64,000 nucleotides of DNA from Effrenium voratum (taxonomy: Eukaryota; Sar; Dinophyceae; Suessiales; Symbiodiniaceae). A program made the translations under genes and the position numbers. The stretch lies in NCBI GenBank assembly GCA_963377175.1, contig CAUJNA010001002.1, positions 313,883 through 377,882 of the forward strand, read 5' to 3'. The notes below the pieces were generated by a model. The model was not told where the DNA came from, made no database searches, and saw only the letters and a program-made list of their open reading frames with translations. The stretch's first letter is position 1. Every line of letters begins with the position of its first letter. Of this stretch, positions 1 through 64,000 are shown piece by piece.

Positions 1-330
1 GGTTCGCAAAAGGGTGTCTTCCATCATTTTTAGCCCGCCCAAATGGTGAGTACATGGCCATGGGGCACAACCTATGCTCCATTGTCGGGTGGATGAACAT
101 CCATTTGCCACCTATTTTGATGTTCACCAGGGTTTCCGGGTTTTGACCCACAGCCATATATGTGTATGTGAGTAACATACAAAGTATAGGGTGTTTACAT
201 ATACACGCAAGTGGTTTGGCCTAGACTTGGGATATTCGAACTTAGCTGACCCTTTTGCTTCCATGCCTTCAGTTCTTGCTCTGGTTGCCTTTGAAGCAGA
301 TACAGCTCCTAATCATATAGTGTATACAAT

Positions 331-371
331 ATATATATATATACACACGTTCACATATATATATATATATG
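331..371. repeat. TA microsatellite
   Basis: Two AT runs separated by CACACGTTCACA. Confidence 0.9.
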
Positions 372-639
372 GTCACTCCCCTTTTGCCAGGGCCCACCTT
401 TCTACTTTTTGCGCAAAATCTATTTGTTGGCAGATGTTCAGTGTCCACTTGGTTTGCAGATGCCTTGCAGGAAGCACCGTAATTTACAGTGTTTTTTGTG
501 GGATTGTGTATATTGTGCCAGATGTTCTTTGATGCAAAACAGACTCAAAGAAGCAAACAAAAACGAACACATAACATGTTATTTGCAGTGTTTCTTTTTA
601 AAGTAAACTGTAAAAACACGCCTGTTTGTTGTGGTTTTT

Positions 640-1000
640 GATGATCACATCCTCAAAACATGCACAGACTCAAGCAATGCAACACATCCAAGCCTCAAAG
701 CTCTGAAACCTGCACAGGCTCAACAAAATGCAATTTTCGAGCCTGTGCCGGTTTTGGAGCTTTGGGTTCTCAAAACATGCACAGGCCCAAAAAATGAAGA
801 ATTCCAAACCTCAAAACCCAGATGCAATGGCAGAGGTCAGGGCTTGATTGGTCTAGGTTTGTTTACATGGTTTTTGTTTTTTGTGCCTGTGCAGGTTTCA
901 GAGATTTTAGCTATGGATGTTTTGCAATTTGAGCCTGTGCAGGTTTTGGAGCTTTGCGTTTCTGAAACATGCACAGGCTCCAAAGAAATGCAAACCACTT
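640..1000. repeat. Repeated and inverted GCACAGGCTC words
   Basis: The word CATGCACAGGCTCMAA and its inverse (TTGAGCCTGTGCAGGTTTTGGAGCTTTG) occur at least six times in both orientations. Looks like a small cluster of foldback units. No gene. Confidence 0.6.
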
Positions 1001-1207
1001 CCAGAGCCTTTACTGGCATTGTGAAGACTGGGAAACAGATTGCTGAGCAAAACTCATCGAAGCCTCGTACTGCAAAACTTTAAACTTCTAACATCATAGC
1101 TACTCAATAAAGAAGAGATACCTTGAATGACCTTGTTTGAGCTTCTTGCAGCGGAGTGATCTATGACAGGAACTCTGCATGAAGGATAGGTCGGTGACAT
1201 CAAAACA

Positions 1208-1239
<32 letters not shown>

Positions 1240-1380
1240 GTATGTACATATGCCCACCCGCTACTTTCAAAATTATCAGTGTTTACAGACTGTACAAGTG
1301 CAAGGTGAGCATATATGCATATATATATAATAATATATATATATATATATATAACATATATGTATATATGTATATATTGC
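1208..1380. repeat. CA/TA microsatellites
   Basis: CACACACACA-TATATATA at 1208-1240 and long TA runs at 1314-1378, separated by unique sequence. Confidence 0.9.
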
Positions 1381-1620
1381 ATGCATTTGTACAGCCAAAA
1401 TGTCAATCTCTGGCCAAAAACCTGAGTATTCCAGGGGGGGGGGGTACCATATATACATATATCTGTTTTTCCCTCGGCGGTGGACACCCTCTCAGACTCC
1501 CTTTCAGCACGCTGAGGTGCCATGTTCCTGCGGCTGCTGATCCTTCTGTCGACTGCAGGGGTCAGCAGCAGCTTTCACCAGGAGGGCGGTGAAAATTGCC
1601 TATGCACCAGGGCGGGTTGC

Positions 1621-1850
1621 TTGGGTGGTTGGGTAGTTGGGTGGTTGGGTGGTGGGGTGGGTTGGCGGTGTGGGTGGTTGGGTGGTTGGGTGGTTGGGTG
1701 GTTGGGTGGTTGGGTGGTTGGGTGGTTGGGTGGTTGGGTGGTTGGCTGGTTGGGTGGTTGGGTGGTTGGGTGGTTGGGTGGTTGGGTGGTTGGGTGGTTG
1801 GGTGCTTGTGGTTGGGTGGTTGGGTGGTGGGGTGCTTGGGTGCCCTGGTT
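1621..1850. repeat. 8-bp GGTTGGGT minisatellite
   Basis: About 25 near-perfect copies. The G2/G3 runs on the plus strand could form G-quadruplexes. The open frames over it (Gly-Trp-Leu-Val repeats) are artefacts. Confidence 0.95.
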
Positions 1851-2965
1851 TGATTGGGGGCGAATTGGGGGCGTACTTGGGCTACTTACTGCGTACTTGG
1901 ACGATTCGGGACTTAGTTAAGTGGGTTACCCCGAGCAGTCAGTGCCATGCTATCCATGATTTCCCCGCGGAAGATGACTACCACCTCATGTGGCCCGCCA
2001 ACAAGGCAGTAGATAGCACTTGTGGGCTTGAGAGGGGGTTGAGTCCCTGGATACATAGGGCGTCTTTCTTTGTTCCTGCACTCGCTACAATTCAACCACA
2101 CGCACTACAGGACCAGATGGTAATTTCCAGTGTCTCGCTGGTTGCGGAAAATCCTTTGACGGCCTCATTTTAAGAACCCAGAAATGGAGAGTAACCAACG
2201 CATGGTCTGTATGGACCTGTCACATGGGTGTCCTTGATCAATTTGGTTCATCGATTCCGCGCTTTTTTTTGGCTTGGCGCTTAGCTGGCTCGTGAAGGAA
2301 CCAAAGTTGTGGTAAGTTTTCGTTCTGTAAGCTGTCTACTTGGGCAAAGCCAAGTAGCTGATTCCCAGACCAGGTTCTACTAAGCCGGAGTCAAAAGAAG
2401 CAGTTAATCTGAAGACCCTAAATGGGTCTTGCGGTTACAGTTTCTCGTTGGCTGTGTTTTGCAAGTCCATGAACTTGGCACTCCAATCCCAAGACACCCC
2501 CTAACAAACGTCATTCGCACTTCGTGTTCGTGGGACAACTTGTTGCCACATCCAGACTCGACCCAGGTTCCGTGGCCTTTTTGGGTTGGTTGAAAGGGAC
2601 GTCAAGAGGAAAACCAGAGCTTTTGGGGTCCCCAAAAAAACAACAGACCCATTTGGTGTGGCAAGCCGATTTAGGTACTGGCTAAATCATTGCTAGCAGT
2701 ATTCCTCTCGCCCATGACTAAGTTTGGTTTAAGATACCCACAACTCCAAAATGCTGATTTCCATGTTGGTTTTCCTTTAACGACCATCCAGAAAGGGGTG
2801 ACTCCAAAACAAGGGCGAGCCTTTCAACAAAGGGTGCCCGAACTGCGAAGGTCGCAGCAGGGGGGGCTATATCCTTTTTTGCCTGGGATACGCCAAGGAA
2901 AAGCGAGAAGGCCGAAAAGGGTCAATAGGGTGCCTCGTTTTTGTTTTGGGGGGGGACCCCCTCAA

Positions 2966-3096
2966 TACTGTGGATGGACAAAATCCTGCACCACTTTGAA
3001 ACCATGGGAAACCATTGTTTGCTGGTATGTACAGGGGACTCATCATTCCAGGGTTTCTCAGGTGGTGCGAAATGGATTTCGCAACCATCCACAGTA
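2966..3096. mobile_element. Family C foldback element
   Basis: Ends ACTGTGGATGG and its complement CCATCCACAGT. The inner inverted repeat contains AAATCC...GCACCAC and GTGGTGCGAAATGGATTT. About 130 bp, no coding capacity. The spacer word CATTGTTTG(C/T)TGGTATGTACAGGGG recurs in the other copies. Confidence 0.85.
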
Positions 3097-3280
3097 TGGC
3101 TTCGGCGTTGTCTTACCACCAAAAGGAATATACCAACTCAAAACAAATCAGGGTTGGAAGAGTTACGCCCTTTTTCCCCACCCCATCCACTCCACCCCCC
3201 CCCCCCCATTTTTTTTGTTTTTACGGTGGTGTCCTTTTTGTTTCGCTTAAAAAACACGATGGGTATACCTCAAAACAGAT

Positions 3281-3372
3281 ACTCAGCTGCCCAAAGCCGG
3301 CCTTTTGACCTTTTGGTTCTCCCATGTTCTCCCATGTTGGTTCATATTTAGTTATGGCCGAGGTGAACCTGT
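3281..3372. mobile_element. Family G element, truncated
   Basis: Shares CCTTTTGACCTTTTGGTTCTCCCATG and TATTTAGT(T/C)A(T/C)GGCC words with the full copies at 21,229 and 51,341; the right end is lost. Confidence 0.6.
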
Positions 3373-3479
3373 TATTTCTTACGTCTGGGCAAAGGGGGGG
3401 GGGTAAATACGTGAGTGTTGGGCTTTTTGAGCCCATGTCTTTTTTGTTTCTCTCTCGTTGTTTTTTTGGTAAACGGTTA

Positions 3480-3635
3480 CTAGGTCCCCCTGTACTGCCC
3501 TTCTCGACTCTTTTTTAAAGGAGGGTTCCCCTGCTCAAATAGACCACAGAAAAAAAAAAACAAAAAAAAAAAAAAAAACAAAAAAAAAAAACAGGTTGGT
3601 ACCCTAAACCCTAACCTCTCTGCTGGAGGACCTAG
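3480..3635. mobile_element. Family B element (with A-tract)
   Basis: Ends CTAGGTCCCCC and GGAGGACCTAG. Carries the family core words GAGGGTTCCCCT and TTGGTACCCT. An A-rich expansion (3549-3592) has lengthened it. Confidence 0.85.
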
Positions 3636-4082
3636 GTTGCTACGGGAGATACCCCCAGTCCAATAAAACGGCTTTTCTCATTTTTGTTTTGATCAAAAGT
3701 TTTTGAACCCATGTCTTTTTATAAACAAAAAGTGTTGAACCTTGTTTGAGTCTAGTACTGGAGTTTTTGAATTCCCATGTGTTTCTGCTTTTCTCTCTTT
3801 TTGTTTGTCGTAAGCGGGTTGCGGGAGAATCGGTTACCCGGTCCCAAGAAAGATGCGAAGATCCGGCGAACATCTCCAGGTTCAAAAGCTCCAGGGTTCA
3901 AGCTTCCATTTGGTTAAGACTGGTCTTGGGCTTTTTGAGCCCATGTGTTTTTTTTTAGAAACGGTTCCTACGGGAGATGTACCCCAGATTCTGGTTCTCG
4001 TCTCTTGAACCCCATGTTTTTTTATTGAATTTCTCGTTTCGTTGCCTATGTCTTACACGGGGACCCCGGGAGAAACGGTGAC

Positions 4083-4240
4083 CCGGTGCGGCGCCAGGAC
4101 GCCTCCCTGCGCAGCTCCAAAGCCACCTTCGCTCCGCTGGGCCTCGAGGCGGGCGGTTTCTCGGCCAGACCGCCGAACCGGCGACACCCGGGGATCGAGC
4201 AGGCGGTGGGATATGGCGGGTGAAACATCGGGTAGCCCCG
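4083..4240 (+). other. GC-rich exon-like patch, unassigned
   Basis: High-GC3 open segment reading QDASLRSSKATFAPLGLEAG and on, unlike the repeat-rich surroundings. Resembles the islands that hold TMEM43-like exons, but I see no homology. Could belong to the gene's 5' exons or to another gene. Confidence 0.35.
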
Positions 4241-4940
4241 AAAATGGGCTGCCCTAATTTGAAGTCATGGACGACCCTGGCGGTTTTCGGGCGGTTTAAT
4301 TAGTCTTGACCCATATCCTGAGATGATGGAGCCGTTTTTTTTTTGGGGGGGATGGTTTTGACGGGAGCACCAAAAGAAAAGGACAATTTGTCTGGTTCAT
4401 TCCCAGCCTGTTCATTCCCTAAACCTTGACTAATTGTTTGATGGAACCAGCCAGACATTTCGGTGATTCCAAAGTGTGCAAGGGATCCTCAAGGGCGTTC
4501 TACTGCTTTCTCGGCGGTTCCCATACCCTTAAACTTTTAGCCTTTCAGATCGTTCGGTGGGATTTATCAGCTATCCCACTGAAACAAAGTTAGCAAAGGA
4601 CCAACGAAGCACTAAGAATATCATGGGTTAGTTTCAGACATTATATTCTGACCATGACTTAATGCGATCAGGCCTTTGCAGTACTTAGTAAGTGGGGTAC
4701 TTGGTATTTTGTGCGTTCTCGGAAAACAATGGACATCTGAAGGTTGTCTAAACATGACACACGATCTGAGCATTCTATGCTGGGGGTTTGCAAGGGTAAG
4801 TAGTCCGCAACCTTTGCGACAATCCACTGGCATGATTGTCGCAAGCTGGAATCCGTGGCTTTTTGTCAGGGTCAGGGTTGCCACTTTACGAACATGGCTG
4901 GTCTTTGGTACGACCTTTTTCTCCCCTTTGAATTGGTGCC

Positions 4941-5070
4941 CCCTACACCCAATACCCACTTTTTCAGGGTATGATGTCGACCCTCTACTAAAAAAGGAGG
5001 TATTTACCCTGGAAAACCGATCGGTTTTCCAACAAAAATACCCTGAAAAAAGCGGGTATTTGGAGTAGGG
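4941..5070 (+). mobile_element. Family D foldback element
   Basis: Long inverted ends (TACCCACTTTTTCAGGGTA ... TACCCTGAAAAAAGCGGGTA) around GATCGG and GGTCGAC centres. An inverted copy lies 170 bp downstream. Confidence 0.88.
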
Positions 5071-5240
5071 CGTGGTTTGGATTGGAATTGGAACCGCTGG
5101 TTCTTGTTTTTGGATTTATTTTTGTTTCCCACCCAAAAAACCCACCGAGCCACCGCTTCGGCTCCGCTTAGCCTTGGAAGCTTAAACCTGGAAGCCGGTG
5201 ATTGAGGTCTTTTGACACGCGTATGGCTGCTCAAACCCGC

Positions 5241-5370
5241 TACTCCAAATACCAACGCTTTTTTCAGGGTATTTTTGTTGGAAAGCCGATCGGTTTTCCA
5301 GGGTAAATACCTCCTTTTTTAGTAGAGGGTCGACATCATACCCTGGAAAAAGTGGGTATTGGGTGTAGGG
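5241..5370 (-). mobile_element. Family D foldback element, inverted copy
   Basis: Reverse complement of 4941-5070 with few differences; the pair forms a larger palindrome. Confidence 0.88.
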
Positions 5371-5452
5371 GGAAGAATGGTACCCCAAAATGGCCCCTTG
5401 GTAAGATGGACCCCTTGGTAAGATGGACCCGTTTTGGTGGTGGGGGGGGACC

Positions 5453-5581
5453 CTGCTGTGGAAATCCATTTCGCACCACGATATGAAATCATGGTTGAAA
5501 CCATGGTTTGTTGGTATTTGCAGGGGGATGATCAGACACCAGGGTTTGTTAGGTGGTGCAGGAGTTTGTCCATCCACAGTA
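5453..5581. mobile_element. Family C foldback element
   Basis: Left end lacks the GGATGG part; right end GTCCATCCACAGT intact; the core CATGGTTTGTTGGTATTTGCAGGGG is present. Confidence 0.8.
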
Positions 5582-5654
5582 TGGCTCAACAAGGGAGGGC
5601 TGTTGCAAACAACATGATTGTCCTTTGTTGGTAGGGCTTTGTCACTTGCTGAGC

Positions 5655-5803
5655 GGCCCCGAATCGACGGCATTGGAGTTGTTTTCGAGATGTAAAACCC
5701 CGAAGAAGCGTGCATCCGGGCGAACGCAGCTTCAGCAGATGACGGCGGCGGAGATCGCGCTTGGTACAGAGATCAAGCTGCGCGGACATCGCTGTGCTGT
5801 AAT
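5655..5803 (+). other. GC-rich exon-like patch, unassigned
   Basis: Open segment with reading KKRASGRTQLQQMTAAEIAL and on, immediately followed by a family E element (5804-5944) and then by another such patch (5950-6060, reading VFTVRPSPNDHDENHRSLI). The layout patch-element-patch looks like exon-introner-exon. No homology recognised. Confidence 0.35.
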
Positions 5804-5944
5804 GTTGACCCAGGATTAATAAACCCGGCCCAGTATTAGGGGGTGGAAACCCCTCCAAAAGTTGTCTGAACCCACAACCACTAAAAGGGGAAAAGCACCC
5901 CCCGATCAAAATCAACCAGGGGTTCTGCTTAATCCGGGGTTAAC
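5804..5944. mobile_element. Family E element
   Basis: Ends GTTGACCCAGGATTAAT and ATCCGGGGTTAAC. Followed by ATTACC, a word that also follows other family E copies. Confidence 0.75.
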
Positions 5945-6260
5945 ATTACCGGAAGTCTTCACGGTCCGCCCGAGTCCCAACGACCACGACGAGAATCATC
6001 GGAGCCTGATCGAGCCGTGGGCGTGCGGTTGCCGGGTTCTGGGCGGGAGGAGAGGGTGGCCAGCAACCTTCCACATGTGGAACTTACCTGGTCGGCAACC
6101 AGGGCAAAGCCACGCGATGTGTTTCTAGGTGGATCTTTCTCATAGGGTGTTGGACGGTTTGAATAGAGGACCCCTCCCCCAAATTGGCGGTTTCCGGTTT
6201 GGTTTCCCTTGAAATAATACCAAAGCAAACATCCCCTCAAAAATCATCCAGGTCCAAGTA

Positions 6261-6361
6261 CCTAGACTCTCCATGACTCCTTAAAAATGCTTGGTCATTC
6301 CCCCAAAAGAAAGATTCGGGTCATGAACCCACTTTGCTAAGGGTCAGAAGGAGACTCCAGG
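6261..6361. mobile_element. Family A element
   Basis: Ends CCTAGACTCTCC and GGAGACTCCAGG, TA on both sides. Core CCAAAAGAAAGATTCGGGTCATGA. Confidence 0.85.
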
Positions 6362-6608
6362 TATTTGTTCTTCTCCCTTACCTTGGTTTTAAAGGTGTGA
6401 CTACTGGAAATACCGGGACCTTCTGGGACCTTCGGTAGCTCCATCTTTGACTGACCCTGGAAAAAAATTGGTTAAGCCCCCCTGGAGAAAAAAATGAAAA
6501 AAATCTGTCCAGTAGTGAAATCGATTTTTCTTTGAAACCAACCGGGGAAAATGAACAACATCTTCATTTCAGCAAATGGAAGGCAAGGACCAAGCTCGGG
6601 GAAGCATA

Positions 6609-6707
6609 CCTAGAGTCTCCATGACCCCTAGAAAAAGGGCCCATTTGACCCCTTAATTTTAGGCAATGACCAACCATTTTTTAAGGATCAGATTCGGAGA
6701 GTCTAGG
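6609..6707. mobile_element. Family A element
   Basis: Ends CCTAGAGTCTCC and GGAGAGTCTAGG; inverted inner words GGCCCATTTGACC and GACCAACCATTTTTTAAGG. Confidence 0.85.
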
Positions 6708-6896
6708 TCCGCAACCTTGGGAACTGTCCATTTTCCATTCTAGGTAGCTCGATCTTCGACCGTTCGGCCGCCCGCGTCAGGCGAGCCTCGTGCAGTCGGG
6801 GCAAGTACCGTTGACCGAGACCACCCATCAGCCAAGGCCTTGGACGGCCCGGAGTGCTGAAGCTTCGGACCCACTTACTTGGCGACCCCCCCCGAA

Positions 6897-7018
6897 AAAA
6901 AGAAAGAAAGAAAGAAAGAAATTGAAATAAGACAAGAAAGAACAAAAGAAAGAAAGAAAGAACGAAAGAAAGAAAGAAAGACAGAATAAACACAAGAGTG
7001 CCCCCCCCCCAAAAAAAA

Positions 7019-7070
<52 letters not shown>

Positions 7071-7075
7071 GAAGT
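6897..7075. repeat. GAAA and TA simple repeats
   Basis: Interrupted AAAG array (6897-6985), C and A runs, then TA runs (7029-7070). Confidence 0.9.
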
Positions 7076-7271
7076 GTGTTTTCATTTGGTTTCCCTTTAA
7101 CACCACAAGCAGGGGTATATGCCTCGAAAAAAAGAATTTCGAGCCGCCCACTTGCAAACCGGGAAGCTCCAGTTGGGTAAAACTGAGTGGGTGAGCTGAG
7201 GACCTCCGAAGCGACTACCGAAGCCAAGCGAAGCCAAGGGAAGCCAATTAGCAGCGCCAACGGTTCAGCAG

Positions 7272-7580
7272 GGCTCCTTAAATTTAGATTAACAATTCCC
7301 TCCCCCACATAAATTAACCCCAACAAAGTGTATATTAATAATTATCTCCATTTTGCAACCCATTTGCTCAGTGGTTCAGTGGTACCCTTTTTTTTCCCCC
7401 TGTTTTTTTTTGGGTGGGCTACCCCCACTAAAATGGTCCAAGCCCAAAAAAGGGTTCCCCTTTTTTTCCAGGGTCACCGAACAACTGAGTTTGAAACATG
7501 TTGCTTTTTGCACCAGAATAAAGTTGGACACCACCATTTACAAGTTGCAATGTTCAGGTGTATAATGTAAGGATCCCTGG
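7272..7580. mobile_element. Family I element split by a family H insertion
   Basis: Left CAGGGCTCCTTAA and right AAGGATCCCTG ends, with the core CATTTTGCAACC...TTTGAAACATGTTGC interrupted exactly by the family H element at 7367-7489. Additional sequence is also present in the left part. Confidence 0.75.
7367..7489. mobile_element. Family H element nested in family I
   Basis: Ends CTCAGTGGTTCAGTGG and CACCGAACAACTGAG. Flanked by TTTG on both sides (4-bp target duplication within the family I core). Confidence 0.85.
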
Positions 7581-7873
7581 TGCCGCAGCCAAGTAAAAAC
7601 GCCAACGGTTAAGTTGCCCTTTGGGTGCGCTCACGCGTCAGAATAGAGCAAACAAAGGAAGCTGTTTTCCTTTTTGGTTTCCCCCAATGGTAACCCGCAT
7701 CTAAGAAGGTCTGCCCTTAACTTCCCCCCCCCCCCCGGAAAGACCAGAGCGTTGCGCCTTTATAAGCCACAGGAAAAACAAGTTGCCGAAGTGCACTTGT
7801 GGCCACACAAGTGGCCCAAGCAAGGCCGTCTTGAGGTCTTTTCTCTGACACTCGTTTTTGATTAAACCTTTAG

Positions 7874-8005
7874 CAGGGCTCCTTAAAAGATACATTTTGC
7901 AACCATTTGAAACATGTTGCTTTTCCAAGACCAGAATAAGGAAATGGACACCACCATTTCCAAGTTGCAACGTTCGATCGGTCTTTTTCATGCATCCGGA
8001 TCCCT
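7874..8005. mobile_element. Family I element
   Basis: CAGGGCTCCTTAAAAGA to CCGGATCCCT; core GAAACATGTTGCTTTTCC and CCACCATTTCCAAGTTGCAA. Confidence 0.8.
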
Positions 8006-8029
8006 AGGTTCCCCTCCAAGGCCCCTTTT

Positions 8030-8194
8030 TTTATCTGATTCCGATGCACGAAACGTGGTCTTTGAGGCCAAACCCGGCTCTCAAATCCACGGAAACGGAT
8101 CCGAGCGGCCGAGTCCCGAAACCTTGGGACGCACCAGTTTCAACGCGCCAAGACACGGACGAGATCTTTGCCAGGGCTCCATTCGTAGGATATG
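8030..8194 (+). other. GC-rich exon-like patch, unassigned
   Basis: Open segment reading SDSDARNVVFEAKPGSQIHG and on, between a family I and a family A element. Lies about 1.5 kb before exon 1, so it could include a 5' exon of the TMEM43-like gene; no motif proves this. Confidence 0.3.
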
Positions 8195-8293
8195 AAACTC
8201 TCCGAATCTGATCCTTAAAAAATGGGCCGGGTCATGGCCCAAAAAATAAGAGGTCAACTGGGCCCTTTTTCTGGGGGTCATGGAGACTCTAGG
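8195..8293. mobile_element. Family A element, eroded left end
   Basis: Left end AACTCTCCGAATCTGATCC, right GGTCATGGAGACTCTAGG. Confidence 0.7.
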
Positions 8294-8402
8294 TAGACTT
8301 AAAGACCAGGTGTGTTGTTTTCTTTGGGGGAATCAACTGGCCAAACAGGGATCGAGCCCAGATCTTGGCATGTTCTTATTGAAGCCAGATCTAAGAAGTA
8401 TA

Positions 8403-8489
8403 CCTAGACTCTCCATGACCTCTTCAAAAATGGGCCCATTTGACCCCTTTCTTTTGGGCAATGACCAACCATTTTTTTAAGAGTCTAGG
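8403..8489. mobile_element. Family A element
   Basis: Ends CCTAGACTCTCC and GAGTCTAGG, TA on both sides; slightly shortened right arm. Confidence 0.82.
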
Positions 8490-8874
8490 TATAGACCCCC
8501 TGTTGACTCCAGGTATAGACCCCCTGTTGGCAAAGGCAACTTTGGAAAGCCGAAGCCGAAGAGCCGTTCCATTGAGACCCCCCCCCAAACCTTACGTCGT
8601 CACCTGACACACGCCAACCTCCAAGCCAAGCCATTGCCTTGATCTTCCAGGACCCTGGAAAAGCAGGCCTTTGGCCGAATTTCCATTTGGAGCCAAGATC
8701 AAATCCAGAAGGACCCTGGTTTTGCGGGTCCTTGGAAGACCAAGGTTGATGTAAGGCGGATTTGGTGGCGTGTTCCCTTCGGTTTGGGGGAGGTGACGTT
8801 GGTTTCATCAACGACCAGGGGCTTGACTTTGGGTTTAAGGATGTCACTGGTTCGACTCCAGGTACTGCAACCCA

Positions 8875-8912
8875 TACTGTGGATGGACAAAATCCATTTC
8901 ACACCACGGGGG
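8875..8912. mobile_element. Family C half element
   Basis: Only the left arm ACTGTGGATGGACAAAATCC is present. Confidence 0.6.
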
Positions 8913-9676
8913 TTGCCCCGATTTTGGAACCCTTCGTGGGCAACGTGGGGTTCCACCCGGGTCCAGTCGTCCCTTTGAAAAATGGGGGCCAGGGTCCCGG
9001 TCCCTTTTGACCCGGGAGACCGCCATTTTGGGGAGTTGTTTCGGACCTTGCCAGAGGTTTCCGGTGACAAAGGTTGCGCTTTTTAGGGGTTTTCTACAGG
9101 ACGTTTGCTTGGAAACCGGGTCCGGTGGTCCCTAAAACGCAAAAACGGTCTAGGATTGCGAAGCGTGAGGTTTCATGTGGACAGGAGGGTACCTGGCTTT
9201 TGGGGAGAGTTGGCTTTGTGGCTGTCTTTTGGGACTTGGTTCCCCTTTTTGTTTTCCTGTAAACCCGAAAAGGCCACCTATGGTCACTGGAAACCACCAA
9301 GCTCCCCTGAAAAAATCCAACCCCAAAATGGCGGTCTCCCCCATGGGAAAGCCCGGGTTTTCCTTTAGGAACTGGGAGCCTGGACCCCATTTGGGTGTGG
9401 GTCCAATTCAACAGGGGACCGCAGGTTGTTGGTCCATGTTTCCACCTACCGATCGGGTTCCATTTTGGGGTTACCCTATTTTTGACAACATGGACCAGGT
9501 TTCAAAAATCACCAGGGTGCTCTGGGTACCACCTTTTGGGGTTACCATATCTTTGACCACCACCGCCATTTCTCTTTAGAAGGGGACGACCGGACCCATT
9601 TGCCGGGTGGAAAAAAATCCGCACGCGCGTCGGACCGTCGGACCGTCGGACCGTCGCGTCCCGCCGAGCGTGTGAG

Positions 9677-9749
9677 GTCCTGGTTCTCCCGCTTGGGCGA
9701 CGCCGTCGGCTCGGTGATCCTCGGGATCATCTTGCTGCCCTTCTCTCTA
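9677..9749 (+). CDS. TMEM43-like exon 1 (first recognised; membrane segment 1)
   Basis: Reads SWFSRLGDAVGSVILG followed by IILLPFSL. This matches in length and pattern the juxtamembrane and first membrane segment of TMEM43 (human PGFLERL...GGMFVG). Proposed acceptor is TGTGAG before 9677 and donor GT at 9750. The frame is also open upstream to about 9600 (a Lys/Arg/Ser-rich stretch), so the exon may start earlier. No start codon was identified. A family D foldback starts 56 nt after the donor. Confidence 0.68.
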
Positions 9750-9805
9750 GTCCGGGACCCCGGCCCCGAACTCCTCGGTCGCTGCCATGGGGTGTACGGT
9801 ACCCC

Positions 9806-9937
9806 CCACTCCAAATACCCACGCTTTTTTTCAGGGTATTTTTTGGGAAAAGCCGATCGGTTTTCCAGGGTAAATACCTCCTTTTTTAGTAGAGGGTCGA
9901 CATCATACCCTGAAAAAAGTGGGTATTGGGTGTAGGG
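9806..9937 (-). mobile_element. Family D foldback element
   Basis: Same orientation as the 5241 copy. Starts 56 nt after the exon 1 donor. Confidence 0.88.
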
Positions 9938-10651
9938 GGTAGACTTAGGATACATTTTACATACCAGTGACTCAAAGTGAAGCAAACAATAAAATAGTTA
10001 TTCTATAACTGGGCCTGACTCTAATCGTGATTTGCAGAAATGAATGTAATTTGATTCACCGACTTGTTGGTTTTGAAGGGAATCGATTTCACTACTGGCC
10101 CGGGGACCCCGGGGATTTTCGACGTCGACGGGGTTTCCACCCCGTGTTTGTTTGTTTGTTTTTTGTAGGTGTCTGTTCATGTTTTGGTGGGCAAATAAGA
10201 GCAGTTTGTTGCAAGACCATACCAAGGGTGGCAAAGGTGTGCTTCAACTCGAAGGATTCGGGGAGTCCCAAGTGCCGATGTTTTTGTTTTTTTCCCCTAT
10301 AATAGCCCACTATATGGCTTGCATGGAAGTATTGGCCAGGGTTCGCCGCTGAGCCTTTCTGGGATGTCACCGGGAGTCGGGAGTGATCCAGGGCTTGCAT
10401 CTCTCGGACCCGAACTTTTGCCAAACCTACGCGGCGGTTTGGGGGTTCTGGTTTTGGGGCTGGGCTTAGGCTAAGCCCGCACACGCCCCAAGAACAAAAC
10501 CCAAGCCCCGAAAACCATAGTCTTCCTAAACGAGAAACACTAGACACAAACAAACCGCAAAAAAACACGAACACGGACAATACACCTGCACAAAACACCA
10601 ATCGACAGAAAACTTCAAGGTAGCCATACCAAGGGTTACCTACCATAGCTG

Positions 10652-10764
10652 AGAACCATTTGCTTAAGAATATTTTAATATTTTGTTTATTTTCTCCTGT
10701 TGGTTTTAAAATGAATCTATCACTACTGGACATATTTTTTCCAGGGGTCTTAACCAAATGGAAG
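10652..10764. mobile_element. Family F element
   Basis: Ends CCATTTGCTTAAGA and TCTTAACCAAATGG, core CTATCACTACTGGACAT. Confidence 0.82.
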
Positions 10765-11022
10765 CTGAGAACCAGCAAGTGAACCAAAAAGGCAATGAAT
10801 TTTAAGCGCTTGGAAATAGGGAAGTGATGGACGACTACATCGGGACTCAAGTCCGTCCACAATGTGGGGTTCCGGACATTTCGATTGAAAGTGCCACTTG
10901 CTTTCACCCAACCTCAGTTGTTCAAAGGGAATCGGTCTTCCTGAAATGACCCCTTTGTCCATTTTTAGTAGTGGTTCCAAAATAAAAGGTACTTCCAAGT
11001 CCGAAATGGGCAAGTGAGCAAC

Positions 11023-11120
11023 TCCTAGATAGCCAAGTTGCTGCTTTTTGTTCAGTCACTGTTTCGATCGGTTTTGGGCTAAAGTGGATGGAAAAAAGCG
11101 ATCGCAACTGGCGATCCAGG
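11023..11120. mobile_element. Family L foldback element
   Basis: CCTAGATAGCCAAGTTGC ... GCAACTGGCGATCCAGG with CGATCGGTTTTGGG core; second copy at 13,884. Confidence 0.78.
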
Positions 11121-11240
11121 CGTTTCCCTCCAATTCCGGTGCCACATATGTCTCCCGATTCGACTGGAGGAAGTCTTTCAGGCGTTTCTGGCGCCCTGTT
11201 TGGTCTCAATATTTTCCAAAAGATTCGGGGAGGCCCTTGT

Positions 11241-11364
11241 CTAGGTCTCCCAGTAATTAGTGCCCTTCTCTACCAACTTTTTTGGTTGGGAGGGTTCCCC
11301 TACTAAAATTGACTACAAAGAAAAGTTGGTACCCTTATTCTAACCTCGCTACTGGAGGACCTAG
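11241..11364. mobile_element. Family B element with 4-bp target duplication
   Basis: CTAGGTCTCCCAG ... CTGGAGGACCTAG; TTGT at 11237-11240 and 11365-11368. Confidence 0.9.
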
Positions 11365-11783
11365 TTGTGGTTTCCCTTCAACATCATTCAAAAGGTTTCC
11401 GTGAACAACGGCACACCAAAAAAAGTCTGGTGGTTGTTTGTTGGCCAATTGGAGAGGGCGGTTGGGCGGCCCAGCCAACTATGGTTCTGATTGTCTCACT
11501 CCCGGAGTTCCGTTTCGGAGTTTAATCACTTTGCGGGTTTGGACCATTCTAGTGGCAAGCACAAAGCGCCAGCCCACTCAAGCACGGGAGTCACGTGCCG
11601 ATTCTCCTCGAATTTTCATGTGGGCTGGGAAGGGGGGGGCCTTCTTAAGGCTCAAATTTTGGCTCCCTCCACCCCCCCTCCCCCCCCAGAGGCACATCAA
11701 GTTATGGGATTGAGTACCTTAATAAGCCTTGGGCTTCCCTCCCCTCCAAGCCCTTATGCAGCCCTTGACCCCCCCCAGCCTTT

Positions 11784-12150
11784 CCACGACTCACCCAGCT
11801 CCCAGCGAAACAGCGAAAACAACTTTGAGGGCTCCCTCCACCCCCTTATTAAGCCCTTGCCCGCCCCCCCCCGCCCCACGACTCACCCGGCTCCGAGCGA
11901 AAAACCACTTTTGCTTGCGGTGCCGCCCCCCCCCCCGCCCCACGACTCACCCAGCTCCTAGCGAAAAAAAAACTTTTGCTTGCGGTGCCGCCCCCCCCCG
12001 CCCACGACTCACCCAGCTCCTAGCGAAAAAAAACACTTTTGCGTGCCCCCCCCCCCCCCCCGCCCCACGACTCACCCGGCTCCTAGCGAAAAAAAATCTT
12101 TTGCTTGCGGTGCCGCCCCCCCCCCCCCCCGCCCACGACTCACCCGGCTC
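11784..12150. repeat. 63-bp minisatellite next to exon 2
   Basis: Six copies of a unit containing CACGACTCACCC(A/G)GCTCC, GCGAAAAAAA and TTTTGCTTGCGGTGCCGCCCC. Copy starts at 11784, 11877, 11941, 12003, 12066 and 12133. The last copy ends about 30 nt before the exon 2 acceptor. Confidence 0.9.
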
Positions 12151-12179
12151 CGAGCGATCAATTTTTTGATGTGTTCGAG

Positions 12180-12255
12180 GTGCTCATGTGGCTGAACGAG
12201 CAGCGGAGCGCCCGCCAGGAGTGCATCCTGCAACTGGGCAAGAACGAGGCCGGCG
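12180..12255 (+). CDS. TMEM43-like exon 2 (NE-x-R motif)
   Basis: Reads VLMWLNEQRSARQECILQLG then KNEAGG. It continues membrane segment 1, so that the distance from the Gly of exon 1 to the Asn of NE is the same as in human TMEM43 (F-T-NEGRALK). Acceptor is TTCGAG before 12180. The donor is GT at 12256 or GC at 12253; both give phase 1, which exon 3 requires. The region from here to the RLVH motif is about six residues shorter than in human, so a micro-exon could be missing. Confidence 0.78.
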
Positions 12256-12758
12256 GTGTTTCGGTACAGCCAGTTCCTTTCGGCGGGCTCGGCGGTGCTT
12301 TGATCGGATGGAGTTCCAGACACCCAGTGGGCAAGTCCTTGAAGAAGAACTGGTTTTTGGGCGGCCTCTTCTTTTTCAGCTTCATGGGTGATGAAGAAAA
12401 ACTTGGTCTTTGGGCGGGGTCTTCTTTTTCATCCTTCCAATTGGTGATTTGGGTTGGTGGTTTGGTGGTGCAAATCGAGTGGTTTCCAACATCCACCCTC
12501 TACAAAAGCGCCAGGGGCCCAACTCCAAATCCAGATCCAAACCAGCGGGGTCCAAACTTGCCAAGCTGACGGGTGACTTGACTTTTAAACCGACGGATGC
12601 CGAGGTGTTTGGCCCTTGGAAGTCCAGGGGTCGTGTGTTTTTTTTTGCTTAGCCCTGGTTGGCCCCAACCCTGGTTGGCCCCAACCCTGGTTGGTTGGTT
12701 GGTTGGTTGGTTGGTCCGAAGTCCAGTTTACGTCCTCGCTGTTGCTAGCGAACATGGA

Positions 12759-12879
12759 CTCAGTGGTTCAGTGGCCCCGAGCCTCTTTTTCCGTACGTTT
12801 CTTTTGGTGGCTGCCCCACTAAAATGGTCCAAGCCCGAAAAAAGGGTTCCCTTTTTTCCAGGGTCACTGAACAACTGAG
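12759..12879. mobile_element. Family H element
   Basis: CTCAGTGGTTCAGTGG ... CACTGAACAACTGAG, core AAAATGGTCCAAGCCCGAAAAAAGGG (split here across the arms). Confidence 0.85.
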
Positions 12880-13162
12880 TTGAGAAGTCGTGCCGTGTTG
12901 ACTTTGCTGGCAGCGCAAATACATGTATATATGAGTCAGTTTGTTTTTGAGGCTCAGTACCCTCTTTGGGGTTGCTTAGGGAAACCAAGGGAATTGTTCC
13001 GATTCCCTGCCTCCGCAGGAAAAATGCGGCAGGATTCATTTGGGATCTAGTATAGTATTTCTCAATCCTAGCATGTTGGTACCATGTGGTACCTCAATGT
13101 TGCGCGCTCACTTGTTCGGTCAACGAGGGGGGTTTACACGTGAGTGTTTGCAAGTAGGGAGC

Positions 13163-13275
13163 ATAGGTGTCCTTTTTGGTGGTTTGGTCGAAAACTCGAG
13201 GGCGATTCCTGGCTTACCTGGTGGTTTAATCATCTACCAGGGAAACCCATCTATTTGGCCTAAAAAGACACCTAT
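13163..13275. mobile_element. Family J element
   Basis: ATAGGTGTCCTTTTTGG ... AAAAAGACACCTAT, with inner CGATTCCTGGCTTACCTGG and CTACCAGGGAAACCCATC. Confidence 0.82.
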
Positions 13276-13527
13276 GGTAGGGAGCCACCCTTGTTTAAGA
13301 TGGATTCCTGGAGGTCTTCATTGAACAAGCAACAACTCCGTTCGTCGATGTTCTCATCCGAAGTGGCTTCCATTGCGAGACCGTTCCGTGGTGGTTTGCC
13401 TCGTTCAACCAATCGACGAGCATCGTTCCTGACCCTGTGGGTTCATTAGCAAACTCACATGGTACGTGAGGCTTCAGCTTTTCAGAGAAGTAAGCTTGTT
13501 TGACCAATCCACTCAGAAAGTGAGTTG

Positions 13528-13625
13528 CTAGACCCTCCATGGCCCGTAAAAAATGGTTCTTCACTACCCAAAAGAAAGATTCGGGTCATGACCAACCATT
13601 TTCAATGGGCCATGGAGGGTCTAGG
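13528..13625. mobile_element. Family A element
   Basis: CTAGACCCTCCATGGCCC ... GGGCCATGGAGGGTCTAG, compensating changes keep the two arms paired. Confidence 0.85.
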
Positions 13626-13644
13626 CACTCAGAAACTGCGACTA

Positions 13645-13750
13645 CCTAGACTCTCCGTGAGAATTGAAAAATGGGGTCATGAGTCATGACCCGAATCTTT
13701 CTTTTGGGCAATGACCCGGCCCATTTTTCAAGGGTCAGAAGGAGACTCCT
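13645..13750. mobile_element. Family A element
   Basis: CCTAGACTCTCCGTGAG ... GTCAGAAGGAGACTCCT, TA on the left. Confidence 0.8.
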
Positions 13751-13883
13751 ACAGCTTCTCTTGTTTGCGGGGGACGTGGGTCATGTTTTCTTCAGAGCTT
13801 CGGGGTTTCGAAGCCCAGCTCGGTCCGGAAGTTTTGAGTGAAACGTCTCAGGTCTCACAGGGCCGGACCGGACCGAACCTCGT

Positions 13884-13985
13884 ACCTAGATAGCCAAGTT
13901 GCGATCGCTTTTTTTCAGCCACTGTTGCGATCGGTTTTGGGGTAAAGTGGATGGAAAAAAAAGCGATCGCAACTGGCGATCCAGG
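13884..13985. mobile_element. Family L foldback element
   Basis: Nearly same sequence as 11,023-11,120 with GCGATCGC in both arms. Confidence 0.8.
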
Positions 13986-14576
13986 TAGCCTTTTTGCTGG
14001 GAAGTGAAGTTTTGTTCCCCAAAAAGGCAGAAAGTGACTCACTTGCCCAGAGCGAATCGACCTTTTGACACCTTTGGGTTTAATCCCCCCATCCCCCTGT
14101 TGTTGGTCGATTTTGGTTCCAGATCCTTTGGGGCAAGCGGGGTGAAGAAGTTGTTGGTGTGGAGCTTTGGATGTCGGGTCTCGAGTGAGCAAGACTTCCA
14201 TTCCTTCATCATTCTTGGCATTTTGTATGTGGCTTTTTGGGTTCCATGTTCATTTTAACTGGGGAACTGCAAACACCAGTTGTTTGCAAGCCCATACCAG
14301 GTTACCCTACCAGGCTTTACCAAAAGGTTAGACATAAAAGTTGTTTGCACCGGACGGAAAACGGTCGTACAGATTCCTGAATCGCCGTCCGTTGCTTCTG
14401 AGCCAAGAGCGCGGTGTAGGTGCAGACCACGAGCTCCAAGCCGCAGCCCCAGCGAGTTCTCCGCAACACTTTTCATAGGCTGACTAAGCCGTAAACCTCT
14501 TGGATGGCCATTTGTTTGGGGTGGTCCCCAAAAAACGAGATGAACACTTACCCAGTGCTGAAAACAGGCGTTTCGC

Positions 14577-14642
14577 TCTATAGTAGGTAGCCGGGATGAT
14601 TCAAAACTTAGAGGTAAAAGTGCCTGGTTACCTACTATAGTG
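14577..14642. repeat. Short palindrome
   Basis: CTATAGTAGGTA(G)CC ... GGTTACCTACTATAG; could be the ends of a further foldback family. Confidence 0.6.
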
Positions 14643-14840
14643 GCAACTGGAAGCACTGGGCTTTGTTGATCAATACCATCTTGTGAAACTTCACTGTTCT
14701 TGTTTGGTTCGGCCTGCAAAAAGCAAAGTTCTTTGCTACCATACCAAGGGTTGTGCAGAAAACCCAGAGGTAACAGCGCCACTTTTGCCTAGCGGCTTGC
14801 CTGAAAGCACTGGGCTTTTTCTCCACAAAATCAATAGCTA

Positions 14841-14940
14841 CCTAGACTCTCCTTCTGACCCTTAAAAAAGGGTTGGTCATTGCCCAAAAGAAAGATTCGG
14901 GTCAAATGACCCCCTTTTTTCTAGGGGTCAGAAGGAGCTA
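14841..14940. mobile_element. Family A element
   Basis: CCTAGACTCTCCTTCTGACCC ... GGGTCAGAAGGAGCTAG. Confidence 0.82.
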
Positions 14941-15046
14941 GCTAGTGGGTCCCAAAAGTAGCGTCTGAGACCGGCAACGCCAAAAATCTTGGCTCCCTGC
15001 GATCCGGTTCTTTGAGCTCTGATCACTTTTAGTGTTGAACGTGGTA

Positions 15047-15163
15047 CCTAGAGTCTCCGTGACCCGACCCCTAGAAAAAGAAAAAGGGCCCATTTTGACC
15101 CAAATCTTTCTTTTGGGCAGTCTGACCCGGCCCATTCTTTTAGGGTCAGAAGGAGAGTCTAGG
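15047..15163. mobile_element. Family A element
   Basis: CCTAGAGTCTCCGTGACC ... GTCAGAAGGAGAGTCTAGG, TA on both sides. Confidence 0.87.
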
Positions 15164-15358
15164 TAGTTTCCGAATTGAACCCACGAAAAGTGATTTTCAC
15201 TTTTCGCCGGATCAGAAAACGTTTCGGCAGCCCAGTTCTGAATCTGCCATTCGGGTCATCTGAATGGGGCAGGTCCTTTCCCTCGAAAATCCGATTCTTT
15301 CAGGATGCGGACTGGAGAGCTGGGCCGACGCCCTTTCAAGTATTGGGTGCGTAGTGAA

Positions 15359-15470
15359 GCTTCCATTTGCTTTTCGGAATATAATACGTTTTCCCCTGTT
15401 GATTCTGAAGGGAATCCATCACTACTGGATTATCGATTTTTGTTTGTTTGTTCTAGGCGGCTTGAACCCC
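15359..15470. mobile_element. Family F element, diverged right end
   Basis: CTTCCATTTGCTTTTCGGAAT left end and core CATCACTACTGGA; the right end is not recognisable. Confidence 0.6.
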
Positions 15471-15978
15471 CCCCCCCCCCGAAAGGGTGGTTTACCTTTT
15501 GGTTGTCCTTGACAACCACAAGAAGGGGTACCCTCAAGAACGACGCGCGCTCGTGGTTCCCTTTTAGCCAAGCCCAAGGGGTACCGATCCTCAAAAAGCT
15601 TTAGGGAACGCACTTCGGGCAACGCCCTGGAAATGGGGTTGGTCCAACATCAATGTCCGACTTTCTCTTTTCTTTATCGTGCCATGGTCAAAAAAAAGCA
15701 TCTTTACTTTGGGGGTATCAGGAATTGTCATCCACCTAGTAAGGACCCTTAATAACATGCAAATTATTCCTATTAGGGGAACCATGCGCATATGCCATTT
15801 GCAATGACATTCGATGCTTTCTTAGTATAAGCCGTTCGAATCCATCCCTTTTGAGATTTGGACCGCTCTGAATGGTGTCGGTATCAGAGACGCCCACTGC
15901 GTTGAGGGGTGATCACACGCTGGACCTTTATCTGCAAGTCGTGGTCTTCCAGACTTTCTCTGGATACATGCTCTGCCC

Positions 15979-16182
15979 ATGCATGGACCCCCAAGTCGCA
16001 TCTCAATGTCCCGGTATGCGAATTACGCGGATCTAGCTGCGGACGGCGTCAGCGCCTCATGCTATCGCTACAACACGCGAAAATGTACCTCTGTCGTAGA
16101 TCTCGATCAGGCCAATCATATGAAGGTTTCCTTCGCAATGTCTATTGGCGTGTTTTCGAGGGATCCTTTTGGGAGAAAATAG
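15979..16182 (+). other. Exon-like open patch, unassigned
   Basis: Balanced, protein-like open segment reading MSRYANYADLAADGVSASCY and on through VVDLDQANHMKVSFAM. Lies in intron 2 of the proposed gene. I recognise no family. Could be an exon of a nested gene, an alternative exon or chance. Confidence 0.3.
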
Positions 16183-16559
16183 TTTCTGTTTTTTTTTGTG
16201 GGGACCCGGCAGGAACTGAGGGTTTCTTCCATGAGACCAACCCAATGTTTCCAATCCACCCGAAGTCTCGGGGGATTGTCCCGCCCATCGCCCTCCTTCT
16301 CAGCCGAGTTTGAGCGCCCAAAGCCTTGACCATCTCAGGTGCTTCAAAACCTACAGAGATGCACCGGTTGGTTTATCCCATTGCAGGGTTTCATCCATCC
16401 CAACGTCAGGATTTTGTCCACGGGTGTGAGGCCGAGGTCATCCTTCCCTTATGTTAGAACCAAACATTTGGGGTGGAAACGGCATGGGGGATGTTTGGGT
16501 TGGCCGAGCCTCTCGCTCGAGGTCCGTTTCGGGACTTGGTCGCTTGGGTTTGGATCATG

Positions 16560-16657
16560 TTAGACTCTGCTGAACCTTTGAAAATGGTTGGTCATGACCC
16601 GAATCTTTCTTTTGGGTAATGACCATCCCATTTTCAAAGGGTCATGGAGAGTCTAGG
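16560..16657. mobile_element. Family A element
   Basis: TTAGACTCTGCTGAACC ... GGGTCATGGAGAGTCTAGG. Confidence 0.82.
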
Positions 16658-17217
16658 ATGATAGGAAATGCATAAGGCTCCGACTTTTCTGGGGCCGATC
16701 CACCCGGAGAGGGCAAGATGGTAAGGACGGGGAAGGCTTATCAAATCCCAGGGACTCACGACTTGGCCCCCAGAGAACAGCAGATGGGTATGTGTCAAAA
16801 TAGGGGTGCCGAAAAAACAACAGCTGATTTGCCTTTTGGTTCCCCTCAAACCAAACCCAAAAAGGATATCCGGAAAGACACAAATGTTGAGTCTGCCCTC
16901 TCAATTCTACACCATATCGCCAGATGGCGGTGTCTCAAATAGGGACCCCTTTTTCGCTGAAATCTGGAAGTGAACCAAAAGGAAACCGCCTACCTGAAAA
17001 GATCCCCTATTTCATGACATACTCATTTTGCTTAACCAGGCTGTAACTCTCTGAGTGTGACCGTGACCCACACTCATATCCTGGCATACCCCCAAAGACC
17101 TGACAAAATCGAACATGGCAAGCTAGAGCGACCTTCCAACAGGATTCCTGGGATACATCAAGGACTGCCGCAACCATTTGCCTTGGGGCTAATGTTGATC
17201 AACCCTAGTTTGTTTAA

Positions 17218-17398
17218 CAGGGCTCCTTAAAAGATCTCCATTTTGCAACCCTTTGAAACATGTTGCTTTTCCAACACCAAGATACATTTTGCCACCATTT
17301 GAAACATGTGGTTTTTTCAACCCCAAACTAAAGTTGGACCCCACCATATACAAGTTGCCATGTTCGATCGGTGTTTTTTTCACGCATTCGGATCCCTG
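17218..17398. mobile_element. Family I element with internal duplication
   Basis: CAGGGCTCCTTAAAAGA to CGGATCCCTG. The TTTGAAACATGTTGC region occurs twice in tandem, making this copy about 50 bp longer. Confidence 0.8.
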
Positions 17399-18112
17399 TT
17401 TTTCATCGGGCGGTGTCCCCGGGTCTCGTGGGGTCATCGCTTTCGGAGGGGCCACCCCTCTAGGAATACACTGGGGTTGAGAAAAAATATGAGGTCAACC
17501 TTCGCCAAGCTTCATCCAAAGAGCTTTTGTTTGTGGCTCAGATGAGAAAACACCAGGTGAGAGGTGTGACAAGGTGAGAGGTGTGAGCATTTGGATAGTC
17601 GTCGCCAAGTATGAAATATGGGCCTAAGGGATTTATTATTTTGGTTGAAAGCGAAATTTAAAAGCAGATTTACGTAGAGTTTGCACATATCCTATGGTTG
17701 TCACGGCCCCCCCAATCGGGGCTCCCCAATCCCAATAGGGGCTGAACAAAAAAAATAAGGCCTGGGGGTCCCCTTTGGGGGGCCCCCTGAAAACCATGGG
17801 AACAGTTCTGGGGGTGCCTCCCCCATTCTGAACCCGATCCGAATTTCTTTCTAGAACACCTCCAGAAACCCAAGAGGACGGCGATGGGTTTTCAAAAAGA
17901 AGGATGGTTGAAAAGAATGGACAAGGAATCCACCCCTAGAAACATACCCAAACAAACAAATCCCAGACATGTCTCCACTGCTCTCCGCTGAAACCAGCCG
18001 TTTTTGCCTCGGACTCCTCGCACTGCTCTGATTTTTCCGAGGTCGGTGGATTTCGACAAGCACGGCTCGCACGGATGCCAAAGCTCGATATGCGCAGAGT
18101 TGCCAACCAAGG

Positions 18113-18235
18113 CTAGGCCCCCCAGCTAGGTGCCCTTTTACCAGCTTGTTTGGGGGGAGGGTTCCCCTACTAAAATAGACTACCGGGGAAAAAAAAAGAA
18201 AAACAAAAAACGGGTGACCTTTTTTTTGGTTCGAC
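18113..18235. mobile_element. Family B element, right end lost
   Basis: CTAGGCCCCCCAGCTAGGTGCCC and GAGGGTTCCCCTACTAAAATAGAC words present. Confidence 0.7.
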
Positions 18236-18906
18236 CGTTGTTGCGCATTTTGTGTATCGCCGGGGTAGGGGCTCAAAGAGAAACCAAAAACAGCACACCC
18301 ATTTGTGTGTGTCCATTTTGAGACAGACCCACACCTGTCATTGGAGTTGCTTCCGCGTGTGTGTTCTCATTTTTAGAGGCACGAGAGGAGACAGTTTCGG
18401 CCATGAGCTGATTTGCAAGATGCCCTTGTGAAGGTTGTTGGATGTGTCTTTGACGGAACCCTGTTTGGCCAGATGGGTAACTGTCTTCGGGCTCCGACTT
18501 TCGGTTGGTTGACAGGGTGTCTGGTTTTGGAAGTTGAGAAGTTCTGCGGAAATCAACCGAGGTTACTCACCTGCAGATTGACATGGCATCCGGATAAGTG
18601 CTCCGTTGGGCTGTTTCACTGCAAATTCACGTGGAACTTCAAGAGGGGTTCCCCCAAAAACGGAGATTCGTCTGATTCTCGCAACTGGGGTGCGTTGCAA
18701 ATCTTCATGTTCCATTCCAGCAAACCTGACCAGTTTCCAGCCAGAGGTTCAGATTTTCTGGGCTTTGTGACACATCCCACTTTAAGCTTACCGAGCACTT
18801 CCCGGCAAGCTAGCAACCAGGGCTTCTTACCTCTAGGTTTTGCATCATGGTGTCCCTTGATTGCCTACTATGCTGGAAACTGGAAGCACTGGGATGTGTT
18901 TTAATA

Positions 18907-19032
18907 CTGGCCCCGGATGAACAAACCCCAGTTCATTAATAGGGGGGGCCCTGGGTTTAGTGGAGAATCATCACGTGTGGAGGGGAACACCCACCATATT
19001 AACAAACTGGGGTTGATTCATTTGGGGTCAAC
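18907..19032. mobile_element. Family E element
   Basis: CTGGCCCCGGATGAAC ... GGGGTCAACATTA; inner GGGTTTAGTGGAGAATCATCAC. Confidence 0.75.
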
Positions 19033-19171
19033 ATTAACCCTGTTCTTGACCTAAAGGCAGTGGGTATTATTGGGAAATCCCCAAAGCTTGTGTTTTACCA
19101 AGCGATCACAGTTCCCGTTTTGCCGGGGGCTGGGGGGGGGGAGAGTCCGTGGGATCCGTGCTCGCACAAAG

Positions 19172-19218
19172 GTGGTCGCTCGGTTGAGCCAGAGCCGAGG
19201 TTGGTGCACCTCAATGAT
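19172..19218 (+). CDS. TMEM43-like exon 3 (RLVH motif)
   Basis: Reads GRSVEPEPRLVHLND, matching human HSVAPENEGRLVHIIG. Acceptor ACAAAG; donor GC at 19219 (GAT|GCGGCG). It starts with two bases that complete a Gly codon from exon 2 and ends in phase 0. The open frame continues past the donor, but ending here makes the distance from RLVH to the VEVYQW of exon 5 exactly 37 residues, as in human TMEM43. Confidence 0.75.
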
Positions 19219-19495
19219 GCGGCGGCGGAGGGGAAAGAGCGCTCCTCGTCCGCCGAGTTTCAGCCAGCTACAGGCGTCCTTGCTTGGTGGCTCCCAGCGA
19301 ACCATCCGGTTCAACTTGGCGTTTTAGTTGTTTTTGGTTGGTTTAGTGGTTGGGTGTCCGAATTTAACCTACGAAAAGTTACACTCTCAGCAGGGGATCT
19401 GAAAACGGAAGCCCAGATTATGTTGACAGTTTCTGAGAAACTGAAATTGATTTCCCTTTAACCTGCCTTTTAGGGGGGGTGACTTTGACAATCAT

Positions 19496-19622
19496 GTTGA
19501 CCCCGGATTAGTAGACCAACCAGTTTATTAGTTCGGGTCAGTAATTCGGGGGGGGGGTTAGTGGGGATTGGAGGGGAGCACCCCCATATTCATAAAAAGG
19601 GTTTGTCAATCCGGGGTCAACA
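19496..19622. mobile_element. Family E element
   Basis: GTTGACCCCGGATTAG ... CAATCCGGGGTCAAC. Confidence 0.82.
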
Positions 19623-20118
19623 CTAGTGAAGCTTCATGACGCCAGCGTCGTCTTGCGGGTTTCCCCATTTTGATTCCGGTTGACCGGTTGACCTGATTCA
19701 TAGCCATCCCAGTTCGCTATTTTTTTTGGGGGGGAAAAGGGTGTCCTTTCAGTGGGAGGATTCCTTTGGTTTCATTCCTATGTTGGTTGCTGGGTTTTAG
19801 CCAATGGTGTTTGTCTACGGTAAAAGAGTGGTTTTGGTTTTGGCTTTCCTTTCAACCACCACCCAAACAGGGCGAAAAGGGTAATGACCCCCAAGAAGCC
19901 CAGGTATCCCCAGCCGGGACCTTCCGAACTCTCCCTGACAGCTTGTTCCGAGTTGGACTTCAGTCCCACGGAAGACCGTTTTGGATCGTTTTGGCTCACA
20001 AGTCGTTGGTGACTTTTGGCAGCGAACTTAGAGAATCTTTCGGAGGGCTCGCCCAGCGAATCACTTCCTCCCTTTTATCCTTGGGGTCCCCTCCCATATT
20101 TTATATAGGGAACCACCT

Positions 20119-20120
20119 AT

Positions 20121-20159
<39 letters not shown>
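20119..20159. repeat. TA microsatellite
   Basis: Two TA runs separated by TACA. Confidence 0.9.
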
Positions 20160-20337
20160 GAAACCAACCCAGAACTATCAAACCAACTTTTTGTGTCATG
20201 TCTTTTTCTTTGCACACCCGCACACCGTTTTTTTTGTTGTTGTGTGTTTCCGTTGTCTTGGGAAAATATTTCGATAAAAAAAGCCGTCTCAGCCCGGGCT
20301 CCTTTTCAGCGGAAAGGATCCCATGGACGGATCGGAG

Positions 20338-20399
20338 TCGATCGGAGTCCGAGGCTTGGAGGACCGGCGCTTCGCCTTGAGCCTCTCCAGCGCCTTAAG
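20338..20399 (+). CDS. TMEM43-like exon 4
   Basis: Reads SIGVRGLEDRRFALSLSSAL plus two bases of an Arg codon. Corresponds to human LLSDPNYGVHLPAVK (D followed by an aromatic and hydrophobic alternation). Acceptor ATCGGAG; donor GC at 20400 (AAG|GCGGGT). With exon 5 it forms ALRLRSTVEVYQW, gapless against human AVKLRRHVEMYQW. The acceptor is a non-ideal AG|T, so the left edge is less certain. Confidence 0.74.
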
Positions 20400-20886
20400 G
20401 CGGGTGCAGATTGATGGGCGGCGGTGGGTTCCGGAAAGAGGTTCCCAGGAGCGTTTTTGGTTGGTTCGAAGGTTCCTTGGTTGCTGAAGGTTTCTTGTTC
20501 TTTTTAGGTTGCTCCGTTGGGTTATAAGGTTGCTACCTTCACTCTAGGAAACTATGGCCAACCCACACCATTTCTGCGCAGCCCAGGTTTAGTTGATATT
20601 AGCGGAACCAACAGGTTGTAGAGGTTCCTTGATTTTAGAGGATTTGGGGGATTGGCCAAGCCAAAGCATTTTTGGCCAACCTAGGATACATTAGAGGTGT
20701 TTAGAGGATCCTTGATTCTTCTTGGAGGTTCCTTGGCTCCTTAGAGCTCCGTTGGGTCATATGGTTGCCACCTTCACGCTAGGAAGCGGTTTGGATGTGG
20801 ATCTTTTCTGGATCCAATTTTGTAGAATATTAACAGAGTACAACAAGATTACTAAAAAAGGGCTAGCAGGGGGCAGGATACATGTT

Positions 20887-20981
20887 GGTGGGTGGGTGGG
20901 TGGGTGGGTGGGTGGGTGGGTGGGTGGGTGGGTGGGTGGGTGGGTGGGTGGGTGGGTGGGTGGGTGGGTGGGTGGGTGGGC
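20887..20981. repeat. GGGT tetranucleotide array
   Basis: About 23 uninterrupted copies; strong G-quadruplex potential on the coding strand of the host intron. Confidence 0.97.
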
Positions 20982-21228
20982 GAATTTTCTATGGACATTA
21001 TAACTAATGTAAAAGGACACATGGAAACGTTCTCACTCTCCTGATTGTTTTGAGGAAAGAAATGGATGGGTAACCCACTGATTTAGATTGGTTTTGTGTA
21101 TCATGTCCTAGGAAAGCCGCATCTATGTGTCCAAAAGGTTTCAGAGTTGGTAATATGTGGGTGTCTCTTCTTTGCAGGGGCCCCTAAACAAGTGGTTTCC
21201 CCTTTGGGCTTCCCTTGTTACCCTTACT

Positions 21229-21340
21229 CTCAGTTGTTCAAAGCCGACCTTTTGTCCTTTTGGTTTTCCCATGTTGGTCCATATTTAGTCACGGCCACAA
21301 AAGGTTAACCTTTTAGTTCCAGGTGCTCTGGGCAGCTGAG
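21229..21340. mobile_element. Family G element
   Basis: CTCAGTTGTTCAAAGCCG ... CTCTGGGCAGCTGAG, inner TCCATATTTAGTCACGGCCAC. Confidence 0.82.
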
Positions 21341-21663
21341 CAATTGGTGCTTTGGACAGTTGGTTGGGATTTGGATTTGAAGCAACCAACTCTCCAAATC
21401 CCAACCAACCAATTGCTCAAACCAACTCGTTTGGTTGGGAGAGTTGGTTGCTTTGAGCAATTGGCTGGGATTTGGAGTTGGAGTTGAAGCCCTGGTCCTT
21501 GTAGAAGGTAAACCTGGTTTTCACCCCTGAAAAGTTGGGATTTGGAGAGTTGGTTGGTTCTTGTAGAGGGTAAATGGGGGGGGGAAATCACCCCGGAAGA
21601 CCACCAAACGATTGGGCTTTAAACCGCCAGTTGGAGGGAAGCCGTAAAATCGGGGTGGGTGTC

Positions 21664-21788
21664 TTGTGGATGGAGGAAATCCTTCACCTGAGAAACGCGG
21701 GAATGATTTGATTCCCTTGCAAATGCCAAACAAACAATGGTTTCAACCATGGTTTCAGAGTGGTGCGAAGTGGATTTCGTCCATCCAG
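21664..21788. mobile_element. Family C foldback element
   Basis: TTGTGGATGGAGGAAATCC ... GTGGTGCGAAGTGGATTTCGT. Confidence 0.78.
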
Positions 21789-22283
21789 AAGCATGGCCTG
21801 TTTAGATGGTCTTGGAACTGGCTAACTGGTTCGCTCGCGAGCCCCAGTAAGGGCTGAACGTTTATGTTGGGTGGACATGAAGACATGTTCGTCTTTTTTC
21901 TAGACGCTCTTCTTTTTGCACAGGGATGGCTTTGAGGGTAAGGATTCAGGGTAGATGGGGGGCATGGGGGTTGGTTTCCTCCCATGAAAGTTCTCTGGGC
22001 TCTACAAGGAGAGCGCGATCGAACACGGACCCTGCAATTGGGCTTGGTTGCCTTCTTTGTGGTTGGGAAACCAAACAAAAATGCCACACGTCATGGGGGT
22101 GCCCCGTTTTGACACATGCACAGGACCTTGTTTTTTTTCTTCAGAATTCGCGGTTGCTCCAGATCAAAACCCGCGGGCTCGGAGTTGCAAGTTTCCTTTC
22201 TCAGTGCATACAGGCAAGCCACTCTAGGACACCAGGGGAAGCCAGGATGTACATCCCAAAGGTGGCCATGCCCAAGGGTGAGT

Positions 22284-22412
22284 GTTGACCCCGGAGGAAT
22301 ACCCCGACCCCTGTTTATTATGGGGGTGTGCCTGGGTTTAGTGGGAATCATCACTGTTGGAGGGGTACACCCCCATATTAATAAACAGGGGTTGATTAAT
22401 CCGGGGTCAACA
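22284..22412. mobile_element. Family E element inside a canonical-looking mini-intron
   Basis: GTTGACCCCGGAGGAAT ... ATTAATCCGGGGTCAAC. Preceded by AAGGGTGAGT and followed by ATTACCCAG, so the element almost fills a GTGAGT...CAG unit (22277/22280-22418) between two exon-like patches. Confidence 0.8.
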
Positions 22413-22987
22413 TTACCCAGCGGCGAAACGCCAGGAAGCTCTTTCCCTTTACAAGGGACACTTCAGCGAGGAGCAACCCTGTCGTTCCCCAGGTCCTACC
22501 AGGGTCCGTCTAAGCATGTTCTTTTGGTTAGGGGCTCTGCGAGTTTGGAGGGAAATCAAAAAAACACCTCCAAAAACAGTGGGCTCTAAATTTCTCTGTT
22601 CTCCTTCAGTGGGCTGAATTGGAAGAACACCGAAAACAGCCGCCTTGTCTGGATAGACTTCGGATACGTTTTACATTTTACCAGTGACTCAAAGTGAAGC
22701 AAGCATTGACATATACATTCAACTGGGCCTATAATTCTCATCATGTGTGTTTTTCTGCATGTCTCACAGGGTTGATTCCCCATTCTTTTCAGCCATTGTT
22801 CTTTTCCAAAACCAGCCATTTCTCCAGGGTTTTTGGTTTTCTAGAAAGATTCGGATCCCTGGAAAGAATGGAAATGGAAGTTACTCTGAGAATTTCGGTC
22901 GTGTCCCTTGAGTTTTTTGCTCAAGGCCAACCCCCAACTCCCCTCACCCCCCGCAAAGCCCCCCGCGAAGCCCCCGCGAAACGCCAG

Positions 22988-23048
22988 ACTGCGCTCCACC
23001 GTGGAGGTGTACCAGTGGGAAGAGCAGAAGCACGAGGAGAAGAAGAAG
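22988..23048 (+). CDS. TMEM43-like exon 5 (VEVYQW motif)
   Basis: Reads LRSTVEVYQWEEQKHEEKKK. VE-x-YQW is the most diagnostic TMEM43 motif (human VEMYQWVE), followed as in the family by a charged linker. Acceptor CGCCAG. Donor is GA at 23049 (AAG|GACCGG), which is phase-compatible with exon 6; a GC at 23056 would not be. The GC-rich context extends about 65 nt upstream into the intron (repeated GCGAAGCCCCC-like words). Confidence 0.87.
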
Positions 23049-23231
23049 GACCGGGGCGCCTGAGCTGGCTGTGGGTCAAAAATAGGTACCCAAAATGGAA
23101 CCCAAATAAATGCAAACATGGACTAAAATCTGCGGTCCCCTGGTGATTTAATATTGACCCAAATAATATTGCTTATTGGAGGGTTCTCCATTGGAGGGGG
23201 TGTGCATTGGAGGGGTGACCCTTAGGGCTGG

Positions 23232-23311
23232 GCTGTTGGTTTTAAAAGGAATCTATCACTACTGGAAATGTTTTTTTTTTTTTTTCTCCAAGGGTCTTAA
23301 CCAAATGGAAG
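23232..23311. mobile_element. Family F element, left end lost
   Basis: CTGTTGGTTTTAAAAGGAATC and CTATCACTACTGGAAAT core; GGTCTTAACCAAATGGAAG right end. Confidence 0.75.
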
Positions 23312-24210
23312 GATAGTCAGGGAATGAGAAACGGAATCATAAACCATTCCTGATGGCTTCCTGTAAGGGACCGCTTGGGTTCATTCCCACATCCCCTACT
23401 GACCAGCAAATAAGGGGGGGAGGTCAAAAATCCACCTGGAGTCACCCTCGGTTTATTTGCGAGGGACATAGGGGAAAGCTGGAAACAGTATCCTGCAACC
23501 ACGAAAAGGACTCACTAACTCACCAAGTCCTGGGGAAACAATCTTTTGGTTTCTTTTGGATAGCGTCCTTAGCGCTAAACATTAATCAAATGTCTCAATC
23601 GGGCCACGATCTGTTAATTTTCCTAGTAAATGATCATAGACAACAAACCCACGTCTTGGCTCTTCTGCCAAAATACCAGCCAGTCTTTCTTTTTGAAACT
23701 TGATAGGGGTATGGAGCGCCACTTTAGGGCGGACGAGGGTGGAATCGAACCCCTAAACCGCTTCCAAAAACTGACCAAAAAGACCACACTTTTAGCCTAG
23801 GGACATTTGAATCCCACATAAAACCTTTGGTGGAACAGCTAAACGGTCAAACCCCAGCATCGGCTAGACTGGAGGCTTCATGCCAGCATGAACCTCAGAA
23901 ACTGGTTCGACATCCTGAAACCATTGGTCCTTTAGACTACCTCGATGTTGCTTACAGAGCCCCAGGAGAAGCCCAACCTGAAGCCGTTGGGGTACCACGC
24001 AAAAGAAAAGTGCATGGGGCTGGGACTTGGAGCAATCCAATCAATTCATCATGCCTGGACCCTCAAGATTCCAACTTAAAAGGTGAGTGATTGCCCCAAC
24101 AGTATCGGGTGAACCTCCTTTTTGATGCGTAGCTTGAGGGTGGCAGCTTTTTTGGTTGGTCATTGTTTCAGCCCTGGCCTGGGTTCTCCTGCAGCACTGC
24201 AGAACTAGAA

Positions 24211-24329
24211 CTAGGTCACCCAGCTAGGTGCCCTCCTCTCCCCTTTTTTGGGGGATGGGTTCCCCTACTAAAATAGACTACAGAAAGAAGTTGGTACCCT
24301 TATTCTAACCTCTCTACTCAAGCGCCTAG
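24211..24329. mobile_element. Family B element
   Basis: CTAGGTCACCCAG ... CAAGCGCCTAG, core TTCCCCTACTAAAATAGACT. Confidence 0.83.
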
Positions 24330-24446
24330 AGAATTTGTTTTACGGCAGAATCAAACAGCGGTGTCCGAAGTTGCACACGTCTCAAAACCACAAGAAAAAT
24401 CGACCTCTCCCCCAACAAGATCCCGATTTCCAGTTCGATGTTCGAG

Positions 24447-24507
24447 GACTCGGTGGGCGGAGGGGAGAGCGTGGTGACCACCTACAATTACAACAAGAAG
24501 TGGTGCA
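24447..24507 (+). CDS. TMEM43-like exon 6 (Y-x-YN-x2-W motif)
   Basis: Reads DSVGGGESVVTTYNYNKKWC. Matches human GQVKKETRYSYNTEW. Acceptor TTCGAG (same hexamer as before exon 2). Donor GC at 24508 (GCA|GCTTCT), ending phase 1. With exon 7 the spacing from this Trp to the NF motif is 10 residues, identical to human (WRSEIINSKNF against WCSYTIDSGNF). This strongly supports both boundaries. Confidence 0.88.
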
Positions 24508-25820
24508 GCTTCTCGCGCGACAACAGGCGCTTGCTCGCTCACCAGCAGGTCCCGTGTTTCAGGTTTGGAATGCGCAAAGGTTGACCCCATATGCATCAAC
24601 CAACCTGTTTGTTAATATGCAGGTTGGTTTTGGCCCCTCCAAGAGCGGTCTGATTCCAACCACTAAACCCAGTTCCCCGCTATGGATACAAACGTGGGGT
24701 TGTCTACCAAAAGACTCCACCATGGGGTCGTCTACCCGACAAACCACGGGGTCGTCTACCATCAATATGGGGTCCACAGTAAGCATCAGAACGGGCCCTC
24801 CATTGAAGGGGTCAGGACCTCCATTCAAAACCTTTGGACCTCAAAACGGGCATTGTTCAGGTACCAAGATGCTTCGGGTACAGTAAAATATACAAATTTG
24901 AGGTTCATGGATTGGGTTCTTTGGCCAGCTTTTGTGATACCAAAGAATCCCCTGTGTTCAAAATCGGGGGCCAGTGATCAAGTCATGGGGATGGCTGGCT
25001 GTATCACAGAAAGGGCATGAGGCTTGGTAGAAAGGAGCCCATTGTCGGGGCCACATTTCGTGGGCCAGTCACCCAATATGCGAGGTGATTTCCAGACTTG
25101 TCTGTGGTTCATTTGGGAGGGACGAGAAGTGTACAACAACTTGGGGACGAGCCTTCATTTTGCTTAGTCCTCTTGAAGCACGGTTCATATCTCCGGGGCC
25201 CAACACGAATCGACCCTGAAACAGCGGACCTTTTAAAGGGTACCAGCTGGGGCTAGTTGGTCCGGCACCCAGCCACCATACCAGCTGGTTCAATCCAAAT
25301 CCTTGTACAGCAGGTGGCTTCAGAATGTATCCTTGGTCCGGATTACGCACGGACGGGTGATCTCCAGGGGTCCAAAAAGGCAGCTTCGCACTGGGCGGAC
25401 ACCCGCCCTTGAAATATACACCGGGACCCCCAAACTTAAAAGGATGTTGCCCCAAAACTATGGGTTGAGATCCTTCTCTTTTGAGATGGTCCAGGCACCT
25501 CCTTTTTTCTTTGTCTTTTTTCTCGGGGGGGGGGTCGAAACCGAGGGCCTTCAACTCCCGGAGAAAAAACAAAAAAAAAGAAGAAACAAAAAGCCTTTGA
25601 ACCCCAGGAGTGCCGTGGAAAATCCCTAAGTAGGGTCTTTGAACTGCAAAGGCCTCTCTTGTGACGCTTGGGGCTCGGCAATGCCTAGACTCTCCTTCCG
25701 ACCCTAAAAAACCATGGGGCAATGACCAACCATGATTTTGGGGAATGACCAAACATTTTTTAAGGGTCAGAAGGAGACTCCAGGTGCAATCAACTTTTTC
25801 CGATCGACGGCAGACTTGAG
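24508..25820 (+). other. Intron 6 content
   Basis: About 1.3 kb. A family A element (25684-25784) ends 36 nt before exon 7. A loose repeat of GGGGTCGTCTACC-like words occurs at 24,695-24,775. A long reverse open frame (25,069-25,752) is not protein-like. Confidence 0.5.
25684..25784. mobile_element. Family A element
   Basis: CCTAGACTCTCCTTCCGACCC ... GGGTCAGAAGGAGACTCCAGG. Confidence 0.85.
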
Positions 25821-25891
25821 GTTACACCATCGACTCGGGGAACTTCAAGCAGCCCTCCCACCGCAACACGTTGGCGGTGGAGAACCTCAAG
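25821..25891 (+). CDS. TMEM43-like exon 7 (NF...HRN motif)
   Basis: Reads YTIDSGNFKQPSHRNTLAV then ENLK. Matches human [22 protein letters not shown]. Acceptor CTTGAG; donor GC at 25892 (AAG|GCGCGC), ending phase 0. It is bracketed by a family A element ending 36 nt upstream and a family B element starting 88 nt downstream, so the exon lies in an island of about 195 bp between two transposable elements. Confidence 0.88.
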
Positions 25892-25979
25892 GCGCGCGTC
25901 ATGCGCCCAAAGCGCGGGCCGTGGGCCGGGGGCCGGCGGTAGCTCTCGAAATGGTGATCCTCGAGGAGAGCTTCGTGCA

Positions 25980-26100
25980 CTAGGTCCCGCAGCTAGGTGC
26001 CCTTCTTCACCAACTTTTTTGGTTGGGAGGTTTTTCCTACTAAAATAAACTGCAGAAAAAGTTGGTACCCTTATTCTAACCTCTCTACCGGAGGACCTAG
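25980..26100. mobile_element. Family B element
   Basis: CTAGGTCCCGCAG ... CCGGAGGACCTAG; near-match flanks TGCA and TCCA. Confidence 0.88.
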
Positions 26101-26222
26101 TCCAGTTGCGTACACCTGGAGTCTCCATGACGCTTTACAAATAAATCATTACCCCAGGTCTGTCGAACGCACAAAAGGGTTGTAAGGGATTCTTTGAGTT
26201 TTTGGCAGAAGCAACCACAGGC

Positions 26223-26340
26223 GTAGGTGTCCTTTTTACGATAGTTTGTGTAGACATGCATGCACTGGTTGAGTTTACAATTTACCAGGGAAACCCATCT
26301 ATTTTTACGACCTGAGGGAGTACCTAAAACAAACACCCTT
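26223..26340. mobile_element. Family J element, diverged right end
   Basis: GTAGGTGTCCTTTTTACG and ACCAGGGAAACCCATCTATTT present. Confidence 0.7.
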
Positions 26341-26524
26341 TTCAGAATTCAGAACCCCGACACTTTCACTTTTGTGTTGGTCTGCCAACAGCAGGGCTCC
26401 CTATATCCCCCCTGTCGGTTGGTATTTAAGCATTGCCTTTTGGGCTGTTTGGGCCATTTTCCTTTTTGTTTGTGTGTGGGGGGGGGGGGGCGATGTTTAA
26501 AGAGGACATATGGCAATGCCAGTC

Positions 26525-26644
26525 GCGGATTGAGAACCCCCTGGTTGATGAATAGGGAGGTCTGCTTTTAGTGCGGGGGGGAGGGGGGTCATCACTGTTG
26601 GAGGAAGCGGACCCAATAGCACGGGTTATTGCTCCGAGGTCAAC
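26525..26644. mobile_element. Family E element, decayed
   Basis: Inner GTCATCACTGTTGGAGG and right GCTCCGAGGTCAAC recognisable. Confidence 0.6.
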
Positions 26645-26858
26645 ATCGAATGTGGTATACGAACTTACAACTCTGGTAAGTACGGTGGATGCCCTAAATA
26701 TTGAAAGTGGGGAACAAGGGACCATTCTGTAAATTCAACCATGGGATTGGTTTACTTGCAACATCCAGCGTATTCCAGGGATTGGCCCCGGGATCCCGAG
26801 CCAACTTTTATATAACGAGGCGCAAGGGACCCTCTAGGCCATAGCAATGAGGTTTTGC

Positions 26859-26974
26859 CTGCACCACTCAAGAAACGATGGGGAACCATTGTTCGTTGGT
26901 ATTTACAGGGGGAATCGACTCATTTCGAGGGTTCCTGAAAGGTGGTGCGAAATGGATTTCGCAACCATCCACAG
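26859..26974. mobile_element. Family C foldback element, left end lost
   Basis: CTGCACCACTCAAGAAAC ... GTGGTGCGAAATGGATTT and CCATCCACAG. Confidence 0.8.
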
Positions 26975-27035
26975 CAGGTTTTGGGACCGGCCGAGTGCGA
27001 ATTCGATCGCCGCTGGCTTTTTCCGCCGCCTCCAG

Positions 27036-27077
27036 GTGGGCACCGAGGACTTGAACAACCCCGTGGTGAAGTACGGA
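27036..27077 (+). CDS. TMEM43-like exon 8 (14 codons)
   Basis: Reads VGTEDLNNPVVKYG. Joined to exon 9 it gives PVVKYGDFSMPTDLV, gapless against human PFVQIGRFFLSSGLI. Acceptor CTCCAG; donor GC at 27078 (GGA|GCGCCC); phase 0 at both ends. The open frame and GC-rich composition continue past the donor, so only the junction logic marks the end. Confidence 0.77.
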
Positions 27078-27441
27078 GCGCCCCGGCGCCGAAAAAAGCC
27101 CGCGGGGGCAGGCAGTCCAGTGCTTGAGCCCCTGGTGGTCCCTTGGGTTTTTGTCTCAGGGGAGAACCCCTATGCTTTGGTGCAGTTTGCCAAGGGATGT
27201 TAGGACTTTAACTTTTTGCCAACGAAGAGGGGTTTTCCATTAAACCACCAAAAGTTACACTTTTAGCAGGGGAGCAACCCCTACTTACATGATCTGGAAG
27301 TTGGCCCACCAAAGCCATGGTTGCAAGTCCTCTATAACTGGGGGTACGAACATTTAGCTAAGCCCCAGACCACCCAAGCATGGGTGCCACCCATTGGGTG
27401 GTGTCCAAAAAGATTGGGTTTCCCTTGAAGCCAACCTCAAA

Positions 27442-27590
27442 TATTGTGGATGGATGGTTGCGAAATCCGGAAGTCGCACCATGACTTGAAATCCTGTGAA
27501 TGAAACCATTGTTTGTTGGTGCTTTCTGGTACCAGGGGAATGATCATTCCAGGTTCTTGGGTGGTGCAGGATTTTGTCCATGCACAGTAT
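27442..27590. mobile_element. Family C foldback element
   Basis: ATTGTGGATGGATGGTTGCG ... GTCCATGCACAGTAT. Confidence 0.8.
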
Positions 27591-27625
27591 TGAGGGCGAC
27601 CTCGAAGAGTCATTCTTTATGGCTA

Positions 27626-27725
27626 CCTAGAGTCTCCACGACCCCTAGAAAAAGGGCCCATTTGACCCCTTAATTTTAGGCAATGACCCGGCCCATTTTT
27701 TTAAGGGTCAGAAGGAGAGTCTAGG
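27626..27725. mobile_element. Family A element
   Basis: CCTAGAGTCTCCACGACCCC ... GTCAGAAGGAGAGTCTAGG, TA both sides. Confidence 0.87.
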
Positions 27726-27771
27726 TAGTGACACACACTTAAAGCTTATGACAACATGACCCCCTTTTCTA

Positions 27772-27882
27772 CTTCACCGTTCTTGGCATGTTTTTTGGTT
27801 CTTTAGTTTATTGGTTCTGTTCATTTTTACTGGGGGCCGCGGAAAAAAAGGTTTTTTGCTACCATACCAAGAGTAGAGATGA
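27772..27882. mobile_element. Family K element
   Basis: ACTTCACCGTTCTTGGCATG ... GCTACCATACCAAGAGTAGAG. Same as the element nested at 35,884. Confidence 0.8.
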
Positions 27883-27979
27883 CAGTGCCTTCCTGATTTC
27901 GATCGGCCACTTTACATACATCCCAGGTTCTTCGCCCCGAGAGCAAGCCAACCACAAAATTCCAACCAAGCTTGGAATT

Positions 27980-28108
27980 CATGTGGATGGTTGCGAAATC
28001 CATCTTGCGCACCACGTAAGAAACCTTGGGAAGAACCAATTCCCCTGTAGATACCGACAAAAAATGGTTCCAACCATTTTTTCTTGGGTGGTGCAGGATT
28101 TTGTATCG
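27980..28108. mobile_element. Family C foldback element
   Basis: TGTGGATGGTTGCGAAATCC ... GTGGTGCAGGATTTTGT. Confidence 0.78.
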
Positions 28109-28165
28109 GGTGGTTGAAGCCCTTGATGTCCTAGAGCTGGCAAAGTTGGAAGTCACCGGGGCTAT

Positions 28166-28293
28166 CATGGGTGTCCTTTTTGGTTGTTTTGGTCGAAAAA
28201 TCGATGGGTTTCGATTCCTGTTTGACCTGGTGCTTTCATCATCTACCAGACAAAAACCCATCTATCTCCAACCTAAAAGAAAAGACGCCTATG
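28166..28293. mobile_element. Family J element
   Basis: ATGGGTGTCCTTTTTGG ... AAGACGCCTAT; inner AAATCGATGGGTTTCGATTCC and ACCCATCTATCTCC. Confidence 0.82.
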
Positions 28294-28953
28294 GGGGCTA
28301 TGGTTTGCACGACCCGAAAAATTTGCAGACGTGCGGCTTGCGAGCTTCTCATGACCAAACTGGGGTTTGTTTTAGTTTGGAACGTGCCAAGTTTCCAAGG
28401 ACCCTGGGGTAACAAAAAGGGTTGGTCCCACTGGTCGGTTTCCCATAGGGGCCATAGCTATGCCATAGCTATGGTTAGTAGTTTCCCATACTTAGATGGT
28501 CTGGGACAAAATTCTACATGGTTAGCTTTGCCCTGGTCATAGCGGACTTACAACCATGGCTTTGGGGTGGGTTATATAGCCAGAGCAAAGCTCCCCGATC
28601 ATCGAGGAAGGGGGCCAGGGTGGTTCAAACCCGTTTTGCCCAGCTGTTTTGGCCGTAGCAATGTTCCGAAAGGCTTTGATCTTGTCTTTTGGCGAGCGTT
28701 CCAGCAGGCTTTCAAGTAATTTTTCTCTAAACCTTTTCCTACGCACCTTCCTTCAAAGACCCATAGCCCCCATCTGTATACGGGCTTAATACGCCATGGG
28801 TGTGGCTCAAAATTAAGGATCTAGTGTTACGCAGGTGTTCGTCTTTGGTTCCATTTACCAAGTGTCATGTTGGTACATTTTGAGCCACAACTCAGCCAAA
28901 CCAAAGCCAACAAAGGCCGCAGCAGTGAAAGAGGCCTGGCTTTCTGATGGCTT

Positions 28954-29059
28954 TAGACGCTCCGAATCTGACCCCTTGAAAAATGGCTGGACTCATGACT
29001 TTCGAATCTTTCTCTTGGGTAACGACCAACCATTTTTAAAGGCTTATGGAGAGTCTAGG
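28954..29059. mobile_element. Family A element, eroded left end
   Basis: GACGCTCCGAATCTGACCCC ... GGCTTATGGAGAGTCTAGG. Confidence 0.75.
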
Positions 29060-29679
29060 TAGACATGATTATATACATGTATATATATATGCATAATTTC
29101 ATGTCAGCAACAAACGATTTTCTGTGTCAATGATGCACCTAGATTGTTCCCCCAGCTCCTTTTGTGTTGAGCAACGGCAGACCAAATACACGAGGCCAAT
29201 TCCCCCTTGCTCATCCCCGGAGGGATATACTTTAGACCTAGACCTCCAATCTGTTGGTTCGCCGCTGGAGTTCTGCGATGACGAATCTGAGTCTACATGC
29301 AAAAACGGGTCCTTCCTAGTGGATCCCAGGCGTTTCGCCCTAGTTGGTAACCAGCTATTGTTTTCTTTTCGTTTTTTAGAGCTACTATACAAAAAAGTGG
29401 ATCCACTGAGCTTTACCATATCATATTCGCACCAAGATCACAAAGATCACAAAGATCACCAATATCCATAGTAGGCAACCAGCTATTGTTTTCTTCGGTT
29501 TTATTAGGGCAAACACTTGGATTCCCCAGAATTAGTTCCCCTTTTTAATTGGTTGTTTTTTGGGGGTTCCTTTGTTTTCCACCCACCCGGAAAAATTCAA
29601 TAAATGCTGGGGTCCTAATTCCAGGCAAGTTGGGTTATTTCCTAAACTGCCGCCGCAACTGGCGCCGCTTCGCGTTAAG

Positions 29680-29748
29680 GACTTCAGCATGCCCACGGAC
29701 CTGGTGACGCAGCTCTGCCACTGGGAGAGCGCCAATGACCTGGTGAAG
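29680..29748 (+). CDS. TMEM43-like exon 9
   Basis: Reads DFSMPTDLVTQLCHW then ESANDLVK. Matches human RFFLSSGLIDKVDNF. Acceptor GTTAAG. The donor is GA at 29749 (AAG|GATCGC), giving phase 0 as exon 10 requires. Alternatives are GC at 29733 (too short) and GT at 29762 (wrong phase). A partial family A element begins 32 nt after the donor. Confidence 0.83.
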
Positions 29749-30816
29749 GATCGCTCGATGGGTTTGAATCCGTGGATGTGCCTAGACTCTCCATGACCCT
29801 TTAAAAATGGGGTCATTTACCCTCAAGAGAGGGTTGTTTTCGTTTTTCAACGCTCCTATTTAGGAGCCCCAAGAGGACCTTTTTTTGGAGGGTCTTGAAC
29901 CCCCTTTCCGGACTCTAAAACTGAAATAGTTCCAAGTGGCTCCTAGGGATGTGTGATGTGCCTAGACTCTCCTTGTGACCCTTCGAAAATGGTTGGTCAG
30001 ACTACCTACCCAAATGAAAGATTCGGGTCATGACCTACCATTTTTCAAGGGTCATAGAGAGTCTAGGTGGATTTGTTTTCTTGCGATCGGTGCGATAGGT
30101 AGGGAATGAGAAAAATGGAACGCCACCCCCAAAACCACACCAAACCACCCAATCCAAAGCACCAATCAGGCAAGCTCACACCTATAGTCGCTTGCCTGGA
30201 AGAACTGGGTGTGGCTTGCAACTGGGGGTAGGAGGTTCGTTCAAAGTGTCAATTTGAATTGGGAGATGAGACCAGAAGGCATTGCCAGACACAGATTTTG
30301 AACTGGAAAATCCCGGAGGGTTTGAAAACCCTCCGGGTGAATCTCTTTTAGGCTTCGCACCCCCCAAAAGGGCTTCCGTTTCCCCTGTACCGCAGAAAAG
30401 GGGGAAGCTCCTCCAACAAAAGACGACCTTTTATATTGCATGGTCTTGGGTAACCACCACCCTCTAAATCCCTGCCAAAACAAGTTAGGAAACCCCCATC
30501 GATCCATTTAACCAAAACTTACGGTTTTTAAAGGCTTCCCTTAGCTGCCTACAAAGGGAAACGGAATCACAGGTATGTGAACATCAGGTTAAGAAATCAT
30601 TGGATGCATAATGAGCTCATTCTGAACAGCAAGCGCGTTTTTTTTTTTTTTTTAACGTTGCAAAGAGCCTCCTTCTCGGAGAGAGAGGCATTTTGGTTGG
30701 ACCAGTTTTTTTCTGTTCTTTTTTGTGACGTCAGACCACGCGCTCGCTCGCCCGCTCGCGCGCATCTCCGCTCGCGCGTGTGAGCGCGTGTGAGCCTCGG
30801 TGAGGGCCCTGTGAAG
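29749..30816 (+). other. Intron 9 content
   Basis: About 1.1 kb. Contains a half copy of family A (29781-29822), a full family A element (29961-30067), a CCGGAGGG/CCCTCCGG palindrome near 30,310-30,340 and CGCTCGCGCG-rich sequence just before exon 10. No gene seen. Confidence 0.5.
29961..30067. mobile_element. Family A element
   Basis: CCTAGACTCTCCTTGTGACCC ... GGGTCATAGAGAGTCTAGG. Confidence 0.85.
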
Positions 30817-30851
30817 TTTGGGAGCTGCGAGTTCGAGCGCTCCGGGGCTTG
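30817..30851 (+). CDS. TMEM43-like exon 10 (35 nt)
   Basis: Reads FGSCEFERSGA plus two bases of a Trp codon. Joined to exon 11 it gives FERSGAWFYYPKQ, matching human IRRGDFFYHSEN. Donor GC at 30852 (TTG|GCACCT) is the only one that gives the phase needed. The acceptor (GTGAAG before 30817) is one of several possible; GGTGAG before 30805 would add GPVK. Confidence 0.66.
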
Positions 30852-30895
30852 GCACCTCGACTGCTCATGGCGCGGGGGTCTCTCGAGCGCTGGTT

Positions 30896-30980
30896 TCCTT
30901 CCATTTGCTTAAGATATTTTTTTGTCCCCCCTGTTGGTTTTCAAGGGAACGAGCCACTACTGAACATATTTTTATGGAAG
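30896..30980. mobile_element. Family F element, right end lost
   Basis: TTCCTTCCATTTGCTTAAGA and CTGTTGGTTTTCAAGGGAA. Starts 44 nt after exon 10. Confidence 0.72.
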
Positions 30981-31467
30981 TGGCTGGTGCTCAGTGATGT
31001 TCACCCCAGGTCTTTTCACCAACCGTTTTAGTTTGATGGGGTGTGTGGTTTTTGGCCCCTCCCAAAGTGGTCTGACACCCCACTAAACCCAGGTTTTCTG
31101 AGGTCTGGCTCTGAAGAACAGCCACAAACGCCTTTTTAATGAGAAAACTGGCCATGGCAAAACCCCTAGCTTTTGGGTGACCCCCATTTACTTGGTAGAA
31201 CTTGGTAGACCCCAGTTTGTAACTTGAATGCTCGCTTGGCGGTGCGAATCCCAGCAAATCGTCCGGCTTTTGAGGTTTTCAGGCTTTTGGGTTGAGTGGG
31301 GGTTTCCGTCCTCCTTAGGTTTTTAGGCTTTTGGTTGGTTTGGTGGTTGGGCTTCCATTTGCCCACGAAAAGTTAAACTTTGAGCAGGTGATCAGAAAAC
31401 GGATAGCTTAGGAAGTGGGGAGCTTGGGGTCTCTGCCAGAACTATGCCATATGTTTGAGGGGAGACC

Positions 31468-31575
31468 TCCGTTTGCTGAAGAATATTTGTTTTTTTCCCC
31501 TGGTTGGTTTTAAAAGGAAATTATCACTACTGGAAATATGTTCATTCTTTTTCCAGGGTCTTATCCAAATGGAAG
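31468..31575. mobile_element. Family F element
   Basis: CTCCGTTTGCTGAAGAAT ... GGGTCTTATCCAAATGGAAG. Confidence 0.8.
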
Positions 31576-31664
31576 TAAAGCGAAAAGGGACGCCGTCTCA
31601 CGTGAGGGGATTGTCCGCAAACAAAATCATCTCCGCGAAGCGATGGGCGCTGGGCGGTTTATCT

Positions 31665-31748
31665 CTAGGTCCCCCAGCGAACGGTGCCCGTTGTAAGCCC
31701 CTTTTTTGGTTGAAAAGGTTCCCCCCTATAATAGACTGGAGGACCTCG
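31665..31748. mobile_element. Family B element, shortened
   Basis: CTAGGTCCCCCAGCGAACGG ... CTGGAGGACCTCG. Confidence 0.78.
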
Positions 31749-32007
31749 ATCTTCAATGCCTGTGTGTCTTTTTATAGGTGAGGTGCCCGTTTAAGCCCCT
31801 TTTTTTGGTTGCCCAGAGGCTGGCTCCAATTCGATGTAGCAAATTTTTATGGGGCCCTCTACCAGCCGTTGGTTTTGAGACCGGGTCCCAGCCCCCCGAT
31901 TCCCGGGGTGTCGTCTCAAGGGTCGGGCTCGGGTCTTCCATTGAAAGCCGAAGCCGAAAGCCGATCGGAGCCTCTGGGTGGGACATTTGGTTCCCCTGCC
32001 TATCGAA

Positions 32008-32136
32008 CAGGGCTCCTTAAAAGATCTCCATTTTGCCACCATTTGAGTTACATGTTGCTTTTTCAACACCGAAATAAAGTTGGAAACCACCATGTACAAG
32101 TTGCAATGTTCGGGTGTTTCTATTGTAAGGATCCCT
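32008..32136. mobile_element. Family I element
   Basis: CAGGGCTCCTTAAAAGATC ... GTAAGGATCCCT. Confidence 0.85.
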
Positions 32137-33352
32137 AAAATAGACCACAGAGAACAAATCGGGCACCCCTATTTTAGCACTGGAGGACCTCGATCTTCAA
32201 TGCGGGTGTGTCTTTAATAAGGAGGTGCGGTCAGAAAGGAACCAAACAACAGGACAACCCAGTAATTTTGGGGGCCCCTTAAACAGAAAGCCAAAAAAAC
32301 ACACCCAGAATCCAGTTGGCTTTCATCCATCCCTGGTGCCCATTCTCAGTGGTTGTGTCAATTGACACGGGAACCCTCAGATTTGGCCTGGTTTCCGCTA
32401 AGGCTATTTAAACCCCAGACCTGGGACATTTTTTCGGGATGATCTGTATTTGTTTTCAGGTTCGGTTGGGCTTTTCCAACAGAACAGGGGGGAGTGGCTA
32501 GGATGGGCCAGCCCCCTTCAGCCTGCACCTCAGCTTGAGTTCCGTTCCTGGACTCTAGGCAATCTTTAGGAATTCCGTTTTAGTGGTGAACAAACAGTTT
32601 GGGCTTTGTTTGGCCAATCCACTCAGACTCAGGAGGTGAGTTAAACCACAATTGCCTAAAGAACCTTCTTTTGTTTGGCTTGAACGGGGAATACTTATAT
32701 ATATATATATAGATGGTGTTGGACGAATCGTACGGTGGGTATCCATGATTTGTTCCCGCTTTCCGTAGTTTTGAGTCCAACGAGTGGGTTACCTGAATTA
32801 CTAGCTCATCTCTTCCCTGCTCCCTTGCTGCTAGCTATTAGAAGCTAGCTCCCAGACCATCACTTCCATCCTCCTTTGCTTCTCGTGCAACGGAGCATCC
32901 AGGATGACCCGGAATTAGTGAATCGGTTGTATTAATATTGGGGTGGGGGGCCCCTCCAACAGTATTGCCCGATCAAAATCAACCAGGGGTTCTACTTAGA
33001 TCCGGAGTTCCCATTAAAGATGACCGTCCCATCCAAGCGGGTGTCTTGTTTTTAAGGGGACCCTCCTCCCCCTCCCCCCCCGAACAAGAAAAAGGTGTTC
33101 CTTGTAGCTTTTCTTTAAAAACCACCACGCAAGTCTCCCCCCCAAACAAAAAGAGAACAGAAAGCGAGACTTACCCAATGTCTTTTTTTCAAATGGACCA
33201 TCCTTCCCAAAAAACAGGAGATGTTCCTGTTGGTTTCCTGAAAAACCACAAAACAAGTACCCCCCCCCCCAAAAAAAAAAAAAAAATGGAAAGAAGAAAG
33301 AAAGAAAAACAATCATACCCGAGTAAAGATGACAGCCCTTTGCGTTGCCCAG

Positions 33353-33392
33353 GTTTTACTACCCCAAGCAGCGGCAACCTGAAGTCGGCGAC
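33353..33392 (+). CDS. TMEM43-like exon 11 (PEVGD motif)
   Basis: Reads (W)FYYPKQRQPEVGD, matching human FYHSENPKYPEVGD. Acceptor GCCCAG; one base completes the Trp codon from exon 10. Donor GC at 33393 (GAC|GCCCCT), phase 0. Joined to exon 12 it restores PEVGDVRVAF against human PEVGDLRVSF with no gap. Confidence 0.83.
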
Positions 33393-33484
33393 GCCCCTCG
33401 CATGGCAACGCATGCAACACGAGCGAGCGAGCGCGAGTCGGATTCGCACAAGGGGAGCAATTCGATGGATGCCCCGTTCGCCAT

Positions 33485-33621
33485 TCGGATGGTTGCGAAA
33501 TCCAGAAATCGCGCCACCTAAGAATCCCTGGAATGATTCGACTGCCCAACGTAAATGCCAACAAACCATGGTTTCAACCATGGCTTCAAAGTGGTGCGAA
33601 ATTGATTTCGTCCATCCATAG
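33485..33621. mobile_element. Family C foldback element, left end lost
   Basis: GGATGGTTGCGAAATCC ... GATTTCGTCCATCC. Starts 92 nt after exon 11. Confidence 0.78.
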
Positions 33622-34208
33622 CATTGCAAGCAAGCCAAGCACTCTGCGCCACAGATCCATGGGACATCTAAGGCAAATTCGGAGGTTTGAAATTATTTAC
33701 TCGCAACAGTTATTTGGCCCTATGGAGCTCAGGCAATTCGTTCTTATAGTAGGTATCCCGTCATTTTCATTTTGGGTTTGATATCGGGCGGCAAGCCCTT
33801 GGTTGCCTACAAAACCAGGTTGACATGGATCCAATATTTGGAGGCATCCACGGCATGGGAAGGTCATACTCAGTCTTTCCAGGAGTTATAAGGAGGGCAA
33901 AGCCTACCTTGGCGGTTCACAGGGAATCGCCGTCCGGTTCGCCTGAGGTGTTGTCAGGCTTTTAGTTGGTATCGCAGTTGGGTTTCCGTCCCTATAGTGT
34001 GTTTTTAGGCTTTTGGTTGGTCTAGTGGCAGTTTCCGAGTTTCACCCACTAAAGTTGTACTTTTTGTGGGGCCCAGTAACCTCTTAGACATGCGTCCCGG
34101 AAGATCTAAGGGAACATCTCGATGGTGCTGTTATTTTTTGCTCTTCGTGGGCAACTTGGTTGCCAGCTTTCCTTGGCCTACTCAGCTTCCAATTTCCCAT
34201 TTAGCCCC

Positions 34209-34342
34209 TTCTGTGGATGGACGCAATCCTGCACCACTTGGAATCCGTGGGAAACCGTTGTTTGTTGGCAGTTGCAGGGGAATCGAATCCTTTCGGGGTT
34301 TGCTAGGTGGTGCGATTTCTGGATTTCGTCCATCAACAGTAT
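34209..34342. mobile_element. Family C foldback element
   Basis: TCTGTGGATGGACGCAATCC ... GTCCATCAACAGTAT. Confidence 0.82.
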
Positions 34343-34496
34343 TATAGAACTAGGGATTCAAGCCCCCAAACCAATCCAACCAATTGGGTAACCTGAAGTA
34401 CGGATCTTCTTTTGCCCACTTGAAGGACTTCTGCATGCCTACACTGCCCAGCAGTGTGGCTTAGGCAAAGGAAGCGCCTTTGTTTTCGAGGGTACC

Positions 34497-34754
34497 CTAC
34501 TGTTGATGGACGAAAATACCCTGGACCCTCATTCGTTACATAAATTTGTCCCTTGGGTGTTTCGTAGCATAAATTTGCTAGTCGAGCATTTTTCTTTCGT
34601 GACACAATTTTATGTAATAATGGAAGGTCCAGGACTGCATCACCCAAGAATCCACGGAGTGATGATTCGCCTGCAATTACCAACCCACGTTCTGGTTTCA
34701 ATAAAGGTATCAAAGTGGTGCGAGAAGCAAATTTCGCAACCATCCACAGTATTG
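34497..34754. mobile_element. Family C foldback element, expanded
   Basis: TACTGTTGATGGACGAAAAT at the left and TTTCGCAACCATCCACAGTA at the right, with about 130 bp of foreign sequence between the arms. Confidence 0.65.
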
Positions 34755-34934
34755 AATGTTGGTTTCAAGGGAGCCAGATTCGGAAACTTACAAATTCCTC
34801 CATGAGACACACCCAATGACCAGGGTCGAGTTTCGACTTCCGGAGACACCAACTCAGGCCTTTCAGCCGCCCCCCAAACTCGGAGAAAACACCAGTGGCA
34901 TCCAATTTCTGAAGAGGATCTGAGTGAAGGGAAT

Positions 34935-35123
34935 CTAGGTACCCCAGTAGTGCCCTTATACCCTTTTTGGGGGGAGGATTCCCCTACTAGAATAGGCTAC
35001 AGACAAAAGGGTACTCTTATTCTAACCTCGCTACCTAGACTCTCCATGACCCTTCAAAAATGGGGTTGGGTAATGACCCCATTTTTAAAGGGTCATGGAG
35101 AGTCTAGGTACTGGAGGACCTAG
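34935..35123. mobile_element. Family B element with 4-bp duplication, host of a family A insertion
   Basis: CTAGGTACCCCAG ... CTGGAGGACCTAG; GAAT at 34931-34934 and 35124-35127. Interrupted by family A at 35034-35108. Confidence 0.92.
35034..35108. mobile_element. Family A element nested in family B
   Basis: CCTAGACTCTCCATGACCC ... GGGTCATGGAGAGTCTAGG. The host site CGC-TA-CTGGAGG is duplicated as TA on both sides, so the insertion and its TA target are read directly from the uninterrupted family B consensus. Confidence 0.93.
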
Positions 35124-35563
35124 GAATTGACAGATATGGCGAAAAAGAAGGTGCATCACTTGCTTTTCTTCGCCTTTCTTGGCCCTTGGCCCGAAAGCAT
35201 CGCACCTTCTGACCCTTGCAATTAAAGGGTCTTGGGGTGGCAGGGTCCCTGATCTTTGCATCTGCGGAAAGCATGAGGAGAGGTTGAATTCATCACCGTG
35301 GTGCCGGTCAGACACTTTTTTTGAAGCTCCTCATTGGATCCAATGATTTTGGGGTTGCTTAGTCCCTTACTTCGCCTTCTTTGGCCCCCTCAGGCCTTAC
35401 GCTGCCTTCCTTCCGCTGATAAATCTGGGCGGTTCCCAGCGAATCGTCCGGTTCCCCCTCAGGTTTTGTGTTTTTTGGTTGGTTGAGTGGTACATTCCCA
35501 TTTGACGCACTAAAAGTTAGACTTTCAGCAGGGGCTCTGAGGACTGCCCTGAAATATAGTTTG

Positions 35564-35654
35564 CCTAGACTCTCCATGACCCTTCATAAATGGGGTCATG
35601 ACCCCTTTCTTTTGGGTAATGACCCTATTTTTAAAGGGTCATGGAGAGTCTAGG
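35564..35654. mobile_element. Family A element
   Basis: CCTAGACTCTCCATGACCC ... GGGTCATGGAGAGTCTAGG. Confidence 0.88.
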
Positions 35655-35735
35655 TACTGGTCCCTGACCCTTTCAAGGGGGCCAGAGACGGCTTGGGCAA
35701 AACTCACTTTGTGCAGCTCATTTTTTTGACGTCAG

Positions 35736-35783
35736 GTCCGTGTCGCCTTCGAGCACGTGCCCAACGGTGAGGTCACCATTATG
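35736..35783 (+). CDS. TMEM43-like exon 12
   Basis: Reads VRVAFEHVPNGEVTIM. Matches human LRVSFSYAG...VVTVI. Acceptor CGTCAG; donor GC at 35784 (ATG|GCACCA); phase 0 at both ends. A stop codon follows a few codons downstream in the same frame, so splicing is required. The exon lies between a family A element (ends 81 nt upstream) and a family B element (starts 34 nt downstream). Confidence 0.85.
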
Positions 35784-35817
35784 GCACCATGACGTCAGAG
35801 TTGGATTTACGTTTCTT

Positions 35818-36057
35818 CTAGGTCCCCCAGCGAACGGTGCCCTTCTCTCCCCTTTTTTGGGGAGATTCGGTTCCCCTACTAAACTTCACTGTTCTTGGCA
35901 TGTGTTTTGGTTCTTTAGTTTTTTGGTTCTGTTCATTTTTACTGGGGGTCTGCAAAAAACAAAGTTGTTTGCTACCATACCAAGAGTAGAGCTGTAAAAT
36001 AGACTACAGAAAAACAGTTGGTACCCTTATTCTATCCTCTGAAACTGGAGGGCCTAG
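35818..36057. mobile_element. Family B element with TCTT duplication, host of a family K insertion
   Basis: CTAGGTCCCCCAG ... CTGGAGGGCCTAG; TCTT at 35814-35817 and 36058-36061. Confidence 0.9.
35884..35993. mobile_element. Family K element nested in family B
   Basis: CTTCACTGTTCTTGGCATG ... ACCATACCAAGAGTAGAGC, inserted between the TACTAAA and AATAGACTACAG parts of the B core. Confidence 0.82.
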
Positions 36058-36172
36058 TCTTGTGTTGCCATTTGGGTGGTCAAAAATAGCTACCCATGGA
36101 CTCAGCCTCCGGTCCTCTGGTGGTTTAATTTTGAGCCATACCCATTGGGGTGTGCGTTTTTTTGAGGTTCCC

Positions 36173-36222
36173 GTTGGTTGGTTGGTTGGTTGGTTGGTTG
36201 GTTGGGTGGGTGGGTGGGTTCC
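36173..36222. repeat. GGTT/GGGT array
   Basis: Seven GGTT then about four GGGT units. Confidence 0.93.
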
Positions 36223-36330
36223 AAAAGGACATCGCCTTCCAAAACCCTGGCTTCCATGATTGTTGGAGGAATGGTACCAGTTCTTTGATTCAAAGGGACC
36301 ACAAAGATCCGTAGTTGTTCAGGGTTCTCC

Positions 36331-36458
36331 TACTGTGGATGGACGAAATCATGCACCACCTAAGAAACTCCTGGAATGATGGGTTCCACTGCACATACCA
36401 ACAAGCAATGGTTTCCCATGTCTGCTTTGGTGGTGCGAACGGATTTCGTCCACAGTAT
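36331..36458. mobile_element. Family C foldback element
   Basis: TACTGTGGATGGACGAAATC ... GATTTCGTCCACAGTA. Confidence 0.83.
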
Positions 36459-37339
36459 CACAAAGTAGGCGATGGAGTAGCACAGTGCTAGTCGGACAGT
36501 ATAAGAAAGACCTGATCGGGCCATCAAAGTTGGGGCGACTCAAATTTTTCCAGCAACAAGTCCGGTGAATCACAAAGTCAACAGAAGGTGTCCACTGGTT
36601 TCGCCTTAACACCTTTACCTCCACTCCTGGCAAAGCCAGGCATTGCAGTGTGAGGATAAGGCACGCATTGCTCCTTGGCTTCGGAACTTGCGACTCAGGG
36701 TGGGGTCTGCTCCCAGACAGAGGATATACTCACTCCCGGAGTGCAAGGACTTCAACAGGTTCTTTTTTGGAAAGACCATTTTAGTGGTAAACAAACAGTT
36801 GTGTACTTTTTCTGGCCAATCCGCTCAGGAAGTCATATATGCTTGTAAAGGTTGACTGAATATGAACAACTGAAGATCGTGAAATGGTGCGGTCCTTCAA
36901 GACACACTATGAAACACACCATGAAACACAATCTGAACATATACCTTTTTGTGTACCTCAGATGATATGGGCAAAATTGCTTTGGGTTCCGGAGGGTTCC
37001 AGAGGTCCGGAGCTGTTATGGATACCGCCTGGGCGTGTTTGTTGAGCTTCGAGGATTCCAAAGGAAGCCAATCATTTTTGGACTAGGCAACCGCCTCACA
37101 AGTGGTATGATGTCGATGTGCACCAAAGGGTGCCCCATCAGGCACACCCATAATATGTGTCTCAGACTGGTGTTAGACAGGATCACAGGTTGGCAACTCC
37201 GCCAATCGCCTTCGGGTAGAACATGCTTTGCCTTTGGGTTCCAGTGATGTTTCTCTTCATCCCCTTATTTTGATGTGCGTTTCGTTGGTTTGTAGAACCC
37301 CCGGTCCTTTTGTCCGGGTTTCAGCTTTCCCTTGGTTTC

Positions 37340-37543
37340 TGCAACACGGGCATTTAGAGGCTCATCAGTTGATGCCATGCATGTAGATTGTCCAGACTGC
37401 AGACATGTCCCTTCCGCAGCTGAAGGGCCCTTTTGCTTGTAGCCGAGCCAGACATTTGGCCACGACCCCCTAGTCAGCTGCACAGGCGGCTTGAGAAGAA
37501 ACAAGGCTTGGCGCCATTCGCTCCCCGCGCTACTCCCGCTGCA
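37340..37543 (+). repeat. 5' LTR (204 bp)
   Basis: Begins TGCAACACGGGC and ends CCCGCTGCA. Identical by eye to 45428-45631. Short for a copia LTR. No TATA-like motif is obvious. Confidence 0.95.
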
Positions 37544-37544
37544 T

Positions 37545-37560
37545 TGGTAGCGGAGCAGGA
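37545..37560 (+). other. Primer binding site, initiator-Met tRNA type
   Basis: TGGTAGCGGAGCAGGA starts one base after the 5' LTR. TGGTA(G/T)C-x-GAGC is the usual copia PBS, complementary to the 3' end of initiator methionine tRNA. Confidence 0.8.
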
Positions 37561-37762
37561 GGCAACGATTCAGTGCTTCCTGCAGAGCCCGATCAAGTGC
37601 ACCAAGAACGTTCAGGAACGTGTGCACAGCTACTTGATCGCCTTGAGCCTAAATCTCTAAGAGACTCTGATCTTTGACTGCGTCGAGCCCTTTGGAACGA
37701 CCCAGGAAAAGATCATCGCTCAGGACTTCAAGATTGGCACGTTCCCGGACGGCGAAGTAGTC

Positions 37763-40700
37763 ATGGACAATGAATTCAGGTCTGACCATCTTCCATCCTT
37801 GGATGGTCAGGCGCGATCATGGCGCAGGTACTACAAGGAAGTGGCCTGGTGCGCACAGTCAACACCAGCCCACAAGCGCAGGTACCTGGCGGCAAAGCTC
37901 ATAGGCCGACTTCGGGGCCCCGCAAGGCTCCTAGCCATGTCATGGTCAAGGGCCGACTTTGATCATGCCGATGGAGTACTTCAACTGCTTCAACGACTGG
38001 CGGCCTCACCCCTCGTCAGGAAGTCGTTACCGAATGCCGCAGCGATCATGCAGCAGTACTTCTCCTTCAAGAGGAACCCCGGCGAGGGCATCGGCAACTT
38101 CCTGGTGAGGGAGACTCTCGGCTATGAGGAGTTTGTGGAGGCTCTCCTTCGCCTTCACGAGGAGTCTTCCGGTGTTGACCAAAGCCGCAAGGACTTTGGC
38201 CTCCCCAAGAACATGGATTCTGGTTGGGATGAATGGGGCGAGTCCTGGTCAGATTGGGACTATCAGCCCGTCACCGAAGAGAACCCCCCTTCCGAAGGAG
38301 AACAAGCTCCCGACGCACCTGGAGACGTGTCCGGTATCTCAGGAACTGCCGCACCTGGATCTGCTCCCAGCCAGGAGCCTAGCCCTGATGCACAAGTGGG
38401 TTCCCCTCCAGCACAGCGTGTGACAGATACCACTGGCACACCGGGAACCATCACAGAGCTCTCCATGGCGGACAGCTTCATCATGGGTGTTCTTCGTGGC
38501 TGGCGTCTTCTTCAGGCAGCTTCCCTCAGTCCGGAGGACAAGCGTGACATCCTAAGCACAACCCGTAACTCCCTGGAGTACGAGGCCATCAGCCAAGCTC
38601 TTCAGATGCTTTGGGATGAACAACTTCTTGGAAATCGTCAACGGCCTCCTCAGCACCTGAACTACCACGAGGCCGACCTCAATTACCAGGACGCGTGGGA
38701 TCAAGATTGGGAACCCTGGGACCCTTCTGATGAGAGTTGGTTTGATAATGCCTGGGCCCAGTCTGGTTGGGAAGAAGATCCTGAATCATGGTCTTCTCCC
38801 GCAGTTCCAGAACTTCCTGATGAAGCCCTTTCAGCCGAGGAGCAAGATAAACTCCGGGATGCCATGCAAGCCGAACGCGCAGCCGAACAAATGGCCATGG
38901 ATGCCCAACGCACCTGGACCGAAGCTCAACGTGCAACTCAACTGGTTCGCAAGGACCGCGGGTTCGGCGCATCGTTCAACAACTCTGGCAAAGGCAAGAG
39001 TTCCGGCGGCAAGGGCAGCGGCTGCTTTCTTTGTGGTGGCCGTCACTATGCTCGAGATTGCCCAGATCGCCGACATCCTTCCAAGGGTAAGGGCAAACAT
39101 GCCTTCATGCTTGCGGATCCCTACAACGAGCACTTCTTCACCGGCAAGTCTGGCAAGAAAGGCAAGGGCTGGAAGGGGCGCTCCAAGTCAGCCGCATGGG
39201 CCGAACATGACCTCTCCTGGATCTCCAAGGGCAAGGGCAAGAGTGATCAACGCCCAACTGTCAACGCCTACGTCCAGGACATGTACGGCATCAATGGCTT
39301 GGAAATGCACGAAGGACCCCACAATCCCTTGGAGCTCTCATCAGTTAGCCCTGGAAAGGTAGCTCCACATCAAGGCATGTTGGATTGTGGCGCCACCGCA
39401 AGTGCTGGCCCTGAAGCCTCAGTACAGCGTCTCATTGAGGCAGTTTTGCGGCAGGACAAGTCCGCCACGGTGACTGTGGACCCCAATCAGCGTCCATACT
39501 TTCGCTACGGGAGTGGTCGGTGGGGTCGAGCACAGTACCGGGTGACCCTCCAATCAGATCTATCTGGCCACCCCCGAGTCTTTCATGTGTATGCTCTTCC
39601 GAACCCCCCCGAGTTCTTCGAGCAATGGTTCACCACCGACATGCTTGTCCCGATTCTGGTTGGCATGAGCCATGCAGGTTCTGATGGTGTTGGTATGGTA
39701 GTCGATTTGGCCACTGGTTTTGCCATAGATGCCCTTTTACCTGATCCGCGTCCCTACCAGCTGGATAAGAACCACAAGGGTCACTTCATGGTTGATCTGG
39801 TTCACTTTCTTACTGGCGGCAACCAAAACACCAGCGCGGATGATCATCCAGTGGTGAAGGTCACATCCCGGACCCCGACATCATCTACCGGCAAACCCTG
39901 GGATATGCACACCCTTTTCCCTTGCGAGATGTACGACATGAATGTCAAGGTTGGCACTTGTTCTCAGTTGGACCCCCTTGTGAACACCACTACACCTCAT
40001 GGTCCATCCCGAGTTTGCGAGCTTTATGCATGGAAGCTCATGAGAGAACATCGAACCGTGCCGGCCTGGCTGATATCAGCGCTGGACTCATCTGAGTCCA
40101 TGGGTAGTGTGCTCTCTCCCAATGCGACTCCGGCACCTCCGAGCCATGTCCAAAAAGCTGACCAACCCTTTGGACACCACTCCGACCACGGCGGAGCTGC
40201 CCGAGTACCTCACCGCGAAGAAGAAGACCTCCAAGGCCCCCATGCCCTTCGATCCGGAAAGGAGCATGGAAATGGACCCTCGGGACATCCGCGCCAAGAA
40301 CACCTGGCCATGCTTCGACCGCCACCAACCGGGGAACTGGGCGAGCAACCCCCACGGGCGCTGGATCCATTGTCAGGTATGCGATCTCAGGCTTCAGTAC
40401 GTCCCGAGACAAGGATCCCCGAGCATGTCTACAATGGTGCTCAACCACGTGATGGTCAACCGGGCCATGGTGGAACTACAACAGCTTCTACCTGGCCGCA
40501 TGCCCACTGCCCAGATCTGCAAGGCCATGTTGGACAAGTTGGTGGCCGAGGAGAAGCTCCTGGTGATGATCCACAAGGTCAAGGATCAGCCAGTCTCCTC
40601 CACGAACAAGACAAGTCCAGCTCCTCCCAAGCGCACCAACCACAAGGGGACATCAAAGACTGCCGCAGGGTACACTTCTCCGTGCCCGTCCATGGCGAGC

Positions 40701-42829
40701 AGTCAAAGTTGGGAGAAACCTCAGATGGACACGATGGACATCTTTCGGTACCTCTCCACGGAGGAGCAGACCAAGCTCATGGAAGTGGTCACCGAACGTC
40801 AGCAAGCAGTCGCGGACCAATTCTCCGAGGAGGAGGAGGAACTTCAAGAAGTAGCATGATCCACCCCCTGCCGGTCAGCGTCGGTGCGAAGGTCATGCAA
40901 ATGGTGATCGGCGTGCAAGCCCTCATGACCACCGAGCTCCTCAACCTCAACTATGGCGACCGTGATGTGTTGTGGGAATTCGCATGTGCCCCACAAAGCT
41001 GGCTCTCTCAAGCGGTGCAGGACCACGGCATGGATGCCCAACGCATCAACCTCTATAACGGCTTCGACCTCTACAAGGAGGAAACCTGGGTCCGTCTTCG
41101 GCAACTTCGTCGTGCACGTAAACCTCGAAAACTGTGGTTTTCACTTCCCTGTACGAAGTGGTGCCGATGGACCAGTCTTAACTACTCCACACCCGAGGGC
41201 AAGGAGAAGCTCGAGAAGGACCGCCGTCGCGAACGGAAAATGCTCCGGTTTGCGAGGGACTTCATCCTGGAGTCCGTCGATGAGATTCGCGACATCGACA
41301 TCTACTGGGAGTGGCCCCATCCTTGCTACGGGTGGGAACAACGACCTCTTCAAGATCTTTCAGCGGAACTTGGAGGTCGAGATATCGAGTGGCTCCACTG
41401 TAGAATCGATGGTTGCGCCTACGGCATGAAGGACCACCTCGAGGAAAACTTCCTGGCAAAGAAATGGTCAATTCGCACCACCGATTGCGACTTCCACCGC
41501 CACTTTCACGCCAAGGTATGCCCCAAGAACCACCAGCACACCTACATCCAAGGAATCGAAACCTCAAGGTCAGCCTACTATCCCTGGCGGATGGTTTTGG
41601 CAATAGCCAGATGCTGGCGCGATCAGCTCCTACCACCTCGCTTCCATCGCTGGGCTCACTCCAAGAATGAGAACCATGGTGCTCACTTGGCACTGGAACT
41701 TGCAGCTCAAGAAGATGGTGATCCTCATGCTCTACCAGCACACCCACCATCCGATCCTGGCCAAGCTCCAGCAAGACCCGAACCTCATGCACCTCCACCT
41801 GATGAGCCACAACCAGATCCTCCAGCAAATCCACACCCTCCACCGGATGCACCCAGTCCTGAAGAAGTGCAACGGTGGGAAGCCAAGCTAGCGCACTTCC
41901 ACAAGGCTGCTGGACACCCTACAAACTCCAACCTGGTTCGTCTCCTTCAAGAAGCCGGACATCCACGATGGCGCATCGACAAGGCCAAGGAGTTCAAATG
42001 CAGTGCATGTGAGGCACTTCGGCCTGGCGGACTCAGTAGTGGACAAGTCCCTCCAGCGGCAACCTATCCTCTATACCAAGCTTGGCAGGCAGTCGGTCTG
42101 GATGTCAGCGGAGTACCTCGCAAGGTCAAGTTTGCCCTGTTCATCGACCTGGCCACCAAGCTGCGAGTAGTCTGCCCGCTCATGCAGTACAACTTCCTCG
42201 AGATGAAAGCGGAGAATGCCGAGATGCTCATCAAGGCCTTCTCCGAACGTTGGCTCTCCGACAAACCTCGTCCTGAGGTGCTGATCCCTGATTGCGGCAA
42301 AACCATGACGGCCAAGTCCATGCACGACTTCTGCAACTCTGTCGGTGTTCAACTAGCCTTTCCCCCAGAGAAGGAAAGCTGGGCACATGGCATTGTTGAA
42401 GCCGCAATCCAAGATGTCAAGATGACGGCCACAGCCATCCAGACGTCCAGTCCAGAGCAGAACCCGGAGATCACGCTCTACTTGGCTGCGGCAGCTCTCA
42501 ACTCCACCGAGTATACACGCGGTTTCAGCTCCTTCCAGTGGTGCTACGGCAAGGCCTACAACATCACGGAGGAGGACATACGCACCTTCGAACAGCTTCC
42601 TCAAGATCAACGGCACCGTGAATTCGAGCAGCTCGTGCAAGCTCGTCAAAAGGCGGAGGATATTGCCCGGTCCACACGTGCAAAGCGCGTTCTCTCCAAG
42701 CTGGTCAACACAACAGTGCGACAACCTCTACGCACCTTCCAACCCATGGACCTGGTCAAGGTTTGGAGAAGAGTCTGGCCTGCTGAACTTCATCGAGCAA
42801 GCCCCATTGGATCGGCCCTGGGCGTGTGA
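37763..42829 (+). CDS. Gag-protease-methyltransferase-like-integrase open frame of the copia element
   Basis: A 1,688-codon open frame after a 219-nt leader. Seen in order: a helical Gag region (residues 10-120 and on), long acidic linkers, a CX2CX3HX4C zinc knuckle (C421 to C433) in a Gly/Lys/Ser-rich stretch, a retroviral-type aspartic protease with active site LDCGA (D541) instead of the usual D[ST]GA, a segment 780-1030 that looks out of frame (see next entry), a methyltransferase-like region (1032-1330), an HHCC zinc finger (H1380, C1413, C1416) and an integrase catalytic core with D1447, D1510 and E1546 (D35E spacing). It ends in the integrase C-terminal region, just where RT homology begins in another frame. 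Confidence 0.9.
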   Translation: MDNEFRSDHLPSLDGQARSWRRYYKEVAWCAQSTPAHKRRYLAAKLIGRLRGPARLLAMSWSRADFDHADGVLQLLQRLAASPLVRKSLPNAAAIMQQYFSFKRNPGEGIGNFLVRETLGYEEFVEALLRLHEESSGVDQSRKDFGLPKNMDSGWDEWGESWSDWDYQPVTEENPPSEGEQAPDAPGDVSGISGTAAPGSAPSQEPSPDAQVGSPPAQRVTDTTGTPGTITELSMADSFIMGVLRGWRLLQAASLSPEDKRDILSTTRNSLEYEAISQALQMLWDEQLLGNRQRPPQHLNYHEADLNYQDAWDQDWEPWDPSDESWFDNAWAQSGWEEDPESWSSPAVPELPDEALSAEEQDKLRDAMQAERAAEQMAMDAQRTWTEAQRATQLVRKDRGFGASFNNSGKGKSSGGKGSGCFLCGGRHYARDCPDRRHPSKGKGKHAFMLADPYNEHFFTGKSGKKGKGWKGRSKSAAWAEHDLSWISKGKGKSDQRPTVNAYVQDMYGINGLEMHEGPHNPLELSSVSPGKVAPHQGMLDCGATASAGPEASVQRLIEAVLRQDKSATVTVDPNQRPYFRYGSGRWGRAQYRVTLQSDLSGHPRVFHVYALPNPPEFFEQWFTTDMLVPILVGMSHAGSDGVGMVVDLATGFAIDALLPDPRPYQLDKNHKGHFMVDLVHFLTGGNQNTSADDHPVVKVTSRTPTSSTGKPWDMHTLFPCEMYDMNVKVGTCSQLDPLVNTTTPHGPSRVCELYAWKLMREHRTVPAWLISALDSSESMGSVLSPNATPAPPSHVQKADQPFGHHSDHGGAARVPHREEEDLQGPHALRSGKEHGNGPSGHPRQEHLAMLRPPPTGELGEQPPRALDPLSGMRSQASVRPETRIPEHVYNGAQPRDGQPGHGGTTTASTWPHAHCPDLQGHVGQVGGRGEAPGDDPQGQGSASLLHEQDKSSSSQAHQPQGDIKDCRRVHFSVPVHGEQSKLGETSDGHDGHLSVPLHGGADQAHGSGHRTSASSRGPILRGGGGTSRSSMIHPLPVSVGAKVMQMVIGVQALMTTELLNLNYGDRDVLWEFACAPQSWLSQAVQDHGMDAQRINLYNGFDLYKEETWVRLRQLRRARKPRKLWFSLPCTKWCRWTSLNYSTPEGKEKLEKDRRRERKMLRFARDFILESVDEIRDIDIYWEWPHPCYGWEQRPLQDLSAELGGRDIEWLHCRIDGCAYGMKDHLEENFLAKKWSIRTTDCDFHRHFHAKVCPKNHQHTYIQGIETSRSAYYPWRMVLAIARCWRDQLLPPRFHRWAHSKNENHGAHLALELAAQEDGDPHALPAHPPSDPGQAPARPEPHAPPPDEPQPDPPANPHPPPDAPSPEEVQRWEAKLAHFHKAAGHPTNSNLVRLLQEAGHPRWRIDKAKEFKCSACEALRPGGLSSGQVPPAATYPLYQAWQAVGLDVSGVPRKVKFALFIDLATKLRVVCPLMQYNFLEMKAENAEMLIKAFSERWLSDKPRPEVLIPDCGKTMTAKSMHDFCNSVGVQLAFPPEKESWAHGIVEAAIQDVKMTATAIQTSSPEQNPEITLYLAAAALNSTEYTRGFSSFQWCYGKAYNITEEDIRTFEQLPQDQRHREFEQLVQARQKAEDIARSTRAKRVLSKLVNTTVRQPLRTFQPMDLVKVWRRVWPAELHRASPIGSALGV
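40146..40859 (+). CDS. Overlapping +1-frame segment inside the Gag-integrase region
   Basis: Between about 40,110 and 40,860 the protein-like reading is in the +1 frame: ATG at 40146, with a CDLRLQYVPR-type CX2C patch preceded by HGRWIHC, then an acidic coiled-coil-like tail ending QFSEEEEELQEVA. The main frame over the same stretch is a Gly/His/Pro/Gln-rich sequence typical of an out-of-frame read. The segment ends at TGA 40857-40859, which overlaps an in-frame ATG (40856) of the main frame as ATGA. Either two compensating indels, frameshifting, or a separate small ORF with stop-restart coupling. Confidence 0.6.
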   Translation: MSKKLTNPLDTTPTTAELPEYLTAKKKTSKAPMPFDPERSMEMDPRDIRAKNTWPCFDRHQPGNWASNPHGRWIHCQVCDLRLQYVPRQGSPSMSTMVLNHVMVNRAMVELQQLLPGRMPTAQICKAMLDKLVAEEKLLVMIHKVKDQPVSSTNKTSPAPPKRTNHKGTSKTAAGYTSPCPSMASSQSWEKPQMDTMDIFRYLSTEEQTKLMEVVTERQQAVADQFSEEEEELQEVA

Positions 42830-45474
42830 TCTTCCATGAGGTCCTACCTCATCAGCAAGCAGATGATGACCGTCGTCATGTGGTCTGGGTCCTCATTGGC
42901 ACTCAGCTGATGCGATGCTCCCCACATAGTGTGCGATTGGTCACCGACAAGGAGCGCCTGGTCTTCGAGATTGGTGGTGCAGAGGATCCCTCTCGATGGC
43001 GATCCCTCGCTGATGTACTACCAAAACGTGAGTTCGTGGACATGATCGACCAAGCTCCCAAATCGGATGAGCTTGAACTTCCTGACTTACCACCCGAACC
43101 CGACAAATCCACGATCATCAAGCCCACTCATCGCATGAAGACCAAGGGTGCCTTGAACATCCGACCTGTACCGATGCCCAAGGCCAAGGTCGCTCGCACT
43201 GGAGAACCTGAGCCTTCATCAAGTGCACCGAGCTCTACATCCACAGCAATGCCCACACATTCGGCGCCACCCGCCGGAGAGGTCAATGAATATGAAGAAG
43301 ATCCTGATCTTCGTCGGGAACTCAAGAAGGCCCGCATCACTCCAGATGATGCTCTATGGCTTCAATCCTTGCAGGAGGAGACCATCGACCTTCACACAGC
43401 TCTCATGGACACCGAGCAAGTGATGGTGATGGAGTTCAACCTGGAGTTTACCAGTAACCGCGAGAAGAAGAACTTCATTCGCGATCCTCACCTGTTCCTC
43501 GTCAAGCAGATGCGGAGCAGCGAAGTCAACCTCAAGAAGCTCACACCACAACTCCGCGAGTTGTTCCACCGTGCCAAGGCCAAGGAAGTCAGCAGCTTCC
43601 TCAAGAATGAAGCAGTTCGCAAGTGCCTGGATAACAAGGAGATCCAGGAGGCCTACAACTCTGGGCGCATCATGCGTGCTCGCTGGGTCCTCACGTGGAA
43701 ACTGGTTCCAGATGAGGAACATCCAGAAGCCCTCCGAGATGCCATGTCCAACGCGCAGACCATGGTCACACCTGATGGTCGCAAGAAAGCAAAGGCCCGC
43801 ATCGTGGTGCTCGGATTTGAACACCCCGATCTTCTGGACCCTTCCTTCCGCACCTCGAGTCCGGTTCAAACCAACCTCGGGAGGAACCTCCTGTACCTCA
43901 TGACTTGCCAGCATGGTTGGGAACTTGAAGGTCTTGACCTTGCCACGGCATTCTTGCAGACCCAGAAGACCGAGGAGGATAAGAAACTCTGGACCTACGG
44001 AACTGAAGAGCTTCGAGAAGCCCTAGGCGTCGGTTCCGAAGGCATCATTCGCATCCTGAAGAACGTGTACGGCTCCACCACTGCACCCCGTGGACTTTGG
44101 CAGGACCTCCATGCAACCTTCAAACGTCTTGGTGGCATCTCCCTGACTTCGGAGAGATGCATGTGGGTATGGCTTTCGCAACATCAGAAAGACCAACAAG
44201 GCCGACCTCTCGTCATTGGTGCCATGGGTGGTCATGTAGATGATTTCCACCGGACCGGAGACAAGGCCAACCCTGAATGGAATGAGGTCTGTCAGCAGGT
44301 TGACCGTGCCTACGTTTGGGGTACCATCAAGCGTGGAGAATATCGCCACGCTGGCACCGACCTCGTCATTGGCAAGGATGAAAACGGTGACACCACGATC
44401 ACCGTCGACCAACAGTACTACATCGAGTCCCTCCAGGACGTGAACATCCCTCCCGAACGCCTTCGTCAAGTTGACGCCGTTCTGGATTCCACCGAAGTTG
44501 GACACTGCCGAGCTACCCTGGGAGCCCTGCAGTGGGTTGCGGTACAAACTCAACCACAGCTCAGTGCGAGATGCAATCTCCTGCTCACCGAGGTGACCGT
44601 GACTCCTTCGACCTCCGTTGCAAGAGAAATTCAACAAATGGTGTGTGAGGTCCGCAGGAATCCCGTCAAGCTGGAATTCTTCAAGCTGCCTGGAGTCCAA
44701 TCTTGGACCGACGTCGTGTTCATCACCATGGGCGACCAAGCTCACGCCAACCGACCTCAAGGAGATAGCACTGGCGGCATGATCACCGTTGCTTCCGGCC
44801 CACGAGCAATCACTGGCGCACCCACCAAGATGTGTCTTTTGACCTGGCGATGCTGGAAACTCAAACGCAAGGCCATCAGCTCGAATGACGCTGAGGTACA
44901 AGCCATGGTCGAATCCGAGGACAACAACTTTCGGATGCGACTTCTTTGGTGCGAACTTCATGGCCAGTCCATCCACCAGCACCGCGACAACGACAAGGTC
45001 TCTGCCGGCGAAGAGGTGGTCAAGCTTGTCAAGGGCGTGGTCACTACAGACTCCCGAGGCGGATACGATGCTGTGACTCGCCATGAGTCTCCGATGCTTG
45101 GGCTCTCCAACATGAGAGCAGCGCTTCAAGCCTTTCAAGTGAGAGAAAGTTTGGAACGCACCCACACCGAGCTTCGCTGGACTGCCTCGGACTATGACTT
45201 GGGCGATGCCTTGACCAAGAAGGCACCATCATGCAGAGCCGGGTTACTGCAGTTTCTGAAGACCTCTGTGTGGTCTATAGCCTTCGACCCCAGCTTCCAG
45301 AGCGCTCGCAAGAATGCCAAGGCGGGCAAGTCAGCGCTGCAGACCCTGCAGAATCCCTCGTCTACCTCAACGGCCCGATCCCGAAGTAAGCCAATCACGT
45401 CATCAACTGAGAATGATTTTGTGCCCATGCAACACGGGCATTTAGAGGCTCATCAGTTGATGCCATGCATGTAG
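42787..45474 (+). CDS. Reverse transcriptase-RNase H open frame of the copia element
   Basis: Open from 42787 with no ATG before 42910; 882 codons if counted from GTG 42826. It begins with KPHWIGPGRV, the conserved C-terminal part of copia integrase, so it must be reached by a -1 shift from the preceding frame. RT motifs, counted from 42826: LDLATAFL (D371), the VYGSTTAPRGLW motif and GHVDDF (D472, D473; the usual YVDD is HVDD). RNase H: WTD (D629), SNDAEV (E690), TDSRGG (D742) and the family ending DLGDALTKK. The catalytic residues appear intact. The C-terminus is encoded in the 3' LTR. Confidence 0.9.
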   Translation, partial: TSSSKPHWIGPGRVIFHEVLPHQQADDDRRHVVWVLIGTQLMRCSPHSVRLVTDKERLVFEIGGAEDPSRWRSLADVLPKREFVDMIDQAPKSDELELPDLPPEPDKSTIIKPTHRMKTKGALNIRPVPMPKAKVARTGEPEPSSSAPSSTSTAMPTHSAPPAGEVNEYEEDPDLRRELKKARITPDDALWLQSLQEETIDLHTALMDTEQVMVMEFNLEFTSNREKKNFIRDPHLFLVKQMRSSEVNLKKLTPQLRELFHRAKAKEVSSFLKNEAVRKCLDNKEIQEAYNSGRIMRARWVLTWKLVPDEEHPEALRDAMSNAQTMVTPDGRKKAKARIVVLGFEHPDLLDPSFRTSSPVQTNLGRNLLYLMTCQHGWELEGLDLATAFLQTQKTEEDKKLWTYGTEELREALGVGSEGIIRILKNVYGSTTAPRGLWQDLHATFKRLGGISLTSERCMWVWLSQHQKDQQGRPLVIGAMGGHVDDFHRTGDKANPEWNEVCQQVDRAYVWGTIKRGEYRHAGTDLVIGKDENGDTTITVDQQYYIESLQDVNIPPERLRQVDAVLDSTEVGHCRATLGALQWVAVQTQPQLSARCNLLLTEVTVTPSTSVAREIQQMVCEVRRNPVKLEFFKLPGVQSWTDVVFITMGDQAHANRPQGDSTGGMITVASGPRAITGAPTKMCLLTWRCWKLKRKAISSNDAEVQAMVESEDNNFRMRLLWCELHGQSIHQHRDNDKVSAGEEVVKLVKGVVTTDSRGGYDAVTRHESPMLGLSNMRAALQAFQVRESLERTHTELRWTASDYDLGDALTKKAPSCRAGLLQFLKTSVWSIAFDPSFQSARKNAKAGKSALQTLQNPSSTSTARSRSKPITSSTENDFVPMQHGHLEAHQLMPCM

Positions 45475-45631
45475 ATTGTCCAGACTGCAGACATGTCCCT
45501 TCCGCAGCTGAAGGGCCCTTTTGCTTGTAGCCGAGCCAGACATTTGGCCACGACCCCCTAGTCAGCTGCACAGGCGGCTTGAGAAGAAACAAGGCTTGGC
45601 GCCATTCGCTCCCCGCGCTACTCCCGCTGCA
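45428..45631 (+). repeat. 3' LTR (204 bp)
   Basis: Same 204 bases as the 5' LTR. The RT open frame runs into it and stops at 45472-45474, so the last 15 codons are encoded by the LTR. No clear polypurine tract is seen just upstream (only GAGAATGA about 20 nt before). Confidence 0.95.
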
Positions 45632-45636
45632 GTTTC

Positions 45637-45890
45637 CCAATCGCTTTTTCGTGGGTTCCTTTTGCTGTTTTTTGGTTTCCCAGTCGTTTCTTCGTGGTTC
45701 CCCCGCGGTTTCCTTTTGTTTCCCACTTGCTTTTTCCGCGGTGTCCTGTCGTTTTCTGTGGTTTGCCCCATGATTTCGTTGCGTTTCCCAGGTATTTTTT
45801 CCGGGTTTCCTGTAGTTTTCCCGTGGCTTCCTGTCGTTTTCCGCGGTTTGCCCCGTGGTTTCCTTCGGTTCTGCGGCCCGCGCGTCAAAA
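45637..45890. repeat. Degenerate GTTTCC(C) minisatellite
   Basis: About 250 bp of irregular repeats built on GGTTTCCC, CGTTTTC and TTTGCCCC words, starting right at the copia target site (GTTTC). The element inserted at the edge of this tract; the left flank (37,300-37,339) shares the same style. Confidence 0.6.
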
Positions 45891-46076
45891 AGCTAAACAA
45901 AAATTAGCTCAGGTGATATCCCCAACAGCATGCGGTGCTCGTTTTAGTGCTCGCACCACCCGCAGCCCTCGTGGAACCCTCGTGGAATCTTACCTCAGGG
46001 CCGCCCCGGACAAACCGGAGCCTAACTGGGCTGAGACCCCAAAGCTTTCAGCTGTTGGGAAAAAAACAGATCTGAG

Positions 46077-46145
46077 GCCAGCTTCGTGCCGTACCGCCTG
46101 GTGAGCCGGGGCTTCTGCGGCATCTCCACGGGGAAACTCCAGGCG
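46077..46145 (+). CDS. TMEM43-like exon 13
   Basis: Reads ASFVPYRLVSRGFCGISTGK then LQA. Matches human [22 protein letters not shown]. Acceptor TCTGAG; donor GT at 46146 (GCG|GTGGGG). Joined to exon 14, ISTGKLQAESLL aligns gapless with human [12 protein letters not shown]. The VTIM-ASFVPY join with exon 12 is five residues shorter than in human, so a micro-exon could be missing. Confidence 0.8.
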
Positions 46146-46195
46146 GTGGGGGGGGGTGTTCGCTTTTTTGTTTGTTTGTATTAGTTGTGTTATTT

Positions 46196-46300
46196 TTGTT
46201 ATTATTATTATTATTATTTTTGTTATTATTATTATTATTATTATAATTATTACTATTACTATTGTTATTGTTATTATTATTATGATTGGTATTATCAGTA
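46196..46300. repeat. TTA trinucleotide tract
   Basis: Interrupted TTA/TTG repeats beginning 50 nt after exon 13. Confidence 0.93.
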
Positions 46301-46806
46301 TTGTTATGGTGTTTCCCCGTGTCTTCGTCTTTTTTTTTCCCGGAAGAGAAAGCGCCGAACAGGGCACCTGAACCCTCAACATTCCAACTTAAAATGGGTT
46401 TTGGTTCCAGTCACATTGTGGGGTGAAATCCCATATTTACCTCAAGCCTCAAACAGGGTAAATTAGCTCAAAAAGGGTAGCTCAAAAAAGCATTATAAGA
46501 AATAGCTCAAAAACTCGGGTAGGCGCAAAAATAAATCAATCCTGAATCTAGGAGGTTGTGCGGGGTTCTCTCAAAATGGTGGGAAAGCCCCCCTGTTGGT
46601 TGGTACTAGCCTTGGGCCACCGGGCTCCAAACCACCAATTGACGGTAAGCTGAAAGCAGTTTTATGGGGTACCTTAAGACGTTTCTCAAGATGGTGGGAA
46701 AGCCCCCTGCTAATTGGTTGCTCAACGGACCTGAAAAGGAGCCCCTTGGAGTTTTTCGGAACAGGGACACTGCGTATCCCCTCCAACAGTCGAGCAATTG
46801 ACTTGT

Positions 46807-46932
46807 CTAGGTCCCCCAGTAGTGCCCTTGTTAACCCATTTTTTCTTTTTTGGTTGAAAGGGCTCCCCTACTAAAATAGATGACAGAAAAAAATGGTACC
46901 CTAAACCCTAACCGCTCTACTGGAGGACCTAG
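46807..46932. mobile_element. Family B element with TTGT duplication
   Basis: CTAGGTCCCCCAG ... CTGGAGGACCTAG; TTGT at 46803-46806 and 46933-46936. Confidence 0.92.
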
Positions 46933-47560
46933 TTGTGCGTTTCATGGCAAAGAGCGCATTTTTTGGAGGTTTTCACAATGGGAAATTGAGGGATCCCTGA
47001 TGAAGCTTCTGCAGAATCTTTGGTGCATTTTGTTTGGATGTTACCACCCAGCGAATACCAGCCTGTCAAAGTTACTCGTGGGCCCTTGGTTCAGATCGGG
47101 GTGATTCCAACGAAGTTTCCCTGAGAATCCGCAGCGGAGCTGGGTTTCCTTGAGAACCTTTTTTCCCGTCGGTGGAGGTCTGAAGGAATGCTTTGGTTGT
47201 TTTTTGTTCCGGATCACCAGATCGGGACTCGACCCCCAAACACTTCGACCCGCCTCGGAGTTGTTTTTTGCAAACTTTAAGCTTTTTGCTTGGTTGCTTT
47301 CATTGTTGGGGTCCAAAACAAATGAGCCGACTAAATCAACTCAGCCCGGCTAAGAACCTGATGGGTGTTTCTCAAAAGGGTCTAAAGGGTCGATGGGTTC
47401 TCCATTCAAAGGGTCATGGATCTCTGGCGCCCAGACTTGAGCTGCCAACGGCCAGACGAACTTTGTGCGTCTAAAGTGGGTCCATTGAATTCGAGATCAA
47501 ATGATTCCTCATGGTGGCCTGAGGGTAAGAGGGAAGCACCTTACGTATTTTTGAGAGGTT

Positions 47561-47675
47561 AGGTGGGTGGGTGGGTGGTGAGGTGGGTGGGTGGGTGGGT
47601 AGTTAGGTGGGTGGGTGGGTGGTTAGGTGGGTGGGTTGGGTGGGTGGGTGGGTTGGGTTGGTTGGTTGGTTGGCC
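47561..47675. repeat. GGGT-rich array
   Basis: GGGT repeats interrupted by GAGGT and TTAGGT units, ending in GGTT units. Confidence 0.93.
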
Positions 47676-48561
47676 CTCAACGTGTTCTCTTCAATGGTCT
47701 CAGCTGAGACCCGTGAGCCTTGGTTTCAAATTCCCGATCCAGAAGATCGGCGAGAGGAAAGTCAGCCAGGTTTGTCTTGGCTGCATTTTGCTCGGATGTT
47801 AGGACTTTAACTTTTTGCTAATTGATGGGTTTTCCATGAAACCACTAAAAGTTAAACTTTTAGCAGGGGAGCAGGAAGCAACCAGCCGGATCAGTTTTGT
47901 TGTGAATGTCACCCCGAGGGGAGTTCTTGACAGACTTGTTTGAATGGAAAGCAATCTGCCAACGGTGTATGTTTGTTGGGAGGGTAGTTGCGGACCCTTT
48001 GGCCATCATATATATATATATATATGGGGATTACTGTCCACAGTTTTCGGGCTGTGGTGGTCGCCTTGGCGGCCAGTTCTTGGAGTGAAGAGTTGGCAAA
48101 CCCTCTCTATTTCAATTGCTGCCTTCCTTTTGAAAGAAGTGGACAGTCAAGTTACAAAGCTTCCCAAATGTTTGGATCCCGTACAATATTTCTGGAAGAG
48201 GTACCTGGGATTTCCTCAAAGTCCGAAATAACACCCTTTCAACATGACCCTGAACACTCCGAGAAAAAAAGAAAAGAAAACACACACGATTTGTTGGGAC
48301 ATAGCACCCAAGGTGTAGCCAGAGCATAAGCCCAGTTGTTCTGTTGCACCGTTTTGCCTTGTTTGTTGGGGTTCCCGGTTTCCCAGTACAACTTGGTCAA
48401 CCCTAAAGCCAGTTCCAATGATTGGGTTGGAAAAACGAAGCAAAACAATGTCTGTCAGGGTTTCCTCTCTTTCCCTTTTTGGAGCCTCCAAAAGTGGCGA
48501 TCCTTTCAACGCCCACCACCAATAAGTTGCAGCTTTTTGGGGGAATCCAGCGACCAATCCC

Positions 48562-48669
48562 CTAGGTCCCCCAGCCAGGAGCCCTTTTTAACCCCCTTTT
48601 TTGGTTGGGAGGGTTGCCCTACTAAAATATTGGTACTCTAAACCCTAGCCTCTCTACTGCAACACCTAG
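48562..48669. mobile_element. Family B element
   Basis: CTAGGTCCCCCAG ... CTGCAACACCTAG. Ends 23 nt before exon 14. Confidence 0.85.
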
Positions 48670-48692
48670 TGTCTGCGCACGTCCGGCCGTAG

Positions 48693-48761
48693 GAGTCTTT
48701 GCTGGCCCAGGGCAGAAAGGACCCCAGCCAGATCTATGAGGAGGACCCGGCCCAGAAAGCG
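48693..48761 (+). CDS. TMEM43-like exon 14
   Basis: Reads ESLLAQGRKDPSQIYEED then PAQKA. The first residues continue the human AEEVFHREL region. The rest is longer than in human. Acceptor CGTAG. The right edge is uncertain: GT at 48762 (phase 0, leads to tentative exon 15), or GA at 48731 or 48767 (phase 2, leads directly to exon 16). Confidence 0.68.
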
Positions 48762-49177
48762 GTCGCGAGACCGGGTGATGGGGATCAAAACCACACAGAT
48801 GGCCATGGGTCAAAAGCCAAGTCGTACCCCCAGTGAACATCCCAATCCCAACTAAAATAGACTAAAATTGGTGGCGCACCTACCCCAAAATGGTACCAAA
48901 ACGGTTTTGAAAGACAGCCAGATGGGTATCTGCCCAAATACGGGGCCACTTTGGTGGTGTTCCTGTTGGCTTCCCTTTCAAACAACCCGAAAAGGGCGCC
49001 GCAGAAAAAAAAAAAGTTTGCTTGGGAGTTGCTATCGGGAGCCATCAAGCTTGAGGCTTGAAGTTCGCTTCAGCAGGGTTTTCTCCATTCCCCTTTGAAG
49101 GGAACCTCCAAAAGCGGCTTTTGTTTCTTTTTTTGTGTGTTGGGAGCCCAGGAAATTGCAGCTGAAAACGGCATCCT

Positions 49178-49301
49178 CTCAGTTGTTCAGTGGCACCAAT
49201 TCTTTTTCTTTTTCCCTTTTTTTCTGGTGGCGTCTCCACTAAAAAATCGGTCCAAGCCCCAAGAAGGGTTCCCTTTTCTTTCCAGGGTCACTGAGCAACT
49301 G
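49178..49301. mobile_element. Family H element
   Basis: CTCAGTTGTTCAGTGG ... CACTGAGCAACTG. Confidence 0.83.
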
Positions 49302-49339
49302 CGTCCTTTGTGACCCCTCGAAGCTCGTAGGAGTCATGC

Positions 49340-49455
49340 ACCAGCGGACCGCTGAAGTACCTTTGCTGCTGCTTCTTGGGGCTCAAGAAGTCGAGTCGAT
49401 TGGACGGGTCTGGGGGCGTCTGGGGACGGCTTTGCTTGAATGCGGCAAAGCGCAA
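49340..49455. other. Exon-like open patch, strand ambiguous
   Basis: Both strands are open. Plus reads MHQRTAEVPLLLLLGAQEV; minus reads NRLDFLSPKKQQQRYFSG. Lies between families H and I in intron 14. Not assigned. Confidence 0.25.
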
Positions 49456-49466
49456 AGGTCTTTTTG

Positions 49467-49592
49467 CAGGGCTCCTCAAAAGAAATACATTTTGCCACCA
49501 TTTGAAACATGTGGCTTTTTCAACACCAAAATAAAGTTGGAAACCACCATTTACAAGTTGCAATGTTCAGGTGTATAAGGTACGGATCCCCT
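49467..49592. mobile_element. Family I element
   Basis: CAGGGCTCCTCAAAAGAAAT ... ACGGATCCCCTG. Confidence 0.82.
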
Positions 49593-49757
49593 GTTTTTGG
49601 GGAGAGACACCAAGCAAAGGACACTCTGGTGAACATGAGGGCGGTGGTTCCAATAAGTCCTACTTAGATGTCATCCGAGCGGCACGTTTTAGATGGATCC
49701 GCTCTCATGGGGTGAAAAATGGGGGGGACCCTGCAAATACTGGTTGGTTTTCTTCTA

Positions 49758-49862
49758 CTAGGTCCCCCTTCACCCTTTTTTTTGGGGAGGGTTCCCCTAC
49801 TAAAAATAGACGACAGAAAAAAGTTGGTACCCTTATTCTAACCTCTCTACTGCAGGACCTAG
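49758..49862. mobile_element. Family B element with TCTA duplication
   Basis: CTAGGTCCCCCTTCACCC ... CTGCAGGACCTAG; TCTA at 49754-49757 and 49863-49866. Confidence 0.9.
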
Positions 49863-51340
49863 TCTAGAGACATTTGGTGCAAGTTGACAAAGTCACCTCT
49901 CAACTTGCTGGTGCTCGGTAGGGAATGACCCAGGTGTTGGGAATGAACCGGTCTTGGGGATTCCCTTAAAGGAAACCACGGGATTGTACGGGTCGTTCCC
50001 TCATGCCCTGCTGAGAACCAGCGAGTTTACTTGGATGGTCTGGAAGGAATTGCCAAGTGGTTAGTAGCCCCAGTTGCCAAGGTTGAAAGGGGGGGGGTAG
50101 CGGGCCAAGCTACGTCCCAGAGCATCTACTTGATTGCAACGGGGTATTTTTTCCAGCAACTTAGGCGTTTTTGTTTTCCTTTTTATTTCCATGTGTTTTT
50201 CCCTTTTTTCATATTTTCCGGATAGGTTCACAGCTTTGGCCGTTTGCAGAGCAGGTCACGTGTGAGGGCAAGCCTTAGGCCTGCAAAACGGGAACCGCGG
50301 ATCGGTCAGGCGTGGTAGACTTGGGGCATTGGGCCCTATCCTGACCTGGACCAGTGACCTTTTTCCGCCGTCCACCCGTAGCCCCCTTGCTTTGTTTCCC
50401 ACAAGCGAAAAAGGGCACGCGCAACCAGCTCGGGACAACTGAGCAGATTTTGGACCACATTCCAAGGTTCACTAGACAAAGAAACCAGGATCAATCGTAT
50501 GGCTATGAATTTGAATGAGGAATACGGAAGACTGCCCCAAATGCTTGGTGGACACGTTTGTTCCTACAGGACGTCCACCAGAGGGTCTATTAATCAAATT
50601 TAGGCCTATATCACTTTACTGGTCTTTTGTTGGACCGAATCGCCCCAACAGCACCTGCTGGAAACACATCGCGTTTCCATTGAACTCACACTAGGTGGTC
50701 GACCTTTTGCTCGTTTGGGGGAAAGGAGCAACCCATGTCATTTGTGTTGGGGCCAACATGAGGGGCATTTCCAGGTATGGTGTTTGGAGGGTGGATGCTT
50801 ACATACCACGATATGCTTTTAAGGCAGTTTACACCCCCAAGTGGCATACAACCTCCATACCATATCTCCAAAGACCCTACTTAGATGGTGTGGTAGAGGT
50901 GTACGAATTTATCTCACTCCCAAACAATCTAAGTACCTAGAGTTTCCTTCTGACCCAAATCAAACATGGGTTGCCACGCCCTTTTTGTTTGAGGCAACCA
51001 ACCATTTTTTGATTCGCGTCAGACGCCACGACCCGAATCAACCCATGGGTTGCCATGGCGCCTTCTTTTTTTTTCTGGGGAGGGTCAGCTGCAGAGACTC
51101 CCGATGCTTTTCGGGCCCTCAAAGTGGGTTGTCAAGGGCCCCGTTTTTGAGGGGAAAAGGCCCCGGCATGTGGAGGGGTCATGAGCCATGAGCCTTAGGG
51201 CGCCCGAAAAAAAATGGGCTTCCGAGAGGTTGCAACCTCATCAACCTGGCATTCTCGCAGATCCCGCCTCAGATCTTTGCAGCTGCCCACGCATTTGGGC
51301 CTGTCTTTGTTGGAGGTGGGCCCCCCATTGTTTTGTTTTG

Positions 51341-51452
51341 CTCAGTTGTTCAAAGCCGACCTTTTGACCTTTTGATTTTCCCATTTTGGTCCATATTTAG
51401 TCATGGCCACAAAAGGTTAACCTTTTAGTTCCAGGTCCTTTGGACAACTGAG
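51341..51452. mobile_element. Family G element with TTTG duplication
   Basis: CTCAGTTGTTCAAAGCCG ... CTTTGGACAACTGAG; TTTG immediately left and right. Confidence 0.88.
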
Positions 51453-51669
51453 TTTGAGGTGGGGCTCCTGAAAAGCAGCGCTTATGCTTTGGCTGCCCAC
51501 AAGAGCGTTTGCAGAGAACAGAAGTTACCACTAACCCACCACTCACCCTGTTTAGGGAAACCGCATTTGGGTCTGTCGTTTTTTGAGCGTACCTTTCTTT
51601 TGTGACTTGAAAAAGAAAACGAGAGGAAAACCAAACTCCATTTGGAGGCATGCCCTATAAAGAAAGACG

Positions 51670-51760
51670 CCTGGAGTCTCCGAATCTGATCCGAAAAGCA
51701 GCAATTCGGGTCAAAGAACAGGGTGGCAACCCATTTTGGAAGGGTCAAGAACAGCTCAGG
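51670..51760. mobile_element. Family A element, diverged
   Basis: CCTGGAGTCTCCGAATCTG ... AGGGTCAAGAACAGCTCAGG. Confidence 0.65.
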
Positions 51761-51997
51761 TAGGGTTCAAACAGTGGGGGCCCGGGGGTTATTTGGGAGC
51801 ATTGTTGGGAAGAGTCATTGTTTATTCGGGTTGTGTCAGGGAACCCGCAAAAAATAACTGGGCAACTGCCCTTGGTTCTTTGGTTTCCCTTCTGTTTCCC
51901 TAAACAGCCCCACTTAAATGGGGTACCCTTAAGAAAGGCCAACCCGGGTTTGGATTCCAAACCAATCAGGAAGCTGATAGGTTGCCAGATTCTTGGA

Positions 51998-52131
51998 TAC
52001 GATGGTTGCGACATTCATTTCGCACCAAGAAGCCCTGGAATGATTTCAGAAGGGGTCCCTTATCTTGAGCAACGCTCGTATATTTGACGTCATAGTTTGG
52101 GAAGGTGGTGCGAAATGGATTTCGTCGTAGG
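51998..52131. mobile_element. Family C foldback element, diverged
   Basis: GATGGTTGCGACATTCATTTC ... GGTGGTGCGAAATGGATTTC, with GACGTCATAG inside. Related to the partial copy at 54,762. Confidence 0.72.
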
Positions 52132-52611
52132 AGAAGCGGTAAAGTTAAAAACACGGTACCCAGATTGGTACTGGCAGATACTGCTGGACGATATTCCCGC
52201 ACCTGAGATGGATAGTGTTGACCCCATACTAATCAACCCAGGTTACTAATAGGGGGGTGGCGTTTAAGAGCGGGTTTCGAAACCGATCTCCCGATCTTTT
52301 TGCTGTGGATGGACCAAATCTTCGCATCAATCGGCAGGAAGGTTTGTTCTGAGCCTCTCGTGGAATTTTAAAGGGAGTGTCCAACTGTCCAACTGGGTTT
52401 GGTGGGGAATCAGACCACTTTTGCAGGAGCGTGGTTTCAATGGGGTGAACAAATACAACTAGCTCACCCGGGCGGGTTGAAAGACTATGAAGGTCTCTGT
52501 TGGGGATTCCGTGGTTGGGATTTGTGGATTTCGGCATTTTAGATTCTATTTAGAGTCTCCATGACCCCCTTTTTAAATGACCCCCGTATTTCAGTTGACC
52601 CCATTGTTTGA

Positions 52612-52727
52612 CAAGGTCCTGCAGTAGTGCCCTTTTACCCTTTTTTGGGGGGAGGGTTCCCTTACTAAAATAGACACGGAAAAAAGTTGGTACCCTTATT
52701 CTAACCTCTCAAATCTGGAGGACCTAG
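52612..52727. mobile_element. Family B element
   Basis: AAGGTCCTGCAGTAGTGCCC ... CTGGAGGACCTAG. Confidence 0.83.
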
Positions 52728-52927
52728 TTTAGTAGACGCCATTGTTTAAGGGTCAGACGAAGGCTGATATTTGGGAGTTGGAATTTGCAATCGGTTCAGC
52801 TCTCGGATCTTTGGGAGCCTAGGACCCCTAGGACGGCCAGAGGCAGACACACGGCATCTGGGGTCCTCCTGTGGGGTCCACTTGAGCTATCAGAAACTGG
52901 AATCCCATGAAGCGGACGCCGGGTCAT

Positions 52928-53058
52928 ACTGTGGATGGACGAAATCCATTTCGCACCACTTGGAACGCATGGGAACCGGTTGTTTGTTGGCATGTACAGG
53001 GGAATCGAATCATTCCCAGGGTTTCTTAGGTGGTGCAGGATTTCGTCCATCCACAGTA
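52928..53058. mobile_element. Family C foldback element
   Basis: TACTGTGGATGGACGAAATCC ... GGATTTCGTCCATCCACAGTA; the best-preserved copy. Confidence 0.9.
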
Positions 53059-53299
53059 GGTGTCCGTTTTGGCTGTGTTCTTCGGGAAATAGATGGGTTT
53101 CCATTCCTGGTTTACCTGGTGTTTTTTTCTCATCTACCAAGGGGTCTCCTTTCTGACCCCTAGAAAAATAATTGGCCCAGTCATGACCCGAAGCTTTTTC
53201 TTTTGGGCAGTCTGACCCGGACCATTTTTTAAGGGTCAGAGTCGGAGAATCTAGGTACCAGGGAAACCCATCTATTTCCAACCTAAAAGGACGCCTATG
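53057..53299. mobile_element. Family J element, host of a family A insertion
   Basis: TAGGTGTCCGTTTTGG ... AAAAGGACGCCTATG, split by family A at about 53139-53255. Confidence 0.85.
53139..53255. mobile_element. Family A element nested in family J
   Basis: Left end eroded (GGGGTCTCCTTTCTGACCCC); right GGGTCAGAGTCGGAGAATCTAGG, followed by TACC of the J core. Confidence 0.8.
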
Positions 53300-53368
53300 A
53301 GCTTTCGGTGCCAGGTGTCCGTGGCAAATTGGGCCTGGGGAAGTCACCCTCCCCCACGTGGACAGTAG

Positions 53369-53469
53369 CTAGGTCCCCCAGCGAACGGTGCCGGAAGGGT
53401 TCCCCTACCAAAATAGACTACAGAAAAAAAGGTGTGCCCTTATTCTAACCTGTCTACTGGAGGACCTGG
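53369..53469. mobile_element. Family B element with GTAG duplication
   Basis: CTAGGTCCCCCAGCGAACGG ... CTGGAGGACCTGG; GTAG at 53365-53368 and 53470-53473. Confidence 0.9.
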
Positions 53470-54026
53470 GTAGGGTCAAAGGCTGGTTTTCCTTGAAACC
53501 CCCCAAAAAGGAGACCCTCAACAAGCCCATTATCCAAATGTCAACCCTGAATGCCCAAAACCACCTCTTATCTCCTATCTGGCCCATCTTGACCTCGTAG
53601 CTTTTAGCTGGGGCAAAAATGGGGAGTGGTTCTCCGGAATGGTTCGGCGTTTCCCTTTAAAACCTACCAAAAAGGGGTACCAACTTCAAACAAAAACAAA
53701 CACACCTCTGATTTTGTTGGTTTTTGGCTTTGCGGTTTAAATGGGATCCCCTCACAAACCTCCTGGTGTTGAACAAGGGGCTAAATTCCATCACAAGAAG
53801 TACGTCAGAGTGTGGTTCCTTCGGTTTTTTTTCTTTAAGCCACCGCCATGTTCGTATACAACTTTGGTGCCGATGGCTTCCATTTGCTGAAATGAGTATT
53901 TGTTCTTTTCCATGGCTGGTTTGAAAGGGAATCGACAAAGCGCGACAAAGACCTCAACTTCGGGGCTGTTCCGCTGGCCCCGAGTCCCGCAAAGAGCGGC
54001 GTGTCGGGCGGTCGCGGTGGACCCAG

Positions 54027-54067
54027 GCGGCCTGGCACGGGCACCTGGATCAGCGGGAGTGCTTCCA
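54027..54067 (+). CDS. Tentative TMEM43-like exon 15
   Basis: Reads AAWHGHLDQRECF plus two bases of a Gln codon. It lies in a GC-rich island like those around the other exons, has AG before and GA after, and its phases (0 in, 2 out) fit between exons 14 and 16. It has no counterpart in human TMEM43, and the family does not need it here. The opposite strand of this island is also open. Treat as a guess. Confidence 0.3.
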
Positions 54068-54540
54068 GAGCCTCGAGACGCCCCCTGGCGGCTTCGCGCT
54101 TGCGGAGTCGGTTGTACTTTTTTTTGTTTTGCATTCCCCTAGGTAGCCTCAAGCCCAGGATTTGTTTTTTGGCAGGGTTCACCTCTTTGTGTATTTCTAG
54201 GTAGGCTTATACCCAGGGATGGTTTGTGGCTGGCGCCCGCGAAAAGTTTCGAGTCGAGCGCGGGGGTAACGCAATGGTTGGGGGGGGGTGGGGGTGGGGG
54301 GGAGGGGTACGGGTAATTTTGGGCAGGGTTCTCTTTGTGTATTTCTAGGTAGTCTTAAACCCAGGGATGGTTTGTGGCTCCAGGGAGATCCTGGGTTTGA
54401 GTCACTGTGGGAAGTCAAACATACAGGCATGATTTTGAGGGGAGCTAAGGAGCTGGGACGTATCCAGCGAAAGGTTGTGTCACCACAATGGTTGAGGGGG
54501 GGGGGGTTGGGAGGGAGGGGGGGGTTGATATGCAAACAAC

Positions 54541-54657
54541 TTGCATTTGCTTTTCGGAATATTTGTTATTTTCCGCTGTTGGTTTTTAAAAGGGAACCGA
54601 TTTCACTACTGGAAATATATTCTCATATTGTCCAGGGGACTTAGGCAAACAGAGGAC
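54541..54657. mobile_element. Family F element
   Basis: CTTGCATTTGCTTTTCGGAAT ... CCAGGGGACTTAGGCAAAC, core TTTCACTACTGGAAAT. Confidence 0.77.
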
Positions 54658-54957
54658 AACGGTTTTGATGTGCAAAGGAGGTGGTCCAAACATAGGGTAT
54701 CGCCATTTTTGGAATGTTTGGTGGCGGGTCTTTGGACTGAACAACTTGTTGGGAAACAGTGGATTTCCAATGGAGTCCATTTCGCACCACCCGAGAGACC
54801 CCTGGGATGGTGGTATTGAAGGGGTCTCTTATCTTGAGGAACACTCATATGCTTCCATTTGAGATTATCTGGTATGGAACGCAAAAGTTGTCGATGAAAA
54901 GGACCAGCTGGTAGTTTCTGAAAGGGAAGCCACAGGAACACTTAATGTAAAACCATT

Positions 54958-55077
54958 CCCTCCGTTTGCGTTTCAGAATATGTTTTTTACTTTTCCTTGA
55001 TGGCTTTAAAGTTGGAATCGCTTTCACCATTGGACATGTTGTATCATGTTTGTCCGGGGGGCGCACAAATGAATGGA
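54958..55077. mobile_element. Family F element, diverged
   Basis: CCCTCCGTTTGCGTTTCAGAAT and GGCTTTAAAGTTGGAATCGC with TTTCACCATTGGACAT core. Confidence 0.65.
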
Positions 55078-55418
55078 CGTACAATCGGGGAGCCCCACTG
55101 TGGGCTTCTCGTTTTTGGAGTTAGTACGTATGTTTTGTGGTTTTAAGGGGAAACCAAGAGGCAAACCCACCATTTTGGGGCGTCACCCAAAACAAGACAC
55201 ACCCAAAATAGGGGAACCATTTTTTATGGCTATTTGGAAACCTATCTTAGGGAAAAAGCTTGTTGGCTGAAACTTTAGAGCCTCCGGCTCAGTCCGCCGA
55301 CATTGTCCTCTCCCTTTTCTCCTTCTTCCTCTCTTCCTTGTCTCCCTTGTGTGCTCTCCCTCCCTCTGCTCCCATCCTCCCCATCCCCCCAAGCCTCTCT
55401 CTTCCCAATCTCCCTCTC

Positions 55419-55465
55419 TCGTATGTATGCATGCATGTACATAAGTATGTATGTATGCATGTATG

Positions 55466-55496
<31 letters not shown>

Positions 55497-55936
55497 TGTA
55501 AGCAAGTAAGTAAGTAAGTAAGTACCTAAGTAAGTATGTATGTACGTAATGTATTTATGTATGTATGTATGTATGTAATGTAATGTATGTATGTATGTAA
55601 TGTATGTATGTATGTAATGTATGTATGTATGTATGGATGGATGTACGTATGTATGTATGTATGTAATGTAATGTAATGTAATGTAATGTAATGTAATGTA
55701 ATGTAATGTAATGTAATGTAATGTAATGTAATGTAATGTAATGTAATGTAATGTAATGTAATGTAATGTAATGTAATGTAATGTAATGTAATGTAATGTA
55801 ATGTAATGTAATGTAATGTAATGTAATGTAATGTAATGTAATGTAATGTATGTATGTATGTATGTATGTATGTATGTATGTATGTATGTATGTATGTATG
55901 TATGTATGTATGTATGTATGTATGTATGTATGTATG

Positions 55937-55967
<31 letters not shown>

Positions 55968-56084
55968 TGTATTATGTATGTACGTATGTATGTATGTATG
56001 TATGTATGTATGTATGTATGTATGTATGTATGTATGTATGTATGTATGTATGTATGTATGTATGTATGTATGTATGTATGTATG

Positions 56085-56137
<53 letters not shown>

Positions 56138-56773
56138 TGTAATGTAATGTAATGTAATGTAATGTAATGTAATGTAATGTAATGTAATGTAATGTAATGT
56201 AATGTAATGTAATGTAATGTAATGTAATGTATGTATGTATGTATGTATGTATGTATGTATGTATGTATGTATGTATGTATGTATGTATGTATGTATGTAT
56301 GTATGTATGTATGTATGTATGTATGTATGTATGTATGTATGTATGTATGTATGTATGTATGTATGTATGTATGTATGTATGTATGTATGTATGTATGTAT
56401 GTATGTATGTATGTATGTATGTATGTATGTATGTATGTATGTATGTATGTATGTATGTATGTATGTATGTATGTATGTATGTATGTATGTATGTATGTAT
56501 GTATGTATGTATGTATGTATGTATGTATGTATGTATGTATGTATGTATGTATGTATGTATGTATGTATGTATGTATGTATGTATGTATGTATGTATGTAT
56601 GTATGTATGTATGTATGTATGTATGTATGTATGTATGTATGTATGTATGTATGTATGTATGTATGTATGTATGTATGTATGTATGTATGTATGTATGTAT
56701 GTATGTATGTATGTATGTATGTATGTATGTATGTATGTATGTATGTATGTATGTATGTATGTATGTATGTATG

Positions 56774-56804
<31 letters not shown>

Positions 56805-57440
56805 TGTAATGTATGTATGTATGTATGTAATGTAATGTAATGTAATGTATGTATGTAATGTGTATGTAATGTAATGTAATGTAATGTAATGTAATGTAAT
56901 GTAATGTAATGTAATGTAATGTAATGTAATGTAATGTAATGTAATGTAATGTAATGTAATGTAATGTAATGTAATGTAATGTATGTAATGTAATGTATGT
57001 ATGTATGTATGTATGTATGTATGTATGTATGTATGTATGTATGTATGTATGTATGTATGTATGTATGTATGTATGTATGTATGTATGTATGTATGTATGT
57101 ATGTATGTATGTATGTATGTATGTATGTATGTATGTATGTATGTATGTATGTATGTATGTATGTATGTATGTATGTATGTATGTATGTATGTATGTATGT
57201 ATGTATGTATGTATGTATGTATGTATGTATGTATGTATGTATGTATGTATGTATGTATGTATGTATGTATGTATGTATGTATGTATGTGTATGTATGTAT
57301 GTATGTATGTATGTATGTATGTATGTATGTATGTATGTATGTATGTATGTATGTATGTATGTATGTATGTATGTATGTATGTATGTATGTATGTATGTAT
57401 GTATGTATGTATGTATGTATGTATGTATGTATGTATGTAT
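55419..57440. repeat. 2-kb ATGT / AATGT mosaic array
   Basis: Long blocks of perfect ATGT repeat alternate with blocks of the 5-bp AATGT repeat (about 55,659-55,850; 56,132-56,230; 56,862-56,980), with rare single variants. The long Tyr-Ile-His-Thr and Met-Tyr-Val-Cys open frames on both strands arise only because the unit has no stop in some frames. Confidence 0.97.
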
Positions 57441-57644
57441 TTCCCGCAAAAAAAACACGGTTTTTCCAGCGTTTTCGCAAAGAGGACGTCCAAAAACATT
57501 GAGTTTTTCCAGATTTTCGGCAAAAGGATGCAGGAAGCCCAAGCCAGCAAAAAAGCCGGCAGGGGGAATCGAGCCTGGGACCCCTGTTTTGCGACACCGG
57601 CTCCCCGAAGACTACGTTTAGTGGAACGTCATCAAATTGCCGCG

Positions 57645-57725
57645 CGGTACGTGGGGGACCCCCCCCCCAAAAAAAAACCTACGTAATAGACGTCGGGCGG
57701 GGGGGGGGTTAGGGGGGGGGGTTAT
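57645..57725. repeat. C, A and G homopolymer runs
   Basis: C11, A9, G10 and G10 runs close together; assembly errors are likely here. Confidence 0.8.
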
Positions 57726-58088
57726 CCTCTATCCTCTAGTAAGTATCCGACACGCCGATTTTGTTCTAGGGGTTGATGTCCATTTCATTTCAACCATCGT
57801 TCTTTCCAGAAACTGGCTCCGTTTTCCCGGGGTTTCCGGAGGTTTTCGGAGGGAAGATTCGGATCCCTGGAAAGGATGGAAATGGAAGGTACCCCTAGAA
57901 AACCTTGACATAAACGGTTGTCCTCTTTGTCTCCCTTTAAAGTAAAAACATCCCAAAAAGAAAAACAAACACTCCCAAAACCGAATTGGATTTTCCGAGT
58001 TGGACCCACAACAAGTTTTCACAACTTTTTGCAGAGGGGTGGATGCCGGACGCCCTGGCCATATTGCGAGGGGAGCAAGGGAACTTTT

Positions 58089-58198
58089 CTAGGTCCCCCA
58101 GCAATTGGTGCCCTTTTTGGGGGGAGGGTTCCCCTGAAATAGACTACAGAAAAAAGTTGGTACAACTTATTAGAACCTCTCAAATCTGGAGGACCTAG
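58089..58198. mobile_element. Family B element
   Basis: CTAGGTCCCCCAGCAATTGG ... CTGGAGGACCTAG. Confidence 0.88.
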
Positions 58199-59467
58199 GT
58201 AATGTCCCAGGGTTTTGTGGGTGGGTGTGGTTGGTTTACTTGCAGTATTTGTATGGCATCCACCACATCGCGGTGGTTGCCTACAATACTGGGTTGCCCG
58301 TGCAAATGGAAACAAGGACGACTTGACCTGTGGTCCCCTGGTGGTTTAATTTCGATCCATACCCTTGTGGGATAGACTAAAAGACAACTTGTTGCAAGCT
58401 TTCAAAACATGTCATGGGTGTAGGGCAAACTAGTTACGGAGAATTGTGAAGAAATTGTAGGAGTAAGCCATTGGCAACCGTTTTGGCCCTTGCATTATCC
58501 AGCCGGAAAGGGCAACCCAAAGCAACCCCCCCCCCCCCCAGAAACAGGGCACAAAAAGCACATCCCCAAGATTGAAGGGGCCTAGCATTGGGGGAGAGGG
58601 GGTGTGGGGGGGAGATTGCGGCTTGCTCGTTTCGGAGTCTTTGTTCAGGAAACCGAGTTTGTCTCCAAGTGAATCACTTCCAATGGCCGCTGGGGGTTTG
58701 GGTTGAAAGGAGAAGCAAGAAAGACCATGTAACCCCTAAACCCTAAATCCGACAGGTGTGGGTGGATGCAGGTTCTCTTTGCACTACTGGCTGTCAGATT
58801 TCGGCAGTTATTAAATTTTGATTTTCTAAGCCATGCTGCCAGGCAGACCCCGTGGAACTTTTTGCCCCCGATCTTCTTGAAGGTTTTGTTTTACCTGCTT
58901 GACACGCGGGTTTCCTTGAAGTATCCTTTTAACCAAAAGTTCTTCACAGGAATGAACCAGAAGGGCACTCCCTTAAAGGAAACCAAGTCGGGGATGGCTT
59001 TCTTGGGCTCATTCCCTGGCTACATTCCCTGCTTATCGAACCTTAGATCAAGTAGTCCGGTTACGGGAAATTCTACACGAAAGCAGCGTCTTTAGGGTGT
59101 TTTGGGGCCCATTTCCTGTAGATTTCCCTGTACCTTTGATTCAGATCACTACAGAAGCACGCCTAGGGTTCTCTCCTCTTAGCCCCTCCGAAACCTCCCA
59201 AGAACCAAGGGTGAAACGCCCAACCCCCCCCCGCCCCCAAACCCCCAAAACGGCCCAACGCGCTCCAAAGCCCCTCGCCCAAACCCCAAACCAAACCCAC
59301 CAAACTCACATACACTGGGCCCATGATGTATTTGGGCCCCACTCTTTGTTTCTTAACCTATTACAAATTTTGAGTAAGCTGAAAAGAGGGGGAACCACAG
59401 GTAAAGCCGCCATTTGGAGGATCCCCCCCACATTTTCAGGTCGACACCCGTGGTTGTCAAATCGTTT

Positions 59468-59583
59468 CCTTCCATTTGCTTAAGACTATTTCTTATATTT
59501 TCCCCTTGGTTTTAAAGGGAATCGATTTCTCTACTGGACATATTTTCTCATTTTTCTTCCAGGGGTCGAATAACCAAATGGAA
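59468..59583. mobile_element. Family F element
   Basis: CTTCCATTTGCTTAAGACT ... GAATAACCAAATGGAAG; a well-preserved copy. Confidence 0.85.
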
Positions 59584-59879
59584 GTTTCTTCTCGTCGACG
59601 CCTGTGCATGGTTGTTGCTGAGAAACATTTTGCCCATGTTTGCTTATTGTGGTTGAGTGGTTGAAATCCAACTCCACTCAACTGCTAAAATTTGAGATTT
59701 TTGCTCCCCAAACCCAACGTCAACCAAGTAACACCCTTCCCTAGGAGCCCCAAGAGGACCCCAAGGTTAGTAAGGGACAATCCCAACGAAAATAGCTGCG
59801 GCCGCCTTCTTAATTCTTTACGGAGGGGTATTTATTTTAGGATTTTTTTCGTTTTTTTTTTGGATTTTTTTTCGCTTTT

Positions 59880-59947
59880 GGCTTCTTGGCTTCTTGGCTT
59901 CTTGGCTTCTTGGCTTCTTGGCTTCTTGGCTTCTTGGCTTCGCTTCT
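59880..59947. repeat. 8-bp GCTTCTTG minisatellite
   Basis: About eight copies. The Leu-Ala-Ser-Trp reading is an artefact. Confidence 0.93.
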
Positions 59948-60019
59948 CGGCTTCTGGGCTTCTAGGCTTTTCGGCTTTTCGCATCCTCTGCATTCCCAGT
60001 TCCTCTTCGGCAGGTGGCG

Positions 60020-61530
60020 TTTTTCCGACATCAATGGGGGGGGCTGCCGGCCTAGTTGCACCCCTAGTTGAATCATCAATTCTTCGAACATCATGGGGGG
60101 GTTGCACCCCTAGTTGAATCATCAATTCTTCGACCATCATGGGGGGGGCTGCCGCCCCCCCCAACCCCCCCGCTACTTTTTAGACTTTTTGCAGAGATTT
60201 AATTGCACCCCTATTCAAATCATCACTTCTGCAAACAACATCGTGGGGGGGGCTGCCGCCCCCCCCAACCCCCCCGCTGCTTTTTATATTTTTTTACAGG
60301 GATTGACATGCCCTCCTACTTGAATCATCATTTCTTTGACCCCGTCACACGATTTGTGGGTGATGCTAGGGATGTTGGTGGGACATGCGGGGATATTTCG
60401 CGCGAGAACATGCTGTAAAATACGACACTTTACTGGCCCGGCAGAGATTGAATTGCACCCCTGTTTGAATCATCACTTTTTCGAGCGTCCAATTTCGCGA
60501 GAAAATGCTGCAAAATACGACATTTTAGGTAATCTGTGTAGTCCGTGTATGTCTGTATGTATGCATTTCTTCGAACATCATAGGGGAAGCCACCCCCGCC
60601 AACCCTCCCGCTGCCTTGTAAATTCTATCACACCCTTTCTTGAATCATTGCACCCCACTTGAATCACCACTTCTTCCGACATCATGGGGGGGCTGCCGCC
60701 CCCCCCAACCCCCCCCGCTACGTTTAGATTTTCTACAGAGATTTAATTAATTGCACCCCTAGTTGAATCATCAATTCTTCGAACATCATGGGGGGGGGCT
60801 GCCGCCCCCCCCCAACCCCCCCGCTACTTTTTAGACTTTTTGCAGAGATTTAATTGCACCCCTATTCAAATCATCACTTCTGCAAACAACATCGTGGGGG
60901 GGGCTGCCGCCCCCCTCCCAACCCCCCCGCTACTTTTATATTTTTTTACAGGGATTGACATGCCCTCCTACTTGAATCATCATTTCTTTGATCCCGTCAC
61001 ACGATTTGTGGGTGATGCTAGGGATGTTGGTGGGACATGCGGGGGATGTTGACGGGCTAGTGTAAAATGCGTCAATTTCGCGAGAACATGCTGTAAAATA
61101 CGACACTTTACTGGCCCGGCAGGGATTGAATTGCACCCCTGTTTGAATCATCACTTTTTCGAGCGTCCAATTTCGCGAGAAAATGCTGCAAAATACGACA
61201 TTTTAGGTAGTCTGTGTAGTCCGTGTATGTCTGTATGTATGCATTTCTTCGAACATCATAGGGGAAGCCACCCCCGCCAACCCTCCCGCTGCCTTTTAAA
61301 TTCTATCACACCCTTTCTTGAATCATTGCACCCCTACTTGAATCACCACTTCTTCCGACATCATGGGGGCTGCCGCCCCCCTCCCAACCCCCCGCTACGT
61401 TTTAGATTTTCTACAAATTCTTCGAACATCATGGGGGGGGCTGCCGCCCCCCCAACCCCCCCGCTACTTTTTAGACTTTTTGCAGAGATTTAATTGCACC
61501 CCTGTTCGAATCATCACTACCCCGCTCTGT
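60020..61530. repeat. Satellite-like block with a 650-680-bp tandem duplication
   Basis: Short unit GAACATCATGGGGGG-GGCTGCCGCCCCCC-AACCCCCCCGCTAC occurs about eight times, with TTGCACCCCTNNTTGAATCATCA words. The segment from about 60,171 to 60,680 recurs at 60,823-61,360 (offset 651 at the left, 678 at the right). Confidence 0.88.
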
Positions 61531-61841
61531 TTTTCTTGGATTTTGTTACCCACCATTTGTTGGTGATGCTAGGGATGTTGGTCGGACATGCGGGGGATGT
61601 TGAAAACGATGCTGGGGATGTTGACGAGCTAGTGAAATGCGTCAATTTCGCGAGAAAATGTAAAATACGACACTTTGCTGGCCCGGACGAAAAACGGAAA
61701 AAAATCAAAAAAAAAAACGAAAAAAAAAACCCAAAATAAATCCGCACCCATTCTTTACATGGCTCTGGGTCAACCATTTTAATGCCGGGTTTTGATTGTG
61801 ACTCACCTGCGTTTGTCAAATCGATTTTTGTTTTTCTTCAG

Positions 61842-61929
61842 GAGCGGGATGCTGATGAAGTGGGGCGTTCGCGGGTTGAGCTGGCTGCTGCTCTATGCGA
61901 GCTGCTACATGCTCTTCCAGCCCTTGCTG
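61842..61929 (+). CDS. TMEM43-like exon 16 (membrane segment 2)
   Basis: Reads SGMLMKWGVRGLSWLLLYAS then CYMLFQPLL. Matches human [26 protein letters not shown]: a Lys-x-Trp-Gly-x-Arg turn followed by a membrane helix. Acceptor CTTCAG, preceded by a T-rich tract; donor GT at 61930. Starts in phase 2, ends in phase 0. Confidence 0.87.
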
Positions 61930-62197
61930 GTTCCTCGTGATTCAAGTGGAACAAATCCAGGGTTGTGGGATCAAGGTGTTTTTTCCCCCACTTCTGTGAT
62001 ACAAGGGGAGTCCCCTTTTACATGGGGGGGTTAGTCTTTGGGAGGCCCTTTCGGCAGGGGTCTGTGCACTTCCATGTTAGCTGGTGGAGAAGAAATGGCC
62101 GTGGGTCAAATCCAAAGGGATCCATTTTAGAACCTATTTTTGTGGTTGGAGTACGGGGTTTTGACCCATGGCCAAATCAAAATCGGCCTGTCGCCAT

Positions 62198-62281
62198 GCC
62201 CCCCAAAAAATGGTTGGTCATTACCCAAAAGAAAGGGGTAAAATGGGCCCATTTTTTGCAGGGTGAGAGAGAGACTCCAGG
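62198..62281. mobile_element. Family A element, left end lost
   Basis: AATGGTTGGTCATTACCCAAAAG ... GAGAGAGACTCCAGG, then TA. Confidence 0.72.
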
Positions 62282-62407
62282 TAGTTACAAATGGCTGTGG
62301 GTCTAGACCAATGGGATCCATTTTAGAACCTATTTTAGTGGGGATTGGGATTTTCACTGGGGGTACGGGGTTTTGCAGGGCCAAATCGGAATCGGCGACC
62401 TGTCGCC

Positions 62408-62489
62408 ATGACCCCTTAAAAATGGTTGGTCAATTACCCAAAAGAAAGGGGTTAAATGGGCCCAATTCACAGGGTCACAGAGACTCCAG
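62408..62489. mobile_element. Family A element, left end lost
   Basis: Same structure as the copy 200 bp upstream; the two are part of a local duplication. Confidence 0.7.
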
Positions 62490-63589
62490 TTTGGATTGGG
62501 ATGTTCACTGGGGGTACGGGGTTTTGACCCATGGCCAAATCGGATTCCGCGAGTTCCGCTTGCGTTTCAGAATACGTTTCGCGCATGTTGGCTTTAAAGG
62601 GATGGAACCAGTTGGTAGGTGGTATATCCCATATTTATAGGGCGTCATCCATCCCAACTGGTGCGAAGTGGATTTTGTCCATCCGGGGGGAAATCAACCA
62701 AGCAAAGAATTGATGACCCTTTTTCGCCCTGGCAACTGGAGGGTCTCAGTCTGGCTTGCGGTGATCAAAGTAGGGATCCATTTGACCCTACCAAGCCCAA
62801 GAAACGAGCCCTCTGCTCCAACCCTTCCGAGGCCTCAAAGAATGGGGTTCAAGGGCCAACATGGACTTGAACCCATAGTTCTCCTTTTGCGGGCAATGAG
62901 CCACCCCTGAGTTTAAGTCTACCCAGAAATTCTCAAAAAGTGGAGCCCTGACTGGGATTGTTTGAAGACACATAGACCATCCAACCGGTGGTTTCCTTTA
63001 AGGGAATCCCTAGTTCCATTGCCAAACCCCGGACTCGGTCATTCCCTAGTGAAATGGGGTACCCTGAGAGTATGAACCAAATGAAGAGGAAGAAGGCAAC
63101 TGGAATGAAAATTGGCGCTGCCGCTCCCACCTCTCCCAAATTGGTGGTAGCCGAGCCCGGTGGTTTGAATCGACCAGACCGTCGGGGGAGCCATAATCAA
63201 AACCTGGATAAGTGAAGGGTAGTAACCCAGAGGGTCCAAGTACCTCATGAGGATGGCTTTTGGGGGGTAAAAGGGATCTACAGTAAGTACCTCCTTAGAA
63301 GGTATCAAGGGGCCCTCTGGGTAAAGCCAGAATCAGTTGCGGCCGCCTTTGTAGTTCAAAGCATTGGTTCCCTAGGAGCCCAAGACCTCATTATTTGAGG
63401 TCGGAGAGGGGGTCACAGGCCAACTCATATTTAGGGTCCAAGGGGCTCCTTGGGTTTGGGTACCACGTGTTTTTCTAGCCATCGGTTTTGCTGGTGAATC
63501 AGGTGGCAGCCGCTACCTCTCCCATTTTTTTGTTTTAAAGCAAGCGAGCCCCGTGGCTTTTGGGCACCGGCTCGACCGTCGATGGCCAG

Positions 63590-63688
63590 GTGGTCTTGGA
63601 CATCATCCCCTTTTTAGGGCCCTATTTGAGCTCCGGGACGAGCTTCGTGCTGTGCCTGGTCATCTTCATCATCACGCTGCTGCTGCTC
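63590..63688 (+). CDS. TMEM43-like exon 17 (membrane segments 3-4, right edge uncertain)
   Basis: Reads VVLDIIPFLGPYLSSGTSF then VLCLVIFIITLLLL. Matches human YTLVDWFPVFRDLVNIG followed by AFCVATSLTLLTVA. Acceptor GGCCAG, phase 0. Possible donors are GA at 63689, GC at 63695 and GT at 63698. The family continues with an aromatic-Tyr-Arg-Pro motif and a last hydrophobic segment, which are not in the remaining 300 bases, so the gene runs off the window. Confidence 0.8.
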
Positions 63689-64000
63689 GAGCCAGCGGTT
63701 TCTTCTTTTTTTTTGAGGGGGGTCCGTTTTTTGATGAATCGCGGAGAGCTCTGAGATCCGGTTTTGGGGGTGGAGGAAAAGGTTTACAAGAGGTCGACTT
63801 CTGTGTCCATGCTTGAAACATCGTAAAGTTTGGAGGATTGTTTTGCAGTGGGGTAGAAGTTCTAGAGTGGAAGTACTTCAAAGGTGGTTGGGTGGACGTG
63901 AACTCGCACCTCACGTCCACAGGGTCCCTATTCAACATACATCATGTCCAATTTATAAGTCCGGGTTCCCTATTGTTCCCCGTGATTCAATCATCATTTT

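Follow-up and report, generated by a model that had tools for sequence, protein, structure and literature searches.

A TMEM43-family gene in 21 mini-exons

The window, by which we mean the whole 64,000-nucleotide stretch of DNA analysed, carries on its plus strand what is, judged from its sequence, very probably an intact-looking nuclear TMEM43-family gene from Effrenium voratum or a very closely related dinoflagellate, with about 21 mini-exons, cis-spliced long introns, mostly GC donors and AG acceptors. If transcribed and spliced as drawn here, the mini-exons would be joined by ordinary cis-splicing of the long introns. The final model, a splice-aware join from 6781 to about 63688, comprises 21 exons, each 30-99 nt long (median 53), together 1227 nt or 409 amino acids with no stop, separated by introns of 587-9407 nt (median about 2.4 kb); the coding share of the locus is 2.16% of 56,908 bases. 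An earlier note had described TMEM43 segments lying in order on one strand with compatible phases and no stop, and about 2% of the locus as coding, and the model bears out both descriptions. Its count of at least 16 exons within 9677..63688 stands in so far as 20 of the 21 exons lie there, while its upstream limit gives way to a probable further exon at 6781-6830, and the gene probably starts at 6781 or before.

This exon 1 (6781..6830, encoding ASLVQSGQVPLTETTH, GC donor) is probable and the least certain of the set: positions 6802-6830 appeared in profile runs and 6781-6830 with the relatives P0028 and P0029 singly, and the exon was not recovered in the donor-neutral run. The first exon or exons proper and the 5' end of the gene were not located within the window. 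Exon 2 (9677..9749, SWFSRLGDAVGSVILGIILLPFSL, GT donor) encodes the putative N-terminal membrane helix and is also found by a profile of bacterial-type proteins. Exon 3 (12180..12252), which begins with VLMWLNEQRSARQECILQLGKNEA, has an uncertain 3' end that varied from 12248 to 12286 by run, 12252 being picked by hand, and exon 4 (19172..19240), ending in RLVHLNDAAAEGKE before a GC donor, starts at 19200 in the runs with GT, GC and GA donors or, in the donor-neutral run, at 19172. The way exon 3 joins exon 4 is uncertain (12248-12286 to 19172 or 19200), and this join is slightly shorter than in the relatives. Exon 5 (20354..20399, LEDRRFALSLSSAL) ends at a GC donor, and exon 6 (22988..23048, LRSTVEVYQWEEQKHEEKKK) at a GA donor at 23049 or, alternatively, at a GC donor at 23058 that would add three residues.

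Exons 7 to 9 have GC donors and lie at 24447..24507 (DSVGGGESVVTTYNYNKKWC, donor at 24508, phase 1), 25821..25891 (YTIDSGNFKQPSHRNTLAVENLK) and 27036..27077 (VGTEDLNNPVVKYG); exon 10 (29680..29748, DFSMPTDLVTQLCHWESANDLVK) has a GA donor. GC donors follow again in exon 11 (30805..30851, GPVKFGSCEFERSGA), exon 12 (33353..33392, FYYPKQRQPEVGD), exon 13 (35736..35783, VRVAFEHVPNGEVTIM), exon 14 (36640..36669, ALQCEDKARI), which ended at 36660, 36664 or 36671 in some runs, and exon 15 (46077..46142, ASFVPYRLVSRGFCGISTGKLQ), near the end of which an insertion discussed below starts. Inside this insertion lie exon 16 (48693..48743, ESLLAQGRKDPSQIYEE, GA donor) and exon 17 (49331..49370, ESCTSGPLKYLCC, GC donor), the latter with the cysteine cluster, and the insertion ends near PPQ in exon 18 (51229..51278, CNLINLAFSQIPPQIF, GC donor). 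Exon 19 (54027..54079, AAWHGHLDQRECFQSLE, GC donor) is followed by exon 20 (61842..61929, SGMLMKWGVRGLSWLLLYASCYMLFQPLL, GT donor), which encodes a putative membrane helix, and by exon 21 (63590..63688), which begins with VVLDIIPFLGPYLSSGTSFVLCLVIFIITLLL and has a 3' end set by hand that is not exact. For about 40 residues at the C-terminal end of the relatives no counterpart was found in the window, and the 3' end of the gene runs past the window edge.

The exons were placed with a custom splice-aware protein-to-genome aligner that accepts GT, GC and GA donors and AG acceptors. All 21 acceptors are AG, as the aligner demanded, and the first exon base is G in 20 of 21; among the 20 donors of the model, limited to the three permitted dinucleotides, 15 are GC, three GA and two GT. 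When any dinucleotide was allowed at equal cost (the donor-neutral run), the 19 junctions had 11 GC, two GT, two GA and four other donors. Since GC makes up 0.11 of dinucleotides no more than 12 nt from exon ends, the preference for GC donors exceeds base composition. The sites have the form of Symbiodiniaceae-type spliceosomal genes, with AG then G at the acceptor and GT, GC or GA at the donor. A bonus for AG|G was applied in the run with 19 relatives, and a run with seven relatives and no such bonus picked nearly the same sites. Tiny gap-bridging segments set by the aligner (14420, 18042, 27715, 37559, 39192, 41715 and others, in the runs with P0030 and P0031) were rejected as filler.

Family membership and the public protein P0001

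The 409-residue model matches the Pfam family TMEM43 (PF07787) with 136.5 bits (E=1.3e-39) over profile positions 1-239 of 250, above the curated cut-off of 23.3 bits, which is the outcome of the check that the earlier note had itself named. Earlier joins of 224 and 300 residues gave E=1.1e-21 and E=2e-37, respectively. The named motifs were searched in six frames with peptide patterns taken from that note and from known features of the family, and the joins PVVKYG-DF and PEVGD-VRV were found as it had claimed. Its further claim of exact human residue spacing held for one pair and failed for another: W to NF is 9 residues in both, whereas RLVH to YQW is 37 residues here against 35 in the human protein, the human values being those of a presumed TMEM43 sequence. 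The spacing RLVH to YQW is 37 residues also in P0028.

The alignment scores bear on whether a reader seeking a known protein could have picked a chance string of short open segments. The exons are merely 30-99 nt long and short open reading frames are plentiful, and tblastn of the presumed human TMEM43 sequence against the window gave weak matches throughout, the best of which (E 0.29) is not an exon. Against this, the profile of 19 relatives (intron cost 14, P0001 given weight 0) scored 778 on the window and 55-76 in ten dinucleotide shuffles, and the profile of seven relatives scored 735.5 on the plus strand and 65.2 on the minus strand. A profile of 14 bacterial-type proteins, which we take to be of bacterial origin and which were assembled without those relatives, scored 231 on the plus strand, 55 on the minus strand and 49-65 in ten shuffles. 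Of the 15 segments in its alignment, 12 fell at exons of the model and three elsewhere (29786, 30103 and 46880). As the scores of 778 and 231 stand far above the best shuffles (76 and 65, respectively), and as 15 exons reproduce a public E. voratum protein, chance assembly has a negligible probability and is already refuted by the exon matches to that protein and the shuffle comparison.

The public protein, P0001, is an E. voratum protein of 309 amino acids encoded on a 704,367-bp contig and was the best match to the draft join. By tblastn it covers 15 exons of the window between 24438 and 63691, and from exon 7 on the model and P0001 are identical at 285 of 285 residues when a 16-residue stretch and the tail of P0001 are set aside, which assigns the window to E. 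voratum or something very close. The earlier note had expected an ORF-based annotation to show no gene here apart from the retrotransposon; in public data, this protein covers 15 of the same exons. The gene is already partly annotated there, and the public model appears incomplete: it is without the six upstream exons, inserts 16 further residues behind KKWCS, and differs in a short tail after LLLL. Its start is the ATG at 24438, nine nucleotides ahead of exon 7, which on our reading falls within an intron of the proposed model, and it apparently passes the GC donor at 24508 and continues to 24555, where a GT donor follows 48 nt further on.

That P0001 should be correct as it stands, with translation from 24438 and the upstream segments outside the gene, is highly improbable. 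It is the deposited protein, and its 16 extra residues end, by our own reading, at a GT donor whose phase fits the following exon, but the stretch is filled in only one of 20 aligned rows, namely P0001 itself, and its ATG lies 9 nt upstream of exon 7. Moreover, the upstream exons supply a putative N-terminal helix and the LVH..YQW core, as are present in P0028, P0029, P0031, P0032 and P0033 and also in four bacterial-type rows. The late start, the unsupported extra stretch and the absent exons illustrate how far a present-day dinoflagellate gene model can be from complete, and the longer model illustrates that family knowledge alone is enough to retrieve from the bare sequence a gene of which 2% is coding.

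TMEM43 proteins have an N-terminal membrane helix, a large beta-rich domain and a C-terminal group of membrane helices, and in human TMEM43 the beta-rich domain is luminal. Exons 2, 20 and 21 align with helix regions of the relatives, the last helices of the protein lying outside the window. The AlphaFold model of P0028 (mean pLDDT 78.7, pTM 0.70) has the order of a long N-terminal helix, a beta-rich domain and C-terminal helices. By analogy with animal TMEM43, the product may reside in the membrane of the ER or nuclear envelope with its beta-rich domain luminal, and one report on human LUMA places that protein at the ER and inner nuclear membrane (PMC7889174). Neither a sequence search with E values of up to 1 nor a fold search (best Foldseek E 0.088) matched a solved structure, and there were no Rfam matches at gathering thresholds. 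Within open-licence literature, no paper joining 'TMEM43' and 'dinoflagellate' was found.

The cysteine-cluster insertion

Between PYRLVSRG and IFAAWHGH the model has 55 extra residues, among them the hydrophobic, cysteine-rich cluster LCCCCN. In a small alignment this insertion is present in the model and in five rows taken as dinoflagellate, and is absent from 14 bacterial-type rows, one Prevotella row, one sponge row and one row of the presumed human sequence. A larger alignment comprises 20 rows taken as dinoflagellate; every one of them has residues in at least 20 of 30 insertion columns, and 19 of them have the cysteine-rich pattern, P0060 being the exception by that pattern; four of these 20 rows are named (P0001 from E. 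voratum; P0030, P0049 and P0050 from Symbiodinium), and 16 were placed by similarity alone. The cysteine run also occurs in five of 96 other fetched proteins (P0035, P0059 and P0063-P0065), of which P0059 is named as Symbiodinium.

Most of the insertion is held by exons 16-18 (starting at 48693, 49331 and 51229), whose lengths of 51, 40 and 50 nt add up to exactly 47 codons and which are flanked by phase-0 introns. The left edge extends into exon 15, and the right edge lies two residues before the end of exon 18. An idea that the exons at 49331, 51229 and 54027 were annotation errors, since the stretch is missing in bacteria, was dropped because the relatives have it. In the AlphaFold model of P0028 the region forms short helices (340-350, 354-361 and 369-381) in a block with pLDDT of 69-91.

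It is tempting to speculate that dinoflagellates own a TMEM43 subfamily marked by an inserted module, some 55 residues long and containing LCCCCN, in the domain directly ahead of the C-terminal helices; the three exons between phase-0 introns are what an exon-shuffled module would show. We consider this a serious possibility that falls somewhat short of probable, since only four of the 20 rows are named, all from Symbiodiniaceae, and since the left edge lies inside exon 15. The insertion and its cysteine cluster would be an addition to the beta-rich domain, placed ahead of the C-terminal helices and plausibly in contact with the membrane; its hydrophobic, cysteine-rich composition makes membrane contact, or metal or disulphide chemistry, possible. 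The presence of the insertion in the dinoflagellate rows gives a handle on a protein that in animals belongs to the nuclear envelope, in cells whose own nucleus is highly unusual.

The retrotransposon, the relatives and comparison with known genes

An LTR retrotransposon on the plus strand (37340..45631), which is not part of the gene, sits in the largest intron, the one that follows exon 14. Its LTRs are two identical 204-bp copies (37340-37543 and 45428-45631) with a 5-bp target duplication, GTTTC, and it has two long open reading frames with integrase and RVT_2 matches below the Pfam cut-offs. The intron is 9.4 kb long with the element and about 1.1 kb without it. No exon base lies within within-window repeats. 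The introns gave no sign of being introner-derived, as none of the 20 has a within-window repeat at both splice sites, a count that single-copy elements would escape; nearest to the introner pattern is one intron with repeat ends 51 and 22 nt from the splice sites.

The segments could alternatively be what remains of a TMEM43 gene that has died and is no longer spliced to a working message; in favour of this are the element with identical LTRs in an intron and the 17,822 to 78,762 pseudogenes counted per E. voratum isolate in a published genome study (PMC11114475). We nevertheless regard a pseudogene as very unlikely: the element sits in an intron and not in an exon, the 409 codons are free of stops, all 21 acceptors are AG, and the 300-residue join is 44% identical to P0028 over 99% of its length.

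Besides P0001, close counterparts of the model are P0028, P0029, P0030 (deposited as 'ATG18A [Symbiodinium sp. KB8]') and P0049 ('Tmem43, partial [Symbiodinium necroappetens]'), which like it combine TMEM43 with the cysteine-cluster insertion; identity to the 300-residue join is 43% for P0029 and 44% for P0030. P0028 and P0029 also have an N-terminal leader, signal-like by eye, for which no counterpart turned up in the window. The PF07787 core is shared by animal TMEM43 (sponge P0114 and the presumed human TMEM43/LUMA sequence), which is without the insertion before the C-terminal helices, and the same applies to bacterial TMEM43-family proteins such as P0095 from Prevotella, which share PF07787 across the core. 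In the tree, the twelve rows that we take to be dinoflagellate group in a single clade (support 100/99), and P0115, on a long branch, adjoins the dinoflagellate rows (88/87). Constraining eight dinoflagellate rows and two animal rows to a clade costs 1.38 log-likelihood units (p-AU 0.383); such a clade is not rejected, and the tree is silent on a vertical versus an acquired origin.

The gene can also be compared with dinoflagellate genes in general. In the E. voratum study referred to above, which describes both Iso-Seq and RNA-seq of this species, the mean gene is 20 kb long with 18 introns, and introns make up on average 92% of a gene (PMC11114475). GC/GA-AG introns amount to 25-74% in Symbiodiniaceae according to another study (PMC11453091), and a table for Symbiodinium microadriaticum lists GC, GT and GA as the predominant donors (PMC5177918). 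Compared with the E. voratum average, the intron number of the present gene is usual, while its length is nearly three times the mean. Its GC and GA donors (18 of 20) lie above the genome-wide range of Symbiodiniaceae, a value that comes from a single gene and a restricted donor set. The architecture of the gene is typical for its group and of no new kind.

LTR retrotransposon in the largest intron

The largest intron of the TMEM43 model holds an LTR retrotransposon (37340-45631). It has paired 204-bp LTRs and a target duplication of 5 bp (GTTTC), and its two long ORFs, of 1688 and 882 aa, overlap each other. The ORFs give integrase and RVT_2 matches, both below the Pfam cut-offs. The two LTRs are identical to each other, which suggests that the insertion is recent.

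Other repeats in the window

All 20 introns in the model contain within-window repeats, which account for 4-43% of an intron's length. Several unclassified families of dispersed repeats, with units of about 60-140 bp, occur in both orientations (for instance at 2963-3096, 11258-11366, 14838-14937 and 7490-7578). A 140-bp repeat is present in three copies (4939-5079, 5232-5376 and 9801-9943) with about 94-95% identity among them, and is translated in nearby ORFs as GYDVDPLLKKEVFTLENRSAF. The intron 3' of exon 19 carries a 2-kb GTAT tetranucleotide array (55421-57440; 483 copies, 96% matches), which produces spurious long ORFs.

Database entries of TMEM43 relatives

One relative, P0059 from Symbiodinium sp. 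CCMP2592, combines TMEM43 with urease-type domains (PF00449 and PF01979) in one protein, perhaps a fused gene model. The TMEM43 protein P0030 from Symbiodinium sp. KB8 is filed as ATG18A, a name that looks like a misannotation.
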